Positions 1 through 64,000 of a stretch of 64,000 nucleotides of DNA are shown here, one piece after another. How positions within the stretch are numbered: position 1 is the first letter of the stretch; every line of letters starts with the position of its first letter. The stretch is from Streptomyces rubradiris (GTDB lineage: Bacteria; Actinomycetota; Actinomycetes; Streptomycetales; Streptomycetaceae), in assembly GCF_016860525.1 (NCBI RefSeq), contig NZ_BNEA01000001.1:434001-498000 (forward strand). Reading direction: 5' to 3'. The notes beneath the pieces were generated by a model that was not told the origin of the DNA, made no database searches, and was given only the letters and a program-made list of their open reading frames with translations. The translations under genes and the position numbers were made by a program.

Positions 1-505
1 GGGCCGCGCAGGAGTCGCAGTAGCAGGCCGAGACGGGGACGCCGTACTCGTTGTGGACGTGCCACATCGCGAGCGCGGGATGGTCGCCGTAGCGCTCGGC
101 GAGCCGGGTGGTGATGTTCGCGGCGGCGGCGCGGTAGTCGGCGTTGCTGTGGCAGATCGCGCCGCGGGAGCCGAACTCGTAGCGCACGCCGTCGGCGGTG
201 ACCGGCAGGGCCTCGGGGTGGGCCCGGTAGAACCAGACGGGCGGCACCACCGTGGGTGTGCCCAGGTCGACGCGGATGCCGCCCTCGTGCAGCAGGCCGA
301 GGACCCGGTCGAGCCAGCCGAAGTCGTACTCCCCCGGCGCCGGTTCGAGCAGGGCCCAGGAGAAGATGCCGACGCTCACCATCGTGACGCCGGCCTCCCG
401 CATCAGCCGGACGTCCTCCCGCCAGACGGATTCCGGCCACTGCTCGGGGTTGTAGTCCCCGCCGAAGGCGAGCCGCGTAAGACCCCTGGGGGCGGTGTCC
501 GGCAT
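1..505 (-). CDS. GH42 beta-galactosidase, N-terminal part (cut by window edge)
   Basis: Reading leftward from ATG 505 gives an open frame that runs off the left edge, so only the first 168 residues are present. The protein opens with MPDTAPRGLTRLAFGGDYN and continues NPEQWPE, then MVSVGIFSWALLEP, the start of the GH42 TIM barrel, and reaches the segment MWHVHNEYG, where GH42 enzymes carry the acid/base glutamate after an asparagine. GH42 enzymes hydrolyse beta-galactosides, usually in the cytoplasm on imported oligosaccharides. A GGGAGAG ribosome site lies just upstream of the ATG. The gene is divergent from a sugar ABC importer and shares a control region with LacI-type operator candidates, so it probably cleaves the sugar that importer brings in. 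The C-terminal domains cannot be judged. Confidence 0.9.
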   Translation of the reverse strand, partial: MPDTAPRGLTRLAFGGDYNPEQWPESVWREDVRLMREAGVTMVSVGIFSWALLEPAPGEYDFGWLDRVLGLLHEGGIRVDLGTPTVVPPVWFYRAHPEALPVTADGVRYEFGSRGAICHSNADYRAAAANITTRLAERYGDHPALAMWHVHNEYGVPVSACYCDSCAA

Positions 506-531
506 GGATCTCTCCCGGAAAATCGATCAGA

Positions 532-545
532 TGGGAACGTGCACA
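532..545. promoter_or_regulatory. LacI-type operator candidate 1
   Basis: TGGGAACGTGCACA matches TGTGAACGCTCACA (621-634) at 11 of 14 positions and has the central CG typical of LacI-family operators. It sits 27 bp upstream of the GH42 start codon on the leftward side. The regulator is probably the LacI protein at 3892-4923. Sequence match seen; binding inferred. Confidence 0.45.
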
Positions 546-592
546 CACAGCCGCTGCGGTGCGGGCCCAACATAACCGCACAGCAACAACCA

Positions 593-623
593 TTGACAAG
601 TGTCCGGGATGTTTCTCTACTGT
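593..623 (+). promoter_or_regulatory. Promoter for the sugar ABC operon
   Basis: A perfect TTGACA (593-598) is followed, 17 to 19 bp later, by TCTACT/TACTGT (616-623) as -10 candidates. The -10 overlaps the operator at 621-634, so a bound repressor would block polymerase. The start codon of the binding-protein gene is at 742, leaving a 5' leader of roughly 110 nt. Confidence 0.55.
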
Positions 624-634
624 GAACGCTCACA
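621..634. promoter_or_regulatory. LacI-type operator candidate 2 (best match)
   Basis: TGTGAACGCTCACA is a near-perfect palindrome with arms TGTGA/TCACA around a central CG, the classic form of a LacI/GalR-family site. It overlaps the predicted -10 and transcription start of the ABC operon, which is a repressing position. Confidence 0.6.
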
Positions 635-675
635 GAAGCATGGCAGGGGTTCCCGGCAGGCGGGCGCCCGGGTCA

Positions 676-689
676 TGTGAGCGTGCACA
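676..689. promoter_or_regulatory. LacI-type operator candidate 3
   Basis: TGTGAGCGTGCACA again has the TGTGA...CACA form. Its centre lies 55 bp from the centre of site 2 and 144 bp from site 1. Three similar sites across one divergent control region suggest cooperative or looping repression. Confidence 0.45.
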
Positions 690-741
690 ACCGCACGACA
701 GGTCCCCGCAGCGGGCGGGGGCCCGGGTCAGGGGAGAAACC

Positions 742-2058
742 ATGCCGCACACGAAGCGCCGTCGCCTCGTGACATCCGCCGTCGCCGTGTCGCTCGGCGC
801 CACCGCCCTCGCCGCCTGCGGGTCCGGGGACGACAGCAAGGCCGAGTCGGGTCCCGTGTCGCTGACGTACTGGACCTGGACACCCGGCATGGACAAGGTC
901 GTCGACCTGTGGAACAAGGGGCCGGGGAAGAAGGAGCGGATCACCGTCACGGTGAAGAAGCAGGCGTCCGGCGACACGCTGGTCACCAAGATCCTCACCG
1001 CGCACAAGGCGAAGAAGGCCCCCGACCTGGTGCAGGCCGAGTACCAGGCGCTGCCGACCCTGGTCAGCAACGACGCCCTGGCCGATGTGTCCGAGGAGGT
1101 CGAGGGCGTCAAGGAGAAGTTCGCCGAGGGCGTCTGGCAGCAGACCACGCTCGGCACGGACGCCGTCTACGCGGTGCCGCAGGACATCGGCCCGATGATG
1201 TTCTACTACCGCGAGGACCTGTTCAAGGAGTACGGCCTCAAGGTCCCCACCACCTGGGAGCAGTTCGCCGAGACCGCCCGCGAACTGAAGAAGAAGGCTC
1301 CCGGCAAGGACCTGACCACCTTCTCCGCCAACGACTCCGGTCTCTTCGCGGGCCTCGCCCAGCAGGCCGGCGCCAAGTGGTGGAGCGCCTCCGGCGACAA
1401 GTGGAAGGTCGGCATCGACGACGCGGCCACCCGGAAGGTCGCCGAGTTCTGGGGCGGTCTGGTCAAGGAGGGCGTCATCGACAACCAGCCGATGTACACC
1501 CCGTCCTGGAACAAGGCGTTGAACACGGGCAAGCAGATCGCCTGGATCAGCGCCGTGTGGGCGCCCGGCACGCTGAACACGGCGGCGCCGGACACCAAGG
1601 GCAAGTGGGCCATGGCCCCGCTCCCCCAGTGGTCGGCGGATCAGGACGTCACCGGCAGCTGGGGCGGCTCCTCCACGGCCGTCACCACCGACTCGGCGCA
1701 CCAGGAGGCCGCCGCCAAGTTCGCGGTCTGGCTGAACACCGACCACGACGCCCTGAACGCGCTGGCGAAGGAGGGCGGCATCTACCCGGCGTCCACCTCC
1801 GCCCAGCTCAGCGGCGCCTTCTCCAACCCGCCGGCGTACTTCTCCAACCAGCCGGACTTCTACACCAAGGCCGCCGGCATAGCGAAGACCACCGCGCCCG
1901 CCTCCTGGGGCCCGAACGTGAACGTCGCCTACACGTCCTTCAAGGACGCGTTCGGCGCCGCCGCCAAGAACAAGTCGGACTTCGCCGCCGCCCTGAAGAA
2001 GATGCAGGACGACACGGTCGCCGACATGGAGAAGCAGGGCTTCGGGGTTTCCCGGTGA
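742..2058 (+). CDS. Sugar ABC transporter substrate-binding lipoprotein
   Basis: The 438-residue protein begins with a basic n-region, a hydrophobic stretch and the lipobox LAAC with Cys26, so it is a lipid-anchored extracytoplasmic protein. The rest has the family-1 sugar-binding pattern: SLTYWTWTPGMDKVVDLWN at the mature N-terminus, the central YAVPQDIGPMMFYYREDLF segment, and TWEQFAETARELKK. ATG 742 was chosen over an upstream in-frame extension to 559 because it gives a proper signal peptide and has GGGGAGA 5 bp upstream. The stop overlaps the GTG of the first permease (GTGA), so the genes are translationally coupled. The sugar is not readable; the GH42 neighbour argues for a beta-galactoside or galacto-oligosaccharide. 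Confidence 0.93.
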   Translation: MPHTKRRRLVTSAVAVSLGATALAACGSGDDSKAESGPVSLTYWTWTPGMDKVVDLWNKGPGKKERITVTVKKQASGDTLVTKILTAHKAKKAPDLVQAEYQALPTLVSNDALADVSEEVEGVKEKFAEGVWQQTTLGTDAVYAVPQDIGPMMFYYREDLFKEYGLKVPTTWEQFAETARELKKKAPGKDLTTFSANDSGLFAGLAQQAGAKWWSASGDKWKVGIDDAATRKVAEFWGGLVKEGVIDNQPMYTPSWNKALNTGKQIAWISAVWAPGTLNTAAPDTKGKWAMAPLPQWSADQDVTGSWGGSSTAVTTDSAHQEAAAKFAVWLNTDHDALNALAKEGGIYPASTSAQLSGAFSNPPAYFSNQPDFYTKAAGIAKTTAPASWGPNVNVAYTSFKDAFGAAAKNKSDFAAALKKMQDDTVADMEKQGFGVSR

Positions 2059-2993
2059 GCAGCCCGACCAGCCGGAGGGGGTACGGGGTCAAGGCGGCCC
2101 CCTACACCTTCCTCCTCCCCGCCACGATCCTGTTCGCCCTCTTCTTCGCGCTGCCCATCGGCTACGCGGTGTGGCTCAGCTTCCGCAAGGTGCGCGTCTT
2201 GGGGCTCGGCCTGGGCTCGGGCGCCCGGCTGGAGGTCTGGGCCGGCTTCGAGAACTACCGCGCGGCCTTCCAGGACAGCGAGCTGCTGCACGGCGCGCTG
2301 CGCGTGCTCGGCTACGGCTGCCTCGTCGTCCCGGTGATGCTCGGCCTCGCCCTGCTGTTCGCGCTGATGCTGGACTCCGAGAAGGTGCGGCTCGCCCCGT
2401 TCACCCGGCTCGCCATCTTCCTGCCGTACGCCATCCCCGGCGTGGTGGCCGCGCTGCTGTGGGGCTTTCTGTACCTGCCGGACGTCAGCCCGTTCTACTT
2501 CGTGCTCGACAAGCTGGGCCTGCCGCAGCCGGACCTGCTGGACGGCGGTCCGCTCTACCTCGCCCTGTCGAACATCGCGGTCTGGGGCGGCACCGGCTTC
2601 AACATGATCGTCATCTACACCTCGCTCAGGTCGATCCCGGCCGAGGTGTACGAGGCGGCACGGCTGGACGGCGCCACCCCGCTGCAGATCGCGCTGCGGA
2701 TCAAGATCCCGATGGTGGCGCCCTCGCTGGTGCTGACCTTCTTCTTCTCGATCATCGCGACGCTCCAGGTGTTCAGCGAGCCGATGACCCTGAAGCCGCT
2801 CACCAACTCGGTCGACACGACCTGGAGTCCGCTGATGAAGGTGTACCAGGACGCCTTCGGCCGCAACGACATGTACTCGGCGGCGGCCGAGGCGACGCTG
2901 ATCGCCGTGGTCACGCTGCTGCTGTCGTTCGGGTTCCTGCGGGCCTCCAACCGCCGTGACAAGCAGGACGTGAGTCAAGGAGGGGCGCGATGA
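2055..2993 (+). CDS. Sugar ABC transporter permease 1 (MalF type)
   Basis: This 312-residue inner-membrane protein starts at GTG 2055, overlapping the preceding stop. It has about six membrane spans; the first is FLLPATILFALFFALPIGY. The cytoplasmic EAA loop that docks onto the ATPase is at about residues 200-219 (EAARLDGATPLQIALRIKIP). No ATPase gene lies in this operon, as is common in Streptomyces, where a shared ATPase such as MsiK serves several sugar importers (family knowledge; no msiK is in this window). The stop overlaps the ATG of permease 2 at 2990. Confidence 0.93.
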   Translation: MSSPTSRRGYGVKAAPYTFLLPATILFALFFALPIGYAVWLSFRKVRVLGLGLGSGARLEVWAGFENYRAAFQDSELLHGALRVLGYGCLVVPVMLGLALLFALMLDSEKVRLAPFTRLAIFLPYAIPGVVAALLWGFLYLPDVSPFYFVLDKLGLPQPDLLDGGPLYLALSNIAVWGGTGFNMIVIYTSLRSIPAEVYEAARLDGATPLQIALRIKIPMVAPSLVLTFFFSIIATLQVFSEPMTLKPLTNSVDTTWSPLMKVYQDAFGRNDMYSAAAEATLIAVVTLLLSFGFLRASNRRDKQDVSQGGAR

Positions 2994-3895
2994 GTGCTCT
3001 CGCCGTCCAGAAGGCGGCCCCGGCCGCCGGCACCACTCCGGGTACGGCGCGGCGCCCTCCGCTGCGGCGCCGGATCGCGCTGGTGCCGACGGTCACTCTG
3101 CTGCTCGGCGCGGTCTACACCCTGCTGCCGGTCGCCTGGGTGGTGATCGCGTCCACCAAGTCCGGGTCCGAGCTGTTCTCCACGTTCACCTTCCTTCCCG
3201 GCACCGGCTTCGCCGACAACATCAGGGATCTCGACGCCTACCGGGGCGGGGTGTACTGGACGTGGATGGGCAACTCCGCGCTGTACGCCGGTCTGGGCGC
3301 CCTGCTGTCCACCGCCGTGTCGGCGTTCAGCGGCTACGCGCTCGCCACGTACCGCTTCCGGGGCCGCGAGACGATGTTCAACGTGCTGCTCGCGGGCGTG
3401 CTGATGCCGCCGGTGATCCTCGCGATCCCGCAGTACCTGCTGCTGGCGAAGGCCGACCTCACGGACTCCTACCTGTCCGTGCTGCTGCCGCAGATCCTCT
3501 CCCCGTACGGGGTCTACCTGGCCCGGATCTACGCGGCCGCCGCCGTGCCGGCCGACGTGGTGGAGGCCGGGCGGATGGACGGGGCGAGCGAGTGGCGGAT
3601 CTTCACCCGGATCGCGCTGCCGATGATGATCCCCGGCATGGTGACGGTGTTCCTGTTCCAGTTCGTCGCGGTCTGGAACAACTTCCTGCTGCCGTACATC
3701 ATGCTCAGCGACGACGAGAAGTTCCCGCTGACGCTGGGCCTGCACACGCTGCTGGAGCAGGGGGCGAACACGCCCGCGCTGTACACGCTGGTGATCACCG
3801 GCGCGTTCCTCGCGGTGCTTCCGCTGGTCGCGCTGTTCCTGGTCATCCAGCGGTTCTGGAGCCTGGATCTGCTGTCCGGGGCCGTAAAGTCATGA
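2990..3895 (+). CDS. Sugar ABC transporter permease 2 (MalG type)
   Basis: The 301-residue protein has an N-terminal cytoplasmic tail, about six membrane spans and the EAA loop at about residues 192-211 (EAGRMDGASEWRIFTRIALP), as in MalG-type permeases. It pairs with the permease upstream to form the channel for the imported sugar. ATG 2990 overlaps the previous stop by 4 bp and its own TGA overlaps the ATG of the LacI regulator, so binding protein, both permeases and regulator form one operon. Confidence 0.93.
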   Translation: MSALAVQKAAPAAGTTPGTARRPPLRRRIALVPTVTLLLGAVYTLLPVAWVVIASTKSGSELFSTFTFLPGTGFADNIRDLDAYRGGVYWTWMGNSALYAGLGALLSTAVSAFSGYALATYRFRGRETMFNVLLAGVLMPPVILAIPQYLLLAKADLTDSYLSVLLPQILSPYGVYLARIYAAAAVPADVVEAGRMDGASEWRIFTRIALPMMIPGMVTVFLFQFVAVWNNFLLPYIMLSDDEKFPLTLGLHTLLEQGANTPALYTLVITGAFLAVLPLVALFLVIQRFWSLDLLSGAVKS

Positions 3896-4923
3896 CCATG
3901 AGCAACACGGGGGGCCGGCGCAGGGCACCGACGATCCACGATGTGGCGCGCGAGGCGGGGGTCTCGCGCGGCACGGTCTCGCGGGTGCTCAACGGCGGGC
4001 ACTATGTGAGCCCCGCCGCCCAGGAGGCGGTCAACGCCGCCATCCGCAAGACCGGGTACGTCGTGAACCGGCACGCCCGTTCGCTGATAACGGGGCGTTC
4101 GGACTCGGTCGGCTTCCTGCTGACCGAGCCGCAGGAGCGGTTCTTCGAGGACCCGAACTTCAACGTCCTGCTGCGCGGCTGCACCCAGGCGCTGGCCGCG
4201 CACGACATCCCGCTGCTGCTGATGCTGGCGGGCACGCGGGACGAACGGCGCCGGATCACGCGGTACATCACCGCCGGGCACGTCGACGGGGTGCTGCTGG
4301 TCTCCAGCCACTCCGGCGACCCGGTCGCCGAGGAGCTGCGCGCGGCGGGGGTACCGCTGGTCGCCTGCGGGAAGCCGATCGGCCTCGGTTCGAAGGTGAG
4401 TTACGTCGCCGCCGACGACCGGGACGGCGCCCGGGACATGGTGCGGCACCTGCTGTCACTGGGGCGGCGCCGGATCGGCGTGGTCACCGGACCGCCGGAC
4501 ACGCCGGGCGGTGTGGAGCGGCTCGCCGGGTACCGGGAGGTGCTCGCCGAGGCGGGCCTTCCGGCCGACGAGCGGCTCGTCGTCTCCGGCGACTACAGCC
4601 GGGCGAGCGGTGAGGCGGGCGCGGAACGACTGCTGGAGCGGGCGCCGGACATGGACGCCGTGTTCGTCGCCTCCGACCTGATGGCGCAGGGCGTGCTGAC
4701 GGCCCTGCACCGGGCCGGGAAGCGGGTGCCGGAGGACATCGCCGTGGGCGGTTTCGACGACTCCCCGGCGGCGACCGCCGCCACTCCGGCGCTCACCACC
4801 ATCCGGCAGCCGTGGGACCGGATCAGCAGCGAGATGGTGCGGGTGCTGCTCGCCCAGCTGGGCGGTGAGGAGCCGGCGGCGGTGATCCTGCCCACGGAGC
4901 TGGTGCGGCGCGAGTCCGCGTGA
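3892..4923 (+). CDS. LacI-family transcriptional regulator of the sugar operon
   Basis: The protein (343 residues from ATG 3892, or 341 from ATG 3898) opens with a LacI helix-turn-helix at residues 14-35: TIHDVAREAGVSRGTVSRVL, then the hinge ARSLITGRSDSVGFLL. The rest is the periplasmic-binding-protein-like effector domain, ending with the usual TTIRQPWDRI segment. I chose 3892 because its ATGA overlaps the permease stop. It probably represses its own operon and the divergent GH42 gene through the TGTGA...TCACA sites at 532-689, released by a galactoside. Confidence 0.92.
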   Translation: MTMSNTGGRRRAPTIHDVAREAGVSRGTVSRVLNGGHYVSPAAQEAVNAAIRKTGYVVNRHARSLITGRSDSVGFLLTEPQERFFEDPNFNVLLRGCTQALAAHDIPLLLMLAGTRDERRRITRYITAGHVDGVLLVSSHSGDPVAEELRAAGVPLVACGKPIGLGSKVSYVAADDRDGARDMVRHLLSLGRRRIGVVTGPPDTPGGVERLAGYREVLAEAGLPADERLVVSGDYSRASGEAGAERLLERAPDMDAVFVASDLMAQGVLTALHRAGKRVPEDIAVGGFDDSPAATAATPALTTIRQPWDRISSEMVRVLLAQLGGEEPAAVILPTELVRRESA

Positions 4924-5007
4924 GCGGTGGGCCGAGGCGCCCGGGGAAGTGCCGGGTTCCGTCGTCGGGCGGCTGCTGCTCCGTCGTGGCCGGCCGCGCG
5001 GTTCCCC

Positions 5008-5024
5008 GCGCCCCTTCGGGGCGC
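5008..5024. terminator. Hairpin between convergent genes
   Basis: GCGCCCCTTCGGGGCGC forms a perfect 7-bp stem with a TTC loop. It lies between the ends of the convergent lacI-type gene (4923) and response regulator (5041), so it can terminate both. There is a short TTTT at 5038-5041 on the rightward side. Confidence 0.65.
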
Positions 5025-5040
5025 CTGTCCGGGGGCGTTT

Positions 5041-5724
5041 TCACCTTGTCCCCGGTCTCACCAGGCCCGTCTCGTACGCGATGACCACCGCCTGGGCGCG
5101 GTCGCGCAGGCCGAGTTTGGCGAAGATGCGGGCCACGTGGGACTTGACCGTGGCCTCGCTGAGGGTCAGTTCGGCGGCCAGTTCCGTGTTGGACAGGCCC
5201 CGGCCCATCAGGGTGAGCACTTCCCGCTCGCGCGGGGTGAGCGCTGCCAGATCGGTGGGGACGTCCGTGGCCGTCCGGCCGGCCTCGGCCGCGTACCGCT
5301 CCACCAGGCGCCGGGTGATCTGCGGGGCCAGCAGGGCGTCGCCGGTGCCGACGAGCCGTACGGCCGCCGCCAGGTGCTCCGGGGTGACGTCCTTGAGCAG
5401 GAAGCCGCTGGCCCCGAGGGACAGTGCCGCGTACACGTACCGGTCCAGGTCGAAGGTGGTCAGCATGAGCACCCGGCAGCCGGGTGTCTCGGCCAGGATG
5501 CGCCGGGTGGCCTCCAGTCCGTCCATGACCGGCATGCGGATGTCCATCAGGACGACGTCGGGCCTGAGTTCGCGGACCGCGGCGACCGCCTCGGCCCCGT
5601 CGGCGGCCTCGCCCGCCACCTCGATGCCCCGGGCGGTGAGGATCAGCCGGAAGCCGGTCCGGATCAGCGTCTGGTCGTCGGCGATCAGGACGCGGGGCGC
5701 CCGCTCGGGCGCGTCCGGGGTCAC
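5041..5724 (-). CDS. NarL/LuxR-type response regulator
   Basis: 227 residues. The receiver domain has the acidic pair in VLIADDQTL and the phospho-acceptor Asp61 in VVLMDIRMP. The C-terminal LuxR helix-turn-helix is LTPREREVLTLMGRGLSNTE followed by LSEATVKSHVARI. The GTG start at 5724 overlaps the stop of the sensor kinase (5721), so kinase and regulator are coupled. The pair is divergent from an ABC exporter, and two CATCC...GGATG inverted repeats lie in the shared control region, suggesting it controls that exporter. Confidence 0.95.
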   Translation of the reverse strand: MTPDAPERAPRVLIADDQTLIRTGFRLILTARGIEVAGEAADGAEAVAAVRELRPDVVLMDIRMPVMDGLEATRRILAETPGCRVLMLTTFDLDRYVYAALSLGASGFLLKDVTPEHLAAAVRLVGTGDALLAPQITRRLVERYAAEAGRTATDVPTDLAALTPREREVLTLMGRGLSNTELAAELTLSEATVKSHVARIFAKLGLRDRAQAVVIAYETGLVRPGTR

Positions 5725-6593
5725 GGCCGGTCCAGGGGTATGCGGGCGCGCACCCGGAAGCCGCCGCCGAGTCTGCGCCGGGCGTCCAGCTCACCGCCGT
5801 AGACGGCGACCCGTTCCCGCAGGCCGAGCAGACCGCGTCCGGTGCCCTCGCCGTGCGGTCGCGCGGCGGGAGGCGGGCTGCCGCCGCCCGTGGCGGACGG
5901 CGCGGTGCCGGTGAGCACGCTGGGGCCGGTGCTGAGGATTTCGACGCGCAGAGCGTGGCCGGCGTAGCGCACGGTCACCCGGGCCGTGCCGCCGTCGCCG
6001 TGCCGGAGCGCGTTGGTCAGGGCCTCCTGGATGATGCGGTAGGCGGTCACGTCGACGCCCTGCGGCAGCGGGCAGGGCTCGCCCGAGACGTGGACCTCCA
6101 CGGGCAGCCCGGCGAACGATATCCGGTCCACCAGCGGGCCGAGCCGGTCCAGGCCCGGCTGCGGGGCGAGCGGCGCGTCCACCGCCTGGGCGCCCGGTCC
6201 CGGGTCGCCGTCCGTGCCGTCCGGTGCGGGCGCCAGCAGGCCCAGCAGGTGTCTCAGTTCGGTCATGGCGCCCCGGCCCGCGTCCTCCACGGCGCGCAGC
6301 GCGGTCGCCGCCTCGTCCGGCATGGTGCCGAGTACCTCGCGGGCGGCGCTCGCCTGGACGACCATCAGGCTGACGTTGTGGCTGACGATGTCGTGCAACT
6401 CCCTGGCGATCCGGTCCCGTTCGGCCGCGATGGCGGCCTCGGCGGCGCTCTCCCGCTCCCGCTCCAGCAGCCAGCCCCGCTCGCCGACCGCCGCCCGCCA
6501 GCGGCGCCGGGTGCGCGCCAGCGCCACGGCCAGCCCCAGGACGGCCGCGCACGCCACCGCGAGCGCCGCCGTCAGCACCTCGTACTCCCCCAT
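5721..6593 (-). CDS. Two-component sensor histidine kinase (HisKA_3)
   Basis: The 290-residue kinase starts at ATG 6593 (MGEYEVLTAA) and has one N-terminal membrane anchor (about residues 6-26), with no large sensor domain. Dimerisation and phospho-acceptor motif: ERDRIARELHDIVSHNVS with His67. The ATPase part carries YRIIQEALTNALRHG (N box) and GRGLLGLRERV (G box). This small-sensor type is often found beside ABC exporters that it regulates, acting as an intramembrane sensor. A longer upstream extension is possible but would add no domain. Confidence 0.93.
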   Translation of the reverse strand: MGEYEVLTAALAVACAAVLGLAVALARTRRRWRAAVGERGWLLERERESAAEAAIAAERDRIARELHDIVSHNVSLMVVQASAAREVLGTMPDEAATALRAVEDAGRGAMTELRHLLGLLAPAPDGTDGDPGPGAQAVDAPLAPQPGLDRLGPLVDRISFAGLPVEVHVSGEPCPLPQGVDVTAYRIIQEALTNALRHGDGGTARVTVRYAGHALRVEILSTGPSVLTGTAPSATGGGSPPPAARPHGEGTGRGLLGLRERVAVYGGELDARRRLGGGFRVRARIPLDRP

Positions 6594-6651
6594 GGCCACC
6601 ACTGTCGCAGACACCACTGACATCCGCATCGGCCTGGGGATACAGCGCACT

Positions 6652-6700
6652 GCATCCCCGGGATGAGTCCCGCGGCCGAGTGCCATCCGGGGAGGGATGC
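6652..6700. promoter_or_regulatory. Paired inverted repeats in the TCS/ABC divergent control region
   Basis: CATCCCCGGGATG (6653-6665) is a 13-bp palindrome; CATCCGGGGAGGGATG (6684-6699) is a second, looser one. Both lie between the kinase start (6593) and the ABC gene start (6734), the natural place for response-regulator binding. Confidence 0.5.
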
Positions 6701-6720
6701 CCGCGGTGCGGGCCCGCGTC

Positions 6721-6726
6721 TAGCGT
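6721..6726 (+). promoter_or_regulatory. -10 element TAGCGT of the ABC exporter operon
   Basis: TAGCGT lies 7 bp before ATG 6734, so transcription would begin at or very near the start codon and the mRNA would be leaderless; no ribosome site is visible. The same hexamer recurs at 9850 and 23880 at gene starts in this window. Confidence 0.45.
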
Positions 6727-6733
6727 CCTGACC

Positions 6734-7441
6734 ATGGTCACCGAGGAGAGAACGGAAGACGCCGTCGTACAGCTCGACGGGGTGCGCAAGGAGTACGGCG
6801 AGACGGTCGCGCTCGACGGGGTGTCGCTGGAGATCCGGGCCGGGGAGGCGGTCGCGGTGATGGGACCGTCGGGGTGCGGCAAGTCCACGCTGCTCAACAT
6901 GATCGCCGGACTGGACCGGCCGTCGGCCGGGCGGATCGTCGTGCACGGCGAGAACGTAGGGGAGCTGAGCGAGAAGGGGCTGGCACTGTACCGGCGGCAC
7001 CGGATCGGGATGATCTTCCAGTTCTTCAACCTCGTCGACGACCTGTCGGCGCTGGACAACGTGGCGCTGGCGGCCCAGTTGACGGGCACACCGGCCCGGC
7101 AGGCCCGGCGGCGGGCGCTGGAGCTGTTCGAGGAGCTGGGGATCGCGGACCGGCGCAACGCCTATCCGGCGGTGCTCAGCGGCGGTGAGCGGCAACGGGT
7201 GGCGGTGGCGCGGGCGTTGATGAACCGGCCCGCGCTGCTGCTGGCCGACGAGCCGACCGGCGCGCTGGACAGCCGGGCCGGGGAGCAGGTGATGGACCTG
7301 CTGATCGACCTGAACCAGATCGGCCAGACCCTGGTCATCGTCACCCACGACGAGCGGCTCGCGCAGCGTTGCGCGAGCCGTCTGGTGCTGCTGGCCGACG
7401 GCCGGGTGGCCGGCGGGCACACCCTGGAGCGGTCCGCGTGA
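6734..7441 (+). CDS. ABC exporter ATP-binding protein (MacB/LolD type)
   Basis: The 235-residue ATPase has Walker A GPSGCGKST (residues 44-52), Q-loop FQFFNLVDDL, signature LSGGERQRVAVARAL and Walker B LLLADEPTGALD. This is the LolD/MacB-type subfamily, which powers FtsX-like permeases. The stop overlaps the GTG of the permease gene at 7438. Its role is probably export of, or resistance to, an antimicrobial or lipid signal sensed by the divergent two-component system. The substrate is unknown. Confidence 0.95.
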   Translation: MVTEERTEDAVVQLDGVRKEYGETVALDGVSLEIRAGEAVAVMGPSGCGKSTLLNMIAGLDRPSAGRIVVHGENVGELSEKGLALYRRHRIGMIFQFFNLVDDLSALDNVALAAQLTGTPARQARRRALELFEELGIADRRNAYPAVLSGGERQRVAVARALMNRPALLLADEPTGALDSRAGEQVMDLLIDLNQIGQTLVIVTHDERLAQRCASRLVLLADGRVAGGHTLERSA

Positions 7442-9747
7442 GGGCCGTGTGGCAGGCCGCGCGGGCGGCCGTGCGCCGGCGGCGGGTGCAGACGCTGGTG
7501 ATCTGGCTGGTCACGCTGGTGTCGACGGGCTCGACGGTGGTGGCGCTGGGGCTGGTCGACGCGGCGTCGGCGCCGTTCGACCGCGCCTTCGAGAAGCTGC
7601 ACGGGCCGCACGTCGTGGCCGCCTTCGACAGCGGCAAGGTGTCGGACGCCCGACTGACGCGCGCGGCCCGGCGGCCGGAAGTGGAGTCGGTGGCGGGGCC
7701 GTTCGCCCGGGCGACGGTCAGTATGCCGCGCGGTGCGGGGGACTTCGGGCTCGGCGGTGAGATCACGGTGGTGGGCCGCCCCGGTCCCGGCGGGCCGGTG
7801 GACCGGATGGATGTGTGGGCGGGCCGCTGGCCCACCCGGCCGGGCGAGGTGATCCTGAACCGGCAGCCCGACTGGACCGCCGACGACCTCGGCAAGACGC
7901 TCCAGGTGCCGTCGGGCCCGCGGCTCACCGTCGTCGGGTTCGCCTTCGACCTGAGTCACACGGCGGACGCCTGGGTCGCCCCGGAGCAGATCGAAGCGCT
8001 GCACCCGGCCGGGCGGCAGATGCTGTTCCGGTTCCGGGACGCGGTGACGGAGCAGGAACTGCGCGCGGGACTGGCCGAGGTGACGCGGGAGTTGCCGCCG
8101 GGCTCGCTCGCCGGGTCGCAGACGTACCTGGCGCTCAAGCACCGGATCGGCGGCAACGCGCGCGCGTACGCGCCGTATCTGATGGCGTTCGGGGTGCTCG
8201 GCGTCCTGGTGGCGGTGCTGATCGTCGCGAACGTGGTCGGCGGGGCCGTGGTCTCCGGGTTCCGGCACATCGGCATCCTGAAGGCACTGGGCTTCACCCC
8301 GGGGCAGGTCCTGGGCGTCTATCTGACGATGATCTCCGTGCCTGCGGTCCTGGGCTGTGGCCTGGGCACGGTGGCCGGCAATCTGCTGGCGGAGCCGTTC
8401 CTGGACTTCGTGTTCTCCGGGCCGGCCTCGGGAGTGCTGCACGACACCCTGGGAATCCCGCTCTGGGTGAACCTGATGGCCCTGCTCGGCATGCCCCTGG
8501 TCTGTGTGCTCGCCGCGCTCGGCCCGTCGGTGCGGGCGCGGCGGCTGCCGGCGGCGCGGGCCATCAGCGCGGGCAGCGCGCCCCGGGCCGGACGGGCGCT
8601 CGGTCTTCAGCGGCGTCTGGCGGGGGTCCGGCTGCCCCGCTCGGTGAGCCTCGGCGCCGGGCTCCCGTTCGCCCGGCCCGCGCGCAGCGGGCTCACGCTG
8701 GCCGCCGTGGTCCTCGGGGTGACGACGGTGACCTTCGCGACCGGCCTGGCGGCGACGCTGAACAGTTACGGGAACGGCGGTGAGCGCACCTATGACGTCA
8801 CCGTCTACGTAGGGGAGCACCGGCACGGCAAGGAGGTACGGCCGGTCCACGGCGACCGTGAACTCCAGGCGCTGCTGGGGTCGTTGCCGGGCGCGCGTCA
8901 TGTCACGGCGCGGTCGGACGACGAGGTGCTCCTCGTGGGCAGTACGAACGTGGTGATGTTCGAGGGGCGGCGCGGCGGCCGGTCCCTGGACACCATGCTC
9001 GTGAAGGGCCGTTGGATGAGCCGGCCGGGGGAGGTGGTGGCCGGGTCGCCGTTCCTGCGCCGCAACGAGGTGCGGCTCGGGGACCGGTTGCGGCTGCGCA
9101 AGGACGGCCGCGAGGAGCAGGTGACCGTCGTGGGCGAGACGCTGGACACCGACGACCGGCTGGTCATCGGCGACTGGCCGACGGTGACCGCGCTGATGCC
9201 GGCGGTGCGGCCCATCGCGTACCACGTGAAGCTCGGCGAGGGCGTGGACCAGGAGGCGTACGCCCGTGCGGTCCGGGCCGCCGATCGGGGGCTGTCCGTC
9301 CAGTTGAGCGGGGCGAACAGCGTCACCGGCACCATTGTCGGCTCCGCGACCGCGCTGACCCTGATGCTGGCCCTGGTCGCCTCCCTCGGTGTCTTCAACA
9401 CCGCCGTGCTCAACACCCACGACCGGCGCCGTGACCTCGGCATGCTGAAGTCGATCGGGATGACCCCGCGCCAGGTGACGGTGATGACGGTGACGTCGAT
9501 GGCGGTGCTCGGCGTGCTGGGGTCGCTCCTGGGGGTCCCGCTGGGCATCGCCGCCCACCGGGTGGTGGTGCCGCGCATGGGGGCCGGGCTGGACATCACG
9601 TTGCCGGATTCCATGATGGCTGTCTGGCATCCGCCTCTCCTGGCCGTCCTCGGGCTCGCCGGGGTGATGATCGCCGTCGTGGGGGCGCTGGTGCCCGCGC
9701 GCCGGGCGGCCCGGCTCACCGTGGCCGAGGTGCTGCGCAACGAGTGA
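7438..9747 (+). CDS. FtsX-like ABC exporter permease (duplicated)
   Basis: 769 residues from GTG 7438. There is an N-terminal membrane span, a long extracytoplasmic domain, then three spans (around YAPYLMAFGVLGVLVAVLIV), a linker, and a second copy of the same arrangement ending with three spans near the C-terminus. This FtsX-duplicate layout is typical of actinobacterial MacB-like exporters. FRHIGILKALGFTPGQVLG in the first half mirrors RRDLGMLKSIGMTPRQVTV in the second. It acts with the ATPase directly upstream. Confidence 0.93.
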   Translation: MRAVWQAARAAVRRRRVQTLVIWLVTLVSTGSTVVALGLVDAASAPFDRAFEKLHGPHVVAAFDSGKVSDARLTRAARRPEVESVAGPFARATVSMPRGAGDFGLGGEITVVGRPGPGGPVDRMDVWAGRWPTRPGEVILNRQPDWTADDLGKTLQVPSGPRLTVVGFAFDLSHTADAWVAPEQIEALHPAGRQMLFRFRDAVTEQELRAGLAEVTRELPPGSLAGSQTYLALKHRIGGNARAYAPYLMAFGVLGVLVAVLIVANVVGGAVVSGFRHIGILKALGFTPGQVLGVYLTMISVPAVLGCGLGTVAGNLLAEPFLDFVFSGPASGVLHDTLGIPLWVNLMALLGMPLVCVLAALGPSVRARRLPAARAISAGSAPRAGRALGLQRRLAGVRLPRSVSLGAGLPFARPARSGLTLAAVVLGVTTVTFATGLAATLNSYGNGGERTYDVTVYVGEHRHGKEVRPVHGDRELQALLGSLPGARHVTARSDDEVLLVGSTNVVMFEGRRGGRSLDTMLVKGRWMSRPGEVVAGSPFLRRNEVRLGDRLRLRKDGREEQVTVVGETLDTDDRLVIGDWPTVTALMPAVRPIAYHVKLGEGVDQEAYARAVRAADRGLSVQLSGANSVTGTIVGSATALTLMLALVASLGVFNTAVLNTHDRRRDLGMLKSIGMTPRQVTVMTVTSMAVLGVLGSLLGVPLGIAAHRVVVPRMGAGLDITLPDSMMAVWHPPLLAVLGLAGVMIAVVGALVPARRAARLTVAEVLRNE

Positions 9748-9849
9748 ACGCCGCGACCGGCCGGGGCAGGCACCACCGCACTGCGCGGGCCGGCGGCCGG
9801 GTACGGCAACCGGTCAGGATCGGAGAAGCCGTGGTGGGCTCGCCCGGCC

Positions 9850-9887
9850 TAGCGTGGGGGCACCGACGAGAAATCCGTCGGTGCCCC
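9850..9887 (+). promoter_or_regulatory. TAGCGT -10 followed by an 11-bp stem-loop
   Basis: TAGCGT at 9850-9855 is followed at once by GGGGCACCGAC (9857-9867), a 9-nt loop and GTCGGTGCCCC (9877-9887). The stem could be a 5' leader structure of the VOC gene or the terminator of the ABC operon ending at 9747. It has no T-run. I cannot decide between the two. Confidence 0.45.
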
Positions 9888-9930
9888 GGCCCCGTGCGGC
9901 CGGGCACCGCTGTGTGAAGGAGTGGGCATC

Positions 9931-10281
9931 ATGGCCGCAGGCCTGCAGACGATCATCTACCCGGTGAAGGACCTGGACCGCGCCAAGGCCCTGTTCGGCG
10001 CGCTGCTGGGCGTGGAGCCGTACGCGGACGAGCCGTTCTACGTGGGCTACAAGGCCGCCGGCCAGGACGTCGGGCTGGATCCGAGCGGGCACGCCAAGGG
10101 CATGACCGGGCCGGTGCCGTACTGGCACGTGACGGATCTGCGGGAGCGGCTCACGGCGCTGCTGGCGGCGGGCGCCGAGCTGCTCCAGGACGCGCAGGAC
10201 GTCGGCGGCGGCCGGCTGATCGCGTTCGTGAAGGACCCCGACGGCAACCACCTGGGGCTGCTCCAGGACCCGTCGGCCTGA
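9931..10281 (+). CDS. VOC/glyoxalase-fold protein
   Basis: 116 residues with one betaalphabetabetabeta pair: TIIYPVKDLDRAKALFGALL at the N-terminus and IAFVKDPDGNHLGLLQDP at the C-terminus, the usual ends of a VOC (glyoxalase/bleomycin-resistance) domain. ATG 9931 has GAAGGAG 8 bp upstream, better than the in-frame GTG at 9922. Members bind metals or small ligands as dimers. The substrate cannot be predicted. Confidence 0.88.
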   Translation: MAAGLQTIIYPVKDLDRAKALFGALLGVEPYADEPFYVGYKAAGQDVGLDPSGHAKGMTGPVPYWHVTDLRERLTALLAAGAELLQDAQDVGGGRLIAFVKDPDGNHLGLLQDPSA

Positions 10282-10354
10282 GCCCGGAGGGACCGCCCGC
10301 CCCGGCGCTGGTTGCACGCTCAACGAGTGGCCGGGACGGTGCTACGGTGCGGTT

Positions 10355-10753
10355 ATGGCAGTCGAAACGGCCGAGACCCGGCTGGAGGAACGCTGGCGGG
10401 ACATCCTCGCCGTGCACGCGCGCACGATGTGCGAGATCGACCGCGTCCTGCACCCGTACGGGCTCGGCGCCAGCGACTTCGAGGTGCTGGATCTGCTGGC
10501 CACGGAGCCGCCCGGGCAGGGTGAGCAGTGCCGGGTGCAGAACCTGGTCGGCCGGGTCCACCTCAGCCAGAGCGCGCTGTCCCGGCTGATCGGCCGGCTG
10601 GAGAAGGACGGCCTGGTGGAACGCTCGGTGTGCGCGGAGGACCGGCGCGGGGTGTGGGTCGCGCTCACCCCCAAGGGTCGCGCCCTGCACGCCGAGGTAC
10701 TGCCGCTCCACCGGGCGGTGCTGCGGCGCATGCTGGCCGGGCAGGAACTTTAG
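10355..10753 (+). CDS. MarR-family transcriptional regulator
   Basis: 132 residues with a winged helix-turn-helix: LGASDFEVLDLLA, then LSQSALSRLIGRLEKDGLVE and a wing DRRGVWVALTPKG, the standard MarR pattern. The ATG is preceded by TACGGT (10343-10348) as a possible -10 and has no good ribosome site. GTTG...CAAC at 10311-10324 could be part of an operator. It is next to the VOC gene, which it may control. Confidence 0.92.
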   Translation: MAVETAETRLEERWRDILAVHARTMCEIDRVLHPYGLGASDFEVLDLLATEPPGQGEQCRVQNLVGRVHLSQSALSRLIGRLEKDGLVERSVCAEDRRGVWVALTPKGRALHAEVLPLHRAVLRRMLAGQEL

Positions 10754-10765
10754 GGCGACACGACC

Positions 10766-10803
10766 GCGGGCGCCGCCGGGGGCGGTGCCCCGGCAGCGCC
10801 CGC
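10766..10803. terminator. Bidirectional hairpin terminator
   Basis: GCGGGCGC (10766-10773) pairs with GCGCCCGC (10796-10803), and the interior adds a second GCCGGGG/CCCCGGC pairing. It separates the convergent MarR and SseB-like genes. Confidence 0.6.
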
Positions 10804-10833
10804 GCAAGGTGGTGGTGGTCTGCGGATACGCGC

Positions 10834-11232
10834 TCAGCGGACCAGCAGTGTGCGGACCCCCTGTGACGTGAGCGTCAGGGCGTGGGAGGAACTGCCGTCG
10901 ATGGCGAGGGACAGGTTCTCGTCGGGCCACTGCGCGGCGAGCGCGCCGAGCGGGATCAGACGGTAGCGCGAGACGAAGGGCAGCAGATCGGTCATCTCGC
11001 CCTCCGTGGTGAACACCGGGACGACCGCGTCGCCGCCGGGCTGTTCCAGGACGGGCAGGGCCACGGTGGTGGCATCGGCGCCCTCTCCGTCCAGCGCGTC
11101 GTCCGGCACCGGGACGAGTACGTCGCTGTGGGCGAGGGTGTCCAGGGCGGCCTGGTCCTCGGCGTTCACGGTCAGCGCGTCCAGTGCCTGCTGGGCCGGC
11201 GTCGGCGAGTCGGCGTGTGCGGGTGTCTCCAT
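10834..11232 (-). CDS. SseB-family protein
   Basis: The 132-residue protein starts at ATG 11232 (METPAHADSP). The core DVLVPVPDDAL ... DAVVPVFTTEGEMTDL and the later NLSLAIDGSSSHAL fit the SseB N-terminal domain, common in Streptomyces as small cytoplasmic proteins of unknown role (the SseB name comes from enhanced serine sensitivity in E. coli). The upstream in-frame extension to 11391 crosses the direct repeats at 11337-11401 and looks non-coding. Confidence 0.75.
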   Translation of the reverse strand: METPAHADSPTPAQQALDALTVNAEDQAALDTLAHSDVLVPVPDDALDGEGADATTVALPVLEQPGGDAVVPVFTTEGEMTDLLPFVSRYRLIPLGALAAQWPDENLSLAIDGSSSHALTLTSQGVRTLLVR

Positions 11233-11336
11233 GGCTGGTCCCCAGGTTCGGCGGTCGTACGGGCTGCCGGGACGGCTCGGCGCCCCGGGCGTGCTCCCGC
11301 CTCGCGTACCCGGTGGGGTGCGGGGCATGCGTACGC

Positions 11337-11402
11337 GGCACATGTGGATCCCTGGCACATGGATTGCCGGAATGGTGGGTCCCTCGCACATGGATTGCCG
11401 GG
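11337..11402. repeat. Three imperfect direct repeats containing GCACATGGATTGCCGG
   Basis: GCACATGGATTGCCGG occurs at 11355-11370 and 11386-11401, about 31 bp apart, with a degenerate third copy (GGCACATGTGGATCCCTGG) from about 11337. They lie in the 220-bp gap upstream of the SseB-like gene. Spacing of about three helical turns fits a multi-site regulator. Confidence 0.55.
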
Positions 11403-11452
11403 CACAGTCCGTCTTGTCAGGTGAGAGTCGTCGGTCGGCGGATCCAGGGGAC

Positions 11453-12958
11453 TCACGGGCGCCGCGCTTCCTCGCGGGCCGGGCCGGGTGTTCGCGCCTC
11501 CTGGTGCCGTATCCGGGCCCTGCCCGTCGACAGCGTGCCGAGGAAGGCGAGGACCAGGGCGACGAGGACGCCCAGGTTGGCGTACGCCCAGGGGCCGGTC
11601 CGGCCGCCCAGGCCGAGCGGCGTCAGCAGGTAGCCCTGCCAGCTCAGCCAGTGCGCGGCGGTGTTGGTGACCAGTCCCCAGCCGACGGCGGTGGCGGCGA
11701 GGGTGACACACAGCGGGAGGAGGGGCACGTCGCCGTAGCGGCCCTGCGGGCGGTACAGGTCGGCTTCGTCGTAGTCGCGGCGGCGCAGTGCCAGGTCGGC
11801 GAGCATGACGCCGGCCCAGGCCGCGACGGGCACGCCGAGTGTGGTGAGGAAACCCATGAACTGGCCGAGGAAGTCGTCGGCGAAGAACACGATGTAGACC
11901 GAGCCGGCGATCATCAGAACGCCGTCGAGAAGGGCGGCCAGGTAGCGCGGTGCCCGCAGCCCGGCCGAGAGCAGGGCCAGGCCGGAGGAGTAGATGTCCA
12001 GGACGGCGCCGCCGACCAGGCCGAGGACGGCGACCACGGCGAACGGCACCAGGAACCAGGACGGCAGGAGGGTGGCCAGCGCGCCGATCGGGTCGGCCGC
12101 GATCGCCTGGCTCAGCTCCGGGGCGGATCCGGCCAGCAGCAGGCCGAAGACCAGCAGCACCAGCGGGGCCAGACAGGCGCCGAACGTGGTCCAGCCGATG
12201 ACCGCCCGGCTGGAGGAGTCCCGGGGCAGATAGCGGGAGTAGTCGGCGGCGGCGTTGACCCAGCCGAGGCCGAAGCCGGTCATCATGAACACCAGCGCGC
12301 CGATGAACCGCTGGGCGGAACCGGCCGGGAGGGCGTCGACCGTGCTCCAGTGGATCCGGTCGGCGACGAGGATGACGTAGACGATCGTGAGGACGCCCGT
12401 GACCAGGGTGATCCAGGTCTGCAGCCGCATGATCAGGTCGAAGCCCATGACTCCGCCGACGACGGTCAGCGCGGCCACCACCAGCAGGGCGGCGGCCTTG
12501 GTCCCGGTGCCGCCGTCCCAGCCGAGGGCACCGAGGACGGTGCCGGTGGCCATCGTGGCGAGCGAGGCGAGGACGGTCTCCCAGCCGACGGTGAGCACCC
12601 AGGACACGACGGCCGGCAGCCGGTTGCCGCGCACGCCGTACGCGGCCCGGCTGAGCACCATGGTCGGTGCCGAGCCGCGCTTGCCGGCGACCGCGACGAA
12701 GCCGCAGAGCAGGAACGAGACGACGATGCCGAGCGCGCCGGCGGCGAGGGCCTGCGGGAAGGAGATGCCGAAGCCGAACGCGAACGCGCCGTAGCCGAGG
12801 CCGAGGACGGAGACGTTGGCCCCGAACCAGGGCCAGAACAGGGTGCGCGGGCTGCCCTTGCGTTCCGGGTCCTCGATCACGTCGAGGCCGTGCGTCTCCA
12901 CCCGTAGCGGGTGGCCGGCGGACGCCCCGTCCGGGATGTCGTGCGGATGGGCCGTCAC
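11453..12958 (-). CDS. NCS1-family purine/cytosine permease
   Basis: 501 residues with about 12 membrane segments. The N-terminal LFWPWFGANVSVLGLGYGAF and the TGFGLGWVNAAADYSRYLP segment are the typical NCS1 (cytosine permease/CodB-type) signatures. It should import a nucleobase or related heterocycle with protons or sodium. The start is GTG 12958 with AGGAGG 7 bp upstream. It is next to an AraC regulator transcribed the same way. This one lacks the Cys-rich tail found on the NCS1 protein at 15905-17626. Confidence 0.92.
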   Translation of the reverse strand: MTAHPHDIPDGASAGHPLRVETHGLDVIEDPERKGSPRTLFWPWFGANVSVLGLGYGAFAFGFGISFPQALAAGALGIVVSFLLCGFVAVAGKRGSAPTMVLSRAAYGVRGNRLPAVVSWVLTVGWETVLASLATMATGTVLGALGWDGGTGTKAAALLVVAALTVVGGVMGFDLIMRLQTWITLVTGVLTIVYVILVADRIHWSTVDALPAGSAQRFIGALVFMMTGFGLGWVNAAADYSRYLPRDSSSRAVIGWTTFGACLAPLVLLVFGLLLAGSAPELSQAIAADPIGALATLLPSWFLVPFAVVAVLGLVGGAVLDIYSSGLALLSAGLRAPRYLAALLDGVLMIAGSVYIVFFADDFLGQFMGFLTTLGVPVAAWAGVMLADLALRRRDYDEADLYRPQGRYGDVPLLPLCVTLAATAVGWGLVTNTAAHWLSWQGYLLTPLGLGGRTGPWAYANLGVLVALVLAFLGTLSTGRARIRHQEARTPGPAREEARRP

Positions 12959-13019
12959 CGAGCCTCCTGCCCTGCCTGTCCTGATGTGCGCGTCACGCTA
13001 GGTCGGGTGCGGAGGGCGG

Positions 13020-13898
13020 TCAAGGCGTCTGGTGGAGCGCCGCGGCCCAGGCGGTGGGGGCGAGGCCGGTCCGGCACCGGAAGAAGGTGGTGAAGTTGCC
13101 GGCGTCGGCGAAGCCGAGGCGGTGTGCGCAGGTGCCGACCGGCAGCCCGCTGTGGGCGAGCAGCCGCTTCGCTTCGAGCAGGATGCGCTGGTCGAGGAAG
13201 GTCTTGGCGCCGTGTCCGGTGGCGGCGCGGGTGGCGCGGGTCAGGGTCCGCACGTCGTAGCCGAGTGCCCGCGCGTAGTCGGCCACGCGGTGCCGGTGGG
13301 GGAAGTGTTCCTCGACCTCGGCCCGGTAGGCGTGGAAGATCTCCTGTTGCCGGCCGGCGGGCGCGCCGGGGGCGGGCGGCGCGGATGTCCCGGGAAGGAC
13401 GCGCAGGAGCAGGGCCGCCAGCAGATGGGAGAGCACCGCGGAGGAGGCCAGGCGCGGGCAGCGCACCGCCGCCCGGTGCTCTTGGCCGAGGTGGTCGGCG
13501 GCCGGCGCAGCGAGCCGGAGGATCTCGGGCGGCAGGCGCCGGCAGGTGGGTGAGGTGACCGCGCGGGCTTCGAGGGCGGGGTCGGGCAGGAAGCCGGGCT
13601 GGAAGAGGACCAGGGGGCCGTCCAGGTGCTCGACGTCGCTCCAGCGGTGCACCGTGCCCGGCCTGATCCACACGACGCTGCCCTCGTGCAGTTCGTGGTG
13701 GCGGAAGTCCGCTTCGTGCGCGCCGCTTCCCCCGGTGATCAGGGCGAGGACGTGGAAGTCGGGCCGTTGCAGCCGGGTGCGGCGCCGTTCGGTGTCGGTC
13801 TCGCGCAGCGCGGCGAAGCTGAGCACCTCCACGCCGTAGGCGGCTCCGACCGGGGGGAGGTAGCGCAGTTGCCGCACGGCAGGGTGTCCGTTTTCCAC
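13020..13898 (-). CDS. AraC-family transcriptional regulator
   Basis: 292 residues from GTG 13898, or 319 from ATG 13979; the start is uncertain since neither has a clear ribosome site. The N-terminal half is an AraC-type cupin (HELHEGSVVWIRPGTVHRWS). The C-terminal half carries two helix-turn-helices: HRVADYARALGYDVRTLTRA and VGTCAHRLGFADAGNFTTFF. It is divergent from an alpha/beta hydrolase gene and upstream of the NCS1 permease gene, which are the likely targets. Confidence 0.9.
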   Translation of the reverse strand: MENGHPAVRQLRYLPPVGAAYGVEVLSFAALRETDTERRRTRLQRPDFHVLALITGGSGAHEADFRHHELHEGSVVWIRPGTVHRWSDVEHLDGPLVLFQPGFLPDPALEARAVTSPTCRRLPPEILRLAAPAADHLGQEHRAAVRCPRLASSAVLSHLLAALLLRVLPGTSAPPAPGAPAGRQQEIFHAYRAEVEEHFPHRHRVADYARALGYDVRTLTRATRAATGHGAKTFLDQRILLEAKRLLAHSGLPVGTCAHRLGFADAGNFTTFFRCRTGLAPTAWAAALHQTP

Positions 13899-14039
13899 AA
13901 GAGGTCGGTCTCTTTCCACGAGGTCGGAGCGTGCCACCGGCCTAGCGTGTTTTTCGTGCCGGAGGCGGGTGGACGGCATGACCCGGCGAGTGTGCCACGG
14001 GGTCGCCGGTGCCCGCCGCGATACGAAGGAGACGTGGAA

Positions 14040-14840
14040 GTGCCGGAAAGTACAAGGACCGTGGCGGTCGAGGGCGGATCCATGAGGGTTCGGACCGGGG
14101 GCGGAGGCGGAGGGCCCGCGCTGGTGTTCGCGCACTACTGGGGCGGTTCCGCCGGTACCTGGGACGAGGTGGTCCGGCGGCTGCCGCCCGGGCGGGCGAC
14201 GGTCCGGTTCGACCAGCGTGGCTGGGGCACCTCGCGAAAGCTGCCGGGGCCGTACCACCTGGACCGGCTCGCCGACGATCTCGCGCGGGTGGCCGAGGAG
14301 TGCGTCGCCGGTCCGTTCGTCCTCGTGGGCCACTCGATGGGCGGGAAGGTCGGCCAGCTGGTCGCGGCCCGGCGTCCGGCGGGGCTGGCCGGTGTGTTCC
14401 TGGTCGCGCCCGCTCCCCCACGGCCACCGGCGGCCGTCACGGAGGCGTACCGGCAGGCCCTGTCCCACGCCTACGACTCACCCGAGTCCGTCGGCCGGGC
14501 CCTGGACCAGGTCCTGACGGCCGGGCCCCTGCCCGGACCGGTGCGGGAGGCGGTCGTACGGGACAGCCTGGCGGCGTCGGACGGGGCCCGCGCGGAGTGG
14601 CCGCTGCGGGGCATCGCCCGGGACATCTCCGCGCAGGCCCGGCGCATCGGGGTCCCGGTGGCCGTGCTGGCGGGCGGGCAGGACAGGGTGGAGCCGCCCG
14701 CCGTACTGCGCGCGTGCCTGCTGCCCTACGTGCCGCACGCGACGCTGACCACTGTTCCGGGCGGGCATCTGCTGCCGCTGGAGGCTCCGGAGGCGGTCGC
14801 CGGGGCCCTGGGTGACTTCCTCGCGGGCCTGCGCGGCTGA
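14040..14840 (+). CDS. Alpha/beta hydrolase
   Basis: 266 residues. The nucleophile elbow is GHSMGGKVGQ, the oxyanion region HYWGGSAGTW, the acid region AVLAGGQDRVEPP and the histidine VPGGHLLPLEAP, giving a full Ser-Asp-His triad. GTG 14040 was chosen because AAGGAGA lies 8 bp before it; GTG 14034 is too close to that site. The stop codon lies inside the first copy of a 32-bp tandem repeat that follows. The substrate is unknown. Confidence 0.88.
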   Translation: MPESTRTVAVEGGSMRVRTGGGGGGPALVFAHYWGGSAGTWDEVVRRLPPGRATVRFDQRGWGTSRKLPGPYHLDRLADDLARVAEECVAGPFVLVGHSMGGKVGQLVAARRPAGLAGVFLVAPAPPRPPAAVTEAYRQALSHAYDSPESVGRALDQVLTAGPLPGPVREAVVRDSLAASDGARAEWPLRGIARDISAQARRIGVPVAVLAGGQDRVEPPAVLRACLLPYVPHATLTTVPGGHLLPLEAPEAVAGALGDFLAGLRG

Positions 14841-14915
14841 GGACGGCCGCAGGCCCCCTGCCGGTCGGCTGAGGACGGCCGCAGGCCCCCTGCCGGTCGG
14901 CTGAGGACGGCCGCA
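14835..14915. repeat. 32-bp tandem repeat, 2.5 copies
   Basis: Copies start at 14835, 14867 and 14899 with an exact 32-bp period; each begins GGCTGAGGACGGCCGCA. The first copy includes the hydrolase stop codon. Each copy repeats the left arm of the terminator stem that closes at 14925-14933. Confidence 0.85.
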
Positions 14916-14933
14916 CGTCCCGTACGGCCGTCC
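14905..14933. terminator. Hairpin terminator between convergent genes
   Basis: GGACGGCCG (14905-14913) pairs with CGGCCGTCC (14925-14933) across an 11-nt loop. The gene to the left ends at 14840 and the leftward gene to the right ends at 14944, so it can serve both. Confidence 0.65.
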
Positions 14934-14943
14934 CCGGGCCGGC

Positions 14944-15267
14944 TCAGCGGTCGAACTCCTCCTGGATGGGTGTCTTCGGCTCTTCCCGCAGGTGCTGGGA
15001 GAGGCCCGGCTTGCCGCCGCGCCGCGCCTGTGCGGCCCGCCGGCCGGCGTCGAGTCCGAGATCGGAGTCCGGGTCCACCCGGACCGACCTCGCGACCTGG
15101 GCGCGGCCGCCGTATTCCTCGGCGGGCATGCCGCGCAGTGCCTTGACGACCTCCTCCGTGGCCCCGGCCTGCCGGGCTGCCGAGATCAGCTCTTCCTTGC
15201 CGGCCGGGTAGGTCACGTCCTTCAGCGCGTCCAGCACCTCCGGGACGCTGGTGTGTGCCGTGCTCAT
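14944..15267 (-). CDS. DUF2795 domain protein
   Basis: 107 residues. VPEVLDALKDVTYPAGKEEL and AARQAGATEEVVKALRGMP match the DUF2795 fold, a small all-helical domain seen singly or in tandem in actinobacteria. An acidic/basic tail (PDSDLGLDAGRRAAQARRGG) follows. A paralogue is encoded 330 bp away on the other strand (15596-15790). Function unknown; family members often lie with stress-related genes. Confidence 0.8.
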   Translation of the reverse strand: MSTAHTSVPEVLDALKDVTYPAGKEELISAARQAGATEEVVKALRGMPAEEYGGRAQVARSVRVDPDSDLGLDAGRRAAQARRGGKPGLSQHLREEPKTPIQEEFDR

Positions 15268-15276
15268 GACGCCTCC

Positions 15277-15420
15277 CTACGCCTCGTCCTCCTCGTCCGG
15301 GGTCTCCTCAGCGGTGTTCTCCCCCTCCGCCTGGGAGGGGGTGGTGCGGGCCGGCTGCTCCGTGTCCGGGGCGTCCGTCTCGCGCTCGCCCTCGGCCTGC
15401 GATGGGGTGTTCTCGCTCAT
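15277..15420 (-). CDS. Small acidic protein (47 aa)
   Basis: An ATG at 15420 with AGAGGA 6 bp upstream opens a 47-residue frame ending in TAG at 15277. It is very acidic and Pro/Thr-rich, with TPSQAEGE present twice (residues 5-12 and 27-34) and the tail TPDEEDEA. It lies 9 bp upstream of the leftward DUF2795 gene and is probably its operon partner. No domain is recognised. It could be a disordered stress protein. Confidence 0.6.
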   Translation of the reverse strand: MSENTPSQAEGERETDAPDTEQPARTTPSQAEGENTAEETPDEEDEA

Positions 15421-15449
15421 CGGGTCCTCTCATCCGCACTCCCGTGCCT

Positions 15450-15472
15450 GCTTTCCGAAAACCGTCGGGTAC
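15450..15472 (+). promoter_or_regulatory. Possible SigB-type promoter before the DUF2795 gene
   Basis: GCTTT (15450-15454) and GGGTAC (15467-15472) resemble the GTTT/GGGTA elements of Streptomyces stress sigma factors, but the 12-bp spacer is shorter than usual. A second GGGTAC is at 15528-15533. Weak. Confidence 0.25.
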
Positions 15473-15595
15473 CCGCGCGGAGCCCTGCCCATCACCACCC
15501 GGAATCTCTGAATCCGCTTCCGTGGGGTGGGTACCTGAGCAGTCCCGGCGCACCATCCGCGCCGGCCGATCACCGACTCACTGCCAGGAGGAGCC

Positions 15596-15790
15596 ATGGC
15601 GGGCATCACCCCACCTGATCTGCAGAAAGCGCTGCACGGCGTGGAGTACCCGGCCGGTACCGACGACCTTCGGAAGGCGGCCGAGAAGAACCACGCGCCG
15701 AAGGAGATCACGGAGCGGATCTCCCACCTCGGGAAGAAGAAGTTCGAGAACCCCGCCGAGGTCAGCAAGGCCGTCTTCCGGGACAAGTGA
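15596..15790 (+). CDS. DUF2795 domain protein (64 aa)
   Basis: 64 residues, MAGITPPDLQKALHGVEYPA then DLRKAAEKNHAPKEITERIS: the minimal DUF2795 domain. A strong AGGAGGAG site precedes ATG 15596. It is divergent from the 47-aa protein and the other DUF2795 gene. The role is unknown. Confidence 0.85.
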   Translation: MAGITPPDLQKALHGVEYPAGTDDLRKAAEKNHAPKEITERISHLGKKKFENPAEVSKAVFRDK

Positions 15791-15867
15791 CGGCGCACGG
15801 CCGACGGTGTGGGAGACGAGTGCGCGGTGGCCGGCCGAGCAGGTCCGGCCGCCGCGCCCGTCGTCAC

Positions 15868-15908
15868 ACGGTCACCAGGTGAACCGGTCACCGGGGTCAC
15901 TCGGTCAC
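15868..15908. repeat. Cluster of CGGTCAC repeats
   Basis: CGGTCACC occurs at about 15869, 15885 and 15902, and GGTGAACCGGTCACC (15878-15892) is an inverted repeat. The cluster straddles the 3' end of the NCS1 gene and may be a terminator or a binding site. Confidence 0.35.
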
Positions 15909-17626
15909 CCGCCCCCGCGAGCGGGGCCGCCACCGGTCCGGACGGCCGGCAGGCCGAGGGCGACCGGCCCCGGCGCTCCGGCTCCGCGCTTGCAGGAGTC
16001 GTGACAGTCCTTCTCCAGGCTGCAGCACAGCGAACACACCGGGCCCTGGTGGAAGGGGCAGCCGGCCATGTCGGGCCGTTCGAAGCCGGTCGCGCAGACG
16101 GCGCAGGTCAGTACGGCGGCCGAGGGCAGCCCGTCCGCGCCGAGCAGCGGCTCGTCCAGGCCGTCGGGGCGGGCGAGGTAGTAGCGGCCCTTGGTGAGCA
16201 CCGCGAACAGCGGCGAGAGCGCCATGGCCAGGAACAGCGCGATGAACGGCGAGAACGCCTTGCCGTAGGCGCCGAACGCCTCGAAGTAGGCGGCGACGGA
16301 GACCCCGGAGGCGAGCAGCATCGAACCGAAGCCCACCGGGTTGAAGTGGTACAGGTGGGCCCGTTTGAACTCGATGTACGACGGGCTGAGCCCGAGCGGC
16401 TTGTTGACGATCAGGTCTGCGACGACCGCGCCGATCCAGGCGATGGCCACGTTGGAGTAGAAGCCGAGCACGGTGTTGAGGAAGCCGAAGACGCCGCCCT
16501 CCATCAACGCGAGCGCTATGCCGACATTGAGGAAGATGTAGACGACGCGGCCCGGGTGACGGTGCGTCAGACGGGAGAAGAAGTTCGACCAGGACAGCGA
16601 ACCGGAGTACGCGTTGGTCGAGTTGATCTTCACCTGGGAGAGGATGACGAAGAAGGTCGCCAGGCCCAGGGCGACCGGCGCCGCGAACGTGCCGAACCCG
16701 TGGACGTACTGCCGGATCGGCTCGTCGGCCTTGCCGAGCCCCGCACCGCCGGCGATGCAGAAGGCCAGGAAGGCGCCGCCGATCTGCTTCAGCGCCCCGA
16801 GGACCACCCAGCCCGGTCCGGCACCCAGCACGGCGGCCCACCAACGCCTGCCGTTCTGCGGGGTCTTGTCGGGCATGAACCGCAGGTAGTCGACCTGCTC
16901 GCCGATCTGCGCGATGAGCGACAGCGCGACGCCCGCGCCCGCGCCCACCCCGAGCGCGCTGAGCGTGGAGCCCGTGGGTGAGTCACCCGCGAAGTGGGTG
17001 AACTCCGCGTATTTCCCGGGGTCCTGGATCGCGATGGACACGAACGGGGCGACCATCAGCACCAGCCAGACCGGCTGCGTCCACACCTGCATCCTCGACA
17101 GCGCGGTCATGCCGTAGACCACGAGCGGCAGGATGACCAGCGAGCAGACGACGTACCCGACGGCGAGCGGGATGCGCAGGCCGAGCTCCAGCGCCTGCGC
17201 CATGATGGAGCCTTCGAGGGCGAAGAAGATGAAGGTGAAGCTCGCGTAGATCACCGAGGTGAGCGTCGAGCCCAGGTATCCGAACCCCGCGCCCCGGGTC
17301 AGCAGGTCCATGTCGATGGAGTACTTCGCCGAGTAGTACGAGATCGGGATGCCGGTCAGGAAGATGACCACCGCGGCGGCCAGGATCGCCACCAGGGCGC
17401 TGGAGAAGCCGTGCGCGACGGCGATCGAGCCGCCGATGGCGAAGTCCGCGAGGTAGGCGATGCCGCCGAGGGCGGTGGTGGCCACGACGTACGGCGTCCA
17501 GCGGCGGAAGGACTTGGGCGCGTAGCGCAGCGAGTAGTCCTCCAGCGTGTCGTTCCGCGTCCAGCCGTTGTACGTACGGCTGCCGGGCGGGGCCGGTGGC
17601 GCTTGGCTGTCGACGATGTCCGTCAC
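15905..17626 (-). CDS. NCS1-family permease with cysteine-rich C-terminal tail
   Basis: 573 residues from GTG 17626 (GAGGGGAG upstream). Residues of the NCS1 core include TYNGWTRNDTLEDYSLRYAP at the N-terminus and about 12 membrane spans with SQVKINSTNAYSGSLSWSNF. The last 75 or so residues form a separate cytosolic segment with CAVC, then GCPFHQGPVCSLCCS, then DCHDSC: nine cysteines and two histidines, as in a metal-binding or redox module. From memory, similar Cys motifs occur in transporter-histidine kinase fusions of proteobacteria, but no kinase follows here. Substrate is likely a nucleobase or other nitrogenous ring. Confidence 0.88.
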   Translation of the reverse strand: MTDIVDSQAPPAPPGSRTYNGWTRNDTLEDYSLRYAPKSFRRWTPYVVATTALGGIAYLADFAIGGSIAVAHGFSSALVAILAAAVVIFLTGIPISYYSAKYSIDMDLLTRGAGFGYLGSTLTSVIYASFTFIFFALEGSIMAQALELGLRIPLAVGYVVCSLVILPLVVYGMTALSRMQVWTQPVWLVLMVAPFVSIAIQDPGKYAEFTHFAGDSPTGSTLSALGVGAGAGVALSLIAQIGEQVDYLRFMPDKTPQNGRRWWAAVLGAGPGWVVLGALKQIGGAFLAFCIAGGAGLGKADEPIRQYVHGFGTFAAPVALGLATFFVILSQVKINSTNAYSGSLSWSNFFSRLTHRHPGRVVYIFLNVGIALALMEGGVFGFLNTVLGFYSNVAIAWIGAVVADLIVNKPLGLSPSYIEFKRAHLYHFNPVGFGSMLLASGVSVAAYFEAFGAYGKAFSPFIALFLAMALSPLFAVLTKGRYYLARPDGLDEPLLGADGLPSAAVLTCAVCATGFERPDMAGCPFHQGPVCSLCCSLEKDCHDSCKRGAGAPGPVALGLPAVRTGGGPARGGG

Positions 17627-18080
17627 GGCGCTCCCCTCGTCCTGCGCTGCGCCCGGACGCGCCGGGCCGGTTGCAGGGAAGGCTGGTGCCGTCGTGTTGC
17701 CCCGCGGTTTCCCCGTCTTTAAGAACAGCGTCCCCGCCCAAGGTGACAACCGTCACAGGGCTGTCGGCGACTAAGGGTGCCGGATAGTAGACGCCACTCC
17801 CACGACATATGGGATTTGTCCGTCTTGCCATGGGCGTGGGGCGTGGTCGGCGTGACGCCGGGACGGCCCGCGGGCAGTTCGCCGTATCCCCCGTTCAAGC
17901 CCGGTTCCTGAGGAACCGACAGCACCGCGCAAACGTCGCGGTCGCAATCTTCTGCACCTCCCGGCGTGACTGGCAAGGTCCGGGAGAGCCTACGAGGCGG
18001 GGTAGTAGCCGGTGCCTTTGCGTCCCGTGTGAGGCCGTCCCAAGAATGGGCGCTCCGCGATCACCGAGTGAGGTTGACGT
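17627..18080. other. 454-bp gap: long leader of the CAP gene and NCS1 promoter region
   Basis: No gene is supported here. It holds GTGACAACCGTCAC (17743-17756), a 5-bp-arm inverted repeat about 120 bp upstream of the NCS1 gene; CGGTTCCTGAGGAACCG (17902-17918), a 7-bp-arm palindrome; and a stem CTCCCGG/CCGGGAG (17958-17964 with 17980-17986). The last 100 bp before the CAP gene look like a structured 5' leader. I compared it mentally with the c-di-AMP (ydaO) riboswitch, which controls wall-acting proteins in actinobacteria, and found no convincing match. Confidence 0.5.
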
Positions 18081-19007
18081 ATGGGACAGCACCGCAAGAC
18101 CAAGCACCACCGGCGCATAGTCATCGCCGCCGTCGCCGTCGGCGCCGTGGGCGTGCCGTCCGTCGCCCTGGCCTGTACCGACTGGCCGTACGGCACGGAC
18201 CCGCGGCCGCGGGCCGACGCGACGAGCACGCCCGTGACGCAGGAGCAGCACCTTCACAGGCATCACCAACGCAACGGCGTGGAGGCGGCCGCAAGGCGGA
18301 CCAGCGCACCGCGCGCCGCGGAGCCGGTCACCACCACGCCGTCCCCGTCCACACCGTCGGCGTCCACTCCGGTCCCGTCCGGTTCGGCGTCATCCGCGCC
18401 GTCCCCGTCGACGCCGGACACGTCCCCTGCCAAGGCGCGGCCCGCGCACACGCGCCCGGCCGTACGGCCCGAGGCGCGTCCGGCGGTGTCCCGGCCCACC
18501 GCCCAGCGGCCCCGGCCCACCGCCACGCCCGGCACCCCCGAGGCCACCGCCACGACCCCCACGACCACCACCGCCCCCACGGCCCCGGCGGCCACCGCGC
18601 CCACCGCTCCGGAGCCCGCCGCCACGGCCTCCGGAGTGACTGCCGAGGTCCTGCGGCTGGTGAACACCGAGCGGAACAAGGTCGGTTGCCGGCCGCTGAC
18701 CCTCGACCCGGCGCTCACCAAGGCCGCGCAGGAGCACAGCGCGGACATGGCCGCCCACCAGAACATGTCGCACACCGGATCGGACGGCTCCGACCCGAGC
18801 CTGCGCATCACGCGCGCCGGCTACACCTGGAGCAGCTACGGCGAGAACGTCGCCTACGGCTACACCACGGCGGAGCAGGTCATGGCGGGCTGGATGGCCA
18901 GCCCCGGGCACCGGGCCAACATCCTCAACTGCGGGTTCCAGGAGATCGGCGTCGGCCTGGCGCAGCCCGGCAGCTACTGGACGCAGGACTTCGGCACGGC
19001 CCGCTGA
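18081..19007 (+). CDS. Secreted CAP/SCP-domain protein
   Basis: 308 residues. It has a signal peptide (RRIVIAAVAVGAVGVPSVAL), cleaved near ALAC at about residue 31; the cysteine could also make it a lipoprotein, but the -3 residue is not typical. A Pro/Thr/Ser/Ala-rich linker spans about 70-185. The C-terminal CAP domain (about 188-308) has the motifs LVNTERNKVGC, HSADMAAHQNMSHT, YGENVAYG and SPGHRANILNC. CAP proteins act outside the cell; bacterial roles are mostly unknown. Convergent with the sigma-CAP fusion whose CAP domain is clearly related. Confidence 0.92.
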   Translation: MGQHRKTKHHRRIVIAAVAVGAVGVPSVALACTDWPYGTDPRPRADATSTPVTQEQHLHRHHQRNGVEAAARRTSAPRAAEPVTTTPSPSTPSASTPVPSGSASSAPSPSTPDTSPAKARPAHTRPAVRPEARPAVSRPTAQRPRPTATPGTPEATATTPTTTTAPTAPAATAPTAPEPAATASGVTAEVLRLVNTERNKVGCRPLTLDPALTKAAQEHSADMAAHQNMSHTGSDGSDPSLRITRAGYTWSSYGENVAYGYTTAEQVMAGWMASPGHRANILNCGFQEIGVGLAQPGSYWTQDFGTAR

Positions 19008-19071
19008 GCCGGGCCGGCCGGCCGAACAGCGGCCCCGAACGTGCCAGCGCGCACGCGGAATTGACCACCGT

Positions 19072-20895
19072 TCAGAGTTTCGCGCCGAAGTTCTGGGTCC
19101 ACCAGGGGCCGCCCGAGCCGTTGTGGACGCCCACGCCGATGTTCTTGAACGAGCAGTTGAGGATGTTGGCGCGGTGGCCGGGGCTGTGCATCCAGGAGTC
19201 CATCACCGCCCGCGGGGTCCGCTGGCCCCGGGCGATGTTCTCGCCGTACGTGGACCAGCGGTAGCCCGCGGCGGTGACGCGTTCGCCGGGGCCGGCGCCG
19301 TCCGGGTTCGTGTGGTCGAAGAAGCCGCGCGCGGCCATGTCGTCGGAGTGTCCCTGGGCGGCCCGCTCCAGCCGCGGGTCCTCGGTGACCGGGCCGCATC
19401 CGGCGGCCGCCCGCTCCTCGTTCACCAGCGCGACCACCTGTGCCACGGTGCCGGCGGGCGCCGGACGCGTCCGCGGGGCCGTCCGGGAGGGGCTGGGCGT
19501 GGCGGGCGCGGACGCGGACGGCCGGGCCTTCGGAGTGCCGGTCGTGCGTGCGGGGCGGGGGCTCTCGGCGGGGCCCGGCTCCTTCGACCGCGAGGGGGAC
19601 GGCGACGGGGAGGCCGAGGGCGGCGCCGATGTCCGGACGGGGCTGGGTGCCGGCAGATCCGCCACGAAGGCGTCGGCGGTGGGTGCGGGGGTCGCCTCCC
19701 TGGTGTCCGGTCCGGTGCCGGTGCCGAAGTACCACAGGCCGCCGCCCGCCACGCAGGCCGCCACGACGGCACCGCCGACGGCCCGGCGCCGGATCCGCCG
19801 CCGTCGCCGGGCCTCGCCGCGGGCGCTCGTACGACGCCGGGAGGCACGCACGCCGACGGGACCCGCCTGCTCGGTCCGGGCGTGCGGGAAGTCCTCGCCC
19901 GCCTGCTCGGTCCGGGTACGCGTCAGCCCTTCCCCCGCCTGCTCGGTCCGGGTACCCGAAAGCCCGTCGCCCGCCTGCTCGGACCGAGGGTGCGGAAAGC
20001 CGTCGCCCGCCTGCTCGGACCCGGTACGCGCGGCATCCGGCCCGGTGCCCCCCGCATCCGGCGCGGCGCTGCCGGCGTACGCGATCGGGCGGAGGCCGGC
20101 CGCCACGGCGGACCGTGTCGCCGCCGTCAGCGCCGAGGACACCGCGACGAGCGCGAGCCCGGCGAGCAGCCCCTCCGCCGGGAGCAGACCGCTCCACAGG
20201 CCGCCGCAGCGCGCGCACTCGCGGGCGTGCCGGGCTATCCGCTTGCGCCAGAGGGCGGAGGGCAGGCCGTCCCAGGAGGCCAGCACGCCACCCAGTTCCG
20301 CGCAGGCGGGCCGGGTGTCGAGCGCCCGTACCACCACGCGGGCCGACTCCAGGCGCGCCTTCATCCGCTGCACCCGGACCGCGGTGTGCTGCGGTGTCAC
20401 CCCGAGGGCCGTGGCGACCTCGGCGCGGGTCAGCTCGCCGGCGCACTCCAGCCACCACAGCGAGAGCACCTCCCGGTCCTCCGGCTCCAGCCAGCGGGTG
20501 GCACGCGCGGTCTCCTGGCGCTGGCCGGACAACTGGAGCCGGACGATGGCCAGGTCGACGAAGTCGGCGCCCGGGTCGGCGACGCCGGCGGCCTCCTCCA
20601 CGGTGGCCGGGGCGAGTTGGCGGTCCCGCCAGTGCGCCCGGACCCGGTTCATCGCGATGGCCACGAGCCAGGAGCGGAAGTTCTCCGGGGTGCGCAGGTC
20701 GCCGAGCGAGCCGAGGGCCCGGAGCATGGTCTCCTGGACCACGTCGTCCACGTCGACCGAACCGTTCAGGGCCCGCCCCACGATGTTGTACACCAAGGGG
20801 AGGTACGCGCCGACCAAGGCGTCCTGGGCCGCGGGGTCCCCCGCCCGGGCGGCGTCGACCAGTGCCGCCGTGTCCACCGTGTGCTGTGTCCTCAT
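19072..20895 (-). CDS. ECF sigma factor fused to zinc anti-sigma motif, membrane segment and CAP domain
   Basis: 607 residues from ATG 20895 (the upstream TTG at 20898 is less likely; GGGAAG lies before it). Order: sigma region 2 (about 20-92, with DVDDVVQETMLRAL), sigma region 4 (about 137-185, LTRAEVATALGVTPQHTAVR), a ZAS-like zinc motif Cys198 ... His223-x3-Cys227-x2-Cys230, a hydrophobic stretch (238-268), five 12-residue repeats beginning S/TEQAG (293-345), an Arg-rich run, a membrane span (about 372-390), a Pro/Ser linker, and a CAP domain (about 483-605) with HSDDMAARGFF, YGENIARG and SPGHRANILNC. This would be a membrane-tethered sigma factor with an extracellular CAP domain, perhaps released by proteolysis. 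The Arg-rich run before the span favours N-inside/CAP-outside topology with a single span. Confidence 0.93.
   Translation of the reverse strand: MRTQHTVDTAALVDAARAGDPAAQDALVGAYLPLVYNIVGRALNGSVDVDDVVQETMLRALGSLGDLRTPENFRSWLVAIAMNRVRAHWRDRQLAPATVEEAAGVADPGADFVDLAIVRLQLSGQRQETARATRWLEPEDREVLSLWWLECAGELTRAEVATALGVTPQHTAVRVQRMKARLESARVVVRALDTRPACAELGGVLASWDGLPSALWRKRIARHARECARCGGLWSGLLPAEGLLAGLALVAVSSALTAATRSAVAAGLRPIAYAGSAAPDAGGTGPDAARTGSEQAGDGFPHPRSEQAGDGLSGTRTEQAGEGLTRTRTEQAGEDFPHARTEQAGPVGVRASRRRTSARGEARRRRRIRRRAVGGAVVAACVAGGGLWYFGTGTGPDTREATPAPTADAFVADLPAPSPVRTSAPPSASPSPSPSRSKEPGPAESPRPARTTGTPKARPSASAPATPSPSRTAPRTRPAPAGTVAQVVALVNEERAAAGCGPVTEDPRLERAAQGHSDDMAARGFFDHTNPDGAGPGERVTAAGYRWSTYGENIARGQRTPRAVMDSWMHSPGHRANILNCSFKNIGVGVHNGSGGPWWTQNFGAKL
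19861..20019. repeat. 36-bp tandem repeat inside the sigma-CAP gene
   Basis: About 4.4 copies of a 36-bp unit encode the 12-residue repeat beginning (S/T)EQAG(D/E). The copies vary at the second half. Copy number may vary between strains and alter the linker length. Confidence 0.8.
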
Positions 20896-20964
20896 CAAAG
20901 CTTCCCTGTCCTCGGCGCCGAACGATGCTGTGCGTCACCTGGGAGACCGTCCGGCGCGGTGCCG

Positions 20965-20993
20965 ATAACAGTTCTTCGCAGGACAGTTCTTCG
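20965..20993 (-). promoter_or_regulatory. Direct repeats upstream of the sigma-CAP gene
   Basis: ACAGTTCTTCG occurs at 20968-20978 and 20983-20993, exactly 15 bp apart. Read leftward this is CGAAGAACTGT twice, with GAAC elements resembling an ECF -35 and TGTTAT (20965-20970) as a possible -10. It may be an autoregulated promoter. Confidence 0.4.
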
Positions 20994-21092
20994 GAGAATC
21001 GTTCGAGGGGAGGCTCACAGGGCGGTGCGGCGGCCGCAAGGAGGGAGGTCACACGGGCGGACCGGAGCGTCGTCGCCCGCTTCTCCTGCCGG

Positions 21093-21500
21093 TCACTCGA
21101 CGGATCGCTCCAGCCGGTCGTGCAGCGAGTTGGCCCGGTCGACCTCGGCCATGTGCTCCTCGGCCCAGTCCCGTACGGCGGCGAGCACGGTGTCGAGCGA
21201 CAGGCCGAGCGGGGTGAGCCGGTAGTACACGGCGGGCGGTACAGAGGGTTCCACCCGGCGTTCGGCCAGGCCGTCGCGGACCAGGCTGCGCAGGGTCGCC
21301 GAGAGCATCTTCTGCGAGACGCCCGGCATCCGGCGCAGCAGTTCGGCGAAGCGCACCTCTCCCGGTGCGGCCCGGGCCAGCACCTTCACCGCCATCGACG
21401 TCCACTTCGTCCCGATCCGGTCGAGCAGCCGGCGGGTCGGGCACGCGGGGTCGAACAGGTCACCGCGCACGGCGGGGGCGTCCTTGGCCTGGGAAGTCAC
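21093..21500 (-). CDS. HxlR-family transcriptional regulator
   Basis: 135 residues from GTG 21500. The HxlR winged helix is CPTRRLLDRIGTKWTSMAVK, then RFAELLRRMPGVSQKMLSAT and the wing VYYRLTPLG. It is divergent from an alpha/beta hydrolase gene; GTTACCTAC/GTTACTTAC direct repeats lie between them. HxlR proteins usually control such an adjacent gene in response to a reactive small molecule. Confidence 0.92.
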   Translation of the reverse strand: MTSQAKDAPAVRGDLFDPACPTRRLLDRIGTKWTSMAVKVLARAAPGEVRFAELLRRMPGVSQKMLSATLRSLVRDGLAERRVEPSVPPAVYYRLTPLGLSLDTVLAAVRDWAEEHMAEVDRANSLHDRLERSVE

Positions 21501-21550
21501 CTGAAGCTCACCAACTGACGGGAAAGTGCGGTCTGTCGCCCCCGAGCCTA

Positions 21551-21587
21551 GTTACCTACCGTTGCCTTGTCACTATTGGTTACTTAC
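21551..21587. promoter_or_regulatory. Direct repeat in the HxlR/hydrolase control region
   Basis: GTTACCTAC (21551-21559) and GTTACTTAC (21579-21587) are 28 bp apart, in an unusually AT-rich stretch between the divergent starts at 21500 and 21607. A likely HxlR operator. Confidence 0.45.
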
Positions 21588-21606
21588 GCACTCAACGGGA
21601 TCACTC

Positions 21607-22473
21607 ATGACTGTCACCTCCCTGCCCGGTGTGCGGCTGCGCCGGGTCACCGTCGACGGGACCGGACTCAACGTCGCCACGGCCGGCTCGGGTCCGGCCG
21701 TGTTGCTGCTGCACGGCTTCCCGCACACCTGGCGGCTGTGGACCGAGGTCATCGGGCCGCTGGCCCGCCGGTACCGGGTGATCGCGCCGGACCTGCGCGG
21801 GTTCGGCGACAGCGACCGGCCGGCGGACGGCTACGACCCCGGGACCCTCGCCGCCGACGCCGCCGGCCTGCTGGAGGCGCTCGACGCGGGTCCGGCCGCC
21901 GTGGTCGGCATCGACCTCGGCACCCCGCCCGCGTTCCTGCTGGCCATGCGGCGGCCCGGCCTGGTACGGCGGCTGGTGCTGATGGAGTCCCTGCTGGGCG
22001 ACCTGCCGGGCGCCGAGGAGTTCCTCGCGGCCGGACCGCCCTGGTGGTTCGGGTTCCACGCGGCACCGGGACTGGCCGAGTCGGTACTGGCGGGGCACGA
22101 GGAGGAGTACATCGACTGGTTCCTCCAGCGCGGCACGCTGGGCCGGGGCGTACGGCCGGACGTCCGCGCCGAGTTCGTCCGCGCCTACACCGGCACCGGG
22201 GCGCTGCGCACGGCGTTCGGCCCCTACCGGGCGCTCGCGGTCGGTGCCCGGCAGATCCGGGAGGCGGTGTCCAGGACCCGTCTCACCGTGCCCGCGCTCA
22301 CCCTCGGCGCCCACCCGGTGGGCCGGTCGCTGGAACGGCAACTGCGGCCCTACGCCGACCGGTTGACCGGCCAGGTGATCCCGGACTGCGGCCACATCAT
22401 CCCGCTGGACCGCCCGGAGGCGCTGCTGGCCGTGCTGGAGCCGTTCCTCGCTGCGGACGACGACCGGGGGTGA
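21607..22473 (+). CDS. Alpha/beta hydrolase (epoxide hydrolase/dehalogenase type)
   Basis: 288 residues from ATG 21607. HGFPHTWRLW carries the HGxP oxyanion motif of epoxide hydrolases; the nucleophile position is VVGIDLGTPPA, with an aspartate where esterases have serine, which fits epoxide hydrolases and haloalkane dehalogenases. CGHIIPLDRPEALL near the C-terminus provides the histidine. No ribosome site is obvious, so a leaderless or weakly translated mRNA is possible. Confidence 0.88.
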   Translation: MTVTSLPGVRLRRVTVDGTGLNVATAGSGPAVLLLHGFPHTWRLWTEVIGPLARRYRVIAPDLRGFGDSDRPADGYDPGTLAADAAGLLEALDAGPAAVVGIDLGTPPAFLLAMRRPGLVRRLVLMESLLGDLPGAEEFLAAGPPWWFGFHAAPGLAESVLAGHEEEYIDWFLQRGTLGRGVRPDVRAEFVRAYTGTGALRTAFGPYRALAVGARQIREAVSRTRLTVPALTLGAHPVGRSLERQLRPYADRLTGQVIPDCGHIIPLDRPEALLAVLEPFLAADDDRG

Positions 22474-22638
22474 GCGTCCCCGCCGGCACCGACGGCGGCT
22501 CTCGTACCGCACTCCCCCGGGACGGCGGCACTCCTCGGGGGACAGTGCCGCCCGGCGGCGTGGCGCGCGCCGGCCCGGTGCCGTGCGCGGCGAGGATGAC
22601 GCCGGGCAGGAAACCGGCTGGGAGGCGGGTGTGCGGAT

Positions 22639-23712
22639 ATGACGGTGAACCGTGTCGGCCTGGTCGTGCACGGCGGGCGCGCCGAGGCGGTGGCCGCCGC
22701 GCGCGAGGTGCGCGCGTGGTGCTCCGGGCAGGGGGTGGGCTGCGCGGACATCGACGTGTGGCGAGCGGGCGGGCGGCACAGTGCCCGTGAGGAACTGGAC
22801 AGCGCGGGCGATCCCGACCTGATCGTCACCCTGGGCGGCGACGGCACGTTCCTGCGCGGTGCCCGGCTGGCGGCCGAGAACGACGCCCTGGTGCTCGGTG
22901 TCGACCTGGGCCGGGTCGGCTTCCTGACCGAGGTGCCCGCCCCGGCGGTCCGAGCCGCGCTGGACGCCGTGCGGGAGGGCCGGATCCACGTGGAGAACCG
23001 GATGCTGCTCACCCTGCGCGCGTCCTGCCGGCTGGAGGTGCCCGCGCAGATGGAGGCGCTGCTGGGCTACGGGCGCGGGCCGCTGCTGCCCCCGCCGCCG
23101 GTGCGCACGGAGTGCGAGGCGGGCGGGGACTGGGGGGTCGCGCTGGACGTGACCGCGCTGAACGACGTGGTCCTGGAGAAGCTCTCCCGGGACCGGCAGG
23201 TGTCGGTCGGGGTGTATCTGGCGGGCCGGCTGCTGGCCTCGTACTCGGCGGACGCGCTGCTGGTGGCCACGCCCACGGGGTCCACGGCGTACAGCTTCGC
23301 CGCGGGCGGCCCGGTGGTCTCGCCCCGCGCGGAGGGCCTGGTGTTCACGCCGGTCGCGCCGCACATGGTGTTCAACCGGTCGGTGGTGGCCGCGCCGGAC
23401 GAGCCCGTCGCGCTGCGGGTGCTCCAGGGGTCGGGGCGGGCCGCGGTCAGCATCGACGGCCAGTTGCGCGGGGTGCTCGGTCCCGGGGACTGGATCGGGG
23501 TGTACGCCGCTCCGCGCCGGCTGAAGGCGGTGCGGCTCGGTCCGATGGACTTCTACGGCCGGCTGCGGGAGCGGATGAACCTCACCGACGCGCCGGCCGC
23601 GCTCGCCGACGGGGAGGCCGCCCCGCTGTGGCCGGTGACCACGCCGCCGCCGGACGATCTCGCCCATCTGGCGCTGCCCCCGGCGCCCGGCGACGCGCCC
23701 CGGCCGTCCTGA
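22639..23712 (+). CDS. nadK: NAD kinase
   Basis: 357 residues. The NAD-kinase signature GGDGTFLRGAR is present, followed by GVDLGRVGFLTE and the NAD-binding region TPTGSTAYSFAAGGP. It phosphorylates NAD to NADP in the cytoplasm. It is longer than the usual 300 residues because of an internal Pro-rich insert and a C-terminal tail. Streptomyces carries more than one NAD kinase; this may be a secondary copy, since no DNA-repair neighbours (recN, tlyA) are here. Confidence 0.93.
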   Translation: MTVNRVGLVVHGGRAEAVAAAREVRAWCSGQGVGCADIDVWRAGGRHSAREELDSAGDPDLIVTLGGDGTFLRGARLAAENDALVLGVDLGRVGFLTEVPAPAVRAALDAVREGRIHVENRMLLTLRASCRLEVPAQMEALLGYGRGPLLPPPPVRTECEAGGDWGVALDVTALNDVVLEKLSRDRQVSVGVYLAGRLLASYSADALLVATPTGSTAYSFAAGGPVVSPRAEGLVFTPVAPHMVFNRSVVAAPDEPVALRVLQGSGRAAVSIDGQLRGVLGPGDWIGVYAAPRRLKAVRLGPMDFYGRLRERMNLTDAPAALADGEAAPLWPVTTPPPDDLAHLALPPAPGDAPRPS

Positions 23713-23879
23713 CGCCCGGGGCCGTCCGGGAACCTCGCCCTGACCCGGATGGCCGTTCGGGGCCCGGGGCGCCGCAGCACCGTACGCGTGACCTGTGGTC
23801 GTATATTCCATGGTGCGCTCGGGCTGTCGATCGGCAGCTTCCCGGTCGCACCGGAGAACGGCCGGCCGGGCCGTACCTG

Positions 23880-23885
23880 TAGCGT
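23880..23885 (+). promoter_or_regulatory. -10 TAGCGT of the cyclophilin gene
   Basis: TAGCGT stands 33 bp before ATG 23919, with GAGGAG in between as ribosome site. No clear -35 is seen. Confidence 0.35.
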
Positions 23886-23918
23886 GGGCGAGTCCCACCG
23901 GAATGAGGAGATTTTTCA

Positions 23919-24419
23919 ATGTCGACAGTCGAGCTGAACACCAGCGCCGGCCGGATCGTGCTGGAGCTGAACGACGCCGAGGCGCCCAAGACGGTCGAGA
24001 ACTTCCTGGCGTATGTGCGCAGCGGCCACTACGACGGCACGATTTTCCACCGGGTCATCAGCGACTTCATGATCCAGGGCGGTGGCTTCACGCCGGACAT
24101 GAAGCAGAAGTCCACCCTTGCGCCGATCCAGAACGAGGCCGACAACGGGCTGAAGAACGACAACTACACCGTGGCGATGGCGCGGACGGGCGACCCGCAC
24201 TCCGCGACGGCCCAGTTCTTCATCAACGTCAAGGACAACGCGTTCCTGAACCACACCTCGAAGACCCCGAACGGCTGGGGCTACGCCGTGTTCGGCCGGG
24301 TCACCGAGGGCCAGGACGTCGTGGACGCCATCAAGGGCGTGAAGACGGGCAGCCGCCAGGGCCACCAGGACGTCCCCACCGAGCCGGTGGTCATCGAGTC
24401 CGCCAAGATCCTGGGCTGA
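23919..24419 (+). CDS. ppiB: Peptidyl-prolyl cis-trans isomerase, cyclophilin type
   Basis: 166 residues with no signal peptide, so cytoplasmic. The cyclophilin motifs are all present: [37 protein letters not shown] and [16 protein letters not shown]. It catalyses proline isomerisation during folding. A GAGGAG site precedes ATG 23919. Length is the usual PpiB length. Confidence 0.96.
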
Positions 24420-24430
24420 CACACTCCGGC

Positions 24431-24459
24431 GGGCGGCACCGGCTCGGCCGGTGCCGCCC
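24431..24459. terminator. Strong bidirectional terminator
   Basis: A perfect 13-bp stem GGGCGGCACCGGC / GCCGGTGCCGCCC closes on a TCG loop. It lies between the convergent cyclophilin and thioesterase genes. Confidence 0.8.
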
Positions 24460-24479
24460 GTCCGGTGTGCCCGGCGCGC

Positions 24480-25259
24480 TCAGAGGGCCGCCCCGGCGCC
24501 GGGTGCGAACCGCCGTAGCGCGGCCTCGATCCCGGCCAGGACGGCCTGCTGCCGCGCGACCAGGTAGAAGTGGCCCCCGGGGTGGACGTGGCACTCGAAC
24601 GGGCCGTCCGTCTCCCGGGCCCAGGCGCGGGCCTCGTCGGGGGTGACCCTGGGGTCGGCGTCACCCGTCAGGACGACGATGGGGCAGCCCAGCCGTGGTC
24701 CGGGGGTGGGCCGGTAGGTGTCCACGACGCGGTAGTCGGCCCGCAGCGGGGGCAGGACCAGCCGGCGCATTTCCTCGTCCTCGAAGACGGCCGCGTCGGT
24801 GCCGTCGAGCCGGACGACCTCCTCGATGAGCTTTGCGTCGTCGCCCTGGTACAGGCTCTCGGCCCGCCCGGCGGACGGGCCCCTGCGGCCGGAGAGGAAG
24901 AGCACCGCGGGCGGGCGGCCGGCGTTCTCCAGCAGCCGGGCCAGTTCGAAGGCGACCAGCGCGCCCATGCTGTGTCCGAACAGTGCCGTCGGCGTCCGGT
25001 CCCGCTCGTCCAGCTCGTCGTACACCCCTTGGGCGAGCTCCTGCACGGAGTCCGCGAAGGGTTCCCCGGCGCGGTCCTGGCGGCCGGGGTACTGCGCCGC
25101 GCACACGTCGACCGCGGGCGACAACGCCTTCGAGACGGGGAAGTAGAAGCTCGCGGAGCCGCCGGCGTGCGGCAGGCACAGCAGGCGCGGCGCGCCCGGC
25201 TCCGACTGGTGGAAGCGGCGCAGCCACTTCGGGTGCCCCGCGCCGGACCGGTCTGCCAT
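24480..25259 (-). CDS. Type II thioesterase (orphan)
   Basis: 259 residues from ATG 25259 with GAGGGGGA upstream. LLCLPHAGGSASFYFP at the N-terminus, the nucleophile elbow ALFGHSMGALVAFELARLL, VLTGDADPRVTPDEA (Asp) and HPGGHFYL (His) are the type II thioesterase pattern. These enzymes clear misprimed carrier proteins of PKS and NRPS assembly lines. No PKS or NRPS is in the window, so it either acts in trans or is a cluster remnant. Confidence 0.93.
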   Translation of the reverse strand: MADRSGAGHPKWLRRFHQSEPGAPRLLCLPHAGGSASFYFPVSKALSPAVDVCAAQYPGRQDRAGEPFADSVQELAQGVYDELDERDRTPTALFGHSMGALVAFELARLLENAGRPPAVLFLSGRRGPSAGRAESLYQGDDAKLIEEVVRLDGTDAAVFEDEEMRRLVLPPLRADYRVVDTYRPTPGPRLGCPIVVLTGDADPRVTPDEARAWARETDGPFECHVHPGGHFYLVARQQAVLAGIEAALRRFAPGAGAAL

Positions 25260-25422
25260 GCGTCCCCCTCGACGGTACGTGCCGTGTGCGAAACCTGCCG
25301 GTACGGAGGGTAGTTGACGTCCGGCGGCGGTGTGATCCGGATGCCCTGGACAGCGGACACCACACAACTTAGACTCCCCGTCCAGAAGTAGACCGCATAT
25401 CGAGGCCATCGGGGAGAGGCCC

Positions 25423-26094
25423 ATGGACCACCCGGTGGATGCCACGAACGAGGACGGCGCGGACGAGCACCTCCTGAAGGAGGCGGAGAAGATCGCGGTC
25501 GCGCTGGGCCGCATGTTCCCCGGTCTGTGCGAGGTCGTGCTGCACGACCTGCGCGACCCGGAGCACGCGATCCGCGCCATCGAGAACAACCTGTCGGGCC
25601 GTCAGGTCGGCGATCCGGCGACGGAGTTGGGCCTGGCCCGCATCGCCGACCCGGACTACCCCGGTGTCGTGCAGAACTACCCGAACCGGTTCCCCGACGG
25701 CCGCCCGGCCAAGAGCACGTCCATCGGCATCAAGAACGCGGCGGGCGAGTACGTCGCCGCCCTGTGCCTGAACCTGGACGTGTCCGTGCTCTCCCCCGTC
25801 ACCCTCGCCCTTTCCAACCTCGTGGCGACGGACTCCGAGCACCGCGAGCGGCCCCTGGAGACCCTGCGCGACCGCACCGCGCGGGAGCTGCGCGAGGCGG
25901 TGGAGGCCCGCGCCGCCGAGCGCGCCGCCACCCCGCGCTCGCTGAGCCGGGAGGAGAAGAAGGCGCTCGTACGGCAGTTGCAGCGCGACGGCTACTTCGA
26001 CTCGCGCGACGCCGCGCAGACCATCGCGGACCTGCTCGGCGTGTCCCGGGCGACGGTCTACAACTACGCGAAACGAGGGGTCACCCGCCCATGA
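25423..26094 (+). CDS. YheO/DauR-type PAS-HTH regulator
   Basis: 223 residues. The N-terminal two thirds form the YheO-like PAS domain (GLCEVVLHDLRDPEHAIRAI, IGIKNAAGEYVAALCLNLD) and the C-terminus is the paired HTH (LVRQLQRDGYFDSRDAAQTI, ADLLGVSRATVYNYAKR). The family includes DauR, the repressor of D-arginine catabolism. It overlaps the next gene, a D-amino-acid lyase-like enzyme, by an ATGA, so it probably senses a D-amino acid or hydroxyamino acid. Confidence 0.9.
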   Translation: MDHPVDATNEDGADEHLLKEAEKIAVALGRMFPGLCEVVLHDLRDPEHAIRAIENNLSGRQVGDPATELGLARIADPDYPGVVQNYPNRFPDGRPAKSTSIGIKNAAGEYVAALCLNLDVSVLSPVTLALSNLVATDSEHRERPLETLRDRTARELREAVEARAAERAATPRSLSREEKKALVRQLQRDGYFDSRDAAQTIADLLGVSRATVYNYAKRGVTRP

Positions 26095-27260
26095 GCACCA
26101 CCGTCTCCCCCGCCGCCGTCCGGACGCTGGCCGATCCCGACACGCCGTTCGCCGTCGTGGACGCGCACCGGACGCGGCGCAACATCGCCCGTCTGCGGGC
26201 CCGGGCGGACCGCCTCGGGGTCTCCCTGCGCCCGCATGTGAAGACGGCCAAGAGCCTGGACGCCGCCGCCCTCCTGCACGACGGCACGCCCGGCCCGGTC
26301 ACCGTCTCCACCCTCGCCGAGGCCGAGGCGTTCGCCGACGCGGGGTACCGCGACCTGACCTACGCCGTCGGCATCGAACCGCGCAAACTCCCGCGCGTGA
26401 CCGCCCTGGTGCGGCGCGGTGTCACCCTGCGCGTCCTGCTGGACAGCACCGAGCAGGCGGAGTTCGTCGCCGCGGCGGCACGGGAGGCGGGGGTCGCCCT
26501 GCCCGCACTGATCGAGATCGACTGCGACGGCCACCGCGGCGGCCTCAAGCCCGACGCGCCGGGGCTCCCCGGGATCGGCCGGATGCTGCACGACGCGGGC
26601 TGCCTGGACGGCGTCCTGACGCACGCGGGCGAGTCGTACTCCGCCTTCACCGCCGAGGAGCGGCGCGCGGCGGCGCGGAACGAACGCGACGCGGCGGTCA
26701 CGGCGGCGCGGCGGCTGCGCGCGGCCGGTCTGCCCGTGCGCACCGTCAGCGTGGGCTCCACCCCCACCGCGCACGCCGCCGACGACCTCACCGGGGTCAC
26801 CGAACTGCGCGCCGGGAACTACGTGTTCTTCGACCTGGTGATGGCCGGTCTCGGCGTCTGCGCGCCGGCCGACATCGCCCTGTCGGTGGTGGTCACCGTC
26901 ATCGGGCACCGCCCGGAATACGGGTGGATCGTCACCGACGGCGGCTGGATGGCCCTGTCCCGCGACCGCGGCACCGCCGGCCAGCCGCAGGACCAGGGCT
27001 ACGGCCTGGTCACCGACCTGTCCGGCACCCTGATCCCGGGCCTGGTCATGACCGCCGCCAGCCAGGAACACGGCACCCTCACCGCGCGGGACGGCGCGGC
27101 CCTGCCCGAGCTGCCCATCGGCACCCGGCTGCGCGTCCTGCCCAACCACGCCTGTGCCACGGCCGCCCAGCACCACGGCTACCACGTCGTCGACACCGCC
27201 CGCGGCACGTCGGCGTCCCCCGCGATCGAGGCGTACTGGCCCCGCGTCTCCGGCTGGTGA
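26091..27260 (+). CDS. D-serine dehydratase/D-threonine aldolase-like PLP enzyme
   Basis: 389 residues from ATG 26091. It has the alanine-racemase-like barrel with the PLP lysine in SLRPHVKTAKS, IEIDCDGHRGG and VSVGSTPTA, and the C-terminal metal site motif LPNHACAT, whose His and Cys bind zinc in eukaryotic D-serine dehydratase. It should eliminate or cleave a D-3-hydroxyamino acid (D-serine, D-threonine or D-3-hydroxyaspartate). The operon partner downstream acts on the L or threo isomer. Confidence 0.88.
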   Translation: MSTTVSPAAVRTLADPDTPFAVVDAHRTRRNIARLRARADRLGVSLRPHVKTAKSLDAAALLHDGTPGPVTVSTLAEAEAFADAGYRDLTYAVGIEPRKLPRVTALVRRGVTLRVLLDSTEQAEFVAAAAREAGVALPALIEIDCDGHRGGLKPDAPGLPGIGRMLHDAGCLDGVLTHAGESYSAFTAEERRAAARNERDAAVTAARRLRAAGLPVRTVSVGSTPTAHAADDLTGVTELRAGNYVFFDLVMAGLGVCAPADIALSVVVTVIGHRPEYGWIVTDGGWMALSRDRGTAGQPQDQGYGLVTDLSGTLIPGLVMTAASQEHGTLTARDGAALPELPIGTRLRVLPNHACATAAQHHGYHVVDTARGTSASPAIEAYWPRVSGW

Positions 27261-27307
27261 CCGCCCCGCTCTCCCGTTCCCCGTCCCGTAGCCCGAAGGA
27301 CCCGTCC

Positions 27308-28276
27308 ATGGCCGCCGCACCGCCCCTCACGTTCGCCGACGTCCGCGACGCCGCCGCCCGCCTCGAGGGCGTCGCCCACCGCACCCCCGTCCTCACCTCC
27401 CGCACCCTCGACTCCCTGGTCGGGGCGGAGGTGTTCATCAAGGCCGAGAACTTCCAGCGGATCGGCGCCTTCAAGTTCCGCGGCGCCTACAACGCCATCG
27501 CCCAACTCCCCCCGGAGCAGCTGGCGAAGGGCGTGGCGGCCTACTCGTCCGGCAACCACGCCCAGGCCACCGCGCTGGCCGCCCGCGAACTGGGCACCCA
27601 CGCGGTCATCCTGATGCCCGAGGACGCTCCCCGTTCCAAGCGGGAGGCGACCATCGGGTACGGGGCGGAGGTCGTCACCTACGACCGCTACACCGAGGAC
27701 CGCACCGCGCTCGGCCACGCCCTGGCCGAGGACCGCGGTCTGGCCCTGATCCCGCCCTACGACCACCCGCACGTCATGGCCGGCCAGGGCACCGCGGCCC
27801 TCGAACTGCTCCAGGAGACCGGCCCGTTGGACGCCCTGGTGGTGCCGGTGGGGGGCGGCGGCCTCATCGCCGGCAGCGCCACCGCCGCCACCGCACTGCA
27901 CCCCGGTATCCGGATCGTCGGCGTCGAACCGGAGGCGGGCGACGACACCAGGCGTTCCCTGGCGGCCGGCGCGCGCGTCACCGTCCCGGTGCCCCGCACC
28001 ATCGCCGACGGGCAGGCGCTGGCCACTCCCGGTGAACTCACCTTCCCCGTCAACCAGCGCCTGGTGGACGCCATCGCGCTGGTCACCGACGCCGAGATCG
28101 TCACCGCGATGCGGTTCGCCTTCGAGCGCCTGAAGATCGTCCTGGAACCGAGCGGTGCCACGCCGCTGGCCGCGCTGCTGGCCGGGCGCGTCGACCGCCT
28201 CCCGCGGCGGGTCGGCCTCATCGCCTCCGGCGGCAACATCGACACCGCCCGCTTCACCGCCCTCGTCGGCGGCTGA
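27308..28276 (+). CDS. Serine/threonine dehydratase-family PLP enzyme
   Basis: 322 residues from ATG 27308, with GAAGGA 7 bp upstream. PLP lysine in GAFKFRGAYNA, substrate loop SSGNHAQATALAA, and the phosphate-binding glycine loop VPVGGGGLIAG. No C-terminal regulatory ACT domain, so it is a catabolic or racemase/3-hydroxyaspartate-dehydratase type rather than a biosynthetic IlvA. With the D-specific enzyme upstream and the DauR-like regulator it makes a hydroxyamino-acid degradation operon. Confidence 0.9.
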   Translation: MAAAPPLTFADVRDAAARLEGVAHRTPVLTSRTLDSLVGAEVFIKAENFQRIGAFKFRGAYNAIAQLPPEQLAKGVAAYSSGNHAQATALAARELGTHAVILMPEDAPRSKREATIGYGAEVVTYDRYTEDRTALGHALAEDRGLALIPPYDHPHVMAGQGTAALELLQETGPLDALVVPVGGGGLIAGSATAATALHPGIRIVGVEPEAGDDTRRSLAAGARVTVPVPRTIADGQALATPGELTFPVNQRLVDAIALVTDAEIVTAMRFAFERLKIVLEPSGATPLAALLAGRVDRLPRRVGLIASGGNIDTARFTALVGG

Positions 28277-28500
28277 GGGTCCCGCCGGCCGGGCCGTCGC
28301 ACCGGGTACGCGCCGTCGGTGAGGCCGACGCGTGTGTAGTACTCGGTGCCCAGGCCGCCCGCCCCGGCGCGGAGACGAGAGCCCGCTCCCCGCTCCCCGC
28401 GCCCTCACCCGTTCCGCCGGTTCCGCGCGCCGCCGCAGGGGAGCCGGGCGGGCCGCGTCCGGTCGCCCGCCCGCCGGGCGCGGCCGGGACGCCGGTGTGC

Positions 28501-29598
28501 TCAGCGCGGGCCGGCTGTGGCCTCGCCGTCCCCGAGCCCCAGCTCGCGGTCGCCGAGCGGGGCGAAGAAGCGTTCCACGTCAGCGTCGGTGACCTCGGCG
28601 AGGGTCGCGGGGGACCAGCGTGGACGGCGGTCCTTGTCGATGATCTGCGCCCGGACGCCCTCGACCAGGTCGGGGCTGCCCAGGGCGGCGCAGGAGACGC
28701 GGTACTCCTGGTCGAGGACCCGCTCCAGCGAGCCGAGGCGCCGGGCACGGCGGATCGCGGCCAGGGTGACCTTGAGCGAGGTGGGCGACTTGGCGAGCAG
28801 GGTCTCGGCCGCCTCCTTCGCCTCCGGGCCACCGTGGGCGAACAGCCGCGCGACGATCTCCTCGACCGTGCCGGCGGCGTAGCAGGCGTCGATCCAGGCG
28901 CGCTGATCGGTCAACGTCCCTCGCGGCGGCCGCTGTTCGTGGCGGGCCAGGGCCTCGGCCACGGGGCGGGCGGCGAGGTCCGCCAGGAAGGAGGGGAGGG
29001 ACTCGGACGGCAGGTAGTGGTCGGCGAGCCCGCAGAGCAGGGCGTCCCCGGCGCCGATCCGGGCGCCCGTCAGCGCGAGGTGGGTGCCCAGCTCGCCGGG
29101 GGCGCGGCCGAGCAGGTGGGTGCCGCCGACGTCGGGGACGAAACCGATGCCGGTCTCGGGCATGGCGATCCGCGAGCGTTCCGTGACGACGCGGACGTCG
29201 CCGTGCGCGGAGACACCGACCCCGCCGCCCATGACGATGCCGTCCATGACGGCGACGTACGGCTTGGGGTAGCGGGCGATGCGGGCGTTGAGGTGGTACT
29301 CGTCGCGCCAGAACGCGGCGGATGCGGTGCCGTCGCCGTCGCGGGCGTCGTCGTGGACGGCGCGGATGTCGCCGCCCGCGCACAGGCCGCGCTCCCCCGC
29401 GCCGGTGATGACGACGGTCTCCACGGCCGGGTCGCGTTCCCAGGCGGTCAGGGCCTCGCCGATCCGGCGGACCATGACATGGTTCAGGGCGTTGAGCGCC
29501 TCGGGCCGGTTGAGCGTGAGGTACGCGGCCCGTCCCTCCTGGCGCAGCAGGACGGGTTCGGCGGTGCGAGGCGCGTCGGTCCGCGCGCTGCCGGTCAT
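28501..29598 (-). CDS. 3-hydroxyisobutyryl-CoA hydrolase (crotonase family)
   Basis: 365 residues from ATG 29598 with GGAGG upstream. LTLNRPEALNALNHVMV, CAGGDIRAVHDDA, FWRDEYHLNARIARYPKPYV and MPETGIGFVPDVGGTHLLG are the HIBCH pattern, which differs from plain enoyl-CoA hydratases. It releases 3-hydroxyisobutyrate from its CoA ester in valine breakdown. Its start overlaps the stop of a fossil acyl-CoA dehydrogenase tail. Confidence 0.92.
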   Translation of the reverse strand: MTGSARTDAPRTAEPVLLRQEGRAAYLTLNRPEALNALNHVMVRRIGEALTAWERDPAVETVVITGAGERGLCAGGDIRAVHDDARDGDGTASAAFWRDEYHLNARIARYPKPYVAVMDGIVMGGGVGVSAHGDVRVVTERSRIAMPETGIGFVPDVGGTHLLGRAPGELGTHLALTGARIGAGDALLCGLADHYLPSESLPSFLADLAARPVAEALARHEQRPPRGTLTDQRAWIDACYAAGTVEEIVARLFAHGGPEAKEAAETLLAKSPTSLKVTLAAIRRARRLGSLERVLDQEYRVSCAALGSPDLVEGVRAQIIDKDRRPRWSPATLAEVTDADVERFFAPLGDRELGLGDGEATAGPR

Positions 29599-29690
29599 CC
29601 GGACGCCTCCATCAGGCCACCGGCCACGATGACACGCATGATCTCGTCGCTTCCTTCCGGTCGGGTGCACCCACGGTCGCGAACGATCTT
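29595..29690 (-). pseudogene. Remnant C-terminus of an acyl-CoA dehydrogenase
   Basis: In the frame ending at TGA 29597-29595 the translation reads ...EGSDEIMRVIVAGGLMEASG, matching the conserved end of acyl-CoA dehydrogenases (EGTNEIMRxIIA...). Upstream the frame no longer resembles the family and the body of the gene is missing. The stop overlaps the HIBCH start (ATGA), as expected for a former valine-pathway operon. It could instead be a chance short leader frame. Confidence 0.45.
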
Positions 29691-29798
29691 CTCAGTGCCG
29701 TGCGGCGGGGTGGCGGCGGCCCCTCTCCTCGCCGATGAGGCGCCCCGGGGCGCCCGAAACAACGTCGGCGTGACCCGGTGTCCGCGGCGCCCCGGCGT

Positions 29799-30536
29799 TC
29801 AGTCCGCCGTCGGCCGCAGCACGAGGCAGACGAAGCCGAAGACGTCCCGGTAGACGCGCAGCCACTCGTCACGGTGGGCCGTGGCCGCCGCGAGCGCCTC
29901 GGCGCTGTCCGGGTGGCCGGGGTGGTCCAGCGCCCAGGAGGCGAGCGTCCCCGTCCACGCCCACTCGTAGTCGTCCAGCTCCCGGGGGGTGCTGACGTGC
30001 CCGTGGACCGGTGTCCAGCCGTCCGCGACGACCCGGTCCAGCGTGACCGGCAGGTCGTCGAGGTCGCCGAGCAGCGCGACGGCCTCGGCGGAGGGCTCGC
30101 GGTCCCAGTACCCCTCGCCGACCAGGACGCGTCCGCCGGGCGCGAGGTGCCCGCGTGCCGCCGCCAGGGCCGGGAGCAGGCCGCCGAAGGCGTGTGTGGC
30201 CCCTACGCACAGCACCAGGTCGAAGGCGTGCGGGGCGGTGAACCGGGCGGCGTCCTCGTGGTGGAGGACCAGGCGGTCCTCGACACCGAGCCGGCGCGCG
30301 GCCCGCCGGGCGTCCGCCAGCGCGCGCTCGGAGAGGTCGACGCCCTCGGCACTCGGTCCGGGACGCGCGGTCAGGGCCCGCAGCAGCCACTCCCCGCCGC
30401 CGCAGCCGAGGTCGAGCACGCGTCCGCCGTCGTGCGGCAGGGCCCGTTCCAGCAGCCCGCGCACCGCGTCGTCGTCGAGCGGCGCGGCTATCGGGTGATC
30501 CGCGTGGGCGCGCCTGGAGATCTCCTCACGGTCCAT
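29799..30536 (-). CDS. SAM-dependent methyltransferase
   Basis: 245 residues from ATG 30536. Motif I is RVLDLGCGGGEWLLRAL; the acidic residue after strand 2 is in AEGVDLSERAL; FDLVLCVGATHAFGG and LAPGGRVLVGEGYW follow. This is a class I small-molecule methyltransferase of the UbiE/Tam type. Substrate unknown. It is divergent from the ABM operon. Confidence 0.88.
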   Translation of the reverse strand: MDREEISRRAHADHPIAAPLDDDAVRGLLERALPHDGGRVLDLGCGGGEWLLRALTARPGPSAEGVDLSERALADARRAARRLGVEDRLVLHHEDAARFTAPHAFDLVLCVGATHAFGGLLPALAAARGHLAPGGRVLVGEGYWDREPSAEAVALLGDLDDLPVTLDRVVADGWTPVHGHVSTPRELDDYEWAWTGTLASWALDHPGHPDSAEALAAATAHRDEWLRVYRDVFGFVCLVLRPTAD

Positions 30537-30833
30537 CGGCGGAGCCTGACACGCCCTGCGGCACCCGCGCACCCGGATTTCCGCCGGGCGGCGCGCAGGG
30601 GGCGGGCCGAAACGCGCCGCCACTCGAAAGAGGCACGCGCCGCCACCCGCCCGGACCCGTCCCGGCAGCGCCGCGGCCGGGCCCCCGGCCGGGCCCCCGC
30701 TCACCCGAAACGACTAATGACGCAGCGTGCACCCCTTGTGCCCATTGGGGCCTGACCCGTTCGGAGTTGCGGCCGTACGGGCGACGTGAGTCCGTGGGAG
30801 TCGTGTCCTACCGGATCTCACCCAGGAGGAGAC

Positions 30834-31172
30834 ATGGGCACCAACCACCAGGGCCGATCGGCCGACAAGCTGGGCGTCGTCTTCGCGGTCCGCGTCATCG
30901 AGGGCCGTGAGCAAGGCTTTCTGGACCTGTACGAGCAGCTCCGGAAGTCCGTGGCCGGCACTCCCGGTCACATCGTGGAGAGGCTCGGCCAGCCCGCCGA
31001 CGACTCCCGTCAGTGGGTGATCACCAGCGAGTGGAAGTCGGCCGAGCAGTTCTTCGCCTGGCAGCAGAGCGAGGAGCACCGCGAACTCGTCGCGCCGCTG
31101 CGCGAGTTCGTCGACCAGCGGCAGTCGCTGCGCTACCGGGTCATCAAGGAGACGCGGGGGGTGGAGTCGTGA
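30834..31172 (+). CDS. ABM-domain (antibiotic biosynthesis monooxygenase) protein
   Basis: 112 residues from ATG 30834 with AGGAGGAG upstream. KLGVVFAVRVIEGREQGFLD, TPGHIVERLGQP and SEWKSAEQFFAWQQSEEHR fit the ferredoxin-like ABM fold, found in quinone-forming monooxygenases and in other small oxygenases or isomerases. First gene of a tightly packed operon running to the P450 at 34391. Confidence 0.82.
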   Translation: MGTNHQGRSADKLGVVFAVRVIEGREQGFLDLYEQLRKSVAGTPGHIVERLGQPADDSRQWVITSEWKSAEQFFAWQQSEEHRELVAPLREFVDQRQSLRYRVIKETRGVES

Positions 31173-32056
31173 CACGCACCGCCCACGGCCCCGTCGCCGT
31201 GCTCGGCCTCGGCGCGATGGGCGCCGGGCTGGCCCATCGCCTGCTCGACCAGGGCATACCGGTCCGGGTCTGGAACCGTACCCCGGACCGCACCGCGCCG
31301 CTCGCCCAGGCCGGCGCGCACGTCGCCGCCCACCCCGCCGAGGCGGTCGCGGGGACGAGCGCCGCCATCTGCGTCGTGGCCGACGGCCAGGCCCTCGGCA
31401 CCGTGCTGCGCGGCCCGGACGGCGTGCTGGCGAACGGCCCCTACCCGGGCACGCTGCTGTGCGCCAGCACCGTCGCCCCCGAGGAGATCGTCCAGATCGC
31501 CGGGGACCTGCCCGCGGCCCTGGACGTGGGCATGCTCGGCAACCGCGACCACGCCCGCGACGGCGAGCTGCGGCTGTTCGTCGGCGGCACACCGGAGGCG
31601 TTCGCCGCGGCCGGGCCGCTGCTGCGGGCGCTCGGCAAGGACGTCGTCCATCTGGGCGCACTCGGGTCCGGCATGCGGATGAAACTGCTCCTGAACCTGC
31701 TGATGGGCATCGAGGTGCAGGCGCTGGCCGAGGCCACCGAACTGGCGGAGGCCAGCGGACTGGACCGGCAGCTGGTCCTGAAGACCGTCGCGGGCAGCGG
31801 TTTCGCCTCGCCGGTCATGGCGTTCAAGTCGCGGCGGCTGGCGGCGGGCCGCTTCGACGAGCCGGACTTCCGGCTGCGGCTGATGGCGAAAGACCTCATG
31901 CTCGCTACCAAGCAGGCGGCAGCCGCCGGCCTGAGCCTGCCGCTGGCGACCGCCGCGGCGGAGACCCACGTCCGCGCCACCGAGCAAGGACTGGGCGACC
32001 AGGACTGTGCCGCGATCACCCGCGCACTGAGACCGAAACCGGGAACCGACACGTGA
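31169..32056 (+). CDS. Beta-hydroxyacid dehydrogenase-family protein (3-HIBADH-like)
   Basis: 295 residues from GTG 31169, overlapping the previous stop. NAD(P)-binding VAVLGLGAMGAGLAHRLLD, substrate region and the catalytic helix HLGALGSGMRMKLLLNLLMG with the lysine typical of the family. The usual DAPVSGG segment reads DVGMLGNRDHA instead, so the substrate probably differs from 3-hydroxyisobutyrate; imine reductases of this fold are an alternative. Confidence 0.87.
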   Translation: MTRTAHGPVAVLGLGAMGAGLAHRLLDQGIPVRVWNRTPDRTAPLAQAGAHVAAHPAEAVAGTSAAICVVADGQALGTVLRGPDGVLANGPYPGTLLCASTVAPEEIVQIAGDLPAALDVGMLGNRDHARDGELRLFVGGTPEAFAAAGPLLRALGKDVVHLGALGSGMRMKLLLNLLMGIEVQALAEATELAEASGLDRQLVLKTVAGSGFASPVMAFKSRRLAAGRFDEPDFRLRLMAKDLMLATKQAAAAGLSLPLATAAAETHVRATEQGLGDQDCAAITRALRPKPGTDT

Positions 32057-33150
32057 TCATCGACATCCACGGGCACCTGTCCCCACCGGAAGCCGCCGAG
32101 CGCTTCCCCATGCCCCCGGCCCTGACCGACGTCGACGGCATGCTCGCCGCCCGCGCCGAGGCCGGCATCGACCTGACCATCATCGGCAGCCCCGTCGGGG
32201 CCGGGGCGATGGCGCGGGTGCCGGGCGTGGACAACTACGCGCAGCCACGTGACCGGCTGCGCGCCTTCCACGCCTGGATGTCGGGCCTGATCCGCCGGTT
32301 CCCGGACCAGTTGCGCGGCTACGTGTACGCCAACCCGTTCGGGGACGACGATCACCTGGAAGGGGTCCGGGAGACCCTGGCGGACCCCGCGTTCGTCGGC
32401 CTGATCACCACCTCCAGCGTCCACGGGGAGCTGCTCGGCTCGCCCCGCGCGGACCCGTTCTTCGCGCTGGCCGCGGAGGCGGGGGTGCCGGTGCTGGTGC
32501 ACGCCCCGGCGGAACCGGCCGGCACCGAACGGGTCGGGCAGACACCGTTCGTGGAGCAGATCGGCCGCTTCGGCGACGTCACCCTGGGCATGGCGATGAT
32601 CGCGTTCGCCGGGTGGCTGGACAAGTACCCCGGTCTGCGGCTGATCGGCGCGACCGGCGGCGGCGCGCTGGCGCTGCTGCCCGAGCGCCTGCAGACCGCG
32701 GCGCGCCCCCGGCACTGGGCCGGGGGCGCCCCCGGCGCCGGCCGGCCCGGAACACCCAAGGCCCCCGGAACGCCCGGGGCCCCCGATGCAACCGGTGCTC
32801 CCGGTGCCCACGGTGCTTCAGGTGCCCACGGCGCGTCAGGTGCCCACGGCGCGTCAGGTGCCCACGGCGCGTCAGGTGTTCCCGGTGCTCTCACCCCGTC
32901 CCCCGACCCCGCCGCCGCCCTGCGGCGCATGTACGTCGACACCAGTCCGTTCAGCGCGGCGCACCTGAGCCTGAACGCGGAGGTGCTGGGGCCGGAACGG
33001 ATGCTGTTCGGCACCGACTCGCCGCCGATGGCCGCGCCGCTGGAGGACTTCGTCCACATGGTCGAGAAGCTGCCGCTCGACAAGGCGTCCCAGCAGCTCA
33101 TCCTCGGCGGCAACGCCCAAGCCCTCTTCGACCTGAGGAGCCGTCCGTGA
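32053..33150 (+). CDS. Amidohydrolase-2 family enzyme with collagen-like insert
   Basis: 365 residues from GTG 32053, overlapping the previous stop. Metal ligands: the N-terminal IIDIHGHLS (His6, His8), the VLVHAPAE histidine and the aspartate in LFGTDSPP. This is the ACMSD/decarboxylase-like amidohydrolase group, which decarboxylates or hydrolyses aromatic acids. Between residues of about 225 and 285, where the family normally has the RLQ...-to-YVDTS connection, there is a Gly-X-Y region with four exact GAHGAS hexapeptides, flanked by GAPG and GVPG. This collagen-like insert is not expected in the family. Confidence 0.87.
   Translation: MIIDIHGHLSPPEAAERFPMPPALTDVDGMLAARAEAGIDLTIIGSPVGAGAMARVPGVDNYAQPRDRLRAFHAWMSGLIRRFPDQLRGYVYANPFGDDDHLEGVRETLADPAFVGLITTSSVHGELLGSPRADPFFALAAEAGVPVLVHAPAEPAGTERVGQTPFVEQIGRFGDVTLGMAMIAFAGWLDKYPGLRLIGATGGGALALLPERLQTAARPRHWAGGAPGAGRPGTPKAPGTPGAPDATGAPGAHGASGAHGASGAHGASGAHGASGVPGALTPSPDPAAALRRMYVDTSPFSAAHLSLNAEVLGPERMLFGTDSPPMAAPLEDFVHMVEKLPLDKASQQLILGGNAQALFDLRSRP
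32803..32874. repeat. 18-bp tandem repeat (GAHGAS), 4 copies
   Basis: Units start at 32803, 32821, 32839 and 32857; the last three are identical (GGTGCCCACGGCGCGTCA). They encode the collagen-like insert of the amidohydrolase and keep the frame. Confidence 0.9.
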
Positions 33151-34391
33151 CCACCACGCAGGAGGCCGTCGCCGCGGCCGAGCGGTGCACCCCCGAGTTC
33201 CGCCGCGACCCCCACGCCGTGTACGCCCGGCTGCGCGCCGAGGCGCCGGTCTGCCCCATGCGACCACCGCACGGCAACGAGACGTACCTGATCACCCGGT
33301 ACGAGGACGCGCGGGCCGCGCTGTCCGACCCGCGCCTGAGCAAGGACATGTACGGCGCCATGGACGCCTACCGGAGGATCTTCGGGGACTCGTCCATCGC
33401 GCTGGACGACAACATGCTCAACTCCGACGCGCCCAAGCACACCCGGCTGCGCAGGCTGGTCAACTCGGCTTTCACCCCGCGGCGGGTGCAGGCACTGCGG
33501 CCGCGCATCGAGCAGATCGTCCGCGAGCTGCTCGACGCGTGCCCGCCCCGGGAACCCGTCGACCTGCTGCCCGCGTTCGCGTTCCCGCTGCCGATCATCG
33601 TGATCTGCGATCTGCTCGGCGTGCCGGCCGAGGACCGGACCCGGATGCAGCGGCTGTCCACCACGGTGGCGCAGACCGGCTTCGGCGAGGAGTTCAAGCG
33701 GGCCCAGCAGCGGGCGGAGGAGGACCTGCACGGGTACTTCACCGAGCTGATCGACGCGAAGCGGGACCGCCCGGGCGACGACCTGCTGAGCGCGCTCATC
33801 GCGGTGCGGGACGGCGCGGACGGCTCGCTCACCCAGAACGAACTGGTCTCCACGGCCTTCCTGTTGATGTTCGCGGGGCACAAGACGACCGCGTACCTCA
33901 TCGGCAACGCCGTGCACCATCTGCTGTGTCACCCCGAGCAGTTGAGCGCCGTACGGGAGAGCCCGGAGCTGATCCGCGCGGCGGTCGAGGAACTGGTGCG
34001 CTACGACGGCTCGGTGGAGACCGCGACGTTCCGCTACGCGACCGAGGACGTGGAGTACGGCGGGACCCTCATCCCCAAGGGGGCCCTGGTCCAGATCGCG
34101 CTCAGCTCGGCCAACCGCGACCCCGCCAAGTTCGACTCCCCCGACGCGCTGGACGTGCGGCGGCCCGGCAACGCGCAGGACGCCCACCTCGGTTTCGGGC
34201 ACGGCAGCCACTACTGCCTGGGCGCCCCGCTGGCCCGGCTGGAGACCCAGCTGGCCCTGACGCTGCTGTTCGACCGGTTCCCCCGGATGGCCCTGGCCGA
34301 CCCGGCCGCCGGGCCACGGTGGCTTCAGGTGCCCTTCCCCGCCTTCCGCGGCCTGGCGGAGCTGCCGGTCGTCCTGGACCCCGCCGGGTAG
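33147..34391 (+). CDS. Cytochrome P450
   Basis: 414 residues from GTG 33147, overlapping the amidohydrolase stop. I-helix FLLMFAGHKTT (Lys where many bacterial P450s have Glu), ExxR in AAVEELVRY, and heme loop FGHGSHYCLGAPLARLE with Cys357. It should hydroxylate a small molecule made or used by the operon; the neighbours suggest an aromatic acid. No ferredoxin gene is adjacent, so it relies on partners elsewhere. Confidence 0.95.
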   Translation: MTTTQEAVAAAERCTPEFRRDPHAVYARLRAEAPVCPMRPPHGNETYLITRYEDARAALSDPRLSKDMYGAMDAYRRIFGDSSIALDDNMLNSDAPKHTRLRRLVNSAFTPRRVQALRPRIEQIVRELLDACPPREPVDLLPAFAFPLPIIVICDLLGVPAEDRTRMQRLSTTVAQTGFGEEFKRAQQRAEEDLHGYFTELIDAKRDRPGDDLLSALIAVRDGADGSLTQNELVSTAFLLMFAGHKTTAYLIGNAVHHLLCHPEQLSAVRESPELIRAAVEELVRYDGSVETATFRYATEDVEYGGTLIPKGALVQIALSSANRDPAKFDSPDALDVRRPGNAQDAHLGFGHGSHYCLGAPLARLETQLALTLLFDRFPRMALADPAAGPRWLQVPFPAFRGLAELPVVLDPAG

Positions 34392-34455
34392 GCGCGGCGC
34401 GCACGCGCCGGGAACCAGGGGCGACCGGCGTATGGCGGCCGGAGCGCGCGCTCCC

Positions 34456-34512
34456 TACTGTGTGCCGCGTCACCATGTGGCGCGGCACCATGTGCGTGCC
34501 GGTCACTGTGTG
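34456..34512 (+). promoter_or_regulatory. -10 TACTGT followed by three CACCATGTG-like repeats
   Basis: TACTGT (34456-34461) is followed by CACCATGTG at 34471 and 34486 and CACTGTGTG at 34504, spaced 15 and 18 bp. They lie between a likely transcription start and the benzoylformate decarboxylase start at 34557, a repressing position. Confidence 0.4.
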
Positions 34513-34556
34513 GCGCCTCGCCCAGAAAGGGACCGTCCGGCCGGAAGGGGCCGCCC

Positions 34557-36155
34557 GTGCCATCCGTGCGCCGCATCGCCCACGAGTTCCTGGAACGCCA
34601 AGGGCTCACCACCGTCTTCGGCAACCCGGGCTCCAACGAACTGCCCCTTCTTGCCGGACTGCCCGACGGGTTCCGCTACGTCCTGGGTCTGCACGAGGGC
34701 GCGGTCGTGGGCACGGCCGACGGCTACGCGCAGGCGTCCGGCCGTCCGGCGCTGGTCAGCCTGCACTCGGCCGCGGGGTCCGGCAACGCGCTGGGCGCGC
34801 TGACGAACGCGGTGGCCTCGCGCACCCCGCTGGTCGTCCTGGCCGGTCAGCAGGTACGGCCGGCGATCGGGCCGGAGGCCCACCTCACCAACGTGGACGC
34901 CCCGGCCCTGATGCGGCCGCTCGTCCGCTGGGCCGCCGAGCCGGCGTGCGCGCGGGACGTGCCCCGCGCGCTCGCCCAGGCCGTCTTCGAGGCGCGGTTG
35001 CGGCGCGGGCCGGCCTTCCTGTCCGTGCCGTACGACGACTGGGCGGCCGACGCCGACGAGAACGCGCCGGCCGTGCTGGAGCGCCGGGTCGAGCGGGCCG
35101 GGGCGCCCGGCGCGGAGCAGGGGCGCCGGCTGGCCGAGGCGGTGGCCGCGGCCCGGCGGCCCGCCCTGGTGCTGGGCGGTGACATCGACGCGGACGGGCT
35201 CTTCCACGACGCGGTACGGCTGGCCGAGCGGCTCGGCTGCCCGGTGTGGGCGGCGCCCTCGGTCTTCCGGCTGCCGTTCCCCAACCGCCATCCGCTGTTC
35301 CGCGGGGTGCTGCCCGCCGGCATCGAGCCCGTCTGCCGGGCGCTGAGCGGCCACGACCTCGTCCTGGTGCTCGGCGCGCCGGTGTTCCGGTACCACGAGC
35401 ATCTGCCCGGCCGGTACCTGCCGGAGGGCACCCGGCTGGTCCAGGTCACCGAGGACGTGTCCGCCGCCGCGCGGGCACCGGTCGGCGAGGCGCTGGTCGC
35501 CGACCCCGCCGAGGTGACCCGCCTGCTGCTGACGGCCCTCGGCGCACCGGACCCGCCCGTGGGCGACCACCGGCCCGTGGGCGACTACCAACCCGTGCCG
35601 GCGCCGGCCGGTACGCGGGGGCCACGGCTGCATCCGGAGGAGGTCTTCGCGGCCCTGCGGGAGGCACAGCCCGCCGACACCGCGTACGTCGTGGAGTCGA
35701 CCTCGACCAATTCCTCCTGGTGGCGTCAGATGGATCTGCGCCGGCCCGGCTCGTACTACTTCCCGGCGGCCGGCGGGCTCGGCTTCGGGCTGCCCGGCGC
35801 GGTCGGCGTGGCCCTGGCCCAGCCCGGCCGGCCGGTCGTGGGCGTGATCGGGGACGGCTCGGCGAACTACGGCATCACCGCCCTGTGGACGGCCGCCCGG
35901 CTCCACGTCCCGCTCACCGTCGTGTTGCTGCGCAACGGGACGTACGGGGCCCTGCGCTGGTTCGGGGGTCTGCTCGGGGTGCCGGACGCGCCGGGACTGG
36001 ACATCCCGGGCCTGGACTTCACCCGTATCGCCGAGGGCTACGGGGTGCCCGCCCGGCAGGCCGGCGGCGTGGAGGAGCTGCGGGCCGCGCTGTCCGAACC
36101 CGTCGACGGGCCCAGGCTGCTCCAGGTCGACACCGCGCTCACCACTCCCGCCTAG
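34557..36155 (+). CDS. mdlC: Benzoylformate decarboxylase
   Basis: 532 residues from GTG 34557, with GGAAGGGG upstream. A ThDP enzyme closely following Pseudomonas putida benzoylformate decarboxylase: FGNPGSNELP with Ser26, LHEGAVVG with Glu47, SLHSAAGSGN with His70, and LGAPVFRYHEHLPG with His280 (His281 in the P. putida enzyme), plus PFPNRHPLFRGVLPAGI. The ThDP motif is GDGSANYGITALW. It converts benzoylformate to benzaldehyde and CO2 in mandelate breakdown. A ring-substituted phenylglyoxylate is also possible. The downstream gene is an aromatic acid importer. Confidence 0.93.
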   Translation: MPSVRRIAHEFLERQGLTTVFGNPGSNELPLLAGLPDGFRYVLGLHEGAVVGTADGYAQASGRPALVSLHSAAGSGNALGALTNAVASRTPLVVLAGQQVRPAIGPEAHLTNVDAPALMRPLVRWAAEPACARDVPRALAQAVFEARLRRGPAFLSVPYDDWAADADENAPAVLERRVERAGAPGAEQGRRLAEAVAAARRPALVLGGDIDADGLFHDAVRLAERLGCPVWAAPSVFRLPFPNRHPLFRGVLPAGIEPVCRALSGHDLVLVLGAPVFRYHEHLPGRYLPEGTRLVQVTEDVSAAARAPVGEALVADPAEVTRLLLTALGAPDPPVGDHRPVGDYQPVPAPAGTRGPRLHPEEVFAALREAQPADTAYVVESTSTNSSWWRQMDLRRPGSYYFPAAGGLGFGLPGAVGVALAQPGRPVVGVIGDGSANYGITALWTAARLHVPLTVVLLRNGTYGALRWFGGLLGVPDAPGLDIPGLDFTRIAEGYGVPARQAGGVEELRAALSEPVDGPRLLQVDTALTTPA

Positions 36156-36161
36156 CCACCC

Positions 36162-36262
36162 GCCACCGGCCCGGCCACCCGTCCCGTCCCGCGGCCACCG
36201 GCCCCGGCGACCTGTCCCGTCGCCCGCGGCCACCGGCCCCGGCCACCCGTCCCGTCGTCCCG
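36162..36262. repeat. About 33-bp degenerate tandem repeat, 3 copies
   Basis: Copies begin at 36162, 36194 and 36229, each starting GCCACCGGCCC and containing CC(T/C)GTCCCGTC. They fill the 131-bp gap between the decarboxylase and transporter genes. Confidence 0.7.
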
Positions 36263-36286
36263 CAGCCGCTCAGGGGGTCCGTCGTC

Positions 36287-37549
36287 ATGTCGTCCGCCGC
36301 CTCGTCCAGCGTGTCCGGCGCCCCGGCGGGGGCCGGCGGCTCCGGGCGGGCCGTCTGGACGGTGATCCTGTGCTGGACCACCGTCCTGCTGGAGGGCTAC
36401 GACCTCGTCGTCCTCGGTGCCATCATCCCGACCCTGCTGAAGACCCGTCACCTCGGCATGACGGCGGGGGACGCCACCACCGTCGCCACGCTGTCGCTCG
36501 TCGGCGTGGCCATCGGCGCGCTGCTGGTCGGCCCGCTGGCGGACCGGCTCGGCCGACGGCTGCTGCTCATCGCCTCGGTGGTGGAGTTCTCGGTGTTCAC
36601 CCTGCTGGTGCCGCTGGCCGGCTCGGTGGCCGTGTTCGCCACGCTGCGCCTCGCGGCCGGGGTGGGCCTCGGCGCGTGCATGCCCGTGTCGCTGACCATG
36701 ATGGCCGAGCGGCTGCCGGCCGAGCGGCGGGCGCGCGCCGGCACGCTGACCATGACCGGCTACCACACCGGCGCCGTGATCACCTCGCTGCTGGCCCTGC
36801 GGATGGCCGACGACTGGCGGGTGCTGTTCTACGTCCTCGGCGCCGCCGGACTTGCCGTCGCGGTGGTCCAGTGGTTCCGGCTGCCGGAGTCGGCGGCGTT
36901 CCTGCGCGCCAGGGAGGCGTCCGGGTCGTCGCGGGTGCCCTTCACCGAGCTGCTCAGGCCCGCCTGCCTGCGCGCGGGCATCGGGGTCTGGATGGCCTCG
37001 TTCATGGGGCTGCTGCTGGTCTACGGTCTGAACACCTGGCTGCCCAAGCTGATGAACGACGCCGGGTATCCCGTGCCGACGGCCGTGACCCAGCTGCTGG
37101 TGCTCAACGCGGGCGGGGTGGCCGGGCTGGTGCTGGGCGGCTTCGTGGCCGACCGGCGCGGCATCAAGCCGACCACGCTGGGCTGGTTCGCCGGTTCGGC
37201 GGTGCTGCTGGCCTGCCTCGGCGTCAGGATGCGCAGCGACCTGCTGCTCGACACGGTCGTCTTCCTCACCGGCATGTTCGTCTTCTCCGCGCAGGTGCTC
37301 GTCTACGCGTACGTCACCCTTTTCTACCCGGCCGCCGTCCGGGGCACCGCCCTCGGCTCGGCGTCCGGCATCGGCCGCGTCGGCTCCCTCGTCGGGCCGT
37401 CGGTCACGGGCGCCCTGGTGACCGCCGGGATCGGCCATCCCTGGGGTTTCTGGTTCTTCGCCGCCGTGGCCGGCTGCGCCGTCCTGGCCGTCCTCACCCT
37501 GCCGGGCCGTCCCCAGGGCCCGGGGGCCGAGGACGGTGCGGGAGTCTGA
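36287..37549 (+). CDS. MFS transporter, aromatic acid:H+ symporter type
   Basis: 420 residues, about 12 membrane spans. LEGYDLVVLGAIIPTLL in the first span is the AAHS signature (D/E-G-x-D), and GPLADRLGRRLLLI is the MFS loop 2-3 motif. It should import an aromatic acid such as mandelate, benzoylformate or a hydroxybenzoate for the decarboxylase encoded upstream. ATG 36287 follows a weak ribosome site. Confidence 0.92.
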   Translation: MSSAASSSVSGAPAGAGGSGRAVWTVILCWTTVLLEGYDLVVLGAIIPTLLKTRHLGMTAGDATTVATLSLVGVAIGALLVGPLADRLGRRLLLIASVVEFSVFTLLVPLAGSVAVFATLRLAAGVGLGACMPVSLTMMAERLPAERRARAGTLTMTGYHTGAVITSLLALRMADDWRVLFYVLGAAGLAVAVVQWFRLPESAAFLRAREASGSSRVPFTELLRPACLRAGIGVWMASFMGLLLVYGLNTWLPKLMNDAGYPVPTAVTQLLVLNAGGVAGLVLGGFVADRRGIKPTTLGWFAGSAVLLACLGVRMRSDLLLDTVVFLTGMFVFSAQVLVYAYVTLFYPAAVRGTALGSASGIGRVGSLVGPSVTGALVTAGIGHPWGFWFFAAVAGCAVLAVLTLPGRPQGPGAEDGAGV

Positions 37550-37579
37550 CGGCTTGCCGGCCGGGCGGCGCCGGGGCGT

Positions 37580-39661
37580 TCAGGCGGGCGCGAGGGGTTG
37601 CGCGCAGGCGATGAGGAGGGCGACGTCGTCGTGGTCGGCCGGGTGCCGCAGCAGACGCAGGAGCCGGTCGCAGGTCTCCTCCGCGGACCGGTCCGGCGGT
37701 GCCAGGAGACGCAGCAGGGCCTCCAGCCGCTCGTCGATGGGGTCGTCGCGGGTCTCCACCAGCCCGTCGGTGTAGAGCACGAGGCGGTCGCCGGGCTTCA
37801 GCTCGACGGTGGTGCTCTCGAAGGGGACGCCGCCCACCCCGAGCGGCGTGCCGGTGGGCAGGTCCAGCAGCCGCGGCTGCTCGCCGGTGCGCACCAGGGC
37901 CGGGGGCAGGTGGCCGGCGGACGCCACGTGCAGCCGGGCCCGGTGGGGGTCGTAGACCGCGTACACGCAGGTGGCGATGTACGGGTCCAGCTCGCGGGTG
38001 GTCTTGTCGAGGTGGGTGAGGATCCGTGCCGGGTCGAGGTCGAGGTCGGCCAGCGTGGCGGTCGCGGTGCGCAGCCGGCCCATGGCGGTGGCGGCCTGGA
38101 TGCCGCTGCCCATGACGTCGCCCACGGCCAGCGCCGTGCGGTCGCCGTCGAGCGGGATCACGTCGTACCAGTCGCCGCCGACCTCGTCGCGGGCCTGGGC
38201 GGGGCGGTAGCGGACGGCGACCTCCAGGCCGGGGCGCCGGGGCGGGGGCTGTGGCAGGAGGCTGCGCTGGAGGGTCTCGACGGCGCTGCGGATGTGCTGG
38301 TGCAGCACGGCGTTGTCGATGCTCAGCGCGGCGGAGGAGGCCAGCTCGCAGGCGAGGGTGAGGTCGTCCTCGTCGAACGGCAGCGGGTTGCGGGCCCGGG
38401 CCAGGCCCATGACGCCGAGGATCTTCTCGCGGGCGATGAGCGGGACGGTCATGTCGGTGTGGACGCCGGCCCGGGCGAACAGCGCGGCGGCCTCGGAGTC
38501 GGCGGCGATGCGGGAGTGGTCGCCCCCGCTCAGGTGGGTGATCAGCAGGGGACGGCGGCTGCGGATGCAGTGCGACGCGGGATGGTCGGCGTGGTAGGTG
38601 GTGAGGCGGCCGGGCGGCACCATGGCGCGGCCGGCGTCGGTGGGGTAGGCGGTCTTCACCGCCACGACGCGGAACAGCGCCGGTCCGTCGCCGAGGGCGG
38701 TACGGCCGGTCTGCAGGACCGAGTCGAGGAGGTCCACGGTGACCATGTCGGCCAGACCGGGCACCAGGACGTCGGCCAGTTCCCGCGCGGTGCGCTCCAC
38801 CTCCAGGGTGGTGCCGATCCGGGCCGAGCCGTCGGCGATCAGCCGCAGCCGCCGCTGGGCCTGGTCGGCCTTGCGCGCCGCCCGGTACCGGTCGGTGACG
38901 TCGATCACCACGTTGGCGATGCCGAGGACCCGGCCGCGGTGGTCCTCCAGCCGGTAGACGGACACCGCCCAGGCGTGGTCCTGCTCCCGGTCGGCGGGCG
39001 TACGTCCCACCACCTGCTGCTCCACCACGGGGGTGCCGGTCTCCAGGACCCGCCGCATCAGGTTCTCGGCGTCCTCGAAGGCCGGGTCGGAGAGGACCTC
39101 GCGGAATCCGCGGCCGACGTGGTCGGCCTCGGTGACGCCGTGCATGGCCGCGAGGGCGGGGTTGACGGCGAGATAGCGCAGTTCGGTGTCCATGACGGCC
39201 AGCCCGATCGGCGCCTGGCTGACCAGCCGGTTGGACAGGGCCAGCTTGCGTTCCATCTGCCGCAGGGCGACGCGGTCGACGGCCAGCCCGAGGGCGTAGT
39301 GGTCGCCGAGGTTGTCCGTCAGCCGGACGTTGCGGAACTCGATCATCCGGGTGCTGCCGTCCTTGTGCCGGACGGGGAAGGCCCCCGCCCAGCGCCGGCC
39401 GGTCTCCATCACGTCGGCGAACAGGGTGACCGCCGCGTTCTGGTGTTCGGGGTGCAGGAGCAGCGGTGCCGCGTACTGCCCGACCGCCTCGCCGCGGGTG
39501 TAACCGAACAGTTCCTCGGCCTGGGGGCTCCACATGTCGATCTTTCCGTCGGCCTCCAGCAGCACCGCGGCGACGCCCAGCAGGTCGAGCAGCCCGCTGG
39601 GGTCGGCCGCGGCGCCCGCCAGCGGATCGGCCGGCTCCGGGCGCGGCTTCTCTCGTCTCAT
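37580..39661 (-). CDS. PAS-PAS-GAF-SpoIIE protein phosphatase
   Basis: 693 residues from ATG 39661 (GGAAGGAG 10 bp upstream). Two PAS domains (about 22-130 and 145-262), a GAF domain (about 295-455), then a SpoIIE/RsbU-type PP2C phosphatase (about 475-690) with VGGDWYDVIPLDGDRTALAV, VGDVMGSGIQAA and LVLYTDGLVETRDD. Such proteins dephosphorylate anti-anti-sigma factors and feed into stress sigma factor control in Streptomyces. No kinase domain and no membrane span are seen; the signal is cytosolic. Confidence 0.94.
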   Translation of the reverse strand: MRREKPRPEPADPLAGAAADPSGLLDLLGVAAVLLEADGKIDMWSPQAEELFGYTRGEAVGQYAAPLLLHPEHQNAAVTLFADVMETGRRWAGAFPVRHKDGSTRMIEFRNVRLTDNLGDHYALGLAVDRVALRQMERKLALSNRLVSQAPIGLAVMDTELRYLAVNPALAAMHGVTEADHVGRGFREVLSDPAFEDAENLMRRVLETGTPVVEQQVVGRTPADREQDHAWAVSVYRLEDHRGRVLGIANVVIDVTDRYRAARKADQAQRRLRLIADGSARIGTTLEVERTARELADVLVPGLADMVTVDLLDSVLQTGRTALGDGPALFRVVAVKTAYPTDAGRAMVPPGRLTTYHADHPASHCIRSRRPLLITHLSGGDHSRIAADSEAAALFARAGVHTDMTVPLIAREKILGVMGLARARNPLPFDEDDLTLACELASSAALSIDNAVLHQHIRSAVETLQRSLLPQPPPRRPGLEVAVRYRPAQARDEVGGDWYDVIPLDGDRTALAVGDVMGSGIQAATAMGRLRTATATLADLDLDPARILTHLDKTTRELDPYIATCVYAVYDPHRARLHVASAGHLPPALVRTGEQPRLLDLPTGTPLGVGGVPFESTTVELKPGDRLVLYTDGLVETRDDPIDERLEALLRLLAPPDRSAEETCDRLLRLLRHPADHDDVALLIACAQPLAPA

Positions 39662-40225
39662 GGAAACGCGCTCCTTCCCTCGGCCGCACCGCCGGCACCA
39701 CGGGTCACCACCGGTACGTCCGGCTCGCCCCACGGGCCGGACGAGACGGCCTGCCGCGCAGACCGCCGGCCCTCTCCACGATGCGACACACCGCCGGGGA
39801 CGGCCATGGCGGCGGGGCCGGGGCGGCCCGGCGGCGGGTCGGGGGGCCACTTCGGCGGTGGGCCGAAACGACCACGGCGACAGGCCGGGGGCGACTACGG
39901 CTGCGAGCCGGGAAGACCCACGTCAGCAGGCCGGGCAAGACCACGGCCAAGGCCGGAGACGGCTGCGGCAGCAGACCGGAAGCGGCCACGACGGCGGGCG
40001 GGACGGCCACGGACACGGGCTGGAGACGACCACGCCGGCAGGCCGGGCGGCCACGGCCACAAGCCGGAGACGGCTGCGGCAGCGGGACGGGGACGGCATC
40101 TCGGCGGGGCCGGGTCTCGCTTCCCTCTTGCCCGCCGGTCCCGCCCCGAGACGCGACCGGCCGGCCCGGTCAGGCCGTCCGCGGGAGCGTCGGACGGTCG
40201 GCCGGTCCAGGTCGGTGTACGGGTC
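39662..40225. repeat. Intergenic region of degenerate GC-rich repeats, no gene
   Basis: The gap between the phosphatase and TetR genes has no supported gene. A 21-bp sequence starting GCCGGAGACGGCTGC occurs exactly at 39952 and 40063, and shorter words such as CAGGCCGGGC, GACCACGGC and GGCCACGGCCAC recur between 39850 and 40100. It looks like a decayed tandem array. Long open frames across it arise from the base composition. Confidence 0.55.
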
Positions 40226-40250
40226 AACAAACTGATCGTCTGGTTAGGGT
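40226..40250 (+). promoter_or_regulatory. TetR operator and -10 of the tetR gene
   Basis: CAAACTGATCGTCTGGTTAG resembles the common TetR site form AAACxGACxGTCxGTTT. It overlaps TAGGGT (40245-40250), a -10 that lies 7 bp before ATG 40258, so the mRNA may be leaderless and autorepressed. Confidence 0.5.
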
Positions 40251-40257
40251 GGCGGGC

Positions 40258-40827
40258 ATGCCTCGGGATTCGAACGCGACCAGAGCCCGGCTGCTCGACG
40301 CCGCCTTCGCCGAATTCGCCGCCCACGGCATCGCCGGCGCCCGGGTGGAGCGGATCGCCTCGGCCGCCGGCGCGAACAAGCGGCTGATCTACGCCCACTT
40401 CGGCAGCAAGGACCAGTTGTTCGACGAGGTGCTGCGCCGGGCGGCGGAGGCGGGCGCCGAGTCCGTGCCGTTCGACCCGGACGACCTGCCCGGATACGCC
40501 GGCGCGGTCTTCGACCACCTGGTGGCCCGGCCGGACCTCCTGCGGCTGCGGCTGTGGCAGCTGCTGGAGCGCCCCGCGGGCCCCGGCTCCGCGACGGAGG
40601 GCTTCCGGCGCCGGATCGCCGAGGTGGCCGACGCGCAGGAGCGCGGCGAGCTCTCCCGTGCGTTGGCGCCCGCCGATCTGCTGACCATGGTCCTGGCCGC
40701 GGCCCAGGCCTGGTTCTGGGCGGACGAGGGCGGCCGCCCCCAGTCGCCGGAGCGGCTGGCCCGGCACCGCGCGGCCGTGGTGGAGACCGCCCGCCGTCTC
40801 GCCGAACCGCGACCACCCGAGCGGTGA
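40258..40827 (+). CDS. TetR-family transcriptional regulator
   Basis: 189 residues. N-terminal HTH: ARLLDAAFAEFAAHGIAGAR, VERIASAAGANKRLIYAHFG and KDQLFDEVL. The ligand domain is of the TetR_C type with RPDLLRLRLWQLLERP. Targets are probably itself and a nearby gene; none is obvious. Confidence 0.92.
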   Translation: MPRDSNATRARLLDAAFAEFAAHGIAGARVERIASAAGANKRLIYAHFGSKDQLFDEVLRRAAEAGAESVPFDPDDLPGYAGAVFDHLVARPDLLRLRLWQLLERPAGPGSATEGFRRRIAEVADAQERGELSRALAPADLLTMVLAAAQAWFWADEGGRPQSPERLARHRAAVVETARRLAEPRPPER

Positions 40828-41101
40828 CACCCCCGGCGCACCGCGTGCCCCCGGCATCCAGCACCGTGTTCCCCACTGCCGAGGCACCGGTGGGCCCCGC
40901 CGGAGAGCCGCGTACGTCCCTTGAGACCAAGCGTTTCCTCGTCGAGCCGGCCGTGTCGTGCGCCGGTGACGGCAGACCGGCGGGTCGGCGCCCGTCCGGC
41001 TGCCGAGGCCCCGTTCACCGGCGCTTCGTCCCGGTTTGCGCCTGGGGGCGGCGGGAACCCCCGGAGCGGAGAGCGCCCGGCCGACGTGGGAGGCGCAGCG
41101 T

Positions 41102-42157
41102 ATGGACTGGTACCCGTTGCGCCTGACCGCGCCGGTCAAGCAGCACGTCTTCGGCGGGCGGGTGCTGGCCGGCCGGTGGGGCCGTGCCGGGCTGCCGGAC
41201 GGCCCGGTCGCCGAGACCTGGGAGGTCAGCGACGTGGACGGCGAGGGCGCGGTGGTGACCGCCGGTCCGCTGGCCGGGCGCTCCTTGCGCGATCTGGTAC
41301 GGGAGCACCCCGAGGACCTGCTCGGGCGCGGCCCGCACGGTGAACGCTTCCCCGTGCTGACGAAGTTCATCGACGCCACCGGTCCGCTGCCGGTCCATCT
41401 GCACGCCGATGACGAGACCGCCCGCCGCATCGAGGGCGAGCCCAACGGCAAGACCGAGGCGTGGCACATCCTGGAAGCGGCCCCCGGGGCCACCGCGCTG
41501 GCCGGCGTCCGGCGCGGGGTCGACCGCGAGCGGCTGCACCGTGCGCTGCTGGCCCAGGACTTCGACGCCGTCCTGCGCCGCCTGCCGGTACGCGCCGGGC
41601 AGACCCTCTACGTCCCCGGCGGCACCCTGCACAGCTTCGGCCCGGGCACGCTCGTCTACGAGATCGAGCAGACCTCCGACATCCAGCAGCACGCCATGCG
41701 CCACCGGATGGAGGACGGCGCCCCGATCCCCGACCGGGAGTGGCACGCCGCCCTCGAACGGCTCCTGGAGGAGTGGCGGCCCGAGCCCCGCCCCGACTTC
41801 CGCTCCGGCCTGAGCGTGCCGGTGGCCGACGGTGTGGAACGGACCGTGCTGTGTGCCGGGCGCTACTTCGCGCTGGAGCGGTGGCGGGCCGGCACCGCGG
41901 CGCCGCTGGTGCACGAGTTCTCCACGGCGATGGTCCTGAGCAACGCCGGGGCGCCGGTCACCGTGACCACCCCGGGTGGACGGGAGCGGCTGGGCCGGGC
42001 GGCGAGCCTGCTGCTGCCGGCGGCGCTGGGCCGCCTGCGGATCGAGGGCCCGGCCGACGTCCTGCTCGGCTACCTCCCCGACCTGGACACCGACATCCGC
42101 GCTCCCCTGCTCGCCGCGGGCCACGGCCCGGCCGCGATCACCGCGCTCGGCGCGTGA
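41102..42157 (+). CDS. manA: Class I mannose-6-phosphate isomerase
   Basis: 351 residues with GGGAGG upstream of ATG 41102. Zinc-site motifs: PLPVHLHADDETAR, KTEAWHILEA and the central GGTLHSFGPGTLVYEIEQTSD. It interconverts mannose-6-phosphate and fructose-6-phosphate. This is the shorter, class-I (Bacillus ManA-like) form. Streptomyces often has several; this is an accessory copy judging by its lack of GDP-mannose neighbours. Confidence 0.88.
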   Translation: MDWYPLRLTAPVKQHVFGGRVLAGRWGRAGLPDGPVAETWEVSDVDGEGAVVTAGPLAGRSLRDLVREHPEDLLGRGPHGERFPVLTKFIDATGPLPVHLHADDETARRIEGEPNGKTEAWHILEAAPGATALAGVRRGVDRERLHRALLAQDFDAVLRRLPVRAGQTLYVPGGTLHSFGPGTLVYEIEQTSDIQQHAMRHRMEDGAPIPDREWHAALERLLEEWRPEPRPDFRSGLSVPVADGVERTVLCAGRYFALERWRAGTAAPLVHEFSTAMVLSNAGAPVTVTTPGGRERLGRAASLLLPAALGRLRIEGPADVLLGYLPDLDTDIRAPLLAAGHGPAAITALGA

Positions 42158-42221
42158 GAGACGTGAAAGAACCGTCGGCCCTGTGACGGGCCACCCGCCC
42201 CGCCGCTCCGCCCGACGCCCG

Positions 42222-42653
42222 TCAGTCGTCCGCGGGAAGCTCGCCGGCGAAGGCCGCGGCCATGCGCAGCCACGGCGTGGCCTCCTCGTGCCGGCCCTGC
42301 CGCTCCAGGGTGCGGCCCAGCATCAGATGGGCGTAGTGCTCCACCGGATCCCGGTCGATGATCCGCCGCAGCTGCTCCTCGGCCCGCCGCAGCTGTGCCG
42401 AGTGGTAGTAGGCGCGGGCCAGCAGCAGCCGGGGCCCGGTCTGCCCGGGGGCCTCCTCGACCACGGCGGTGAGCAGCCTGGCCGCCCCGGTGTAGTCCTT
42501 CGCGTCGAAGAGCAGCCGGGCGCGTTCCCAGCGCTCGGCCGTGGTCTCCTCGTGCGGCACGCCGGGGCCGTCGTCGAACAGGTGCAGGGCGCTCGCCCAG
42601 CGGTCCGGCGCGACCCCGCCGGTCGCCGGGTAGTCGTGGAAGGTGTCGCTCAT
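42222..42653 (-). CDS. TPR-repeat protein
   Basis: 143 residues from ATG 42653 with GGGAGGA upstream. Two to three tetratricopeptide units: AERWERARLLFDAKDYTGAA, GPRLLLARAYYHSAQLRRAE and AHLMLGRTLERQGRHEEATP. A small cytosolic scaffold; partner unknown. A TTGAT-type operator lies about 28 bp upstream of the start. Confidence 0.88.
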   Translation of the reverse strand: MSDTFHDYPATGGVAPDRWASALHLFDDGPGVPHEETTAERWERARLLFDAKDYTGAARLLTAVVEEAPGQTGPRLLLARAYYHSAQLRRAEEQLRRIIDRDPVEHYAHLMLGRTLERQGRHEEATPWLRMAAAFAGELPADD

Positions 42654-42680
42654 CGGTCCTCCCTCGGTACTGAGCGGCCT

Positions 42681-42698
42681 GTTGATTGATACATCAAC
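42681..42698. promoter_or_regulatory. Palindrome GTTGAT-N6-ATCAAC upstream of the TPR gene
   Basis: Perfect 6-bp arms around TGATAC, the usual layout of MarR/SlyA-family operators (TTGA...TCAA). It stands about 28 bp upstream of the TPR gene start in an otherwise very GC-rich region. Confidence 0.5.
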
Positions 42699-42791
42699 CA
42701 ACTCCTGCCCGAACCGGTGCGGGCCGGCGGGTATTCCCGGGCGCGGCCGACCGGCCGGCCCGGCCCGCTGTACGGGCCGGCCCGCCTCGCT

Positions 42792-44303
42792 TCAGTCCTC
42801 GTACGGCTCGTAGTCGAACCAGTCGAAGTGGACGGTTCCGGTGGCGGCGTACAGGCCGATCACGCGGCCGGTGAAGCCGCCGGCGACCTCGGTGGACAGG
42901 TACCGGCCGTCGAGCCTGGCGAGTTCGGTGAACGTGCCGTCCGCTTCCCGCACGCCCAGCGCGACGGTGTCGGGGCCCTCGCGCGGGTCGGTGACCTCCC
43001 GCGCGGGGACCGTCTCCACGCCGAGCACCACCGGGCCGCCGGCCCGGGGGCGGGAGGCCACCACCGACCGCAGCGGGCCGATCCGGGCGGTCACCCGCAC
43101 CTCGTCCGCCGTGGCCTCGATCCCGTAGTGGTGCCGCTCGTCCAGGCGGACGGCCAGACCGCCGCTGCCCCCGACCGGGTCGACCAGGGTCGCCGCCCGG
43201 CAGGCCGGGTGCTGCTGGCGGCGGCCGGCGAAGGTGACGTCGGTGTCGTCCAGCGAGGCCCCGCGGGCGCGCAGGGTCAGCCAGCCGGCGCGTTCCTCGG
43301 TGGTGCAGTCCTCCTCGTTCCGGAAGCGCGGCGAGATCCAGCCGGGGGCGAGGCCGCCGCCGTCGAAGTCGTCCCGGACCGGCACGACGGCGGGCCGCTG
43401 GAGCGGCCACGGCGGCGGGGCCGGGGCGAGTGACACCCCGCCGACGACCGGCCAGCCGTCGACCCAGGTCACCGGGGCCAGGAACGTCTCCCGGCCCAGC
43501 ACGTGCCAGCCGGGGGACCCGCCGTGCGGCCGGACGCCGAGGAACACCATCCACCACGAACCGTCGGGCCCTTGGACCAGGTCTCCGTGGCCGGTGTTCT
43601 GGACGGGGTGGTCGGTGCCGCGATGGGTCAGGACGGGGTTGGCCGGGCACGGCTCGAAGGGCCCGCCGGGGGTGCGGCCACGGGCGACCGAGACGGCGTG
43701 GCACCGCTCGGTGCCGCCCTCGGCGATGAGCAGGTACCAGTACTCGCCGATGTGGTACAGGCGCGGCGCCTCCGGGGCCTTGGCGCCGGGCGTCCCGGAC
43801 CACACGCGCCGCGGCTCGCCGAGGGTCTCCCCCGTGCGCGGGTCGATGCGGACCTGGCTGACCCCCGCCACGGTGCACCAGCAGGTGCCCTCGTCGTCCC
43901 AGGCGAGGTCCGGGTCGATGCCCCGTACGCCGGGCAGCCGGACCGGATCGGACCAGGGGCCGGCCGGGTCGGTGGCGGTGAACAGGAGGTTTCCGTCGCC
44001 GCTGACGTTCGTCACGATCAGCCAGAAGCGGCCGTCGTGGTGGCGCAGCGTGGGGGCGTAGAGGCCGCCGGAGGAGGGGGTGCCGGGCGGCAGCCGCAGC
44101 TGCTCCGGCCGGTCCAGGGCGTTGCCGATCTGGGTCCAGTGCACCAGGTCGCGGCTGTGGAAGACGGGGATGCCGGGGTAGTACTCGAAGCTGGAGCAGG
44201 CGAGGTAGTAGTCCTCCCCGGCCCGGCAGACACTCGGATCGGGGTGGAATCCCGGGATCACGGGGTTGCTGAGGCTGAGGCCGCTCTCGGGCGCGCTCGG
44301 CAC
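42792..44303 (-). CDS. GH43 glycoside hydrolase (beta-xylosidase/arabinofuranosidase)
   Basis: 503 residues, no signal peptide. Five-bladed propeller with the three carboxylates of GH43: NPVIPGFHPDPSVCRAG (Asp22), RGIDPDLAWDD and GAKAPEAPRLYHIGEY. The C-terminal beta-sandwich (about 310-503) is the GH43_C2 domain of intracellular beta-xylosidases. It removes xylose or arabinose from imported oligosaccharides. A perfect GAGCGAAA/TTTCGCTC palindrome lies 38 bp upstream of its start. Confidence 0.92.
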   Translation of the reverse strand: MPSAPESGLSLSNPVIPGFHPDPSVCRAGEDYYLACSSFEYYPGIPVFHSRDLVHWTQIGNALDRPEQLRLPPGTPSSGGLYAPTLRHHDGRFWLIVTNVSGDGNLLFTATDPAGPWSDPVRLPGVRGIDPDLAWDDEGTCWCTVAGVSQVRIDPRTGETLGEPRRVWSGTPGAKAPEAPRLYHIGEYWYLLIAEGGTERCHAVSVARGRTPGGPFEPCPANPVLTHRGTDHPVQNTGHGDLVQGPDGSWWMVFLGVRPHGGSPGWHVLGRETFLAPVTWVDGWPVVGGVSLAPAPPPWPLQRPAVVPVRDDFDGGGLAPGWISPRFRNEEDCTTEERAGWLTLRARGASLDDTDVTFAGRRQQHPACRAATLVDPVGGSGGLAVRLDERHHYGIEATADEVRVTARIGPLRSVVASRPRAGGPVVLGVETVPAREVTDPREGPDTVALGVREADGTFTELARLDGRYLSTEVAGGFTGRVIGLYAATGTVHFDWFDYEPYED

Positions 44304-44340
44304 ATCGAGTCCTTTCCGGGATGACCCGCACCCGCGATGT

Positions 44341-44357
44341 GAGCGAAAGTTTCGCTC
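44341..44357. promoter_or_regulatory. Palindromic operator GAGCGAAA-G-TTTCGCTC
   Basis: A perfect 17-bp palindrome just upstream of the GH43 gene, followed by TTCGAA at 44363-44368. CGAA/TTCG half-sites are what I remember for BxlR, the LacI-type xylan regulator of Streptomyces. No regulator gene is adjacent. Confidence 0.6.
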
Positions 44358-44435
44358 TGAGGTTCGAATAATTCCTGGCGAGGCTAACGACAGCGGCGGG
44401 AATGGTCAACGGATGTGTCCCGGCGCGGTGGCGCC

Positions 44436-45323
44436 TCACGCCGGGTGGTCGCGGATCAGTTTGCGGATCGGGGTCTCCACGATCTCGATCGCGCCGGCCC
44501 GCTCGACCAGGGAGCTCACCACACCGGCGACCTCGGGGGCGGCGCAGACTCCCTGGAGGACCACCAGCCCTGAGGCGGCGCCGGTGTCGAGGCGCCACCA
44601 GCGCGGCGGCAGCAGGGGCTCGGCGTGGGCCCAGCGGTCCACCGGCAGGACGATGGTCAGCAGCCGGTGCAGGGGGCCGGCGTACGCGGCGCGCAGCAGG
44701 GTGGCGAGGGTGCGGATCGTCGCCCGGGTGGTCCGGTCGGCCCAGGCGGAGGGGTTGGCGACGAGGTTCACCCCGCACCGTCTGACCGTGTCCAGCACCC
44801 GGAGGTTGTTCTGCCGCAGCGAGGAGCCGGTCTCCACCACCTCCACCACCGCGTCGGCGAGGTCGGGGATCTTGGCCTCCGTGGTCCCGTGCGAGTGCAG
44901 GACCGCGGCCCGTACGCCCGAGCGCCGGAAGTACTCCCGGGCCAGGGCCGGGTACTCCGTCGCCACCCGCACCCCGTCCGCCAGGTCGGCCACCGTTCGC
45001 GCCGGGTGGTCCTCGGGCACCGCCAGCACCACCCGCCACCCCGAGCGGGTGGACTTGGAGTAGTCGAGGGTGTCCACCACCTCGACCTTCGCGCCCGTCT
45101 CGGCGACCCAGTCGGCGCCGGTGAGCCCGATGTCGCAGGTGCCGCCCGCCACCACCCCGGGGATCTCCCGCGGCTTGTAGAAGACCACCCGGTCGACGGC
45201 CGGGTGGCCGACGGTCGCCCGGTAGGCGCGCGGCGCGTGTCTGCTCACGGGCAGGTCGGCGGCGGCGAGGAGTTCCAGCGTCGGCGCTTCCAGGGAACCG
45301 GTGGGGAGCGCGAGAGAGACCAT
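44436..45323 (-). CDS. HisG-like ATP phosphoribosyltransferase (PenA/CofA type)
   Basis: 295 residues. The long-form HisG pattern: CDIGLTGADWVAETG (about 63-77), PRPP loop EVVETGSSLRQNNL (161-174) and a C-terminal regulatory-type domain. HisG joins ATP and PRPP in histidine synthesis, but this copy has no his neighbours. It is the last gene of an operon with SDR and SAICAR-synthetase-like genes, the order and content of penA-penB-penC for pentostatin and the matching coformycin genes. There the HisG homologue starts the 1,3-diazepine nucleoside. I infer the same role here; the sequence alone could not separate it from HisG. Confidence 0.88.
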   Translation of the reverse strand: MVSLALPTGSLEAPTLELLAAADLPVSRHAPRAYRATVGHPAVDRVVFYKPREIPGVVAGGTCDIGLTGADWVAETGAKVEVVDTLDYSKSTRSGWRVVLAVPEDHPARTVADLADGVRVATEYPALAREYFRRSGVRAAVLHSHGTTEAKIPDLADAVVEVVETGSSLRQNNLRVLDTVRRCGVNLVANPSAWADRTTRATIRTLATLLRAAYAGPLHRLLTIVLPVDRWAHAEPLLPPRWWRLDTGAASGLVVLQGVCAAPEVAGVVSSLVERAGAIEIVETPIRKLIRDHPA

Positions 45324-45433
45324 GTCTTCACCCCGGGCGTGTAAGCGGTCTGCGGGCGTGCGTTCCGGGAACAGGGCGGTGCGTTAGCGTCCGCGCCGTC
45401 GGCCGGGTGCGGGATGGGCGGGTGCCGTCGGCC

Positions 45434-46141
45434 TCAGACGTGCAGCAGCCGGTCGATGCCGGTCACCGGGGGCGCGGGGAGCCTGGCCGGGCGGATCTCC
45501 AGCTCTCCGACGACCACGTCGCGCGGCCAGCCGTCGATCACGGCCGCGACGCAGTCGCCGACCGACTCCGTGCTCATCTTGTACGGCGCTTCGTCCCCGT
45601 CGAGATTGGCGATGGCGCCGGGGGAGATCAGGCAGGCGCGGACGCCGTTCCCGCGCTCCTCCAGCAGCAGGGTCTCCACCAGCGCCTTCAGGGCCGCCTT
45701 GGTCGCGCTGTAGGCGGCCCCGCCCTCGAAGAAACGGGTCGCCGCGTGGCTGCCCATCGCGACGAACAGCCCGCCGCTCGCGCGCAGCGCCGGCAGGGTG
45801 TGCCGGATCAGGTGGAACACCGACGTCAGGTTGATCGCGACGAGCCGGTCCCAGTCCTCCGCGGGCAGGCCGGCCAGCGGGGCGAAGGCCCGGTCGACGG
45901 CGTTGGCGACACACACGTCCAGCCGCCCGGCGCCGGCGACCGCCTCGGTGACGCACTCGGCGATCCGCCGCGGGTCGGCCAGGTCGCAGCGCAGCTCGCC
46001 GAGCCAGTCCTCGCCGCTCGGCGTGCGGTTCAGCGACCGGATGCGGTAACCGCGCCCGTGCAGGGCGGCGGCGACGGCCCTGCCGGTGCCCCGGTTGCTG
46101 CCGGTCACCAGCGCCACGGGACGCTCCGCCTCAGAGGGCAT
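45434..46141 (-). CDS. Short-chain dehydrogenase (PenB-like)
   Basis: 235 residues from ATG 46141. NAD(P) motif TGSNRGTG (13-20), catalytic Ser131 (AMGSHAA), Tyr144 and Lys148 (AYSATKAA). The start overlaps the end of the SAICAR-synthetase-like gene by 11 bp. In pentostatin biosynthesis PenB reduces the 8-keto precursor to the 8R-hydroxyl in the last step; the same position and partners here suggest the same reaction. Confidence 0.87.
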   Translation of the reverse strand: MPSEAERPVALVTGSNRGTGRAVAAALHGRGYRIRSLNRTPSGEDWLGELRCDLADPRRIAECVTEAVAGAGRLDVCVANAVDRAFAPLAGLPAEDWDRLVAINLTSVFHLIRHTLPALRASGGLFVAMGSHAATRFFEGGAAYSATKAALKALVETLLLEERGNGVRACLISPGAIANLDGDEAPYKMSTESVGDCVAAVIDGWPRDVVVGELEIRPARLPAPPVTGIDRLLHV

Positions 46142-46868
46142 CGAAGGCCCGCTTCCACTGGTGCACGATCTCGGCGCCCGGCACGCCGGCCCGGAACAGG
46201 TCCTTGTCGAGGGGCGTGCCGTCCGCGTGCCGCAGCCGCATGCAGTCCTGGGAGACCTCCGAGATCAGGCACAGCTCACCGTCGGCGCCGGTGCCGAAGA
46301 TGAGGCAGAAGTCCCACACCCGCAAGGGGGCGAGCCAGTCGCGCAGCACGTCGTTGACGACGAGCGCCTGGTCCCGCATGGCCTCGACCGGCAGGTTGAG
46401 CGCCCGCAGGTAGTCCTCGCCGATGGGCTGGTCCTCCGGGTCCACCCGGTAGTCGAACTTCACGACCGGGCGGGGCAGGGGCCGGCCGTCCGGGAACAGT
46501 CCGGGGTACTTGCGGGTGGTGGAGCCGTTCGCCACGTTCTTGACGATGACCTCGAACGGCGGCGCGGGGCGGTACTCCGCCAGGTACCGGGTCCCGCCGA
46601 CCCGGGCGCGGAAGGCGCAGCGCACGCCGGCCTCGGTGAGCCGGGCGGCGGCACGTTCGTAGAAGTCCAGGCGCAACGGCCCGGTCTCGTCGACGATTTC
46701 GTCCCGCGCGTAGGTGAAGCTGCGCAGGCTCGGGATGAGTTCGACCAGGCAGAGGTCGTCGGGCAGCAGCCACAGGCGCTTGCTGCGGCCGGTGATGTCG
46801 GGCGGCTTCGTCTCCGCCAGTCGCGTCAACTGCTCGGTGTCGTACGGGCCGAGGGGGCCGGTGCTCAT
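46131..46868 (-). CDS. SAICAR-synthetase-like enzyme (PenC-like)
   Basis: 245 residues from ATG 46868 with GGGAGG upstream. PurC fold: KRLWLLPDDLCLVELIPSLR, FEVIVKNVANGSTTRKYPGL, VVKFDYRVDPEDQPI and CLISEVSQDCMRLRHADG. The last segment reads SQDCMR where PurC has a conserved SPDxxR, and the ITGRSKRLW N-terminus keeps the lysine. True PurC joins CAIR and aspartate; in pentostatin clusters the PenC homologue acts on a different intermediate. A housekeeping purC would not sit between SDR and halogenase-like genes. Confidence 0.88.
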   Translation of the reverse strand: MSTGPLGPYDTEQLTRLAETKPPDITGRSKRLWLLPDDLCLVELIPSLRSFTYARDEIVDETGPLRLDFYERAAARLTEAGVRCAFRARVGGTRYLAEYRPAPPFEVIVKNVANGSTTRKYPGLFPDGRPLPRPVVKFDYRVDPEDQPIGEDYLRALNLPVEAMRDQALVVNDVLRDWLAPLRVWDFCLIFGTGADGELCLISEVSQDCMRLRHADGTPLDKDLFRAGVPGAEIVHQWKRAFDAL

Positions 46869-46935
46869 GTCGTTGCCTCCCGCTCACGGGTCTGTTCGAA
46901 GGGTGCCGGGCGGCGCCGGTGCGCTGTGCGGGCGG

Positions 46936-47862
46936 TCAGGGGTTGGTGGTGCTGCCCAGCCCCGCGAACCTGTCGGCGATGAAGTCGGCCCAGGTGGAGT
47001 CCAGGACGGTCAGGTGCCCGTCGGTGGTGATCCGCCACTGGCGGGCGTCGTGCGGCGGGTAGGCGAACAGCACGGCCGACAGCCGTTCGTAGCCCGGCCG
47101 GGTGTCCGGGCGGTGCACCCGGTGGGTGGAGGGGCGGAAGCGGCCGTCGGAGGCCGTGGCGAGCATCCTGCCGACGTTGCACAGCACGACGTCCGTGTGC
47201 GCGATCACCGGTTCGACCCAGGTGCCGTCGTGCAGGACGTACTGCAACCCCTGGTCGTTCGGCGGCAGTTGCAGGCCCAGCAGCTGGATGCCCGAGTGCT
47301 CGTGGGCGAGGACCTCGCGCCCGCCGGTGTCCCGGTAGCGGATGACCCGGAGGTTGGCCGCGTCCCGCGACAGTTCGAGCGGGGGCGCGTTCGGCGGCAG
47401 CATGCCGTGGATCACCTCGGCGAACAGCCGGACCAGGGTGAAGGCGGTGTCGAAGACACCGGTGGCCGCCTCACCGAACCCGGGGAAGGCGCGCAGCACC
47501 GCCGCGGCGCCCGGCGGACGGTCGGCGATCATGGCGCCGCTCACATGGATGAACTCCTTCGGATCGGCAACGCCGGCCGCCAGGCGCGGCACCTCCGACA
47601 GGTAGGGGAAGAACCCGTGGGTGCCGCCGCTGGAGATCTGGGGCACCCGCTCGTAGGCGTAGTCGGACAGGCGGGGTGCGGCCGAGTCGCAGGCTTCGGA
47701 GAAACCGCGGGTCAGCTCTTCGACGCGGGCGCCGATGCCCGGTACCTCGACGGCCATGAAACCCCAGTCGGTGAGCTGGGTTCTGATTTCCCCGGCCGCG
47801 GACCGCATGTCCGCTTCCGTATTTCCGGTGCTTATCGAAGGGATACGGCCGCTGAGCTTCAT
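46936..47862 (-). CDS. 2OG-Fe(II) enzyme with HxG motif (candidate nucleotide halogenase)
   Basis: 308 residues from ATG 47862. Overall like the isopenicillin-N-synthase family: N-terminal DIOX_N region, LRVIRYRDTGG, GLQYVLHDGTWV, distal histidine STHRVH (His247) and the 2OG-binding RLS (Arg260, Ser262). Where the family has HxD, this protein reads EHSGIQLLG: His189-Ser190-Gly191. Loss of that carboxylate opens a site for chloride in 2OG-dependent halogenases. In the 2'-chloropentostatin cluster AdeV is such a halogenase acting on dAMP. This is the first gene of the operon with penCBA-like genes. Caution: an HTD at 222-224 could be argued as an alternative motif but falls in the wrong strand. 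Confidence 0.85.
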   Translation of the reverse strand: MKLSGRIPSISTGNTEADMRSAAGEIRTQLTDWGFMAVEVPGIGARVEELTRGFSEACDSAAPRLSDYAYERVPQISSGGTHGFFPYLSEVPRLAAGVADPKEFIHVSGAMIADRPPGAAAVLRAFPGFGEAATGVFDTAFTLVRLFAEVIHGMLPPNAPPLELSRDAANLRVIRYRDTGGREVLAHEHSGIQLLGLQLPPNDQGLQYVLHDGTWVEPVIAHTDVVLCNVGRMLATASDGRFRPSTHRVHRPDTRPGYERLSAVLFAYPPHDARQWRITTDGHLTVLDSTWADFIADRFAGLGSTTNP

Positions 47863-47933
47863 GGGAGAAACACCCACTGGCACTCCAGACGAGCGTTTGC
47901 GGAACACTCCGATGGCCTCGCACAGGGAAAAAC

Positions 47934-47961
47934 AGTCTACCGGGGCCGGTGCACCCGTCAA
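47934..47961 (-). promoter_or_regulatory. Promoter of the pen-like operon
   Basis: Read leftward: TTGACG (47961-47956), a 16-bp spacer and TAGACT (47939-47934), a good housekeeping-sigma promoter. It gives a leader of about 65 nt before the 2OG gene and probably drives all four leftward genes to 44436. Confidence 0.65.
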
Positions 47962-48062
47962 GGAGTCGTCTTCCGGTGATCACCGCCTGTTCGCCGTTGG
48001 CCGGATCGGCACCGTCGGCGGGCCTTCCGGGCAGCGACAACCGGCCTGATGCGGCGGCGTAC

Positions 48063-48091
48063 TTCCGCCTCGTCCGGCCATCGATTACGTT
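48063..48091 (+). promoter_or_regulatory. Candidate promoter of the acyl-CoA dehydrogenase operon
   Basis: TTCCGC (48063-48068), 17 bp, TACGTT (48086-48091). Weak -35. It would face away from the pen-like operon promoter, sharing one 270-bp control region. Confidence 0.3.
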
Positions 48092-48129
48092 GCTGGCACG
48101 AATTGCCGCGGACGGCGGGAGTGGTTGCC

Positions 48130-49248
48130 GTGACCCACCCGTTCAGTGACGATCACGAGCAGTTGCGCGCAGCGGTACGCCGTTTTCTCGCCGATAAATC
48201 TCCGGAAACCGAGGTCCGGCGTCTGATGGAGCAGACGGAGGGCTTCGACCGGGCCGTGTGGCGGCAGATGGCGGAACAACTGGAACTGATGGCTCTGATC
48301 ATTCCGGGAGAATACGGCGGGGCCGGTCATTCGTATGCCGAATTGAGCGTGGTGCTGGACGAGATGGGCCGGGCGCTGCTGTGCGCGCCGTACTTCGCGA
48401 CCGTGGCGCTGGCGGCCAATCTGCTGCTCACCTCGCGCGACGAGCCGGCCAAGGAGGAGTATCTGCCCGGCATCGCGAGCGGCCGTACCATCGCCACGGT
48501 CGCGCTCGCCGAACGGCAGGGGGACTGGGGCGAGAGCGGCATCACGCTGGAGGCCACCCGCACGCCGGACGGGATGTGGCGGCTGTCGGGAGAGAAGCAC
48601 TACGTCCTGGACGGTCATGTCGCCGACCTGGTGCTCGTAGTGGCCAGGACGAGGGCGGGCGTGTCGCTGTTCGCCGTGGGGAAGGACGCCACCGGCCTCA
48701 CCGCCACCCCGGTCGCCACCCTGGACCCGACCCGCAAGCTCGCCCGGCTCTCCTTCGACCGGGTCCGGGCCCGCCCGGTCGGCGCCGACGGCGAGGGCTG
48801 GCCCGCGGTGGCCCGGATGCTGGACCTGGCCGCCGTGGCGCTGGCGGCCGAACAGACCGGCGGGGCGCAGCGGGTGCTGGAGATGGCCGTCGCGTACGCC
48901 CGGCTCAGGGTGCAGTTCGGGCGGCCCATCGGCAGTTTCCAGGCCATCAAGCACAAGTGCGCCGACCTGCTGCTGGAGGTGGAGTCGGCGCGGGCGGCGG
49001 CCTACCACGCCGGCTGGGCGGTGGCCGAGGACGACGACGAGGTGCCCGTCCTGGCGAGCCTGGCCAAGTCCTGCTGTTCCGAGGCGTACTTCCACGCCGC
49101 GGCGGAGAACATCCAGATCCACGGGGGCATCGGCTACACCTGGGAGCACCCGGCCCATCTCTACTTCCGGCGGGCCAAGAGCAGCGAACTGCTCTTCGGT
49201 GACGCCGCCCACCACCGCGAGCTGCTGGCTCGGCGGATCGGAGTCTGA
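48130..49248 (+). CDS. Acyl-CoA dehydrogenase, subunit 1
   Basis: 372 residues from GTG 48130 with GGGAG 8 bp upstream. Acyl-CoA dehydrogenase N-terminal helices, GYARLRVQFGRPIGSFQAIK-type FAD region (YARLRVQFGRPIGSFQAIK) and ENIQIHGGIGYTWEHPAHLY at the C-terminus. It is followed 19 bp later by a second, divergent acyl-CoA dehydrogenase gene, the arrangement of heteromeric alpha2beta2 enzymes (as in mycobacterial FadE pairs). In this cluster it could oxidise a CoA-bound ring or chain precursor of the nucleobase. Confidence 0.88.
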   Translation: MTHPFSDDHEQLRAAVRRFLADKSPETEVRRLMEQTEGFDRAVWRQMAEQLELMALIIPGEYGGAGHSYAELSVVLDEMGRALLCAPYFATVALAANLLLTSRDEPAKEEYLPGIASGRTIATVALAERQGDWGESGITLEATRTPDGMWRLSGEKHYVLDGHVADLVLVVARTRAGVSLFAVGKDATGLTATPVATLDPTRKLARLSFDRVRARPVGADGEGWPAVARMLDLAAVALAAEQTGGAQRVLEMAVAYARLRVQFGRPIGSFQAIKHKCADLLLEVESARAAAYHAGWAVAEDDDEVPVLASLAKSCCSEAYFHAAAENIQIHGGIGYTWEHPAHLYFRRAKSSELLFGDAAHHRELLARRIGV

Positions 49249-49267
49249 GCACCGACCGGAGGAGACG

Positions 49268-50545
49268 TTGGAAGCAGCCCCGGGCACGCCCGCGTTCCCG
49301 CACCCGCCCCGCACCGGGTCGTTCCGCCGCCGGGTGCGGGCCTGGATATCGGCCAGCGTCCCGCCCGGCCTCACGGCGGACGGCCACCCGTCGGCATACG
49401 GCGACACCGAGGAGGCCCCGGGCGCACGGGCCGCGCACGGCGAGATCGGCGCGGCGGCGTACGCGGAGTGGGAGCGCAGGCTGCTCGGCGCGGGCCTGGT
49501 GTGTCCCGCCTGGCCGCGGCGGTACGGCGGGGCCGGGCTCGGTGTGCCCGAGGTGCTGATGCTGGAGGAGGAGTGTGCGCGCGCCGGTGTGCCGAGGATC
49601 GGCCGGGGGACCGGTGAACTGGTCGTCGGGCCCGTCCTGTTGGCCCACGGCACCGAGGAGCAGCGGGCCCGGCTGCTGCCCGGCATCCGGTCCGGCCGGG
49701 ACACGTACTGCCAGGCGTACTCCGAGCCGTCCCACGGCTCCGACCTCGCCTCCGTGGAGACCCGGGGCACGGTGACCGGCGACGAGATCCTGCTCCGTGG
49801 CCGCAAGGCGTGGGTGCGCGGTGCCCGCCGAAGCAGTACGGCACTGGTGCTGTGCCGGACGGATCCGGCCGCGGACCGGCACCGGGGCCTGTCGTGCGTG
49901 GTGGTGCGGCTCGACGAGGGCAACGGCGTCCGGGTGCGTCCGGTCCGGTCGGCGGACGGGTCGGCGGACCTGTGCGAGGTGGAGTTCGCCGGGGCCCGCG
50001 CTGCGTTGCGTGATGTGATCGGCGGGCCGGGCGGCGGATGGCCGGTGGTGATGACCGCCCTGGCACACCAGCGGGCCGGCCGCGCGGCGGCGGAACTCAC
50101 CGGTTACGAGGCCGCGTTCCGGGACCTCCTCAGGCAGGCGCAGAAGGCAGGGAGAACCCGGGACCCGCTGGTCAGGGGCCAGTTGGCGGAGGCGTACACG
50201 CGGCTGACGCTGCTGCGCCGGGTGGTGGCCGATCCGCCGGCGTCCGGCGGACCGGGTGCCGGGGCGGCCGTGGCCGGGCTGATGCGGGCCGAGTACCGCC
50301 GCCGGTTCGGTGAGATCGCCCTCGCGGTGACCGGCGCGTCCGGCCTGCTCGGCGCGGGTCCCGGGGAAGGGGCCGACGACCCGGCGGTCCGCCTGCGGCG
50401 GCTGTTCCTGGCCGGCCGGGGGGACACGATCGGCGACGGTACCGGCGAGGTCCTGCGGGACATCATCGCCGAACGCCTCCTGGGGCTGCCGAAGGAGCGC
50501 TCCCCCGCCGGGCCCGGCGGCGAAGTCCCGGCTGGCCGAAGGTGA
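49268..50545 (+). CDS. Acyl-CoA dehydrogenase, subunit 2
   Basis: 425 residues from TTG 49268 (GGAGGAG just upstream); the start is the least certain part. RRYGGAGLGVPEVLMLEEEC, QAYSEPSHGSDLASVETR (the FAD/substrate segment, YSEP where most have FTEP) and GDGTGEVLRDIIAERLLG at the C-terminus. Together with the preceding gene it probably forms one heteromeric enzyme. The SPSHGSD variant suggests an unusual substrate pocket. Confidence 0.85.
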   Translation: MEAAPGTPAFPHPPRTGSFRRRVRAWISASVPPGLTADGHPSAYGDTEEAPGARAAHGEIGAAAYAEWERRLLGAGLVCPAWPRRYGGAGLGVPEVLMLEEECARAGVPRIGRGTGELVVGPVLLAHGTEEQRARLLPGIRSGRDTYCQAYSEPSHGSDLASVETRGTVTGDEILLRGRKAWVRGARRSSTALVLCRTDPAADRHRGLSCVVVRLDEGNGVRVRPVRSADGSADLCEVEFAGARAALRDVIGGPGGGWPVVMTALAHQRAGRAAAELTGYEAAFRDLLRQAQKAGRTRDPLVRGQLAEAYTRLTLLRRVVADPPASGGPGAGAAVAGLMRAEYRRRFGEIALAVTGASGLLGAGPGEGADDPAVRLRRLFLAGRGDTIGDGTGEVLRDIIAERLLGLPKERSPAGPGGEVPAGRR

Positions 50546-50587
50546 TCGGTCCGGCCCGGACACACGGCCCGGCCCACGCCCCGTCAC

Positions 50588-50593
50588 TAGGAT
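50588..50593 (+). promoter_or_regulatory. -10 TAGGAT of the Nudix gene
   Basis: TAGGAT ends 7 bp before ATG 50601; no ribosome site is present, so a leaderless transcript is likely. Confidence 0.35.
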
Positions 50594-50600
50594 GCCGCGC

Positions 50601-51155
50601 ATGGCCACAGCCCCTCACGCGGTCCTCGATCTCCTTGACCGCTACGAACCGAAGAGCACCGCCGAACGCGCGGACGTGGAGCGGGTGCGCGCCCTCGTCG
50701 CGTCGGGCGACCCGTGGCGGCGGTCCACCCCGCTGCACGTCACCGGGTCCGCGCTGATCGTGCACCAGGACAGCGGCCGGGTCCTGCTGCGCTGGCACCA
50801 GCGCCACGAGTCCTGGCTGCTGGTCGGCGGCCACGCCGACCCGGAGGAGGACGACCCGCTCGCCATCGCCCTGCGGGAGGGGCGGGAGGAGACGGGACTG
50901 GCCGACCTCGTGCCCTGGCCGGACGCCGGGGTCCGGCACCTGGTGATCGTGCCGGTGCCGGCCAACTCCCGGGAGGCGGCGCACGAACACGCCGACATCC
51001 GCTTCGTCCTGGCCACCCGCACCCCCGAGGCGGTCCGCCCGGAGAACCCGCAGGCGCCGCTGCGCTGGCTGACGCCGCGGGAGGCACGCCGGGTGATCAC
51101 CGAGGAGAACATCCAGGAGACCCTGTCCCGCGTGGAGCCACTGCTCGCGGGCTGA
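50601..51155 (+). CDS. Nudix hydrolase
   Basis: 184 residues from ATG 50601. The Nudix box is GGHADPEEDDPLAIALREGR followed by EETGL. It lies between the acyl-CoA dehydrogenase genes and the cyclohydrolase-like gene. In nucleoside antibiotic clusters such enzymes remove phosphates from a late nucleotide intermediate; a housekeeping role is equally possible. Confidence 0.9.
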   Translation: MATAPHAVLDLLDRYEPKSTAERADVERVRALVASGDPWRRSTPLHVTGSALIVHQDSGRVLLRWHQRHESWLLVGGHADPEEDDPLAIALREGREETGLADLVPWPDAGVRHLVIVPVPANSREAAHEHADIRFVLATRTPEAVRPENPQAPLRWLTPREARRVITEENIQETLSRVEPLLAG

Positions 51156-51173
51156 CCGGCCGGAGGGCCCCAG

Positions 51174-51776
51174 ATGTACGCGGTACTGTCAGTGACGGAC
51201 AAGACGGGCATCACGGAACTGGGGGCCGGTCTGGGCCGTCTGGGCCTGCGGCTGGCGGCCACCGCCGGCACCGCCGGGCTGCTGCGGGAGGCCGGGCTGG
51301 ACGCCACGGTGATCGGCGACCTGTCCGGGGTGCCGGAGCTGATGGGCGGCCGGGTCCGGGCGTTTCACCCGTCCGTCTTCGGCGGGCTGCTGTACCGCCG
51401 GGGGCATCCGGCCGACGAGGCGGACGTCCGCCGTCACGGGGTGCCCCGCATCGACGTACTGGTGTGCAACTTCCGCGACCTGCCGCCGGACGACACCTCC
51501 GAGGGCGTGCTGGACTCCATCGACGTGGGCGGCCCCGCCATGGTGCGGGCCGCCGCCAAGAACCACGCCGACGTGCTCCCCGTCGTGGACCCGGCGGACT
51601 ACGGCGCCGTCCTCGCCGCCCTGACCGCCGCCGGCGGCCGGGCCGGCGCCACCGACCCCGGCTTCCGGCGCCGGCTGGCCGTGAAGGCGTTCGCGCGTAC
51701 GGAGGCGTACGACCGGTCGATCCACCGGTTCCTCGCCCGGCTCGCGGAGACCGGAGCGGGGCAGCCCCGGACCTGA
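51174..51776 (+). CDS. Stand-alone IMP-cyclohydrolase-like protein (PurH N-terminal domain)
   Basis: 200 residues. It matches only the first domain of PurH: AVLSVTDKTGITELGAGLGR, ATAGTAGLLREAG, PELMGGRVRAFHPSVFGGLL and IDVLVCNFRDLP, then GGPAMVRAAAKNHADVLPVV. The AICAR transformylase domain is absent, so it can close a pyrimidine ring on a formylated amino-carboxamide but cannot add the formyl group. Formycin biosynthesis uses a PurH homologue for the analogous step on a pyrazole C-nucleotide. GGAGGG lies upstream of ATG 51174. Confidence 0.9.
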   Translation: MYAVLSVTDKTGITELGAGLGRLGLRLAATAGTAGLLREAGLDATVIGDLSGVPELMGGRVRAFHPSVFGGLLYRRGHPADEADVRRHGVPRIDVLVCNFRDLPPDDTSEGVLDSIDVGGPAMVRAAAKNHADVLPVVDPADYGAVLAALTAAGGRAGATDPGFRRRLAVKAFARTEAYDRSIHRFLARLAETGAGQPRT

Positions 51777-51825
51777 GCCCGCCCAGCCCCTTGGCCCACG
51801 ACATCGAGGACGGTGGTCTTCCCCC

Positions 51826-52383
51826 ATGGACATCCGGGCCCTGCACGCGCAAGCCCTGCTCACGACGGACCGGTTCGTCGCCGCCGTCGGCGCCGGCCGG
51901 TGGGAGGCACCCACCCCGTGCGAGCGGTGGAACGTACGGCAGGTCGTGAACCACCTCGTCGCCGGGAACCTGTGGGTGCGCGAGCTGGGCGGCGGCCGGA
52001 CGATCGAGGACGTCGGCACGGAACTCGACGGCGATCTGCTGGGGGACGACCCGGCCGCCGCGCACGCGGCCTCCGTCGCGGCGGCGACCGAGGCGTTCGC
52101 GGCCGGGGACGCCATGGACCGCCTGTGGCCGCTGTCCTACGGCGAGCGGCCGGGCCGGGTGTACGCCAGGCAGCGGTTCGTGGACGTGCTGATCCACGGC
52201 TGGGACATCGGCCGCGCGCTGGAGCCGGACCCGCGGCTGCCGGCCGCTCTGGTCGACGCCTGCCTGGAACTCTTCGACAGCCGCCCGCGGATGTTCGCCC
52301 AGTGGGGGTTCGCCGAGGTGGCGGTGGAGCCGGGCGCGGACCCGCAGACCCGGCTGCTCGCCCGCGCCGGCCGCCGCCCCTGA
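51826..52383 (+). CDS. DinB/MDMPI-type (TIGR03086-like) protein
   Basis: 185 residues. TPCERWNVRQVVNHLVAGNL is the first metal-ligand helix and FVDVLIHGWDIGRALEPDPR carries the later histidine and aspartate; ALHAQALLTTDRFVAAVGAG precedes. The family includes mycothiol-dependent isomerases and many proteins of unknown role. In this setting it may be a mycothiol transferase for detoxification. Confidence 0.87.
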   Translation: MDIRALHAQALLTTDRFVAAVGAGRWEAPTPCERWNVRQVVNHLVAGNLWVRELGGGRTIEDVGTELDGDLLGDDPAAAHAASVAAATEAFAAGDAMDRLWPLSYGERPGRVYARQRFVDVLIHGWDIGRALEPDPRLPAALVDACLELFDSRPRMFAQWGFAEVAVEPGADPQTRLLARAGRRP

Positions 52384-52412
52384 CCCGCCCGGGGCGGGCA
52401 CCCTGCCGTCGG

Positions 52413-53684
52413 CTACCCCGGCGCCGGACCGTCCTCGTCCAGCGCCGCCAGGACCTCCCGGGTGTGCTCGCCGAGCACCGGCGGCCGCCGGTACACCCCG
52501 GAGGGGGTCGCGGTGAAGCGGATCGGGCAGCCGGGGAACACCACCGGGCGGGCGCCGCCCGGCTGTTCCACGGCGACGAGCATGTCCCGGGCGTGGACGT
52601 GGGGGTCGGTGAACAGGTCGGCGGCGTCGTTCACCGGTCCCAGCGGGACCCGGCCGCCGAGTTCCGCGGTGATCTCGGCGGTGGTCCGCTCCAGCGTCCA
52701 GCCGGCGATCGCGTGGTGCACGAGTACGGCGTTGGCGACCCGGTCACCGTTGGTGCGGGTCCGCTCGTCGGCTACGAGGTCGGGGCGCCCGATCGTCTCG
52801 CACAGCACCTTCCAGTGGTTGTCCGTCGGGGCGGCGATGGCGCACTGGCCGTCCTTGGTGGGGAAGATGTCGAACGGCACCAGCTGCGGATGGCTGTTGC
52901 CGGTGGGGGCGCTGACCACGCCGGTGTAGGAGTAGCGGTAGACGGCGGTCTCGCACAGGGACACGATCGAGTCGACCATGGCCACGTCGACCATCTGGCC
53001 CTCCCCCGTGGCCCGCGCGTGGTGCAGGGCGGAGAGGACGCCGACGGCCGCGAGCGCGGCGGGGTACAGGTCGCCGATGGTCGGGCCGACGCGGACGCCC
53101 TCGTGCCCGGCCGGACCGGTCATGCTGACCAGCCCGCCCATGGCCTGCGCGACGATGTCGTAGGCGGGCCAGTCCACGTAGGGGCTGGTGCCGGTGCGCG
53201 GGTCGCCGAAGCCGCGGATCGCCGCGTACACCAGCCGGGGGTTGCGGGCGTGCAGCGCCTCGTACTCCAGTCCCCAGCGCTCCATCACGCCCGACCGGTA
53301 GTTCTCCACCAGCACGTCCGCGCCGTCCACGAGCTTCAGCAGCCGCTCCCGGTCGGCGGGTGCGCCGAGGTCCAGGACGATGCCCAGCTTGTTGCGGTTG
53401 ATGCTGGCGAACAGCCCGCCGTAGTACCGGCCGGTGTCGTCCTTGGTGAACGGGCCGGCGAACCGGGGCAGGTCCCCGGCGGGCGGTTCGACCTTGATGA
53501 CCTCGGCGCCGAGGTCGCCCAGGATCATCGTGCAGAACGGGCCCGACACGGCGCGGGTGAGGTCGACCACCCGGACGCCCCGGAGCGGTCCGGTGGGACC
53601 GGGCCGCATCGGTGCGGCGCGCTCGTGGCCGGTGAGGTGGGCGCTCCGGTCGTCCGGCGCCTCGTCGGGGCTAGGCGTGGTCAA
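52413..53684 (-). CDS. Family III CoA transferase (CaiB/BaiF)
   Basis: 423 residues from TTG 53684, which overlaps the preceding stop by 14 bp; ATG 53609 is the alternative start. LRGVRVVDLTRAVSGPFCTM, LGDLGAEVIKVEPP, and the catalytic aspartate in GPTIGDLYPAALAAVG. It moves CoA between carboxylic acids. Last gene of the leftward operon that begins with the amidohydrolase; it could charge the acid that the acyl-CoA dehydrogenase pair oxidises. Confidence 0.9.
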   Translation of the reverse strand: MTTPSPDEAPDDRSAHLTGHERAAPMRPGPTGPLRGVRVVDLTRAVSGPFCTMILGDLGAEVIKVEPPAGDLPRFAGPFTKDDTGRYYGGLFASINRNKLGIVLDLGAPADRERLLKLVDGADVLVENYRSGVMERWGLEYEALHARNPRLVYAAIRGFGDPRTGTSPYVDWPAYDIVAQAMGGLVSMTGPAGHEGVRVGPTIGDLYPAALAAVGVLSALHHARATGEGQMVDVAMVDSIVSLCETAVYRYSYTGVVSAPTGNSHPQLVPFDIFPTKDGQCAIAAPTDNHWKVLCETIGRPDLVADERTRTNGDRVANAVLVHHAIAGWTLERTTAEITAELGGRVPLGPVNDAADLFTDPHVHARDMLVAVEQPGGARPVVFPGCPIRFTATPSGVYRRPPVLGEHTREVLAALDEDGPAPG

Positions 53685-54414
53685 TGCGTTCCGTCCCTTC
53701 CGAGGCGCTGACATCGGCGCGGCACAGGTAGCGGACCGGCCGGAACACCACGTCACCGGTGAGCGCGACGGCCGATATCGGGTGTGAGGGGCGCAGCCGG
53801 GGCTCGCCCCAGCCGGCGGCCTCGAAGGCGGCCAGCACCGGCCGGCCGCGCCGGGCGGCCGTGATGTCGTAGGCGCGCTCGACCTGGATGAGCCGGTTGC
53901 CGCGCGGGGTGCGGGCCAGGTGCATGGAGTCGGTGAACTGGATGTCGGCGGGGGCCAGCGGGACCGGGTCGAGCAGGCGCGCGTCGAGCAGCGCGCGGCC
54001 GGCCTCGCGGACCTCGGCGGTGGCGCCGTGGTGGCGCAGCCGCAGCTCCACGGCGGCCGGGCGGGTGCGGTATCCCCAGCGCTGGGCGAGCAGCCGGGCG
54101 GCCTCCTCGCCGTCGATGAACCCGGACACGTGGAAGCCCCTGCCGCGCGCGCCGCTGCGGCACACGACGCGGGTCTCGGCCAGGGTGAACGGTCCGGCGT
54201 CGCTCTCGGCGGCCCGCAGCACGGACACGGTGATCACCGGGGGGTTGACCGGGTGCAGGGCCGGGGGCAGGACCTCCTGCCGGGTGTGGGCGTCCACCTG
54301 GTAGACGAGTTGGAGGAGTTCCGCGCCGTGGCAGACCAGCGGTTCGGTGGCGGGGGCGGCGACGTAGGGGGCGGACGCGGCCATCGCCTCGGGGTCGGCG
54401 GTTCCGCTGAGCAT
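53671..54414 (-). CDS. Acetoacetate decarboxylase-family protein
   Basis: 247 residues from ATG 54414, whose ATGA overlaps the LLM gene stop. ELLQLVYQVDAHTRQEVLPP at the N-terminus and FHVSGFIDGEEAARLLAQRW in the middle match the ADC fold. The expected Schiff-base lysine of true acetoacetate decarboxylases is not evident in that segment, so it may be an aldolase-dehydratase-like or substrate-binding homologue. Probably a modifying enzyme of the cluster. Confidence 0.72.
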   Translation of the reverse strand: MLSGTADPEAMAASAPYVAAPATEPLVCHGAELLQLVYQVDAHTRQEVLPPALHPVNPPVITVSVLRAAESDAGPFTLAETRVVCRSGARGRGFHVSGFIDGEEAARLLAQRWGYRTRPAAVELRLRHHGATAEVREAGRALLDARLLDPVPLAPADIQFTDSMHLARTPRGNRLIQVERAYDITAARRGRPVLAAFEAAGWGEPRLRPSHPISAVALTGDVVFRPVRYLCRADVSASEGTERIDHA

Positions 54415-55508
54415 CAGTCGCCGCCCTCCGCGAAGTGCGGCATGACCTCGGCGGCGAACAGCCGCATGCTGGCCAGCACTTGGTCCTGGGGCACCAGGTT
54501 CGCCGTGTTCAGCAGGAAGTTGATCGCGTCCACGCCCATGCTCTCCCAGATCTTGATGGCCTTGACGATGCGGTCCGGGTCGCCGATGGCGACGCCCTCG
54601 GGAACGGGCCGCCGGGCCGCCGGGTCGGTGTCGCGGACCCGGTCGACGCCGCCCGGCGCGAGGTTGCCGAGCGACCGGTACGCCGGGGTGGGGTAGACCT
54701 CCCGCGCCCACAGCAGCTGGCTGTTGAGCATGCCGAAGGCGTTGAACATGGTGCCGCCGATCCGGCTCGCGGTGGCGTCGTCCTCGTGGCAGAAGAGGTA
54801 GTTCATGGTGGCCACCTGGTCGTTGACGGCGCGGCCGGCCGGGTCGCACTGCTGGATGCGTTTGCGGTACTCGCCGGTGCGCCGTTCCTGTTCCTTGAAG
54901 CTCGCCGCGGCGACCCCGAGACAGCCGATGCCCCGGTCGGCCGCGTCGCGTTCGGTGCCGGGCGAGGTCACCGTCACCCACAGCGGCGGGTGGGGGTCCT
55001 GCACCGGCTTGGGCACCACGGGACGCTCGGGCAGGGTGAAGGTGGTGCCGTCGTAGCGGACGCGTTCCTCGGTCCACATGCGGGGCAGTACGTCGATGTA
55101 CTCGTCCCAGGACATCTTGGTGCTGTCCGGGTCGGCCATGAAGCCGCCCAGCTCGGTGATGGTCGAGGCGCGTGCGGTGCCGACGTCCAGCCGGCCCCCG
55201 GAGAGGATGTCGAGGGCGGCGGCCCGTTCGGCGACGCGCACCGGATGGTTGATCTGGGGCACGCACACCACTCCCCCGTGGCCGACGCGCAGCCGCGATG
55301 TCGACATGGCGACGGCGGTGAGGAAGACCTCGGGGGCCGAGCAGTGCGAGTACTCCTGGAGGAAGTGGTGCTCGACCGCCCAGGCCGTGGTGAACCCCAG
55401 CTCGTCGGCGAGCCTGCTCTGTTCCAGGGCGTCCCGGTATGCCTGTACCTCGTCGGCGTGGCCCAACGGCTGCGGTACCGACAGTTCGAAGAAGATGCCG
55501 AATTTCAT
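54414..55508 (-). CDS. Luciferase-like flavin monooxygenase 1
   Basis: 364 residues from ATG 55508 with GGGAGC upstream. Bacterial luciferase fold: MKFGIFFELSVPQPL, TTAWAVEHHFLQEYSHCSAP, HPVRVAERAAALDILSGGRL with ARASTITELGGF. These use FMNH2 and oxygen; members cleave C-N or C-S bonds, hydroxylate or do Baeyer-Villiger chemistry. A flavin reductase is not in the window. Tightly coupled to the ADC-like gene downstream. Confidence 0.9.
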   Translation of the reverse strand: MKFGIFFELSVPQPLGHADEVQAYRDALEQSRLADELGFTTAWAVEHHFLQEYSHCSAPEVFLTAVAMSTSRLRVGHGGVVCVPQINHPVRVAERAAALDILSGGRLDVGTARASTITELGGFMADPDSTKMSWDEYIDVLPRMWTEERVRYDGTTFTLPERPVVPKPVQDPHPPLWVTVTSPGTERDAADRGIGCLGVAAASFKEQERRTGEYRKRIQQCDPAGRAVNDQVATMNYLFCHEDDATASRIGGTMFNAFGMLNSQLLWAREVYPTPAYRSLGNLAPGGVDRVRDTDPAARRPVPEGVAIGDPDRIVKAIKIWESMGVDAINFLLNTANLVPQDQVLASMRLFAAEVMPHFAEGGD

Positions 55509-55565
55509 GCGTGCTCCCGTCAGGCTCGTCCGGAGGCCGGCTGCGTGCGGTGGCCGCCGGGTGCG

Positions 55566-56819
55566 TCAGCCGGTTCCTGTGTCCGGGCCGCGCACCCGGC
55601 GTCCGGCGGCGACGACCAGCCGTGGGCGCAGCAGGGCCCCGAGGTCGCGCAGCGGGTCGCCGTCCACCGCGAGCAGGTCGGCGCGGTGGCCGGGCGTCAG
55701 CGTGCCCGCGTCGTCGATGCCGAGTCCGGCCGCGGCGCCGGAGGTGGCGGCGACCAGCGCCTGGTGCCGGGTCAGTCCGATGCCGTCCGCCCCGGCCAGG
55801 GCCGCCAGGTCCGCCGGGAAGCCGTCGAAGGCGCGGTGCGGGACGCCCGCGTCCGAGCCCGCGACCATGGGCACCCCGGCGGCGAGCAGCAGTCGGAAGA
55901 CCTCGCGGACGTGCTGGTGCCGGTCGCGGAACCGGGGGGCGATCAGCTCGGTGCCGTCGCGCATCCGGTGCAGGGCGCCGCTGATGGTGGGGACGAAGGC
56001 GATGGAGCGGGCGGCCATCAGATCGGCGGTGGCCGGGTCGTAGGCGATGCCGTCGGCCGTCTCGAAGAGGCAGTGCTCGATGGTGCGCGCGCCCGCGGCG
56101 GCGGACCGGCGGATGCTGAGCGGGTCGTAGGCGTGGGTGGCGACCGGGCGGCCCAGCCGGTCGCTCTCCTCCACGCAGGCCCGGACTTCTTCCTCGGTGA
56201 ACTGGGGCCGCACCGGGTTGGTCCGGGGCGTCAGGTTGCCGCCGCCGACCATGAGTTTGATCCAGTCCGCGCCGTCGCGTACCTGGGTCCGCACGGCCAC
56301 CCGGATCTCGGTGGGCGAGTCGCACTCGTGGCTGAACCAGTGGCAGTGGCCGCCGGTGACGGTGATCGGCCGGCCGCTGGTCAGCACCCGCGGTCCGGGA
56401 ATCCGGCCGTCGGCCACCGCGGCGCGCAGCGGGAAGGCGACCTCGTTCGGGGTGCCCAGGTCGCGGACGGTGGTCACGCCGGCCTCCACGGCGGCCCGCA
56501 GGTTGACCACGGCCCGTACGGCGAGGGCGGCGGCGCCGGCCCGGGCCTCCCGCAGGTAGTCGCGGACGGGCACGTCCGAGCCGCTGAAGGTCAGGTGCAC
56601 ATGGGCGTCGATGAGCCCCGGCATGAGGGTGGCGCCGGGCAGGTCCAGCCGGGCGGCGGCCGTGGTGTCGCCGTCACCGAGGTCCGCCTGGCGGCCGACG
56701 GCGGCGATGCGGTCGCCGTCGAGGAGCACGAACCCGTACGGGACGGGTGCGGCGGCGGCCCCGTCCCAGACCCGGTCGGCCGTGATCAGCCAACGCCCGG
56801 TACGTTCCCGCGCGTTCAC
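55566..56819 (-). CDS. Amidohydrolase (imidazolonepropionase/prolidase-like)
   Basis: 417 residues from GTG 56819 with GGAGGAGG upstream. Metal ligands in ATLMPGLIDAHVHLTFSGSD, a lysine in GADWIKLMVGGG, PVATHAYDPLSIRRS, ARTIEHCLFE and the aspartate in MVAGSDAGVPH. The composite beta-sandwich ends (DGDRIAAVG, LTPGHRADLLAVDGDPLRDL) are typical. It hydrolyses a cyclic amide or dipeptide-like bond. First gene of a four-gene leftward operon. Confidence 0.9.
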   Translation of the reverse strand: MNARERTGRWLITADRVWDGAAAAPVPYGFVLLDGDRIAAVGRQADLGDGDTTAAARLDLPGATLMPGLIDAHVHLTFSGSDVPVRDYLREARAGAAALAVRAVVNLRAAVEAGVTTVRDLGTPNEVAFPLRAAVADGRIPGPRVLTSGRPITVTGGHCHWFSHECDSPTEIRVAVRTQVRDGADWIKLMVGGGNLTPRTNPVRPQFTEEEVRACVEESDRLGRPVATHAYDPLSIRRSAAAGARTIEHCLFETADGIAYDPATADLMAARSIAFVPTISGALHRMRDGTELIAPRFRDRHQHVREVFRLLLAAGVPMVAGSDAGVPHRAFDGFPADLAALAGADGIGLTRHQALVAATSGAAAGLGIDDAGTLTPGHRADLLAVDGDPLRDLGALLRPRLVVAAGRRVRGPDTGTG

Positions 56820-57186
56820 GCTGCCTCCTCCTCGCCGGGTACGCGGCCGTACGGGCCCACCACCCGCCGGCCGGCCCGGCCGGGGTCACTCGGTGGGCGC
56901 ACACGGCGGGGGCCGAGCGCGGACGGCCGGGTTTCCGGGCCACGCACGGGCCTCCGCGGTGGTGGGTCGGCGAAGTCCGTCTCGCAGCGGGCGAGGTGCC
57001 CCGGGTGCACGGGGCCGGAGGCCATGAGCGGGCCGGGTCGCGGGTGTGGCGTGGCAGTACGGTCCGACGGTCGCTCGCGCCGCCCACTCACGCCGTTGGT
57101 CGCGGTGAGCTCATCGGCGCGGGGCGCCCCCGGGACGGCGGCCGCGCAGCGGTGCGCGGGCGTCGCCCGCCCGGCACACGGTGGTA
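56820..57186. other. 367-bp gap, no gene seen
   Basis: GC-rich with no supported frame. It should hold the promoter of the amidohydrolase operon and the end of the upstream operon. I see no convincing -10/-35, operator or long stem. Confidence 0.5.
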
Positions 57187-58191
57187 TCAGGTCCATGCCG
57201 CACCCGCCCCGGGCTCGGTGCGGCGGGTGCCGGGTGCGAGGGCCGCCAGCCGGTCCAGTACCCGGTCCAGGTCCTGGGCGCCCCACACCCGGGTGCCGGT
57301 CCACAGCTCGCACAGCGACCGGTACATCTCGCCGACGAGTTCCACCACCTCGCGCGGGAGGGGGTCGGGGGCGGGCCAGGCCGAGCGGGGGCGGCCCTCC
57401 CGCACCCACTCCTCCACCCGGGACTGCAGGCCGGTGGCCGCGTAGTGGTCGCGCAGCACCTGCTTGTCGGCGTGGGCGCCGTCCAGCAGCAGCCGGGCCT
57501 CGTCGGGGGTGCCCGCGTGGTCGACCAGGATCAGCCGGCCCCGCGCGTCCCGGCCGTACTCGACCTTGCCGTCGGCGAGCACCAGCCCGACGCGGCGGGC
57601 GTGCGCGGCCACCACCTCGGCCACCAGCCGGGTACGGTCCTCCAGTTCGGTCTGCTGCTCCGCGTCCAGCCCGCCGATCGCCGCGGCTTCGTCCCGGCGC
57701 ACGAAGCGGTCGATCTCCTCCAGCTTGGTGGTGTACTCGATGACCGGGCGCTCCAGTACGGTGCCGGGGGCGGGGGCATGGGTGAGGCCGATGTCGGCCG
57801 GTTCCAGCCGGCCCAGTCTCAGGCGGCGCAGCACCGAGGAGCCTTCGGGGAGCATGGTGCGGAAGATGACCTGGAGCGGGACGAGGTGGTTGACGTCTCC
57901 CGGCCCGAGCGGCCGTTCCCTCGGGTCGACGACCCTCAGCAGGTCGAACTCCAGCCGGTCGGGCGGGTGGAAGGCGCGGAAGTGGCTGGGCACGCCCGCC
58001 TCGGCCAGCAGGCCGAAGTTGAACGCCGCGATGCGGCAGCACGCCTCGCCCTTGCCCGGGACGGAGTCGGGCATCTTTCCGTAGTGGAAGACCGAGTAGT
58101 CGTCGGTGAACCGGAAACTGCCCACTCCGGTGCGCCCGTCGGCCGGTGCCCGCCGGACGTCGAGATCCTTGGTCGAGAACCTCTTCGGCAC
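57187..58191 (-). CDS. Second SAICAR-synthetase-like enzyme (ForC-like)
   Basis: 334 residues from GTG 58191 with GAGGAGG upstream. FTDDYSVFHYGKMPDSVPGK and GEACCRIAAFNFGLLAEAGV are the ATP-binding start of PurC, in the longer form; VIEYTTKLEEIDRF and LADGKVEYGRDARGRLILVD follow. It is unlike the short PenC-like protein at 46131. It sits directly downstream of the C-nucleoside-synthase-like gene. In formycin biosynthesis ForC adds aspartate to the carboxylate of the C-nucleotide, so the amide nitrogen of the future pyrimidine ring comes this way. Confidence 0.88.
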   Translation of the reverse strand: MPKRFSTKDLDVRRAPADGRTGVGSFRFTDDYSVFHYGKMPDSVPGKGEACCRIAAFNFGLLAEAGVPSHFRAFHPPDRLEFDLLRVVDPRERPLGPGDVNHLVPLQVIFRTMLPEGSSVLRRLRLGRLEPADIGLTHAPAPGTVLERPVIEYTTKLEEIDRFVRRDEAAAIGGLDAEQQTELEDRTRLVAEVVAAHARRVGLVLADGKVEYGRDARGRLILVDHAGTPDEARLLLDGAHADKQVLRDHYAATGLQSRVEEWVREGRPRSAWPAPDPLPREVVELVGEMYRSLCELWTGTRVWGAQDLDRVLDRLAALAPGTRRTEPGAGAAWT

Positions 58192-58225
58192 TGCTGCCTC
58201 CTCGCGTGCTCGTGCCCGGCGGGGT

Positions 58226-59281
58226 TCAGTCGACGACTGTCCGGCCGTCGTCGTCGAGCACCGGGATCCAGTCGACGTCGGCGGGGACGTTGCGGGCGCC
58301 GCTGAACCAGAACTCGCGGACGACGCCCGCTTCCCGCAGCCCGGACAGCCACCGGACGGCGGCCCCGGGGCGCCGGGTGAAGGCGTAGCACATCGGTCCC
58401 TCGGAGCTCATCGCGACGGCGTCGATCTCCTGCCCCCGGCGCGCCTCCTCCAGCAGGTACTTGACCTGGGAGGACTGCATGTCGATCTGCTTCTGCTTGA
58501 AGTGGCTCTCGTAGGTCAGGAAGTTCACCGCGCGGCAGAAGGCCGGGTAGTCGGCCTCCAGGACCGAGGTGGCCAGGTTCATCAGGACCGCGTGGGCGGT
58601 GCGGCGGGCCTCCTCGGCGGGGATGGGCAGCGTCCGGGCGAAGAACTGCCGTTCGGTCTCGCCGTGCATCTGGTGGCCGTTGGGGATGATCACGAGGACC
58701 GGCCAGGTGGGGAAGGGCGCCGAGATCAGCACGGGGGGCCGTTTCCCGCCGCCCGCGAACCGGGTCGGGACCAGGTAGCGCTTCGGGTCCTCGGCGAAGT
58801 CGTCGGGGTTGAGGTGGCCGCCGTCGACCAGGAAGCCGCCTCTTTCTATGAGGTTGGGGCTGGCGCCCGAGGTGCCGGCCCGGCCGGCGGTCCGGGCTAT
58901 CTCCGCGGTGCCGAGCGGGAGTCCGGCGAACTGGGCGTAGGCGCGGCCCACGGCGACGGCCGTGGTGGTGCCGGAGCCGAAGCCGGTGTGCGGCGGGAGG
59001 CCCTTGCGGATCACCACCTTGGCGGGCGGGCCGCCCCACGCCTCGCGCAGGCGGTCCAGCAGGGTACCGACGGCCTCCAGGTGGGCCGAGCCGTTCTCGT
59101 CCGCCTCGACCGCGTTCTCGTGGTGCGGCAGGACGACGGCCTCCAGGCCGGGCGAGCGCAGCGCCATGGAGGCCATGCCGTTGCGGCGGCCGGTCTCGCC
59201 GTTCAGGTCGATCAGTGTGAAGCTGACGCGGCATCCGGTGCGGACGCGCACGCCCCATTCCTGCGACGGGGCCTCGGACAT
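58226..59281 (-). CDS. Beta-RFAP-synthase-like C-nucleoside synthase (ForT/PyfQ type)
   Basis: 351 residues from ATG 59281 with GGGGGAG upstream. FTLIDLNGETGRRNGMASMA, PPHTGFGSGTTTAVAVGRAY, ASPNLIERGGFLVDGGH and FPTWPVLVIIPNG are the signatures of beta-ribofuranosylaminobenzene 5'-phosphate synthase, a GHMP-kinase-fold enzyme of methanopterin synthesis that makes a C-C bond between PRPP and an aromatic acid with loss of CO2. In actinomycetes the homologues ForT and PyfQ make the C-glycosidic bond of formycin and pyrazofurin. Streptomyces makes no methanopterin, so a C-nucleoside role is most likely. The ring acid used is unknown. Confidence 0.9.
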   Translation of the reverse strand: MSEAPSQEWGVRVRTGCRVSFTLIDLNGETGRRNGMASMALRSPGLEAVVLPHHENAVEADENGSAHLEAVGTLLDRLREAWGGPPAKVVIRKGLPPHTGFGSGTTTAVAVGRAYAQFAGLPLGTAEIARTAGRAGTSGASPNLIERGGFLVDGGHLNPDDFAEDPKRYLVPTRFAGGGKRPPVLISAPFPTWPVLVIIPNGHQMHGETERQFFARTLPIPAEEARRTAHAVLMNLATSVLEADYPAFCRAVNFLTYESHFKQKQIDMQSSQVKYLLEEARRGQEIDAVAMSSEGPMCYAFTRRPGAAVRWLSGLREAGVVREFWFSGARNVPADVDWIPVLDDDGRTVVD

Positions 59282-59300
59282 GGCGTCTCCCCCAGTCTCC

Positions 59301-60212
59301 TCAGTGGACCGCGTCGGTCTGCGCGTCCTCGACCACCAGGTCCTCGTACCGGGCCCCCGGCTCGATCAGGCCCCAGCGCCGCATCCAGGCGTAGGCCTTC
59401 TCGAACTCCAGGCGGGTGTACGGCTCCGGGGGTACGTAGCGCAGCCGCGGCAGGTGGAAGTCGTCGGGTGTGACCTCGCCCGCGAAGACCTCGGGCAGCG
59501 AGTCGATCAGGTAGTGCAGGTAGGGGCGCTTGTCCCGGCCGAGCGCGGCGACCGCGCGGTTGACCGCCCGGTTGCAGGCCGCGTAGACGGCGCGGTCGAA
59601 GTCCGGTGCCACCAGCTCCAGTCCCGCGTAGTGGGTCTCGATGACCTTCTGGAAGCCCTGCTTCTCGGCCAGGGTGATCCACGGTTCCGACAGGGCGACG
59701 GCCGCGGCCTCACCGGACTGGACGGCGCGGTAGCCGTCCAGGGTGTGGTAGCCCACCGTCTTGATCTCGTCGGCCTCCAGGAAGCCCTCCAGCATCTGGA
59801 TCGCCGCGTAGTGGTTGCCGTTGTGGAAGCTGACCGCCACGGGCGCGTTCGCCAGGGTCTGGGGATAGATGTACTTCGAACCGGGCGCCGCCATGAGGGC
59901 CATCACCGCGACCGACGAGCGTTTCCCGATGATCCTCGCTCCCCGGCGGCTGTCGTGGGCCCGCCGGATCTGCCCCCACTCGCAGGCGCGGTACAGGTCG
60001 ACCTGCCCCTCCTCGAAGGGCACGTGGTTGCGGATGGAGTCGACCAGCTCGTGGTCCGCCACCGGTTCGGTCAGCTTCTGCTCCGCGCGGTTCTGGACGA
60101 ATTCCACCGCGACGTTTTCCTCGGCGAAATAGCCGAGTTCGTCGGCGACCAGCCAGGGCAGCGCGAAGACGGCGGACGGGCCGACACCTTCGGTGCGCAC
60201 GGTAACCGTCAT
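59301..60212 (-). CDS. Cytosolic NMT1/THI5-like protein
   Basis: 303 residues from ATG 60212 with GAGAGGGG upstream. FALPWLVADELGYFAEENVA is the typical start of NMT1/SsuA-type binding proteins, but there is no signal peptide or lipobox, so it is cytosolic. Within the pocket region are YRACEWGQIRRAH, ARIIGKRSS and SFHNGNHYAAIQML. Enzymes with this fold include THI5, which builds a pyrimidine from its own histidine and PLP, and MqnA/MqnD of the futalosine pathway. The CCCFC motif of THI5 is absent. It may make or hold the ring precursor of the C-nucleoside. Confidence 0.8.
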   Translation of the reverse strand: MTVTVRTEGVGPSAVFALPWLVADELGYFAEENVAVEFVQNRAEQKLTEPVADHELVDSIRNHVPFEEGQVDLYRACEWGQIRRAHDSRRGARIIGKRSSVAVMALMAAPGSKYIYPQTLANAPVAVSFHNGNHYAAIQMLEGFLEADEIKTVGYHTLDGYRAVQSGEAAAVALSEPWITLAEKQGFQKVIETHYAGLELVAPDFDRAVYAACNRAVNRAVAALGRDKRPYLHYLIDSLPEVFAGEVTPDDFHLPRLRYVPPEPYTRLEFEKAYAWMRRWGLIEPGARYEDLVVEDAQTDAVH

Positions 60213-60256
60213 GAAAAACGACCCCTCTCCGAAACCGTATTCCGCCCGACTGAAGG

Positions 60257-60283
60257 AGTATCACACCGGGGGCGGACTGCCAA
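60257..60283 (-). promoter_or_regulatory. Promoter of the C-nucleoside operon
   Basis: Leftward: TTGGCA (60283-60278) and GATACT (60262-60257) with a 15-bp spacer, or TACTCC with 17. The stretch up to 60383 is AT-richer than its surroundings. It would drive the NMT1-like, C-nucleoside synthase and SAICAR-synthetase-like genes. Confidence 0.5.
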
Positions 60284-60383
60284 CCCCGTCTGTTTTCCGC
60301 CGGATTGGGGCAGGGAAAATCGCGGCGCCGTTCCCCTGATTTCCCGTCCAGGAAACCATGGTCGAATATCTCGTACGGGTAAT

Positions 60384-61379
60384 TCAGGGTCTTCGGGCGG
60401 GCTCGGGAGGCACGGGAGCCCGCGCCTGCTCCACCGTGAGGACCGCCCGCGCCCTGGCCACGCCGAGCGCGAGACACTCCGGAGGGCTCAGGTCCGACAG
60501 CAGCCCGGCCAGGAAGCCGCCGGCGAAGGCGTCGCCGGCGCCGACCGCGCTGGTGACCGGCGTGCCGGGCGCGGCGACGCGGTGCCGGCCGCCCGGCCCG
60601 TGGACGAGCGCGCCGCGGGCGCCGAGCGTGACCACGCCGAGCATGCCGTGCCGGGCCAGCACCGCGGCCGCCGCCTCGGCGTCGTCGGTGCCGGTGAGCG
60701 CGGTGGCCTCGGCCTCGTTGCCGAGGACGACGTCGACTCCGGCGGCCAGCAGCTCGGCGAAGCGCCGGCGGCGGGTGCGGACGAGTGCGGGGTCGGAGAG
60801 GGCGAGCATGCGCCGGGCGCCGAGCGCGACGGCGCGCCGCAGGGCGTCGCGGGCCGCCGCACAGCCCTCCTCGGAGGCCAGCAGGTACCCCTCGACCAGC
60901 ATCCCGTGGCAGGAGCCGGTGTCGGCCAGGCACGCCTCCACCGCGTCCGGCAGCATCCGCAGCCGCCGGCGCTCGCCCTGCCAGATGAGGAAGGCCCGTT
61001 CGCCGTCGGGGAGCAGCAGCACCAGGCAGCGCCCGGTGCGGCCCCGGCCGGGCGTGCGGACCGGCACCGACACTCCGCGCCCGGCCAGGTCGTCCCGGAC
61101 GGCCTGGGCGAGCGGGTCGTCCATGCACGCCGTGGCGAGCGCCGCCCGGCCGCCGTCGGCCACGAAGGCGACGCAGGTGTTGGCGGCGCTGCCGCCCGCC
61201 GACACCACGGCCCGCGCGCCCTCCCACTCCAGCCGGGCGACGACCTCCGCCAGCGCGTCGAACTCCAAGAAGTCCGCGGTGCCCGGTTCGACACCGAGCC
61301 GGGCGCACACCTCCGGCGGGACGGCGACCACCAGGTCCGCGAGGGCGTCCCCGAGCGCGACGAGACTCGCGGGCGCCAT
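60384..61379 (-). CDS. PfkB-family nucleoside/sugar kinase
   Basis: 331 residues from ATG 61379. Substrate motif VVSAGGSAANTCVAF and the ATP/catalytic motif SAVGAGDAFAGGFLAG with the catalytic aspartate. The N-terminal VALGDALADLVV and the NEAEATALTG segment fit the adenosine/ribokinase group. It may phosphorylate the nucleoside product or a ribose precursor, for example for self-protection or salvage. Its ATGA overlaps the stop of a small gene upstream. Confidence 0.92.
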   Translation of the reverse strand: MAPASLVALGDALADLVVAVPPEVCARLGVEPGTADFLEFDALAEVVARLEWEGARAVVSAGGSAANTCVAFVADGGRAALATACMDDPLAQAVRDDLAGRGVSVPVRTPGRGRTGRCLVLLLPDGERAFLIWQGERRRLRMLPDAVEACLADTGSCHGMLVEGYLLASEEGCAAARDALRRAVALGARRMLALSDPALVRTRRRRFAELLAAGVDVVLGNEAEATALTGTDDAEAAAAVLARHGMLGVVTLGARGALVHGPGGRHRVAAPGTPVTSAVGAGDAFAGGFLAGLLSDLSPPECLALGVARARAVLTVEQARAPVPPEPARRP

Positions 61380-61567
61380 CAGCAGCGCTCCGCCAGGCCG
61401 GTGAGGCGGTCCACCGGCGCCGCCCGCTCCTCGTGGTCGCCCTTGGCCGGTGCGAGCGATTCATGACCGGGCAGGCCGAGGAATTCCTCGATCTTCCGCT
61501 CGGAGCAGATGGTGTTCTCCCGTAAGGGGGCGTCCCCGTCCGCGAGAAGAAAGTGATCGATTCTCAA
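61379..61567 (-). CDS. Small protein coupled to the kinase (62 aa)
   Basis: A TTG at 61567 with GGGAGA 5 bp upstream opens a 62-residue frame whose TGA overlaps the kinase ATG. The sequence begins RIDHFLLADGDAPLRENTIC and has no family I recognise. It follows LLM gene 2 by 45 bp, so it lies inside the operon. Coupling and ribosome site support a real gene; the TTG start and lack of homology keep the confidence moderate. Confidence 0.55.
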   Translation of the reverse strand: MRIDHFLLADGDAPLRENTICSERKIEEFLGLPGHESLAPAKGDHEERAAPVDRLTGLAERC

Positions 61568-61612
61568 GAGGATCTCCCGGCCGCCTCGTTCGAAAGTCTC
61601 GGGTGCTTCCCA

Positions 61613-62662
61613 TTACAGCAGTTTCGGGATGACCTCCCGGGTCAGCAGCAGGAAAGAGGCGTGGCTCAACGGCGCGCACAGCAGGTAGTGCAGGCCGATC
61701 TCCTCCTTGAGGGCCCTGATGTGTTCGGCGACCCGGGCGGGGCTGCCGTGGATCACCACGTCGTCCGCGTACCGCTCGGCCCGGTCCCGGCTGTCGTGTC
61801 CCGCCGCTCGCGCCCCGGCCGGGCGGATGCTGCGGGAGTAGTCGCGCCGGGAGGGGTCGCTCAACGAGCCGAGGGTCCAGCGCGCGCCGCGCAGCGCGAT
61901 CTCCCGGGCCTCCTCGTCGGTCGGGGCGACCGCGATCAGCCGGGCCATGGGGATGACCCGGCCGTCGACCGGATGACCGGCGTCGGCCAGGCCCTGCCGG
62001 TAGGCCCGGTACTTGGACCCGATGGCGGCGTGGGTGGAGTGCGGGTCCATCAGGATCGAGTAGCCGGCACCGGCCGCCCAGGCGACCGCCTCCGGTGAGG
62101 AGGCGGCCAGCCACACCGGCGGGTGCGGCCGTTGCAAGGGTTTGGGCAGCACCTCGATGTCCTCGAAGGAGTGGAACCGGCCCCGGTGGGTGAGGCGTTC
62201 CTGCCGCCAGGCCCCGAGGACGACCTCCACGTTCTCGCGGAACAGCGCGTAGCTGCGTTCGAGGTCGAGCCCGAACACCCGGAACTCGGTGGGGTCGTTG
62301 CCGCGGCCCGCGCCCCAGTTGACCCGCCCGCCGGACACCACGTCCAGCAGCGCGATCTCCTCGGCGAGCCGCAGCGGGTGGTGCATCGCGGCCAGCGAGA
62401 CGGCGGTGCCGATGCGCAGCCGTTCGGTGCGGGCCGCGACCAGCGCGCCCATCATGCTCACCGACGGGGAGACCGAGTAGGTGGTGAAGTGGTGTTCGGC
62501 GAGCCACACCGCGTCGTAGACCCCCGACCGCTCCATGATGTCGATCCGTTCCAGCGCGCGGCTGTAGACGGCCTCCGGTGGTATCCGGCGGCCGGGCCAG
62601 GAGAAGAACTGCAGTACGCCGAAGCCGAGCCGTCCGTGGTCCGCTGTCGTCATGCCAGTCAC
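61613..62662 (-). CDS. Luciferase-like flavin monooxygenase 2
   Basis: 349 residues from GTG 62662, which overlaps the stop of the ThDP enzyme gene (GTGA); ATG 62653 gives 346. VYDAVWLAEHHFTTYSVSPS, MHHPLRLAEEIALLDVVSGG and NWGAGRGNDPTEFRVFGLDL are the luciferase-family motifs. It is only distantly like the first LLM protein (54414-55508), so two different flavin oxygenation steps are likely in the pathway. Confidence 0.9.
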   Translation of the reverse strand: MTGMTTADHGRLGFGVLQFFSWPGRRIPPEAVYSRALERIDIMERSGVYDAVWLAEHHFTTYSVSPSVSMMGALVAARTERLRIGTAVSLAAMHHPLRLAEEIALLDVVSGGRVNWGAGRGNDPTEFRVFGLDLERSYALFRENVEVVLGAWRQERLTHRGRFHSFEDIEVLPKPLQRPHPPVWLAASSPEAVAWAAGAGYSILMDPHSTHAAIGSKYRAYRQGLADAGHPVDGRVIPMARLIAVAPTDEEAREIALRGARWTLGSLSDPSRRDYSRSIRPAGARAAGHDSRDRAERYADDVVIHGSPARVAEHIRALKEEIGLHYLLCAPLSHASFLLLTREVIPKLL

Positions 62663-64000
62663 CCCAGTTTCGCCGAGCGCCGGTAGGCCACCTCGGGGTC
62701 GGTGAGTACGTTGACGAGGTACGGCTCCCCCGCCGCGAAGGCCCGGCGCAGCGCCGGGGCGATCCGCCGCGGGTCGGTGACGGTCTCGCCCGCCCCGCCG
62801 AGCGCCCGGACCACCTGGTCGTAGCGGCTGTCCGGCCTCAGGTCGGCCGCGACGTCCGTGCCGTAGAGCGCGCGCATGGGGTGCTTCTCCAGCCCCCAGC
62901 CGCCGTTGTTGCCGACGACCATCACCACCGGCAGCCGGTGCCTCACCAGGGTGTCGACGTCGCCGGCCGAGAAGCCGAAGGCGCCGTCCCCGAGGAGGAG
63001 CACCACCTGCCGGTCCGGGTGGCGCAGCCGGGCGGCGATCGCGTAGCCGATGCCGTTGCCGAGGCAGCCGAACGGGCCCGGGTCGAGCCAGTGGCCAGGC
63101 AGGTGGGAGTCCAGGAGCCGGCCCGCGTACGACACGAAGTCGCCGCCGTCCCCGATGACTACGGCGTCGTGGTCGAGCTGGGCGATCAGTTCCCCGAGGA
63201 CGCGGGCGGGGTGGATGGGCTCACCGGGGTGTTCCAGTTCCGGCCGTTCGGCCGCGCGCAGGGCGCGTTCGCGCGCGCGCAGCCGCCGTATCCACTCCTC
63301 GTGGTCCGCCCGGGGCCCGGACCAGGCCGCCATGCCGTCGAGGACGTGCCGCAGGTCGCCGGCCGGGGCGGCGGCCGTGGGCACGTGCGTGGCGCGCAGC
63401 GCGGGATGGTCCACGGCGTGGACGACGCGCGCGTCGCCGAACCGGCCGAAGGAGAGCCGGAAGTCCAGGGGCGTGCCGGCCACCACGACGACGTCGGCCT
63501 CCTTCAGCGCGTCCCGTGACCGGCTGAACGCCAGTTCGTGCCGGGCGGGCAGACAGCCGCGGCCCTGCCCGTTGGCGAACGTCGGCACGCGCAGCGACTC
63601 GGCGCAGTGGCGCAGCGCCTCCCAGGCCCCGCCCCACCAGACGTCGCCGCCGGCCACCAGGACCGGGCGGCTCGCGGTGGCCAGGAGTTCCGCGGCCTTG
63701 GCGACCTCGTCCGGGTCGGGGGCCGGCGGGACGACGGGGAGCGGAGGGTTCAGGATGGCGCTCGCCCTGCGGTGCATCACGTCGAGGGGGATGTCGAGGA
63801 ACACCGGGCCGCGGTGCGGGGTGGCGGCGGTGGCCGTGAGCGCCCGCAGCTCACCGGGGACGGCATCGGTGCGGGTGACGGTCCGGGCGTCCTTGGTCAC
63901 CGGCGTGACCAGGGGGATGTGGTCGAACTCCTGCAAGGCACCGGAGCCCCAGCGTTTCCGTGCGGCCCGCCCGGCCAGCACCACGACGGGCGCGCCGTTG
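62659..64000 (-). CDS. ThDP-dependent enzyme, acetolactate-synthase-like (cut by window edge)
   Basis: The open frame enters from the right edge, so the first third (the PYR domain with the catalytic glutamate) is outside the window; about 447 residues remain. HRGPVFLDIPLDVMHRR, the central TPP_enzyme_M domain, and the C-terminal ThDP motif LLGDGAFGFSAGDVDTLVRH ... VVGNNGGWG are visible. Family members include acetolactate synthase, oxalyl-CoA and 2-hydroxyacyl-CoA lyase. Its stop overlaps the LLM start, so it is in the cluster operon. The operon continues beyond the window. Confidence 0.9.
   Translation of the reverse strand, partial: NGAPVVVLAGRAARKRWGSGALQEFDHIPLVTPVTKDARTVTRTDAVPGELRALTATAATPHRGPVFLDIPLDVMHRRASAILNPPLPVVPPAPDPDEVAKAAELLATASRPVLVAGGDVWWGGAWEALRHCAESLRVPTFANGQGRGCLPARHELAFSRSRDALKEADVVVVAGTPLDFRLSFGRFGDARVVHAVDHPALRATHVPTAAAPAGDLRHVLDGMAAWSGPRADHEEWIRRLRARERALRAAERPELEHPGEPIHPARVLGELIAQLDHDAVVIGDGGDFVSYAGRLLDSHLPGHWLDPGPFGCLGNGIGYAIAARLRHPDRQVVLLLGDGAFGFSAGDVDTLVRHRLPVVMVVGNNGGWGLEKHPMRALYGTDVAADLRPDSRYDQVVRALGGAGETVTDPRRIAPALRRAFAAGEPYLVNVLTDPEVAYRRSAKLG

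Follow-up and report, generated by a model that had tools for sequence, protein, structure and literature searches.

The question raised by this locus of Streptomyces rubradiris (genome 100% complete, 22 contigs) is which compounds are encoded where pentostatin-type genes adjoin those of a C-nucleoside pathway, and whether the base of the C-nucleoside is a pyrazole, as in the two ForT-type pathways presented in section 7 of a 2022 review (PMC8724604). The region combines penA-penB-penC and an AdaV-family halogenase gene with an adjoining ForT-type cluster, which brings a SAICAR synthetase of its own and a PurH split into two proteins. By homology, the predicted products of the region are probably 2′-chloropentostatin and an adenosine-like C-nucleoside protected by it, with a base that is likely other than a pyrazole. 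Both deaminase inhibitors and C-nucleosides resembling adenosine serve as leads against viruses and tumours. No published description of this cluster was found in the open-licence PMC literature, and an Rfam scan of the window (the whole 64-kb stretch of DNA that was analysed) gave 0 matches at the gathering score.

The left part of the analysed genes consists of penA-penB-penC (44436-46868, minus strand) followed by the halogenase gene on the same strand:

44436..45323 (-), penA-type HisG-like phosphoribosyltransferase, 295 aa (PF01634, E 1.5e-38)
45434..46117 (-), penB-type short-chain dehydrogenase (PF00106, E 7e-31; ORF 45434-46141)
46131..46868 (-), penC-type SAICAR-synthetase-like protein, 245 aa (PF01259, E 8e-18)
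46936..47808 (-), AdaV-family Fe/2OG nucleotide halogenase with an HSG motif (AdaV structures 7w5s/7v57, E 1e-135)

The HisG-like, SDR and SAICAR-synthetase-like genes thus form one row on one strand, in agreement with the single operon described in an earlier note on this DNA, and are distinct from the housekeeping copies. PenA shares 36% identity over 133 aa with the HisG of the same genome, 74% with its counterpart in Streptomyces sp. DH37 and 56-57% with the PenA proteins adjoining pyrazole-clade ForT in loci L018 and L020. PenB is 76% identical to that of DH37 and 74% to that of S. varsoviensis. PenC gave no tblastn match with the PurC of the same genome at E 1e-3 and is 76% identical to PenC of Actinokineospora bangkokensis. 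HisG (C1:1010139), PurC (C15:4312068) and a full-length PurH (C15:3251385) are encoded elsewhere in the genome; therefore, a housekeeping origin of HisG, PurC and the two PurH halves of the cluster was rejected.

The halogenase shares 82, 73 and 68% identity with those of DH37, S. varsoviensis and A. bangkokensis, respectively. Six AdaV positions (N175, A272, Y273, I299, R302 and F303) set dAMP halogenases apart from dGMP halogenases, the preference being tied to Y273 and F303 (PMC11186838). In our own reading of the alignment to the AdaV structures, the S. rubradiris protein carries the dAMP letters at all six. A hydroxylase function was rejected since the HSG motif is kept. By homology, chlorination of dAMP at C2′ would fall to the AdaV-like enzyme and the joining of the nucleotide with PRPP to PenA; PenC and PenB would finish the seven-membered diazepine ring, yielding an adenosine-deaminase inhibitor. 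The earlier note proposed coformycin/pentostatin-type genes joined to C-nucleoside genes; the joining of a pentostatin-type cassette to a ForT-type cluster stands but, because of the AdaV-type halogenase, the predicted inhibitor is 2′-chloropentostatin-like rather than coformycin or plain pentostatin.

PenA/B/C-type genes and an AdaV halogenase also occur in the ade/ada cluster of Nonomuraea (Actinomadura) sp. ATCC 39365, which specifies 2′-chloropentostatin and 2′-amino-2′-deoxyadenosine. However, the partner branch of S. rubradiris is a ForT-type C-nucleoside cluster and not that of 2′-amino-2′-deoxyadenosine. As regards adeK, the PriA-type gene of the Ade family from Streptosporangiaceae, no HisA/PriA family was found among the Pfam matches of the scanned called genes in 41102-75544, a range in which one short ORF (71314) has no family and another (71919) lies outside the scan. 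Homologues of adeV are reported in several Streptomyces gene clusters, and section 27 of that paper (PMC13055916) does not mention C-nucleoside genes with them.

To the right of this cassette, the window carries the following genes:

48226..49248 (+), acyl-CoA dehydrogenase AcdA (ORF 48049-49248, start may be upstream at 48049; conserved in DH37 and S. varsoviensis)
49268..50545 (+), acyl-CoA dehydrogenase AcdB (ORF 49199-50545; conserved in DH37 and S. varsoviensis)
50601..51155 (+), NUDIX hydrolase (PF00293; ORF 50592-51155)
51174..51776 (+), stand-alone IMP cyclohydrolase domain, the N half of PurH (NF002049, E 4e-52 over residues 2-191; PF02142 and the start of PF01808)
51826..52383 (+), TIGR03086 metal-binding (mycothiol-isomerase-like) protein (conserved in L006, L007, L009 and L010)
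52413..53684 (-), CoA-transferase family III (PF02515, E 3e-123; ORF 52413-53756; nearest NCBIfam model of mesaconate type, under cut-off)
53671..54414 (-), acetoacetate-decarboxylase-like protein (PF06314, 33.5 bits for a cut-off of 29.8)
54414..55508 (-), luciferase-like monooxygenase LLM1 (PF00296, E 1e-44; 83-88% in L006, L007, L009 and L010)
55566..56819 (-), amidohydrolase, Xaa-Pro/Xaa-Arg dipeptidase-like (PF01979, E 1e-37; best PDB match 3mtw, E 1e-47)
57187..58191 (-), second SAICAR synthetase, PurC2 (PF01259, E 1e-26)
58226..59281 (-), ForT-like C-glycosynthase of the beta-RFAP-synthase family (6yqq ForT, E 1e-92)
59301..60212 (-), Thi5-fold protein, a cytosolic protein with a periplasmic-binding (Thi5/SsuA/DszB-like) fold (model pLDDT 94.7)
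60384..61379 (-), PfkB-family kinase (PF00294, E 7e-37)
61433..61564 (-), HAD phosphatase relic (tblastn 45% over 44 aa, E 5e-5 against a 40-kb stretch; intact gene between pfkB and LLM2 in DH37 and S. varsoviensis)
61613..62653 (-), luciferase-like monooxygenase LLM2 (PF00296, E 1e-64; 71-80% in L006, L007, L009 and L010)
62659..64215 (-), ThDP enzyme running past the window end at 64000 (PF02775/02776/00205; NF004516, 771 bits, over cut-off)

These include the beta-RFAP-synthase-like, second SAICAR-synthetase-like and stand-alone cyclohydrolase genes announced by the earlier note, as well as the LLM (54414 and 61613), CoA-transferase (52413), acyl-CoA dehydrogenase (48226 and 49268) and ThDP genes that it had regarded as foreign to the known pathways. 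That note had overlooked the AdaV-type halogenase (46936-47808), the Thi5-fold protein (59301-60212) and an AICAR transformylase (about 68477-69667).

The PRPP and catalytic residues of ForT are Ser21, Thr138, Glu211, Lys263 and Gln266, together with Ser174 (PMC9832568). The first five correspond to S20, T137, E210, K262 and Q265 in S. rubradiris; T137, E210, K262 and Q265 are invariant and S20 is nearly so in the 24 aligned sequences, and the Ser174 position is a Thr. The protein search scored the 7998 best candidates and gave 120 matches, 23 of which were taken into the alignment; ForT is 79-89% identical in five of the 50 loci, and the neighbour-gene tables cover 25 and 10 of these 50. In the tree, built from 33 of the 50 loci and S. 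rubradiris (the 17 left out are mostly archaeal or on short contigs), S. rubradiris and five relatives form their own clade (99/97), outside a nine-row pyrazole (formycin) clade that includes S. resistomycificus and A. bangkokensis (100/100). The adjoining gene encodes the dedicated PurC paralogue, PurC2, which scores 170 bits with NF010566 and 139 bits with TIGR00081, both under the equivalog cut-offs. By homology, the ForT-like enzyme would link a ring to PRPP by a carbon bond, releasing CO2, and PurC2 and the host PurB would produce a carboxamide.

The cyclohydrolase is 39% identical to the PurH of the same genome and keeps the AAAKNH and IDVGG motifs, RVKTLHP being replaced by RVRAFHP. The other half of PurH, a stand-alone AICAR transformylase that keeps its KH, is encoded right of the window, at about 68477-69667. 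Together, these two enzymes could close the pyrimidine ring to give an IMP analogue, which PurA (a cluster paralogue in relatives, the host enzyme only in S. rubradiris) and PurB would convert to an AMP analogue; the latter would then be dephosphorylated and exported by an MFS protein. Formycin biosynthesis, according to a 2019 study, reportedly relies on the housekeeping PurH.

The locus resembles the formycin/coformycin clusters (S. kaniharaensis, Nocardia interforma) and the pyrazofurin cluster (S. candidus), which we compared through loci L018-L022 and L024-L026 and not through the named strains, in uniting a ForT-type C-glycosynthase, a PurC paralogue, a nudix gene (56-61% identity in L018, L019, L020, L024, L025 and L026) and pen-type genes. 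The clusters for formycin and pyrazofurin already provide, in kind, the combination of a coformycin-type cassette with adjoining ForT-type genes (PMC8724604, section 7). The shared genes would fit production of one of the known pyrazole C-nucleosides (formycin or pyrazofurin), with the hydrazine coming from another N-N enzyme. The locus of A. bangkokensis (L020/L087) goes in the same direction: it joins penA-penB-penC and adaV to ForT in a stretch of about 21 kb, has a stand-alone cyclohydrolase like S. rubradiris and also a PurA paralogue and, unlike S. rubradiris, has a ForT of the pyrazole clade and a cupin-MetRS gene. Furthermore, a MetRS-like/Lys-oxygenase pair occurs at another place in the genomes of DH37, S. 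lushanensis and Actinosynnema. However, S. rubradiris differs from the formycin and pyrazofurin clusters by the separate clade of its ForT, both PurH halves in the cluster, the added halogenase and the lack of this hydrazine-forming pair. The pair is absent from the whole S. rubradiris genome, which extends to the genome what the earlier note had observed in the window, and from S. varsoviensis; the same search found it in a formycin-type (S. resistomycificus-like) genome used as positive control (G348:C7:76094-78998), and the two strong Lys/Orn-oxygenase matches of S. rubradiris have no MetRS-like neighbour. In addition, the genes of L022 and L024 other than ForT, PurC2, nudix and pen/HisG-type have no match in 40001-80000 at E 1e-10, including the PurB-like lyase (ForB; L022:11080-12504, adenylosuccinate-lyase family, tblastn). 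A pyrazole aglycone was therefore rejected as the leading reading and appears highly unlikely. Since the hydrazine-forming pair is missing and a rare conserved cluster family combines ForT with both PurH halves, the base of the C-nucleoside is likely new.

It also seems quite improbable that the two gene sets came together by accident and function independently of each other. The ForT part lacks adaV and penC in three of the five close relatives (S. lushanensis, MnatMP-M17 and Actinosynnema; one of these genomes is a fragmented draft), which indicates that the two halves are separable. Nevertheless, adjacency and gene order, with extra genes, are the same in DH37 and S. varsoviensis, so that the arrangement is not a matter of chance; the different ForT cluster of A. 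bangkokensis also carries penABC and adaV; and the pairing of an inhibitor with the nucleoside that it protects is a described pattern (PMC8724604, section 7). A rather unlikely but less remote alternative is that only the left cassette works in S. rubradiris, giving 2′-chloropentostatin, the C-nucleoside branch being a decaying remnant or stopping at an inosine-like or carboxamide nucleoside. A PurA paralogue, a HAD phosphatase and a molybdenum (XDH-type) hydroxylase are kept in DH37 and S. varsoviensis and missing from the S. rubradiris cluster, where the HAD phosphatase and the hydroxylase persist as relics, along with a weak ligase relic; this branch may therefore be decaying or altered. 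The PurA paralogue adjoins purC2 in the four of four relatives with a long enough stretch (including L007 and L010), which supports an adenosine-like end product. A PurA hidden in the gap between purC2 and the amidohydrolase gene or elsewhere was rejected: no relic was detected, the best match reaching 21 bits, and the genome encodes only one PurA. Lineage-only changes are more numerous in S. rubradiris than in DH37 for the amidohydrolase (35 vs 18), ThDP enzyme (41 vs 27) and transformylase (30 vs 18), and also for PenA (36 vs 15), compared to 9 vs 14 for ForT. On the other hand, 22 of the 23 cluster genes from penA to the C-S lyase gene (the MFS gene being left out) are free of internal stops and have dN/dS values versus DH37 of 0.14-0.55, the lowest being that of ForT (0.14). 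Moreover, the host PurA could serve, the HAD gene was not seen at the same place in Actinosynnema either, and a retained deaminase inhibitor would make most sense with an adenosine-like partner. The earlier claim that the strain makes both compounds is weakened by the missing and decayed genes.

Returning to an inhibitor that guards a non-pyrazole C-nucleoside, the acyl-CoA dehydrogenases, LLM oxygenases, ThDP enzyme, CoA transferase, decarboxylase-like and Thi5-fold proteins might, as a guess, build an electron-rich amino-dicarboxylate five-membered ring devoid of an N-N bond, perhaps a pyrrole. The Thi5-fold protein has no NCBIfam, Pfam or PDB sequence match (0 PDB matches); its modelled fold matches Thi5 but also SsuA, TauA and DszB. 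It is 9-14% identical to the Thi5 HMP synthase/DszB/SsuA fold, none of the annotated genes around it encodes an ABC transporter, and a Cys and two His particular to it (C77, H130 and H134) are invariant in 35 aligned rows; it is likely an enzyme. We tentatively suggest that the C-nucleoside of this family belongs to a class without known biosynthesis, with a purine-like base on an N-N-free ring (e.g., a pyrrolopyrimidine of the 9-deazaadenosine type): the Thi5-fold enzyme would help to build the ring, the ForT-like enzyme would join the ribose by carbon, the dedicated split PurH would close the purine, and the halogenated deaminase inhibitor would guard the product in three Streptomyces. The ForT-like, Thi5-fold, split PurH and halogenase genes are the ones to be tested.

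Two other origins of the base were considered and set aside. An anthranilate-derived base was suggested because L006 and L007 encode an anthranilate synthase and L006 also a salicylyl-CoA-hydroxylase-like protein; it was not retained because the called genes of the L009 and L010 clusters include no counterpart and nothing in S. rubradiris 40000-80000 matches the L006 synthase above 26 bits. As for a carrier-protein route to a pyrrole, the 68-aa protein of L006 (67% alike to its L010 counterpart) matches no family. Finally, the halogenase cassette is found with ForT clusters both where pyrazole genes are present and where they are absent, an observation relevant to the way in which the pathways of a protector and of the compound that it protects are assembled.

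The window covers bases 434001-498000 of contig C1. Flanks were added to it, genes were called by script, and annotation was made with Pfam, NCBIfam and PDB; the genome of the strain (9.05 Mb, 22 contigs) is 100% complete. The earlier note did not name the halogenase gene that follows the pen genes of the left cassette. The features of this cassette and of the right end of the ForT-like C-glycosynthase cluster are:

42792-44303, GH43 xylosidase, left neighbour of penA
44436-45323, penA
45434-46117, penB
46131-46868, penC
46936-47808, AdaV-family halogenase
65137-66417, right of the window, acyl-CoA dehydrogenase
66768-68012, right of the window, MFS
68477-69667, + strand, right of the window, stand-alone AICAR transformylase
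69682-70896, right of the window, PatB-like C-S lyase/aminotransferase

From left to right, the right cluster carries acdA, acdB, nudix, IMP cyclohydrolase and TIGR03086 genes on the + strand, and CoA transferase, ADC-like, LLM1, amidohydrolase, PurC2 (second SAICAR synthetase), ForT, Thi5-fold, PfkB, LLM2 and ThDP genes on the - strand.

The best PDB matches of the halogenase are seven distinct AdaV sequences (E 1e-135 to 3e-134), and its iron-site segment HEHSG is identical to that of AdaV in the three alignments compared. According to the available text of PMC11186838, six positions distinguish dAMP from dGMP halogenases, and DI270, ADK38 and BJP25 are identified dAMP halogenases. Manual reading of the AdaV alignment, at an offset of 10 that fits all six AdaV letters, gives the window enzyme the dAMP letters at all six positions. 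At E 1e-40, the halogenase was found in one of 392 sampled Streptomyces genomes, the window strain's own, which is counted in the sample. The accessible part of PMC13055916 reports multiple Streptomyces BGCs with adeV homologues, the clusters being placed by adeA, and window-type loci may be among its uncharacterised clusters.

A single search of genome contigs, with 24 aligned sequences as query, yielded 50 ForT-family loci, five of which have a ForT 79-89% alike: Streptomyces sp. DH37, S. lushanensis, Streptomyces sp. MnatMP-M17, S. varsoviensis and Actinosynnema sp. ALI-1.44. Where the stretches compared reach far enough, the window and these close relatives have one gene order, with additional genes in some of them. 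Strong AdaV matches (82% and 73%) and PenC are present in two of the five genomes, DH37 and S. varsoviensis, directly beside the ForT cluster in both; Actinosynnema has a 32% partial AdaV match, and the absence of AdaV and PenC from MnatMP-M17 is weak because this is apparently a fragmented draft (1300 contigs). We take the prefixes ADK38 and BJP25 to stand for S. varsoviensis and Actinokineospora bangkokensis, respectively. The 392 sampled Streptomyces genomes gave five ForT matches, three strong (own, one 85%, one 45%) and two weak, and among 391 genomes sampled from the order, the cyclohydrolase at E 1e-45 was found in one, again the window strain's own. No description of the window cluster was found in a search of open-licence papers, which is not proof of absence.

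In a ForT tree of 34 rows, the window ForT and its five relatives form one clade (99/97) and nine other rows a separate one (100/100). Two of the nine give the latter its name here, the pyrazole clade: the available text of PMC8724604 lists S. resistomycificus among formycin producers, and A. bangkokensis carries a cupin-MetRS gene. The tree program's warning of long branches concerns the root, where 13 outgroup rows meet the remaining 21, and leaves this split unaffected. Six genomes were searched with PF09334 and PF13434 for the MetRS-like/Lys-oxygenase pair that begins the pyrazole ring in the formycin and pyrazofurin pathways. In the S. resistomycificus-like genome, a MetRS-like match (209 bits) adjoins a Lys-oxygenase (332 bits) on the ForT contig. 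PF09334 gave one full-length MetRS in the window genome (520 bits, all else <=53 bits) and one MetRS in S. varsoviensis (493 bits, all else <=51 bits); the window genome has two strong Lys/Orn-oxygenase matches (418 and 377 bits), neither with a MetRS-like neighbour. The pair is present in DH37, S. lushanensis and Actinosynnema, outside the ForT stretches examined. The ForT clade together with the lack of this pair in the window genome makes it unlikely that the right cluster is a known pyrazole cluster.

A. bangkokensis (L020/L087) also has penA-penB-penC, and its AdaV-type halogenase gene (L087:12929-13900) lies about 21 kb from ForT, on the same stretch as the pen genes, the pyrazole-clade ForT cluster and the cupin-MetRS gene. 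Therefore, halogenase and ForT also occur together outside the window clade. Of 17 further genomes carrying a ForT-family gene, A. bangkokensis alone gave an adaV match at E 1e-30, and its locus is predicted to make a 2'-chloro inhibitor with a formycin-type partner.

AAAKNH and the aspartate of IDVGG are conserved in the window cyclohydrolase, and the stand-alone transformylase keeps KH (MKHVSPAG) with altered NPCG and NPHQ motifs; the K and D of the former and the KH of the latter are presumably catalytic. In place of RVKTLHP, the window, DH37 and S. varsoviensis proteins read RVRAFHP, and R-[VL]-K-T-L is kept in L011, L012, L013, L018 (a formycin/coformycin-type locus), L020 and the strain's own PurH. 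Since L011-L013, L018 and L020 also have a stand-alone cyclohydrolase, this gene is not unique to the window.

The Thi5-fold protein, by eye from sequence and structure model, begins its mature fold at the first residues without a signal peptide, and all 35 aligned rows share its C77, H130 and H134. Because structure comparison found this fold common to binding proteins and enzymes (Thi5, DszB, MqnD), the protein is a putative enzyme. Homologues (59-63%) occur in three proteobacterial ForT loci (L014-L016), and none was found in formycin-type ForT loci or L011-L013 within the locus stretches compared.

Several relatives carry a PurA paralogue between purC2 and the amidohydrolase gene (DH37, S. 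lushanensis, S. varsoviensis, Actinosynnema). In DH37 and S. varsoviensis, a HAD phosphatase gene separates LLM2 from pfkB (no such gene was called at that place in Actinosynnema), and the C-S lyase is followed by three molybdenum-hydroxylase subunits. None of these is intact in the window strain's cluster, where the following matches remain:

61433-61564, HAD relic (45% over 44 aa, E 5e-5 in a 40-kb stretch)
64937-65101, right of the window, weak ligase match (36% over 55 aa)
~70937-71081, right of the window, XDH large-subunit relic (two frames, 72-76% over 32 and 17 aa, E 4e-7 in a 40-kb stretch)

No PurA relic was found in this cluster. Judged from sequence, these relics of genes intact in relatives show gene loss in the window strain's cluster. 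The 22 compared genes are uninterrupted, with dN/dS against DH37 of 0.14-0.55 (NG86, saturating in part). However, with S. varsoviensis as outgroup, window-only changes exceed DH37-only changes in penA (36 to 15), the amidohydrolase (35 to 18), ThDP (41 to 27) and the transformylase (30 to 18).

Other ForT loci were also observed. L011, L012 and L013 (Lentzea kentuckyensis, Nocardia anaemiae and Roseospira) carry PurC and the stand-alone cyclohydrolase, with a transformylase in L011 and L013; L011 also has PurA-like, PurB-like, DegT aminotransferase and lactate-dehydrogenase-like genes. These loci are predicted to make a further C-nucleoside type, as yet uncharacterised. Aminobacter plasmid pANY103c (L083), from Lotus, carries ForT, PurC, full PurH, HAD, an XDH-family gene, an amidohydrolase, a TrpF-like gene and a Thi5-fold homologue annotated 'ABC transporter substrate-binding protein', a predicted ForT-type C-nucleoside-like cluster that is plasmid-borne in a plant-associated alphaproteobacterium. 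A second plasmid, from Mesorhizobium, matched equally well (50%); the other 18 of the 20 matches listed, from a total of 42 records, lie at 28-32%. Lastly, a fused anthranilate synthase lies inside the ForT cluster of DH37 (L006:13619-15778; clade 3, above its NCBIfam cut-off) and of S. lushanensis (L007:13616-15772; same Pfam domains), with supply or resistance as candidate roles.
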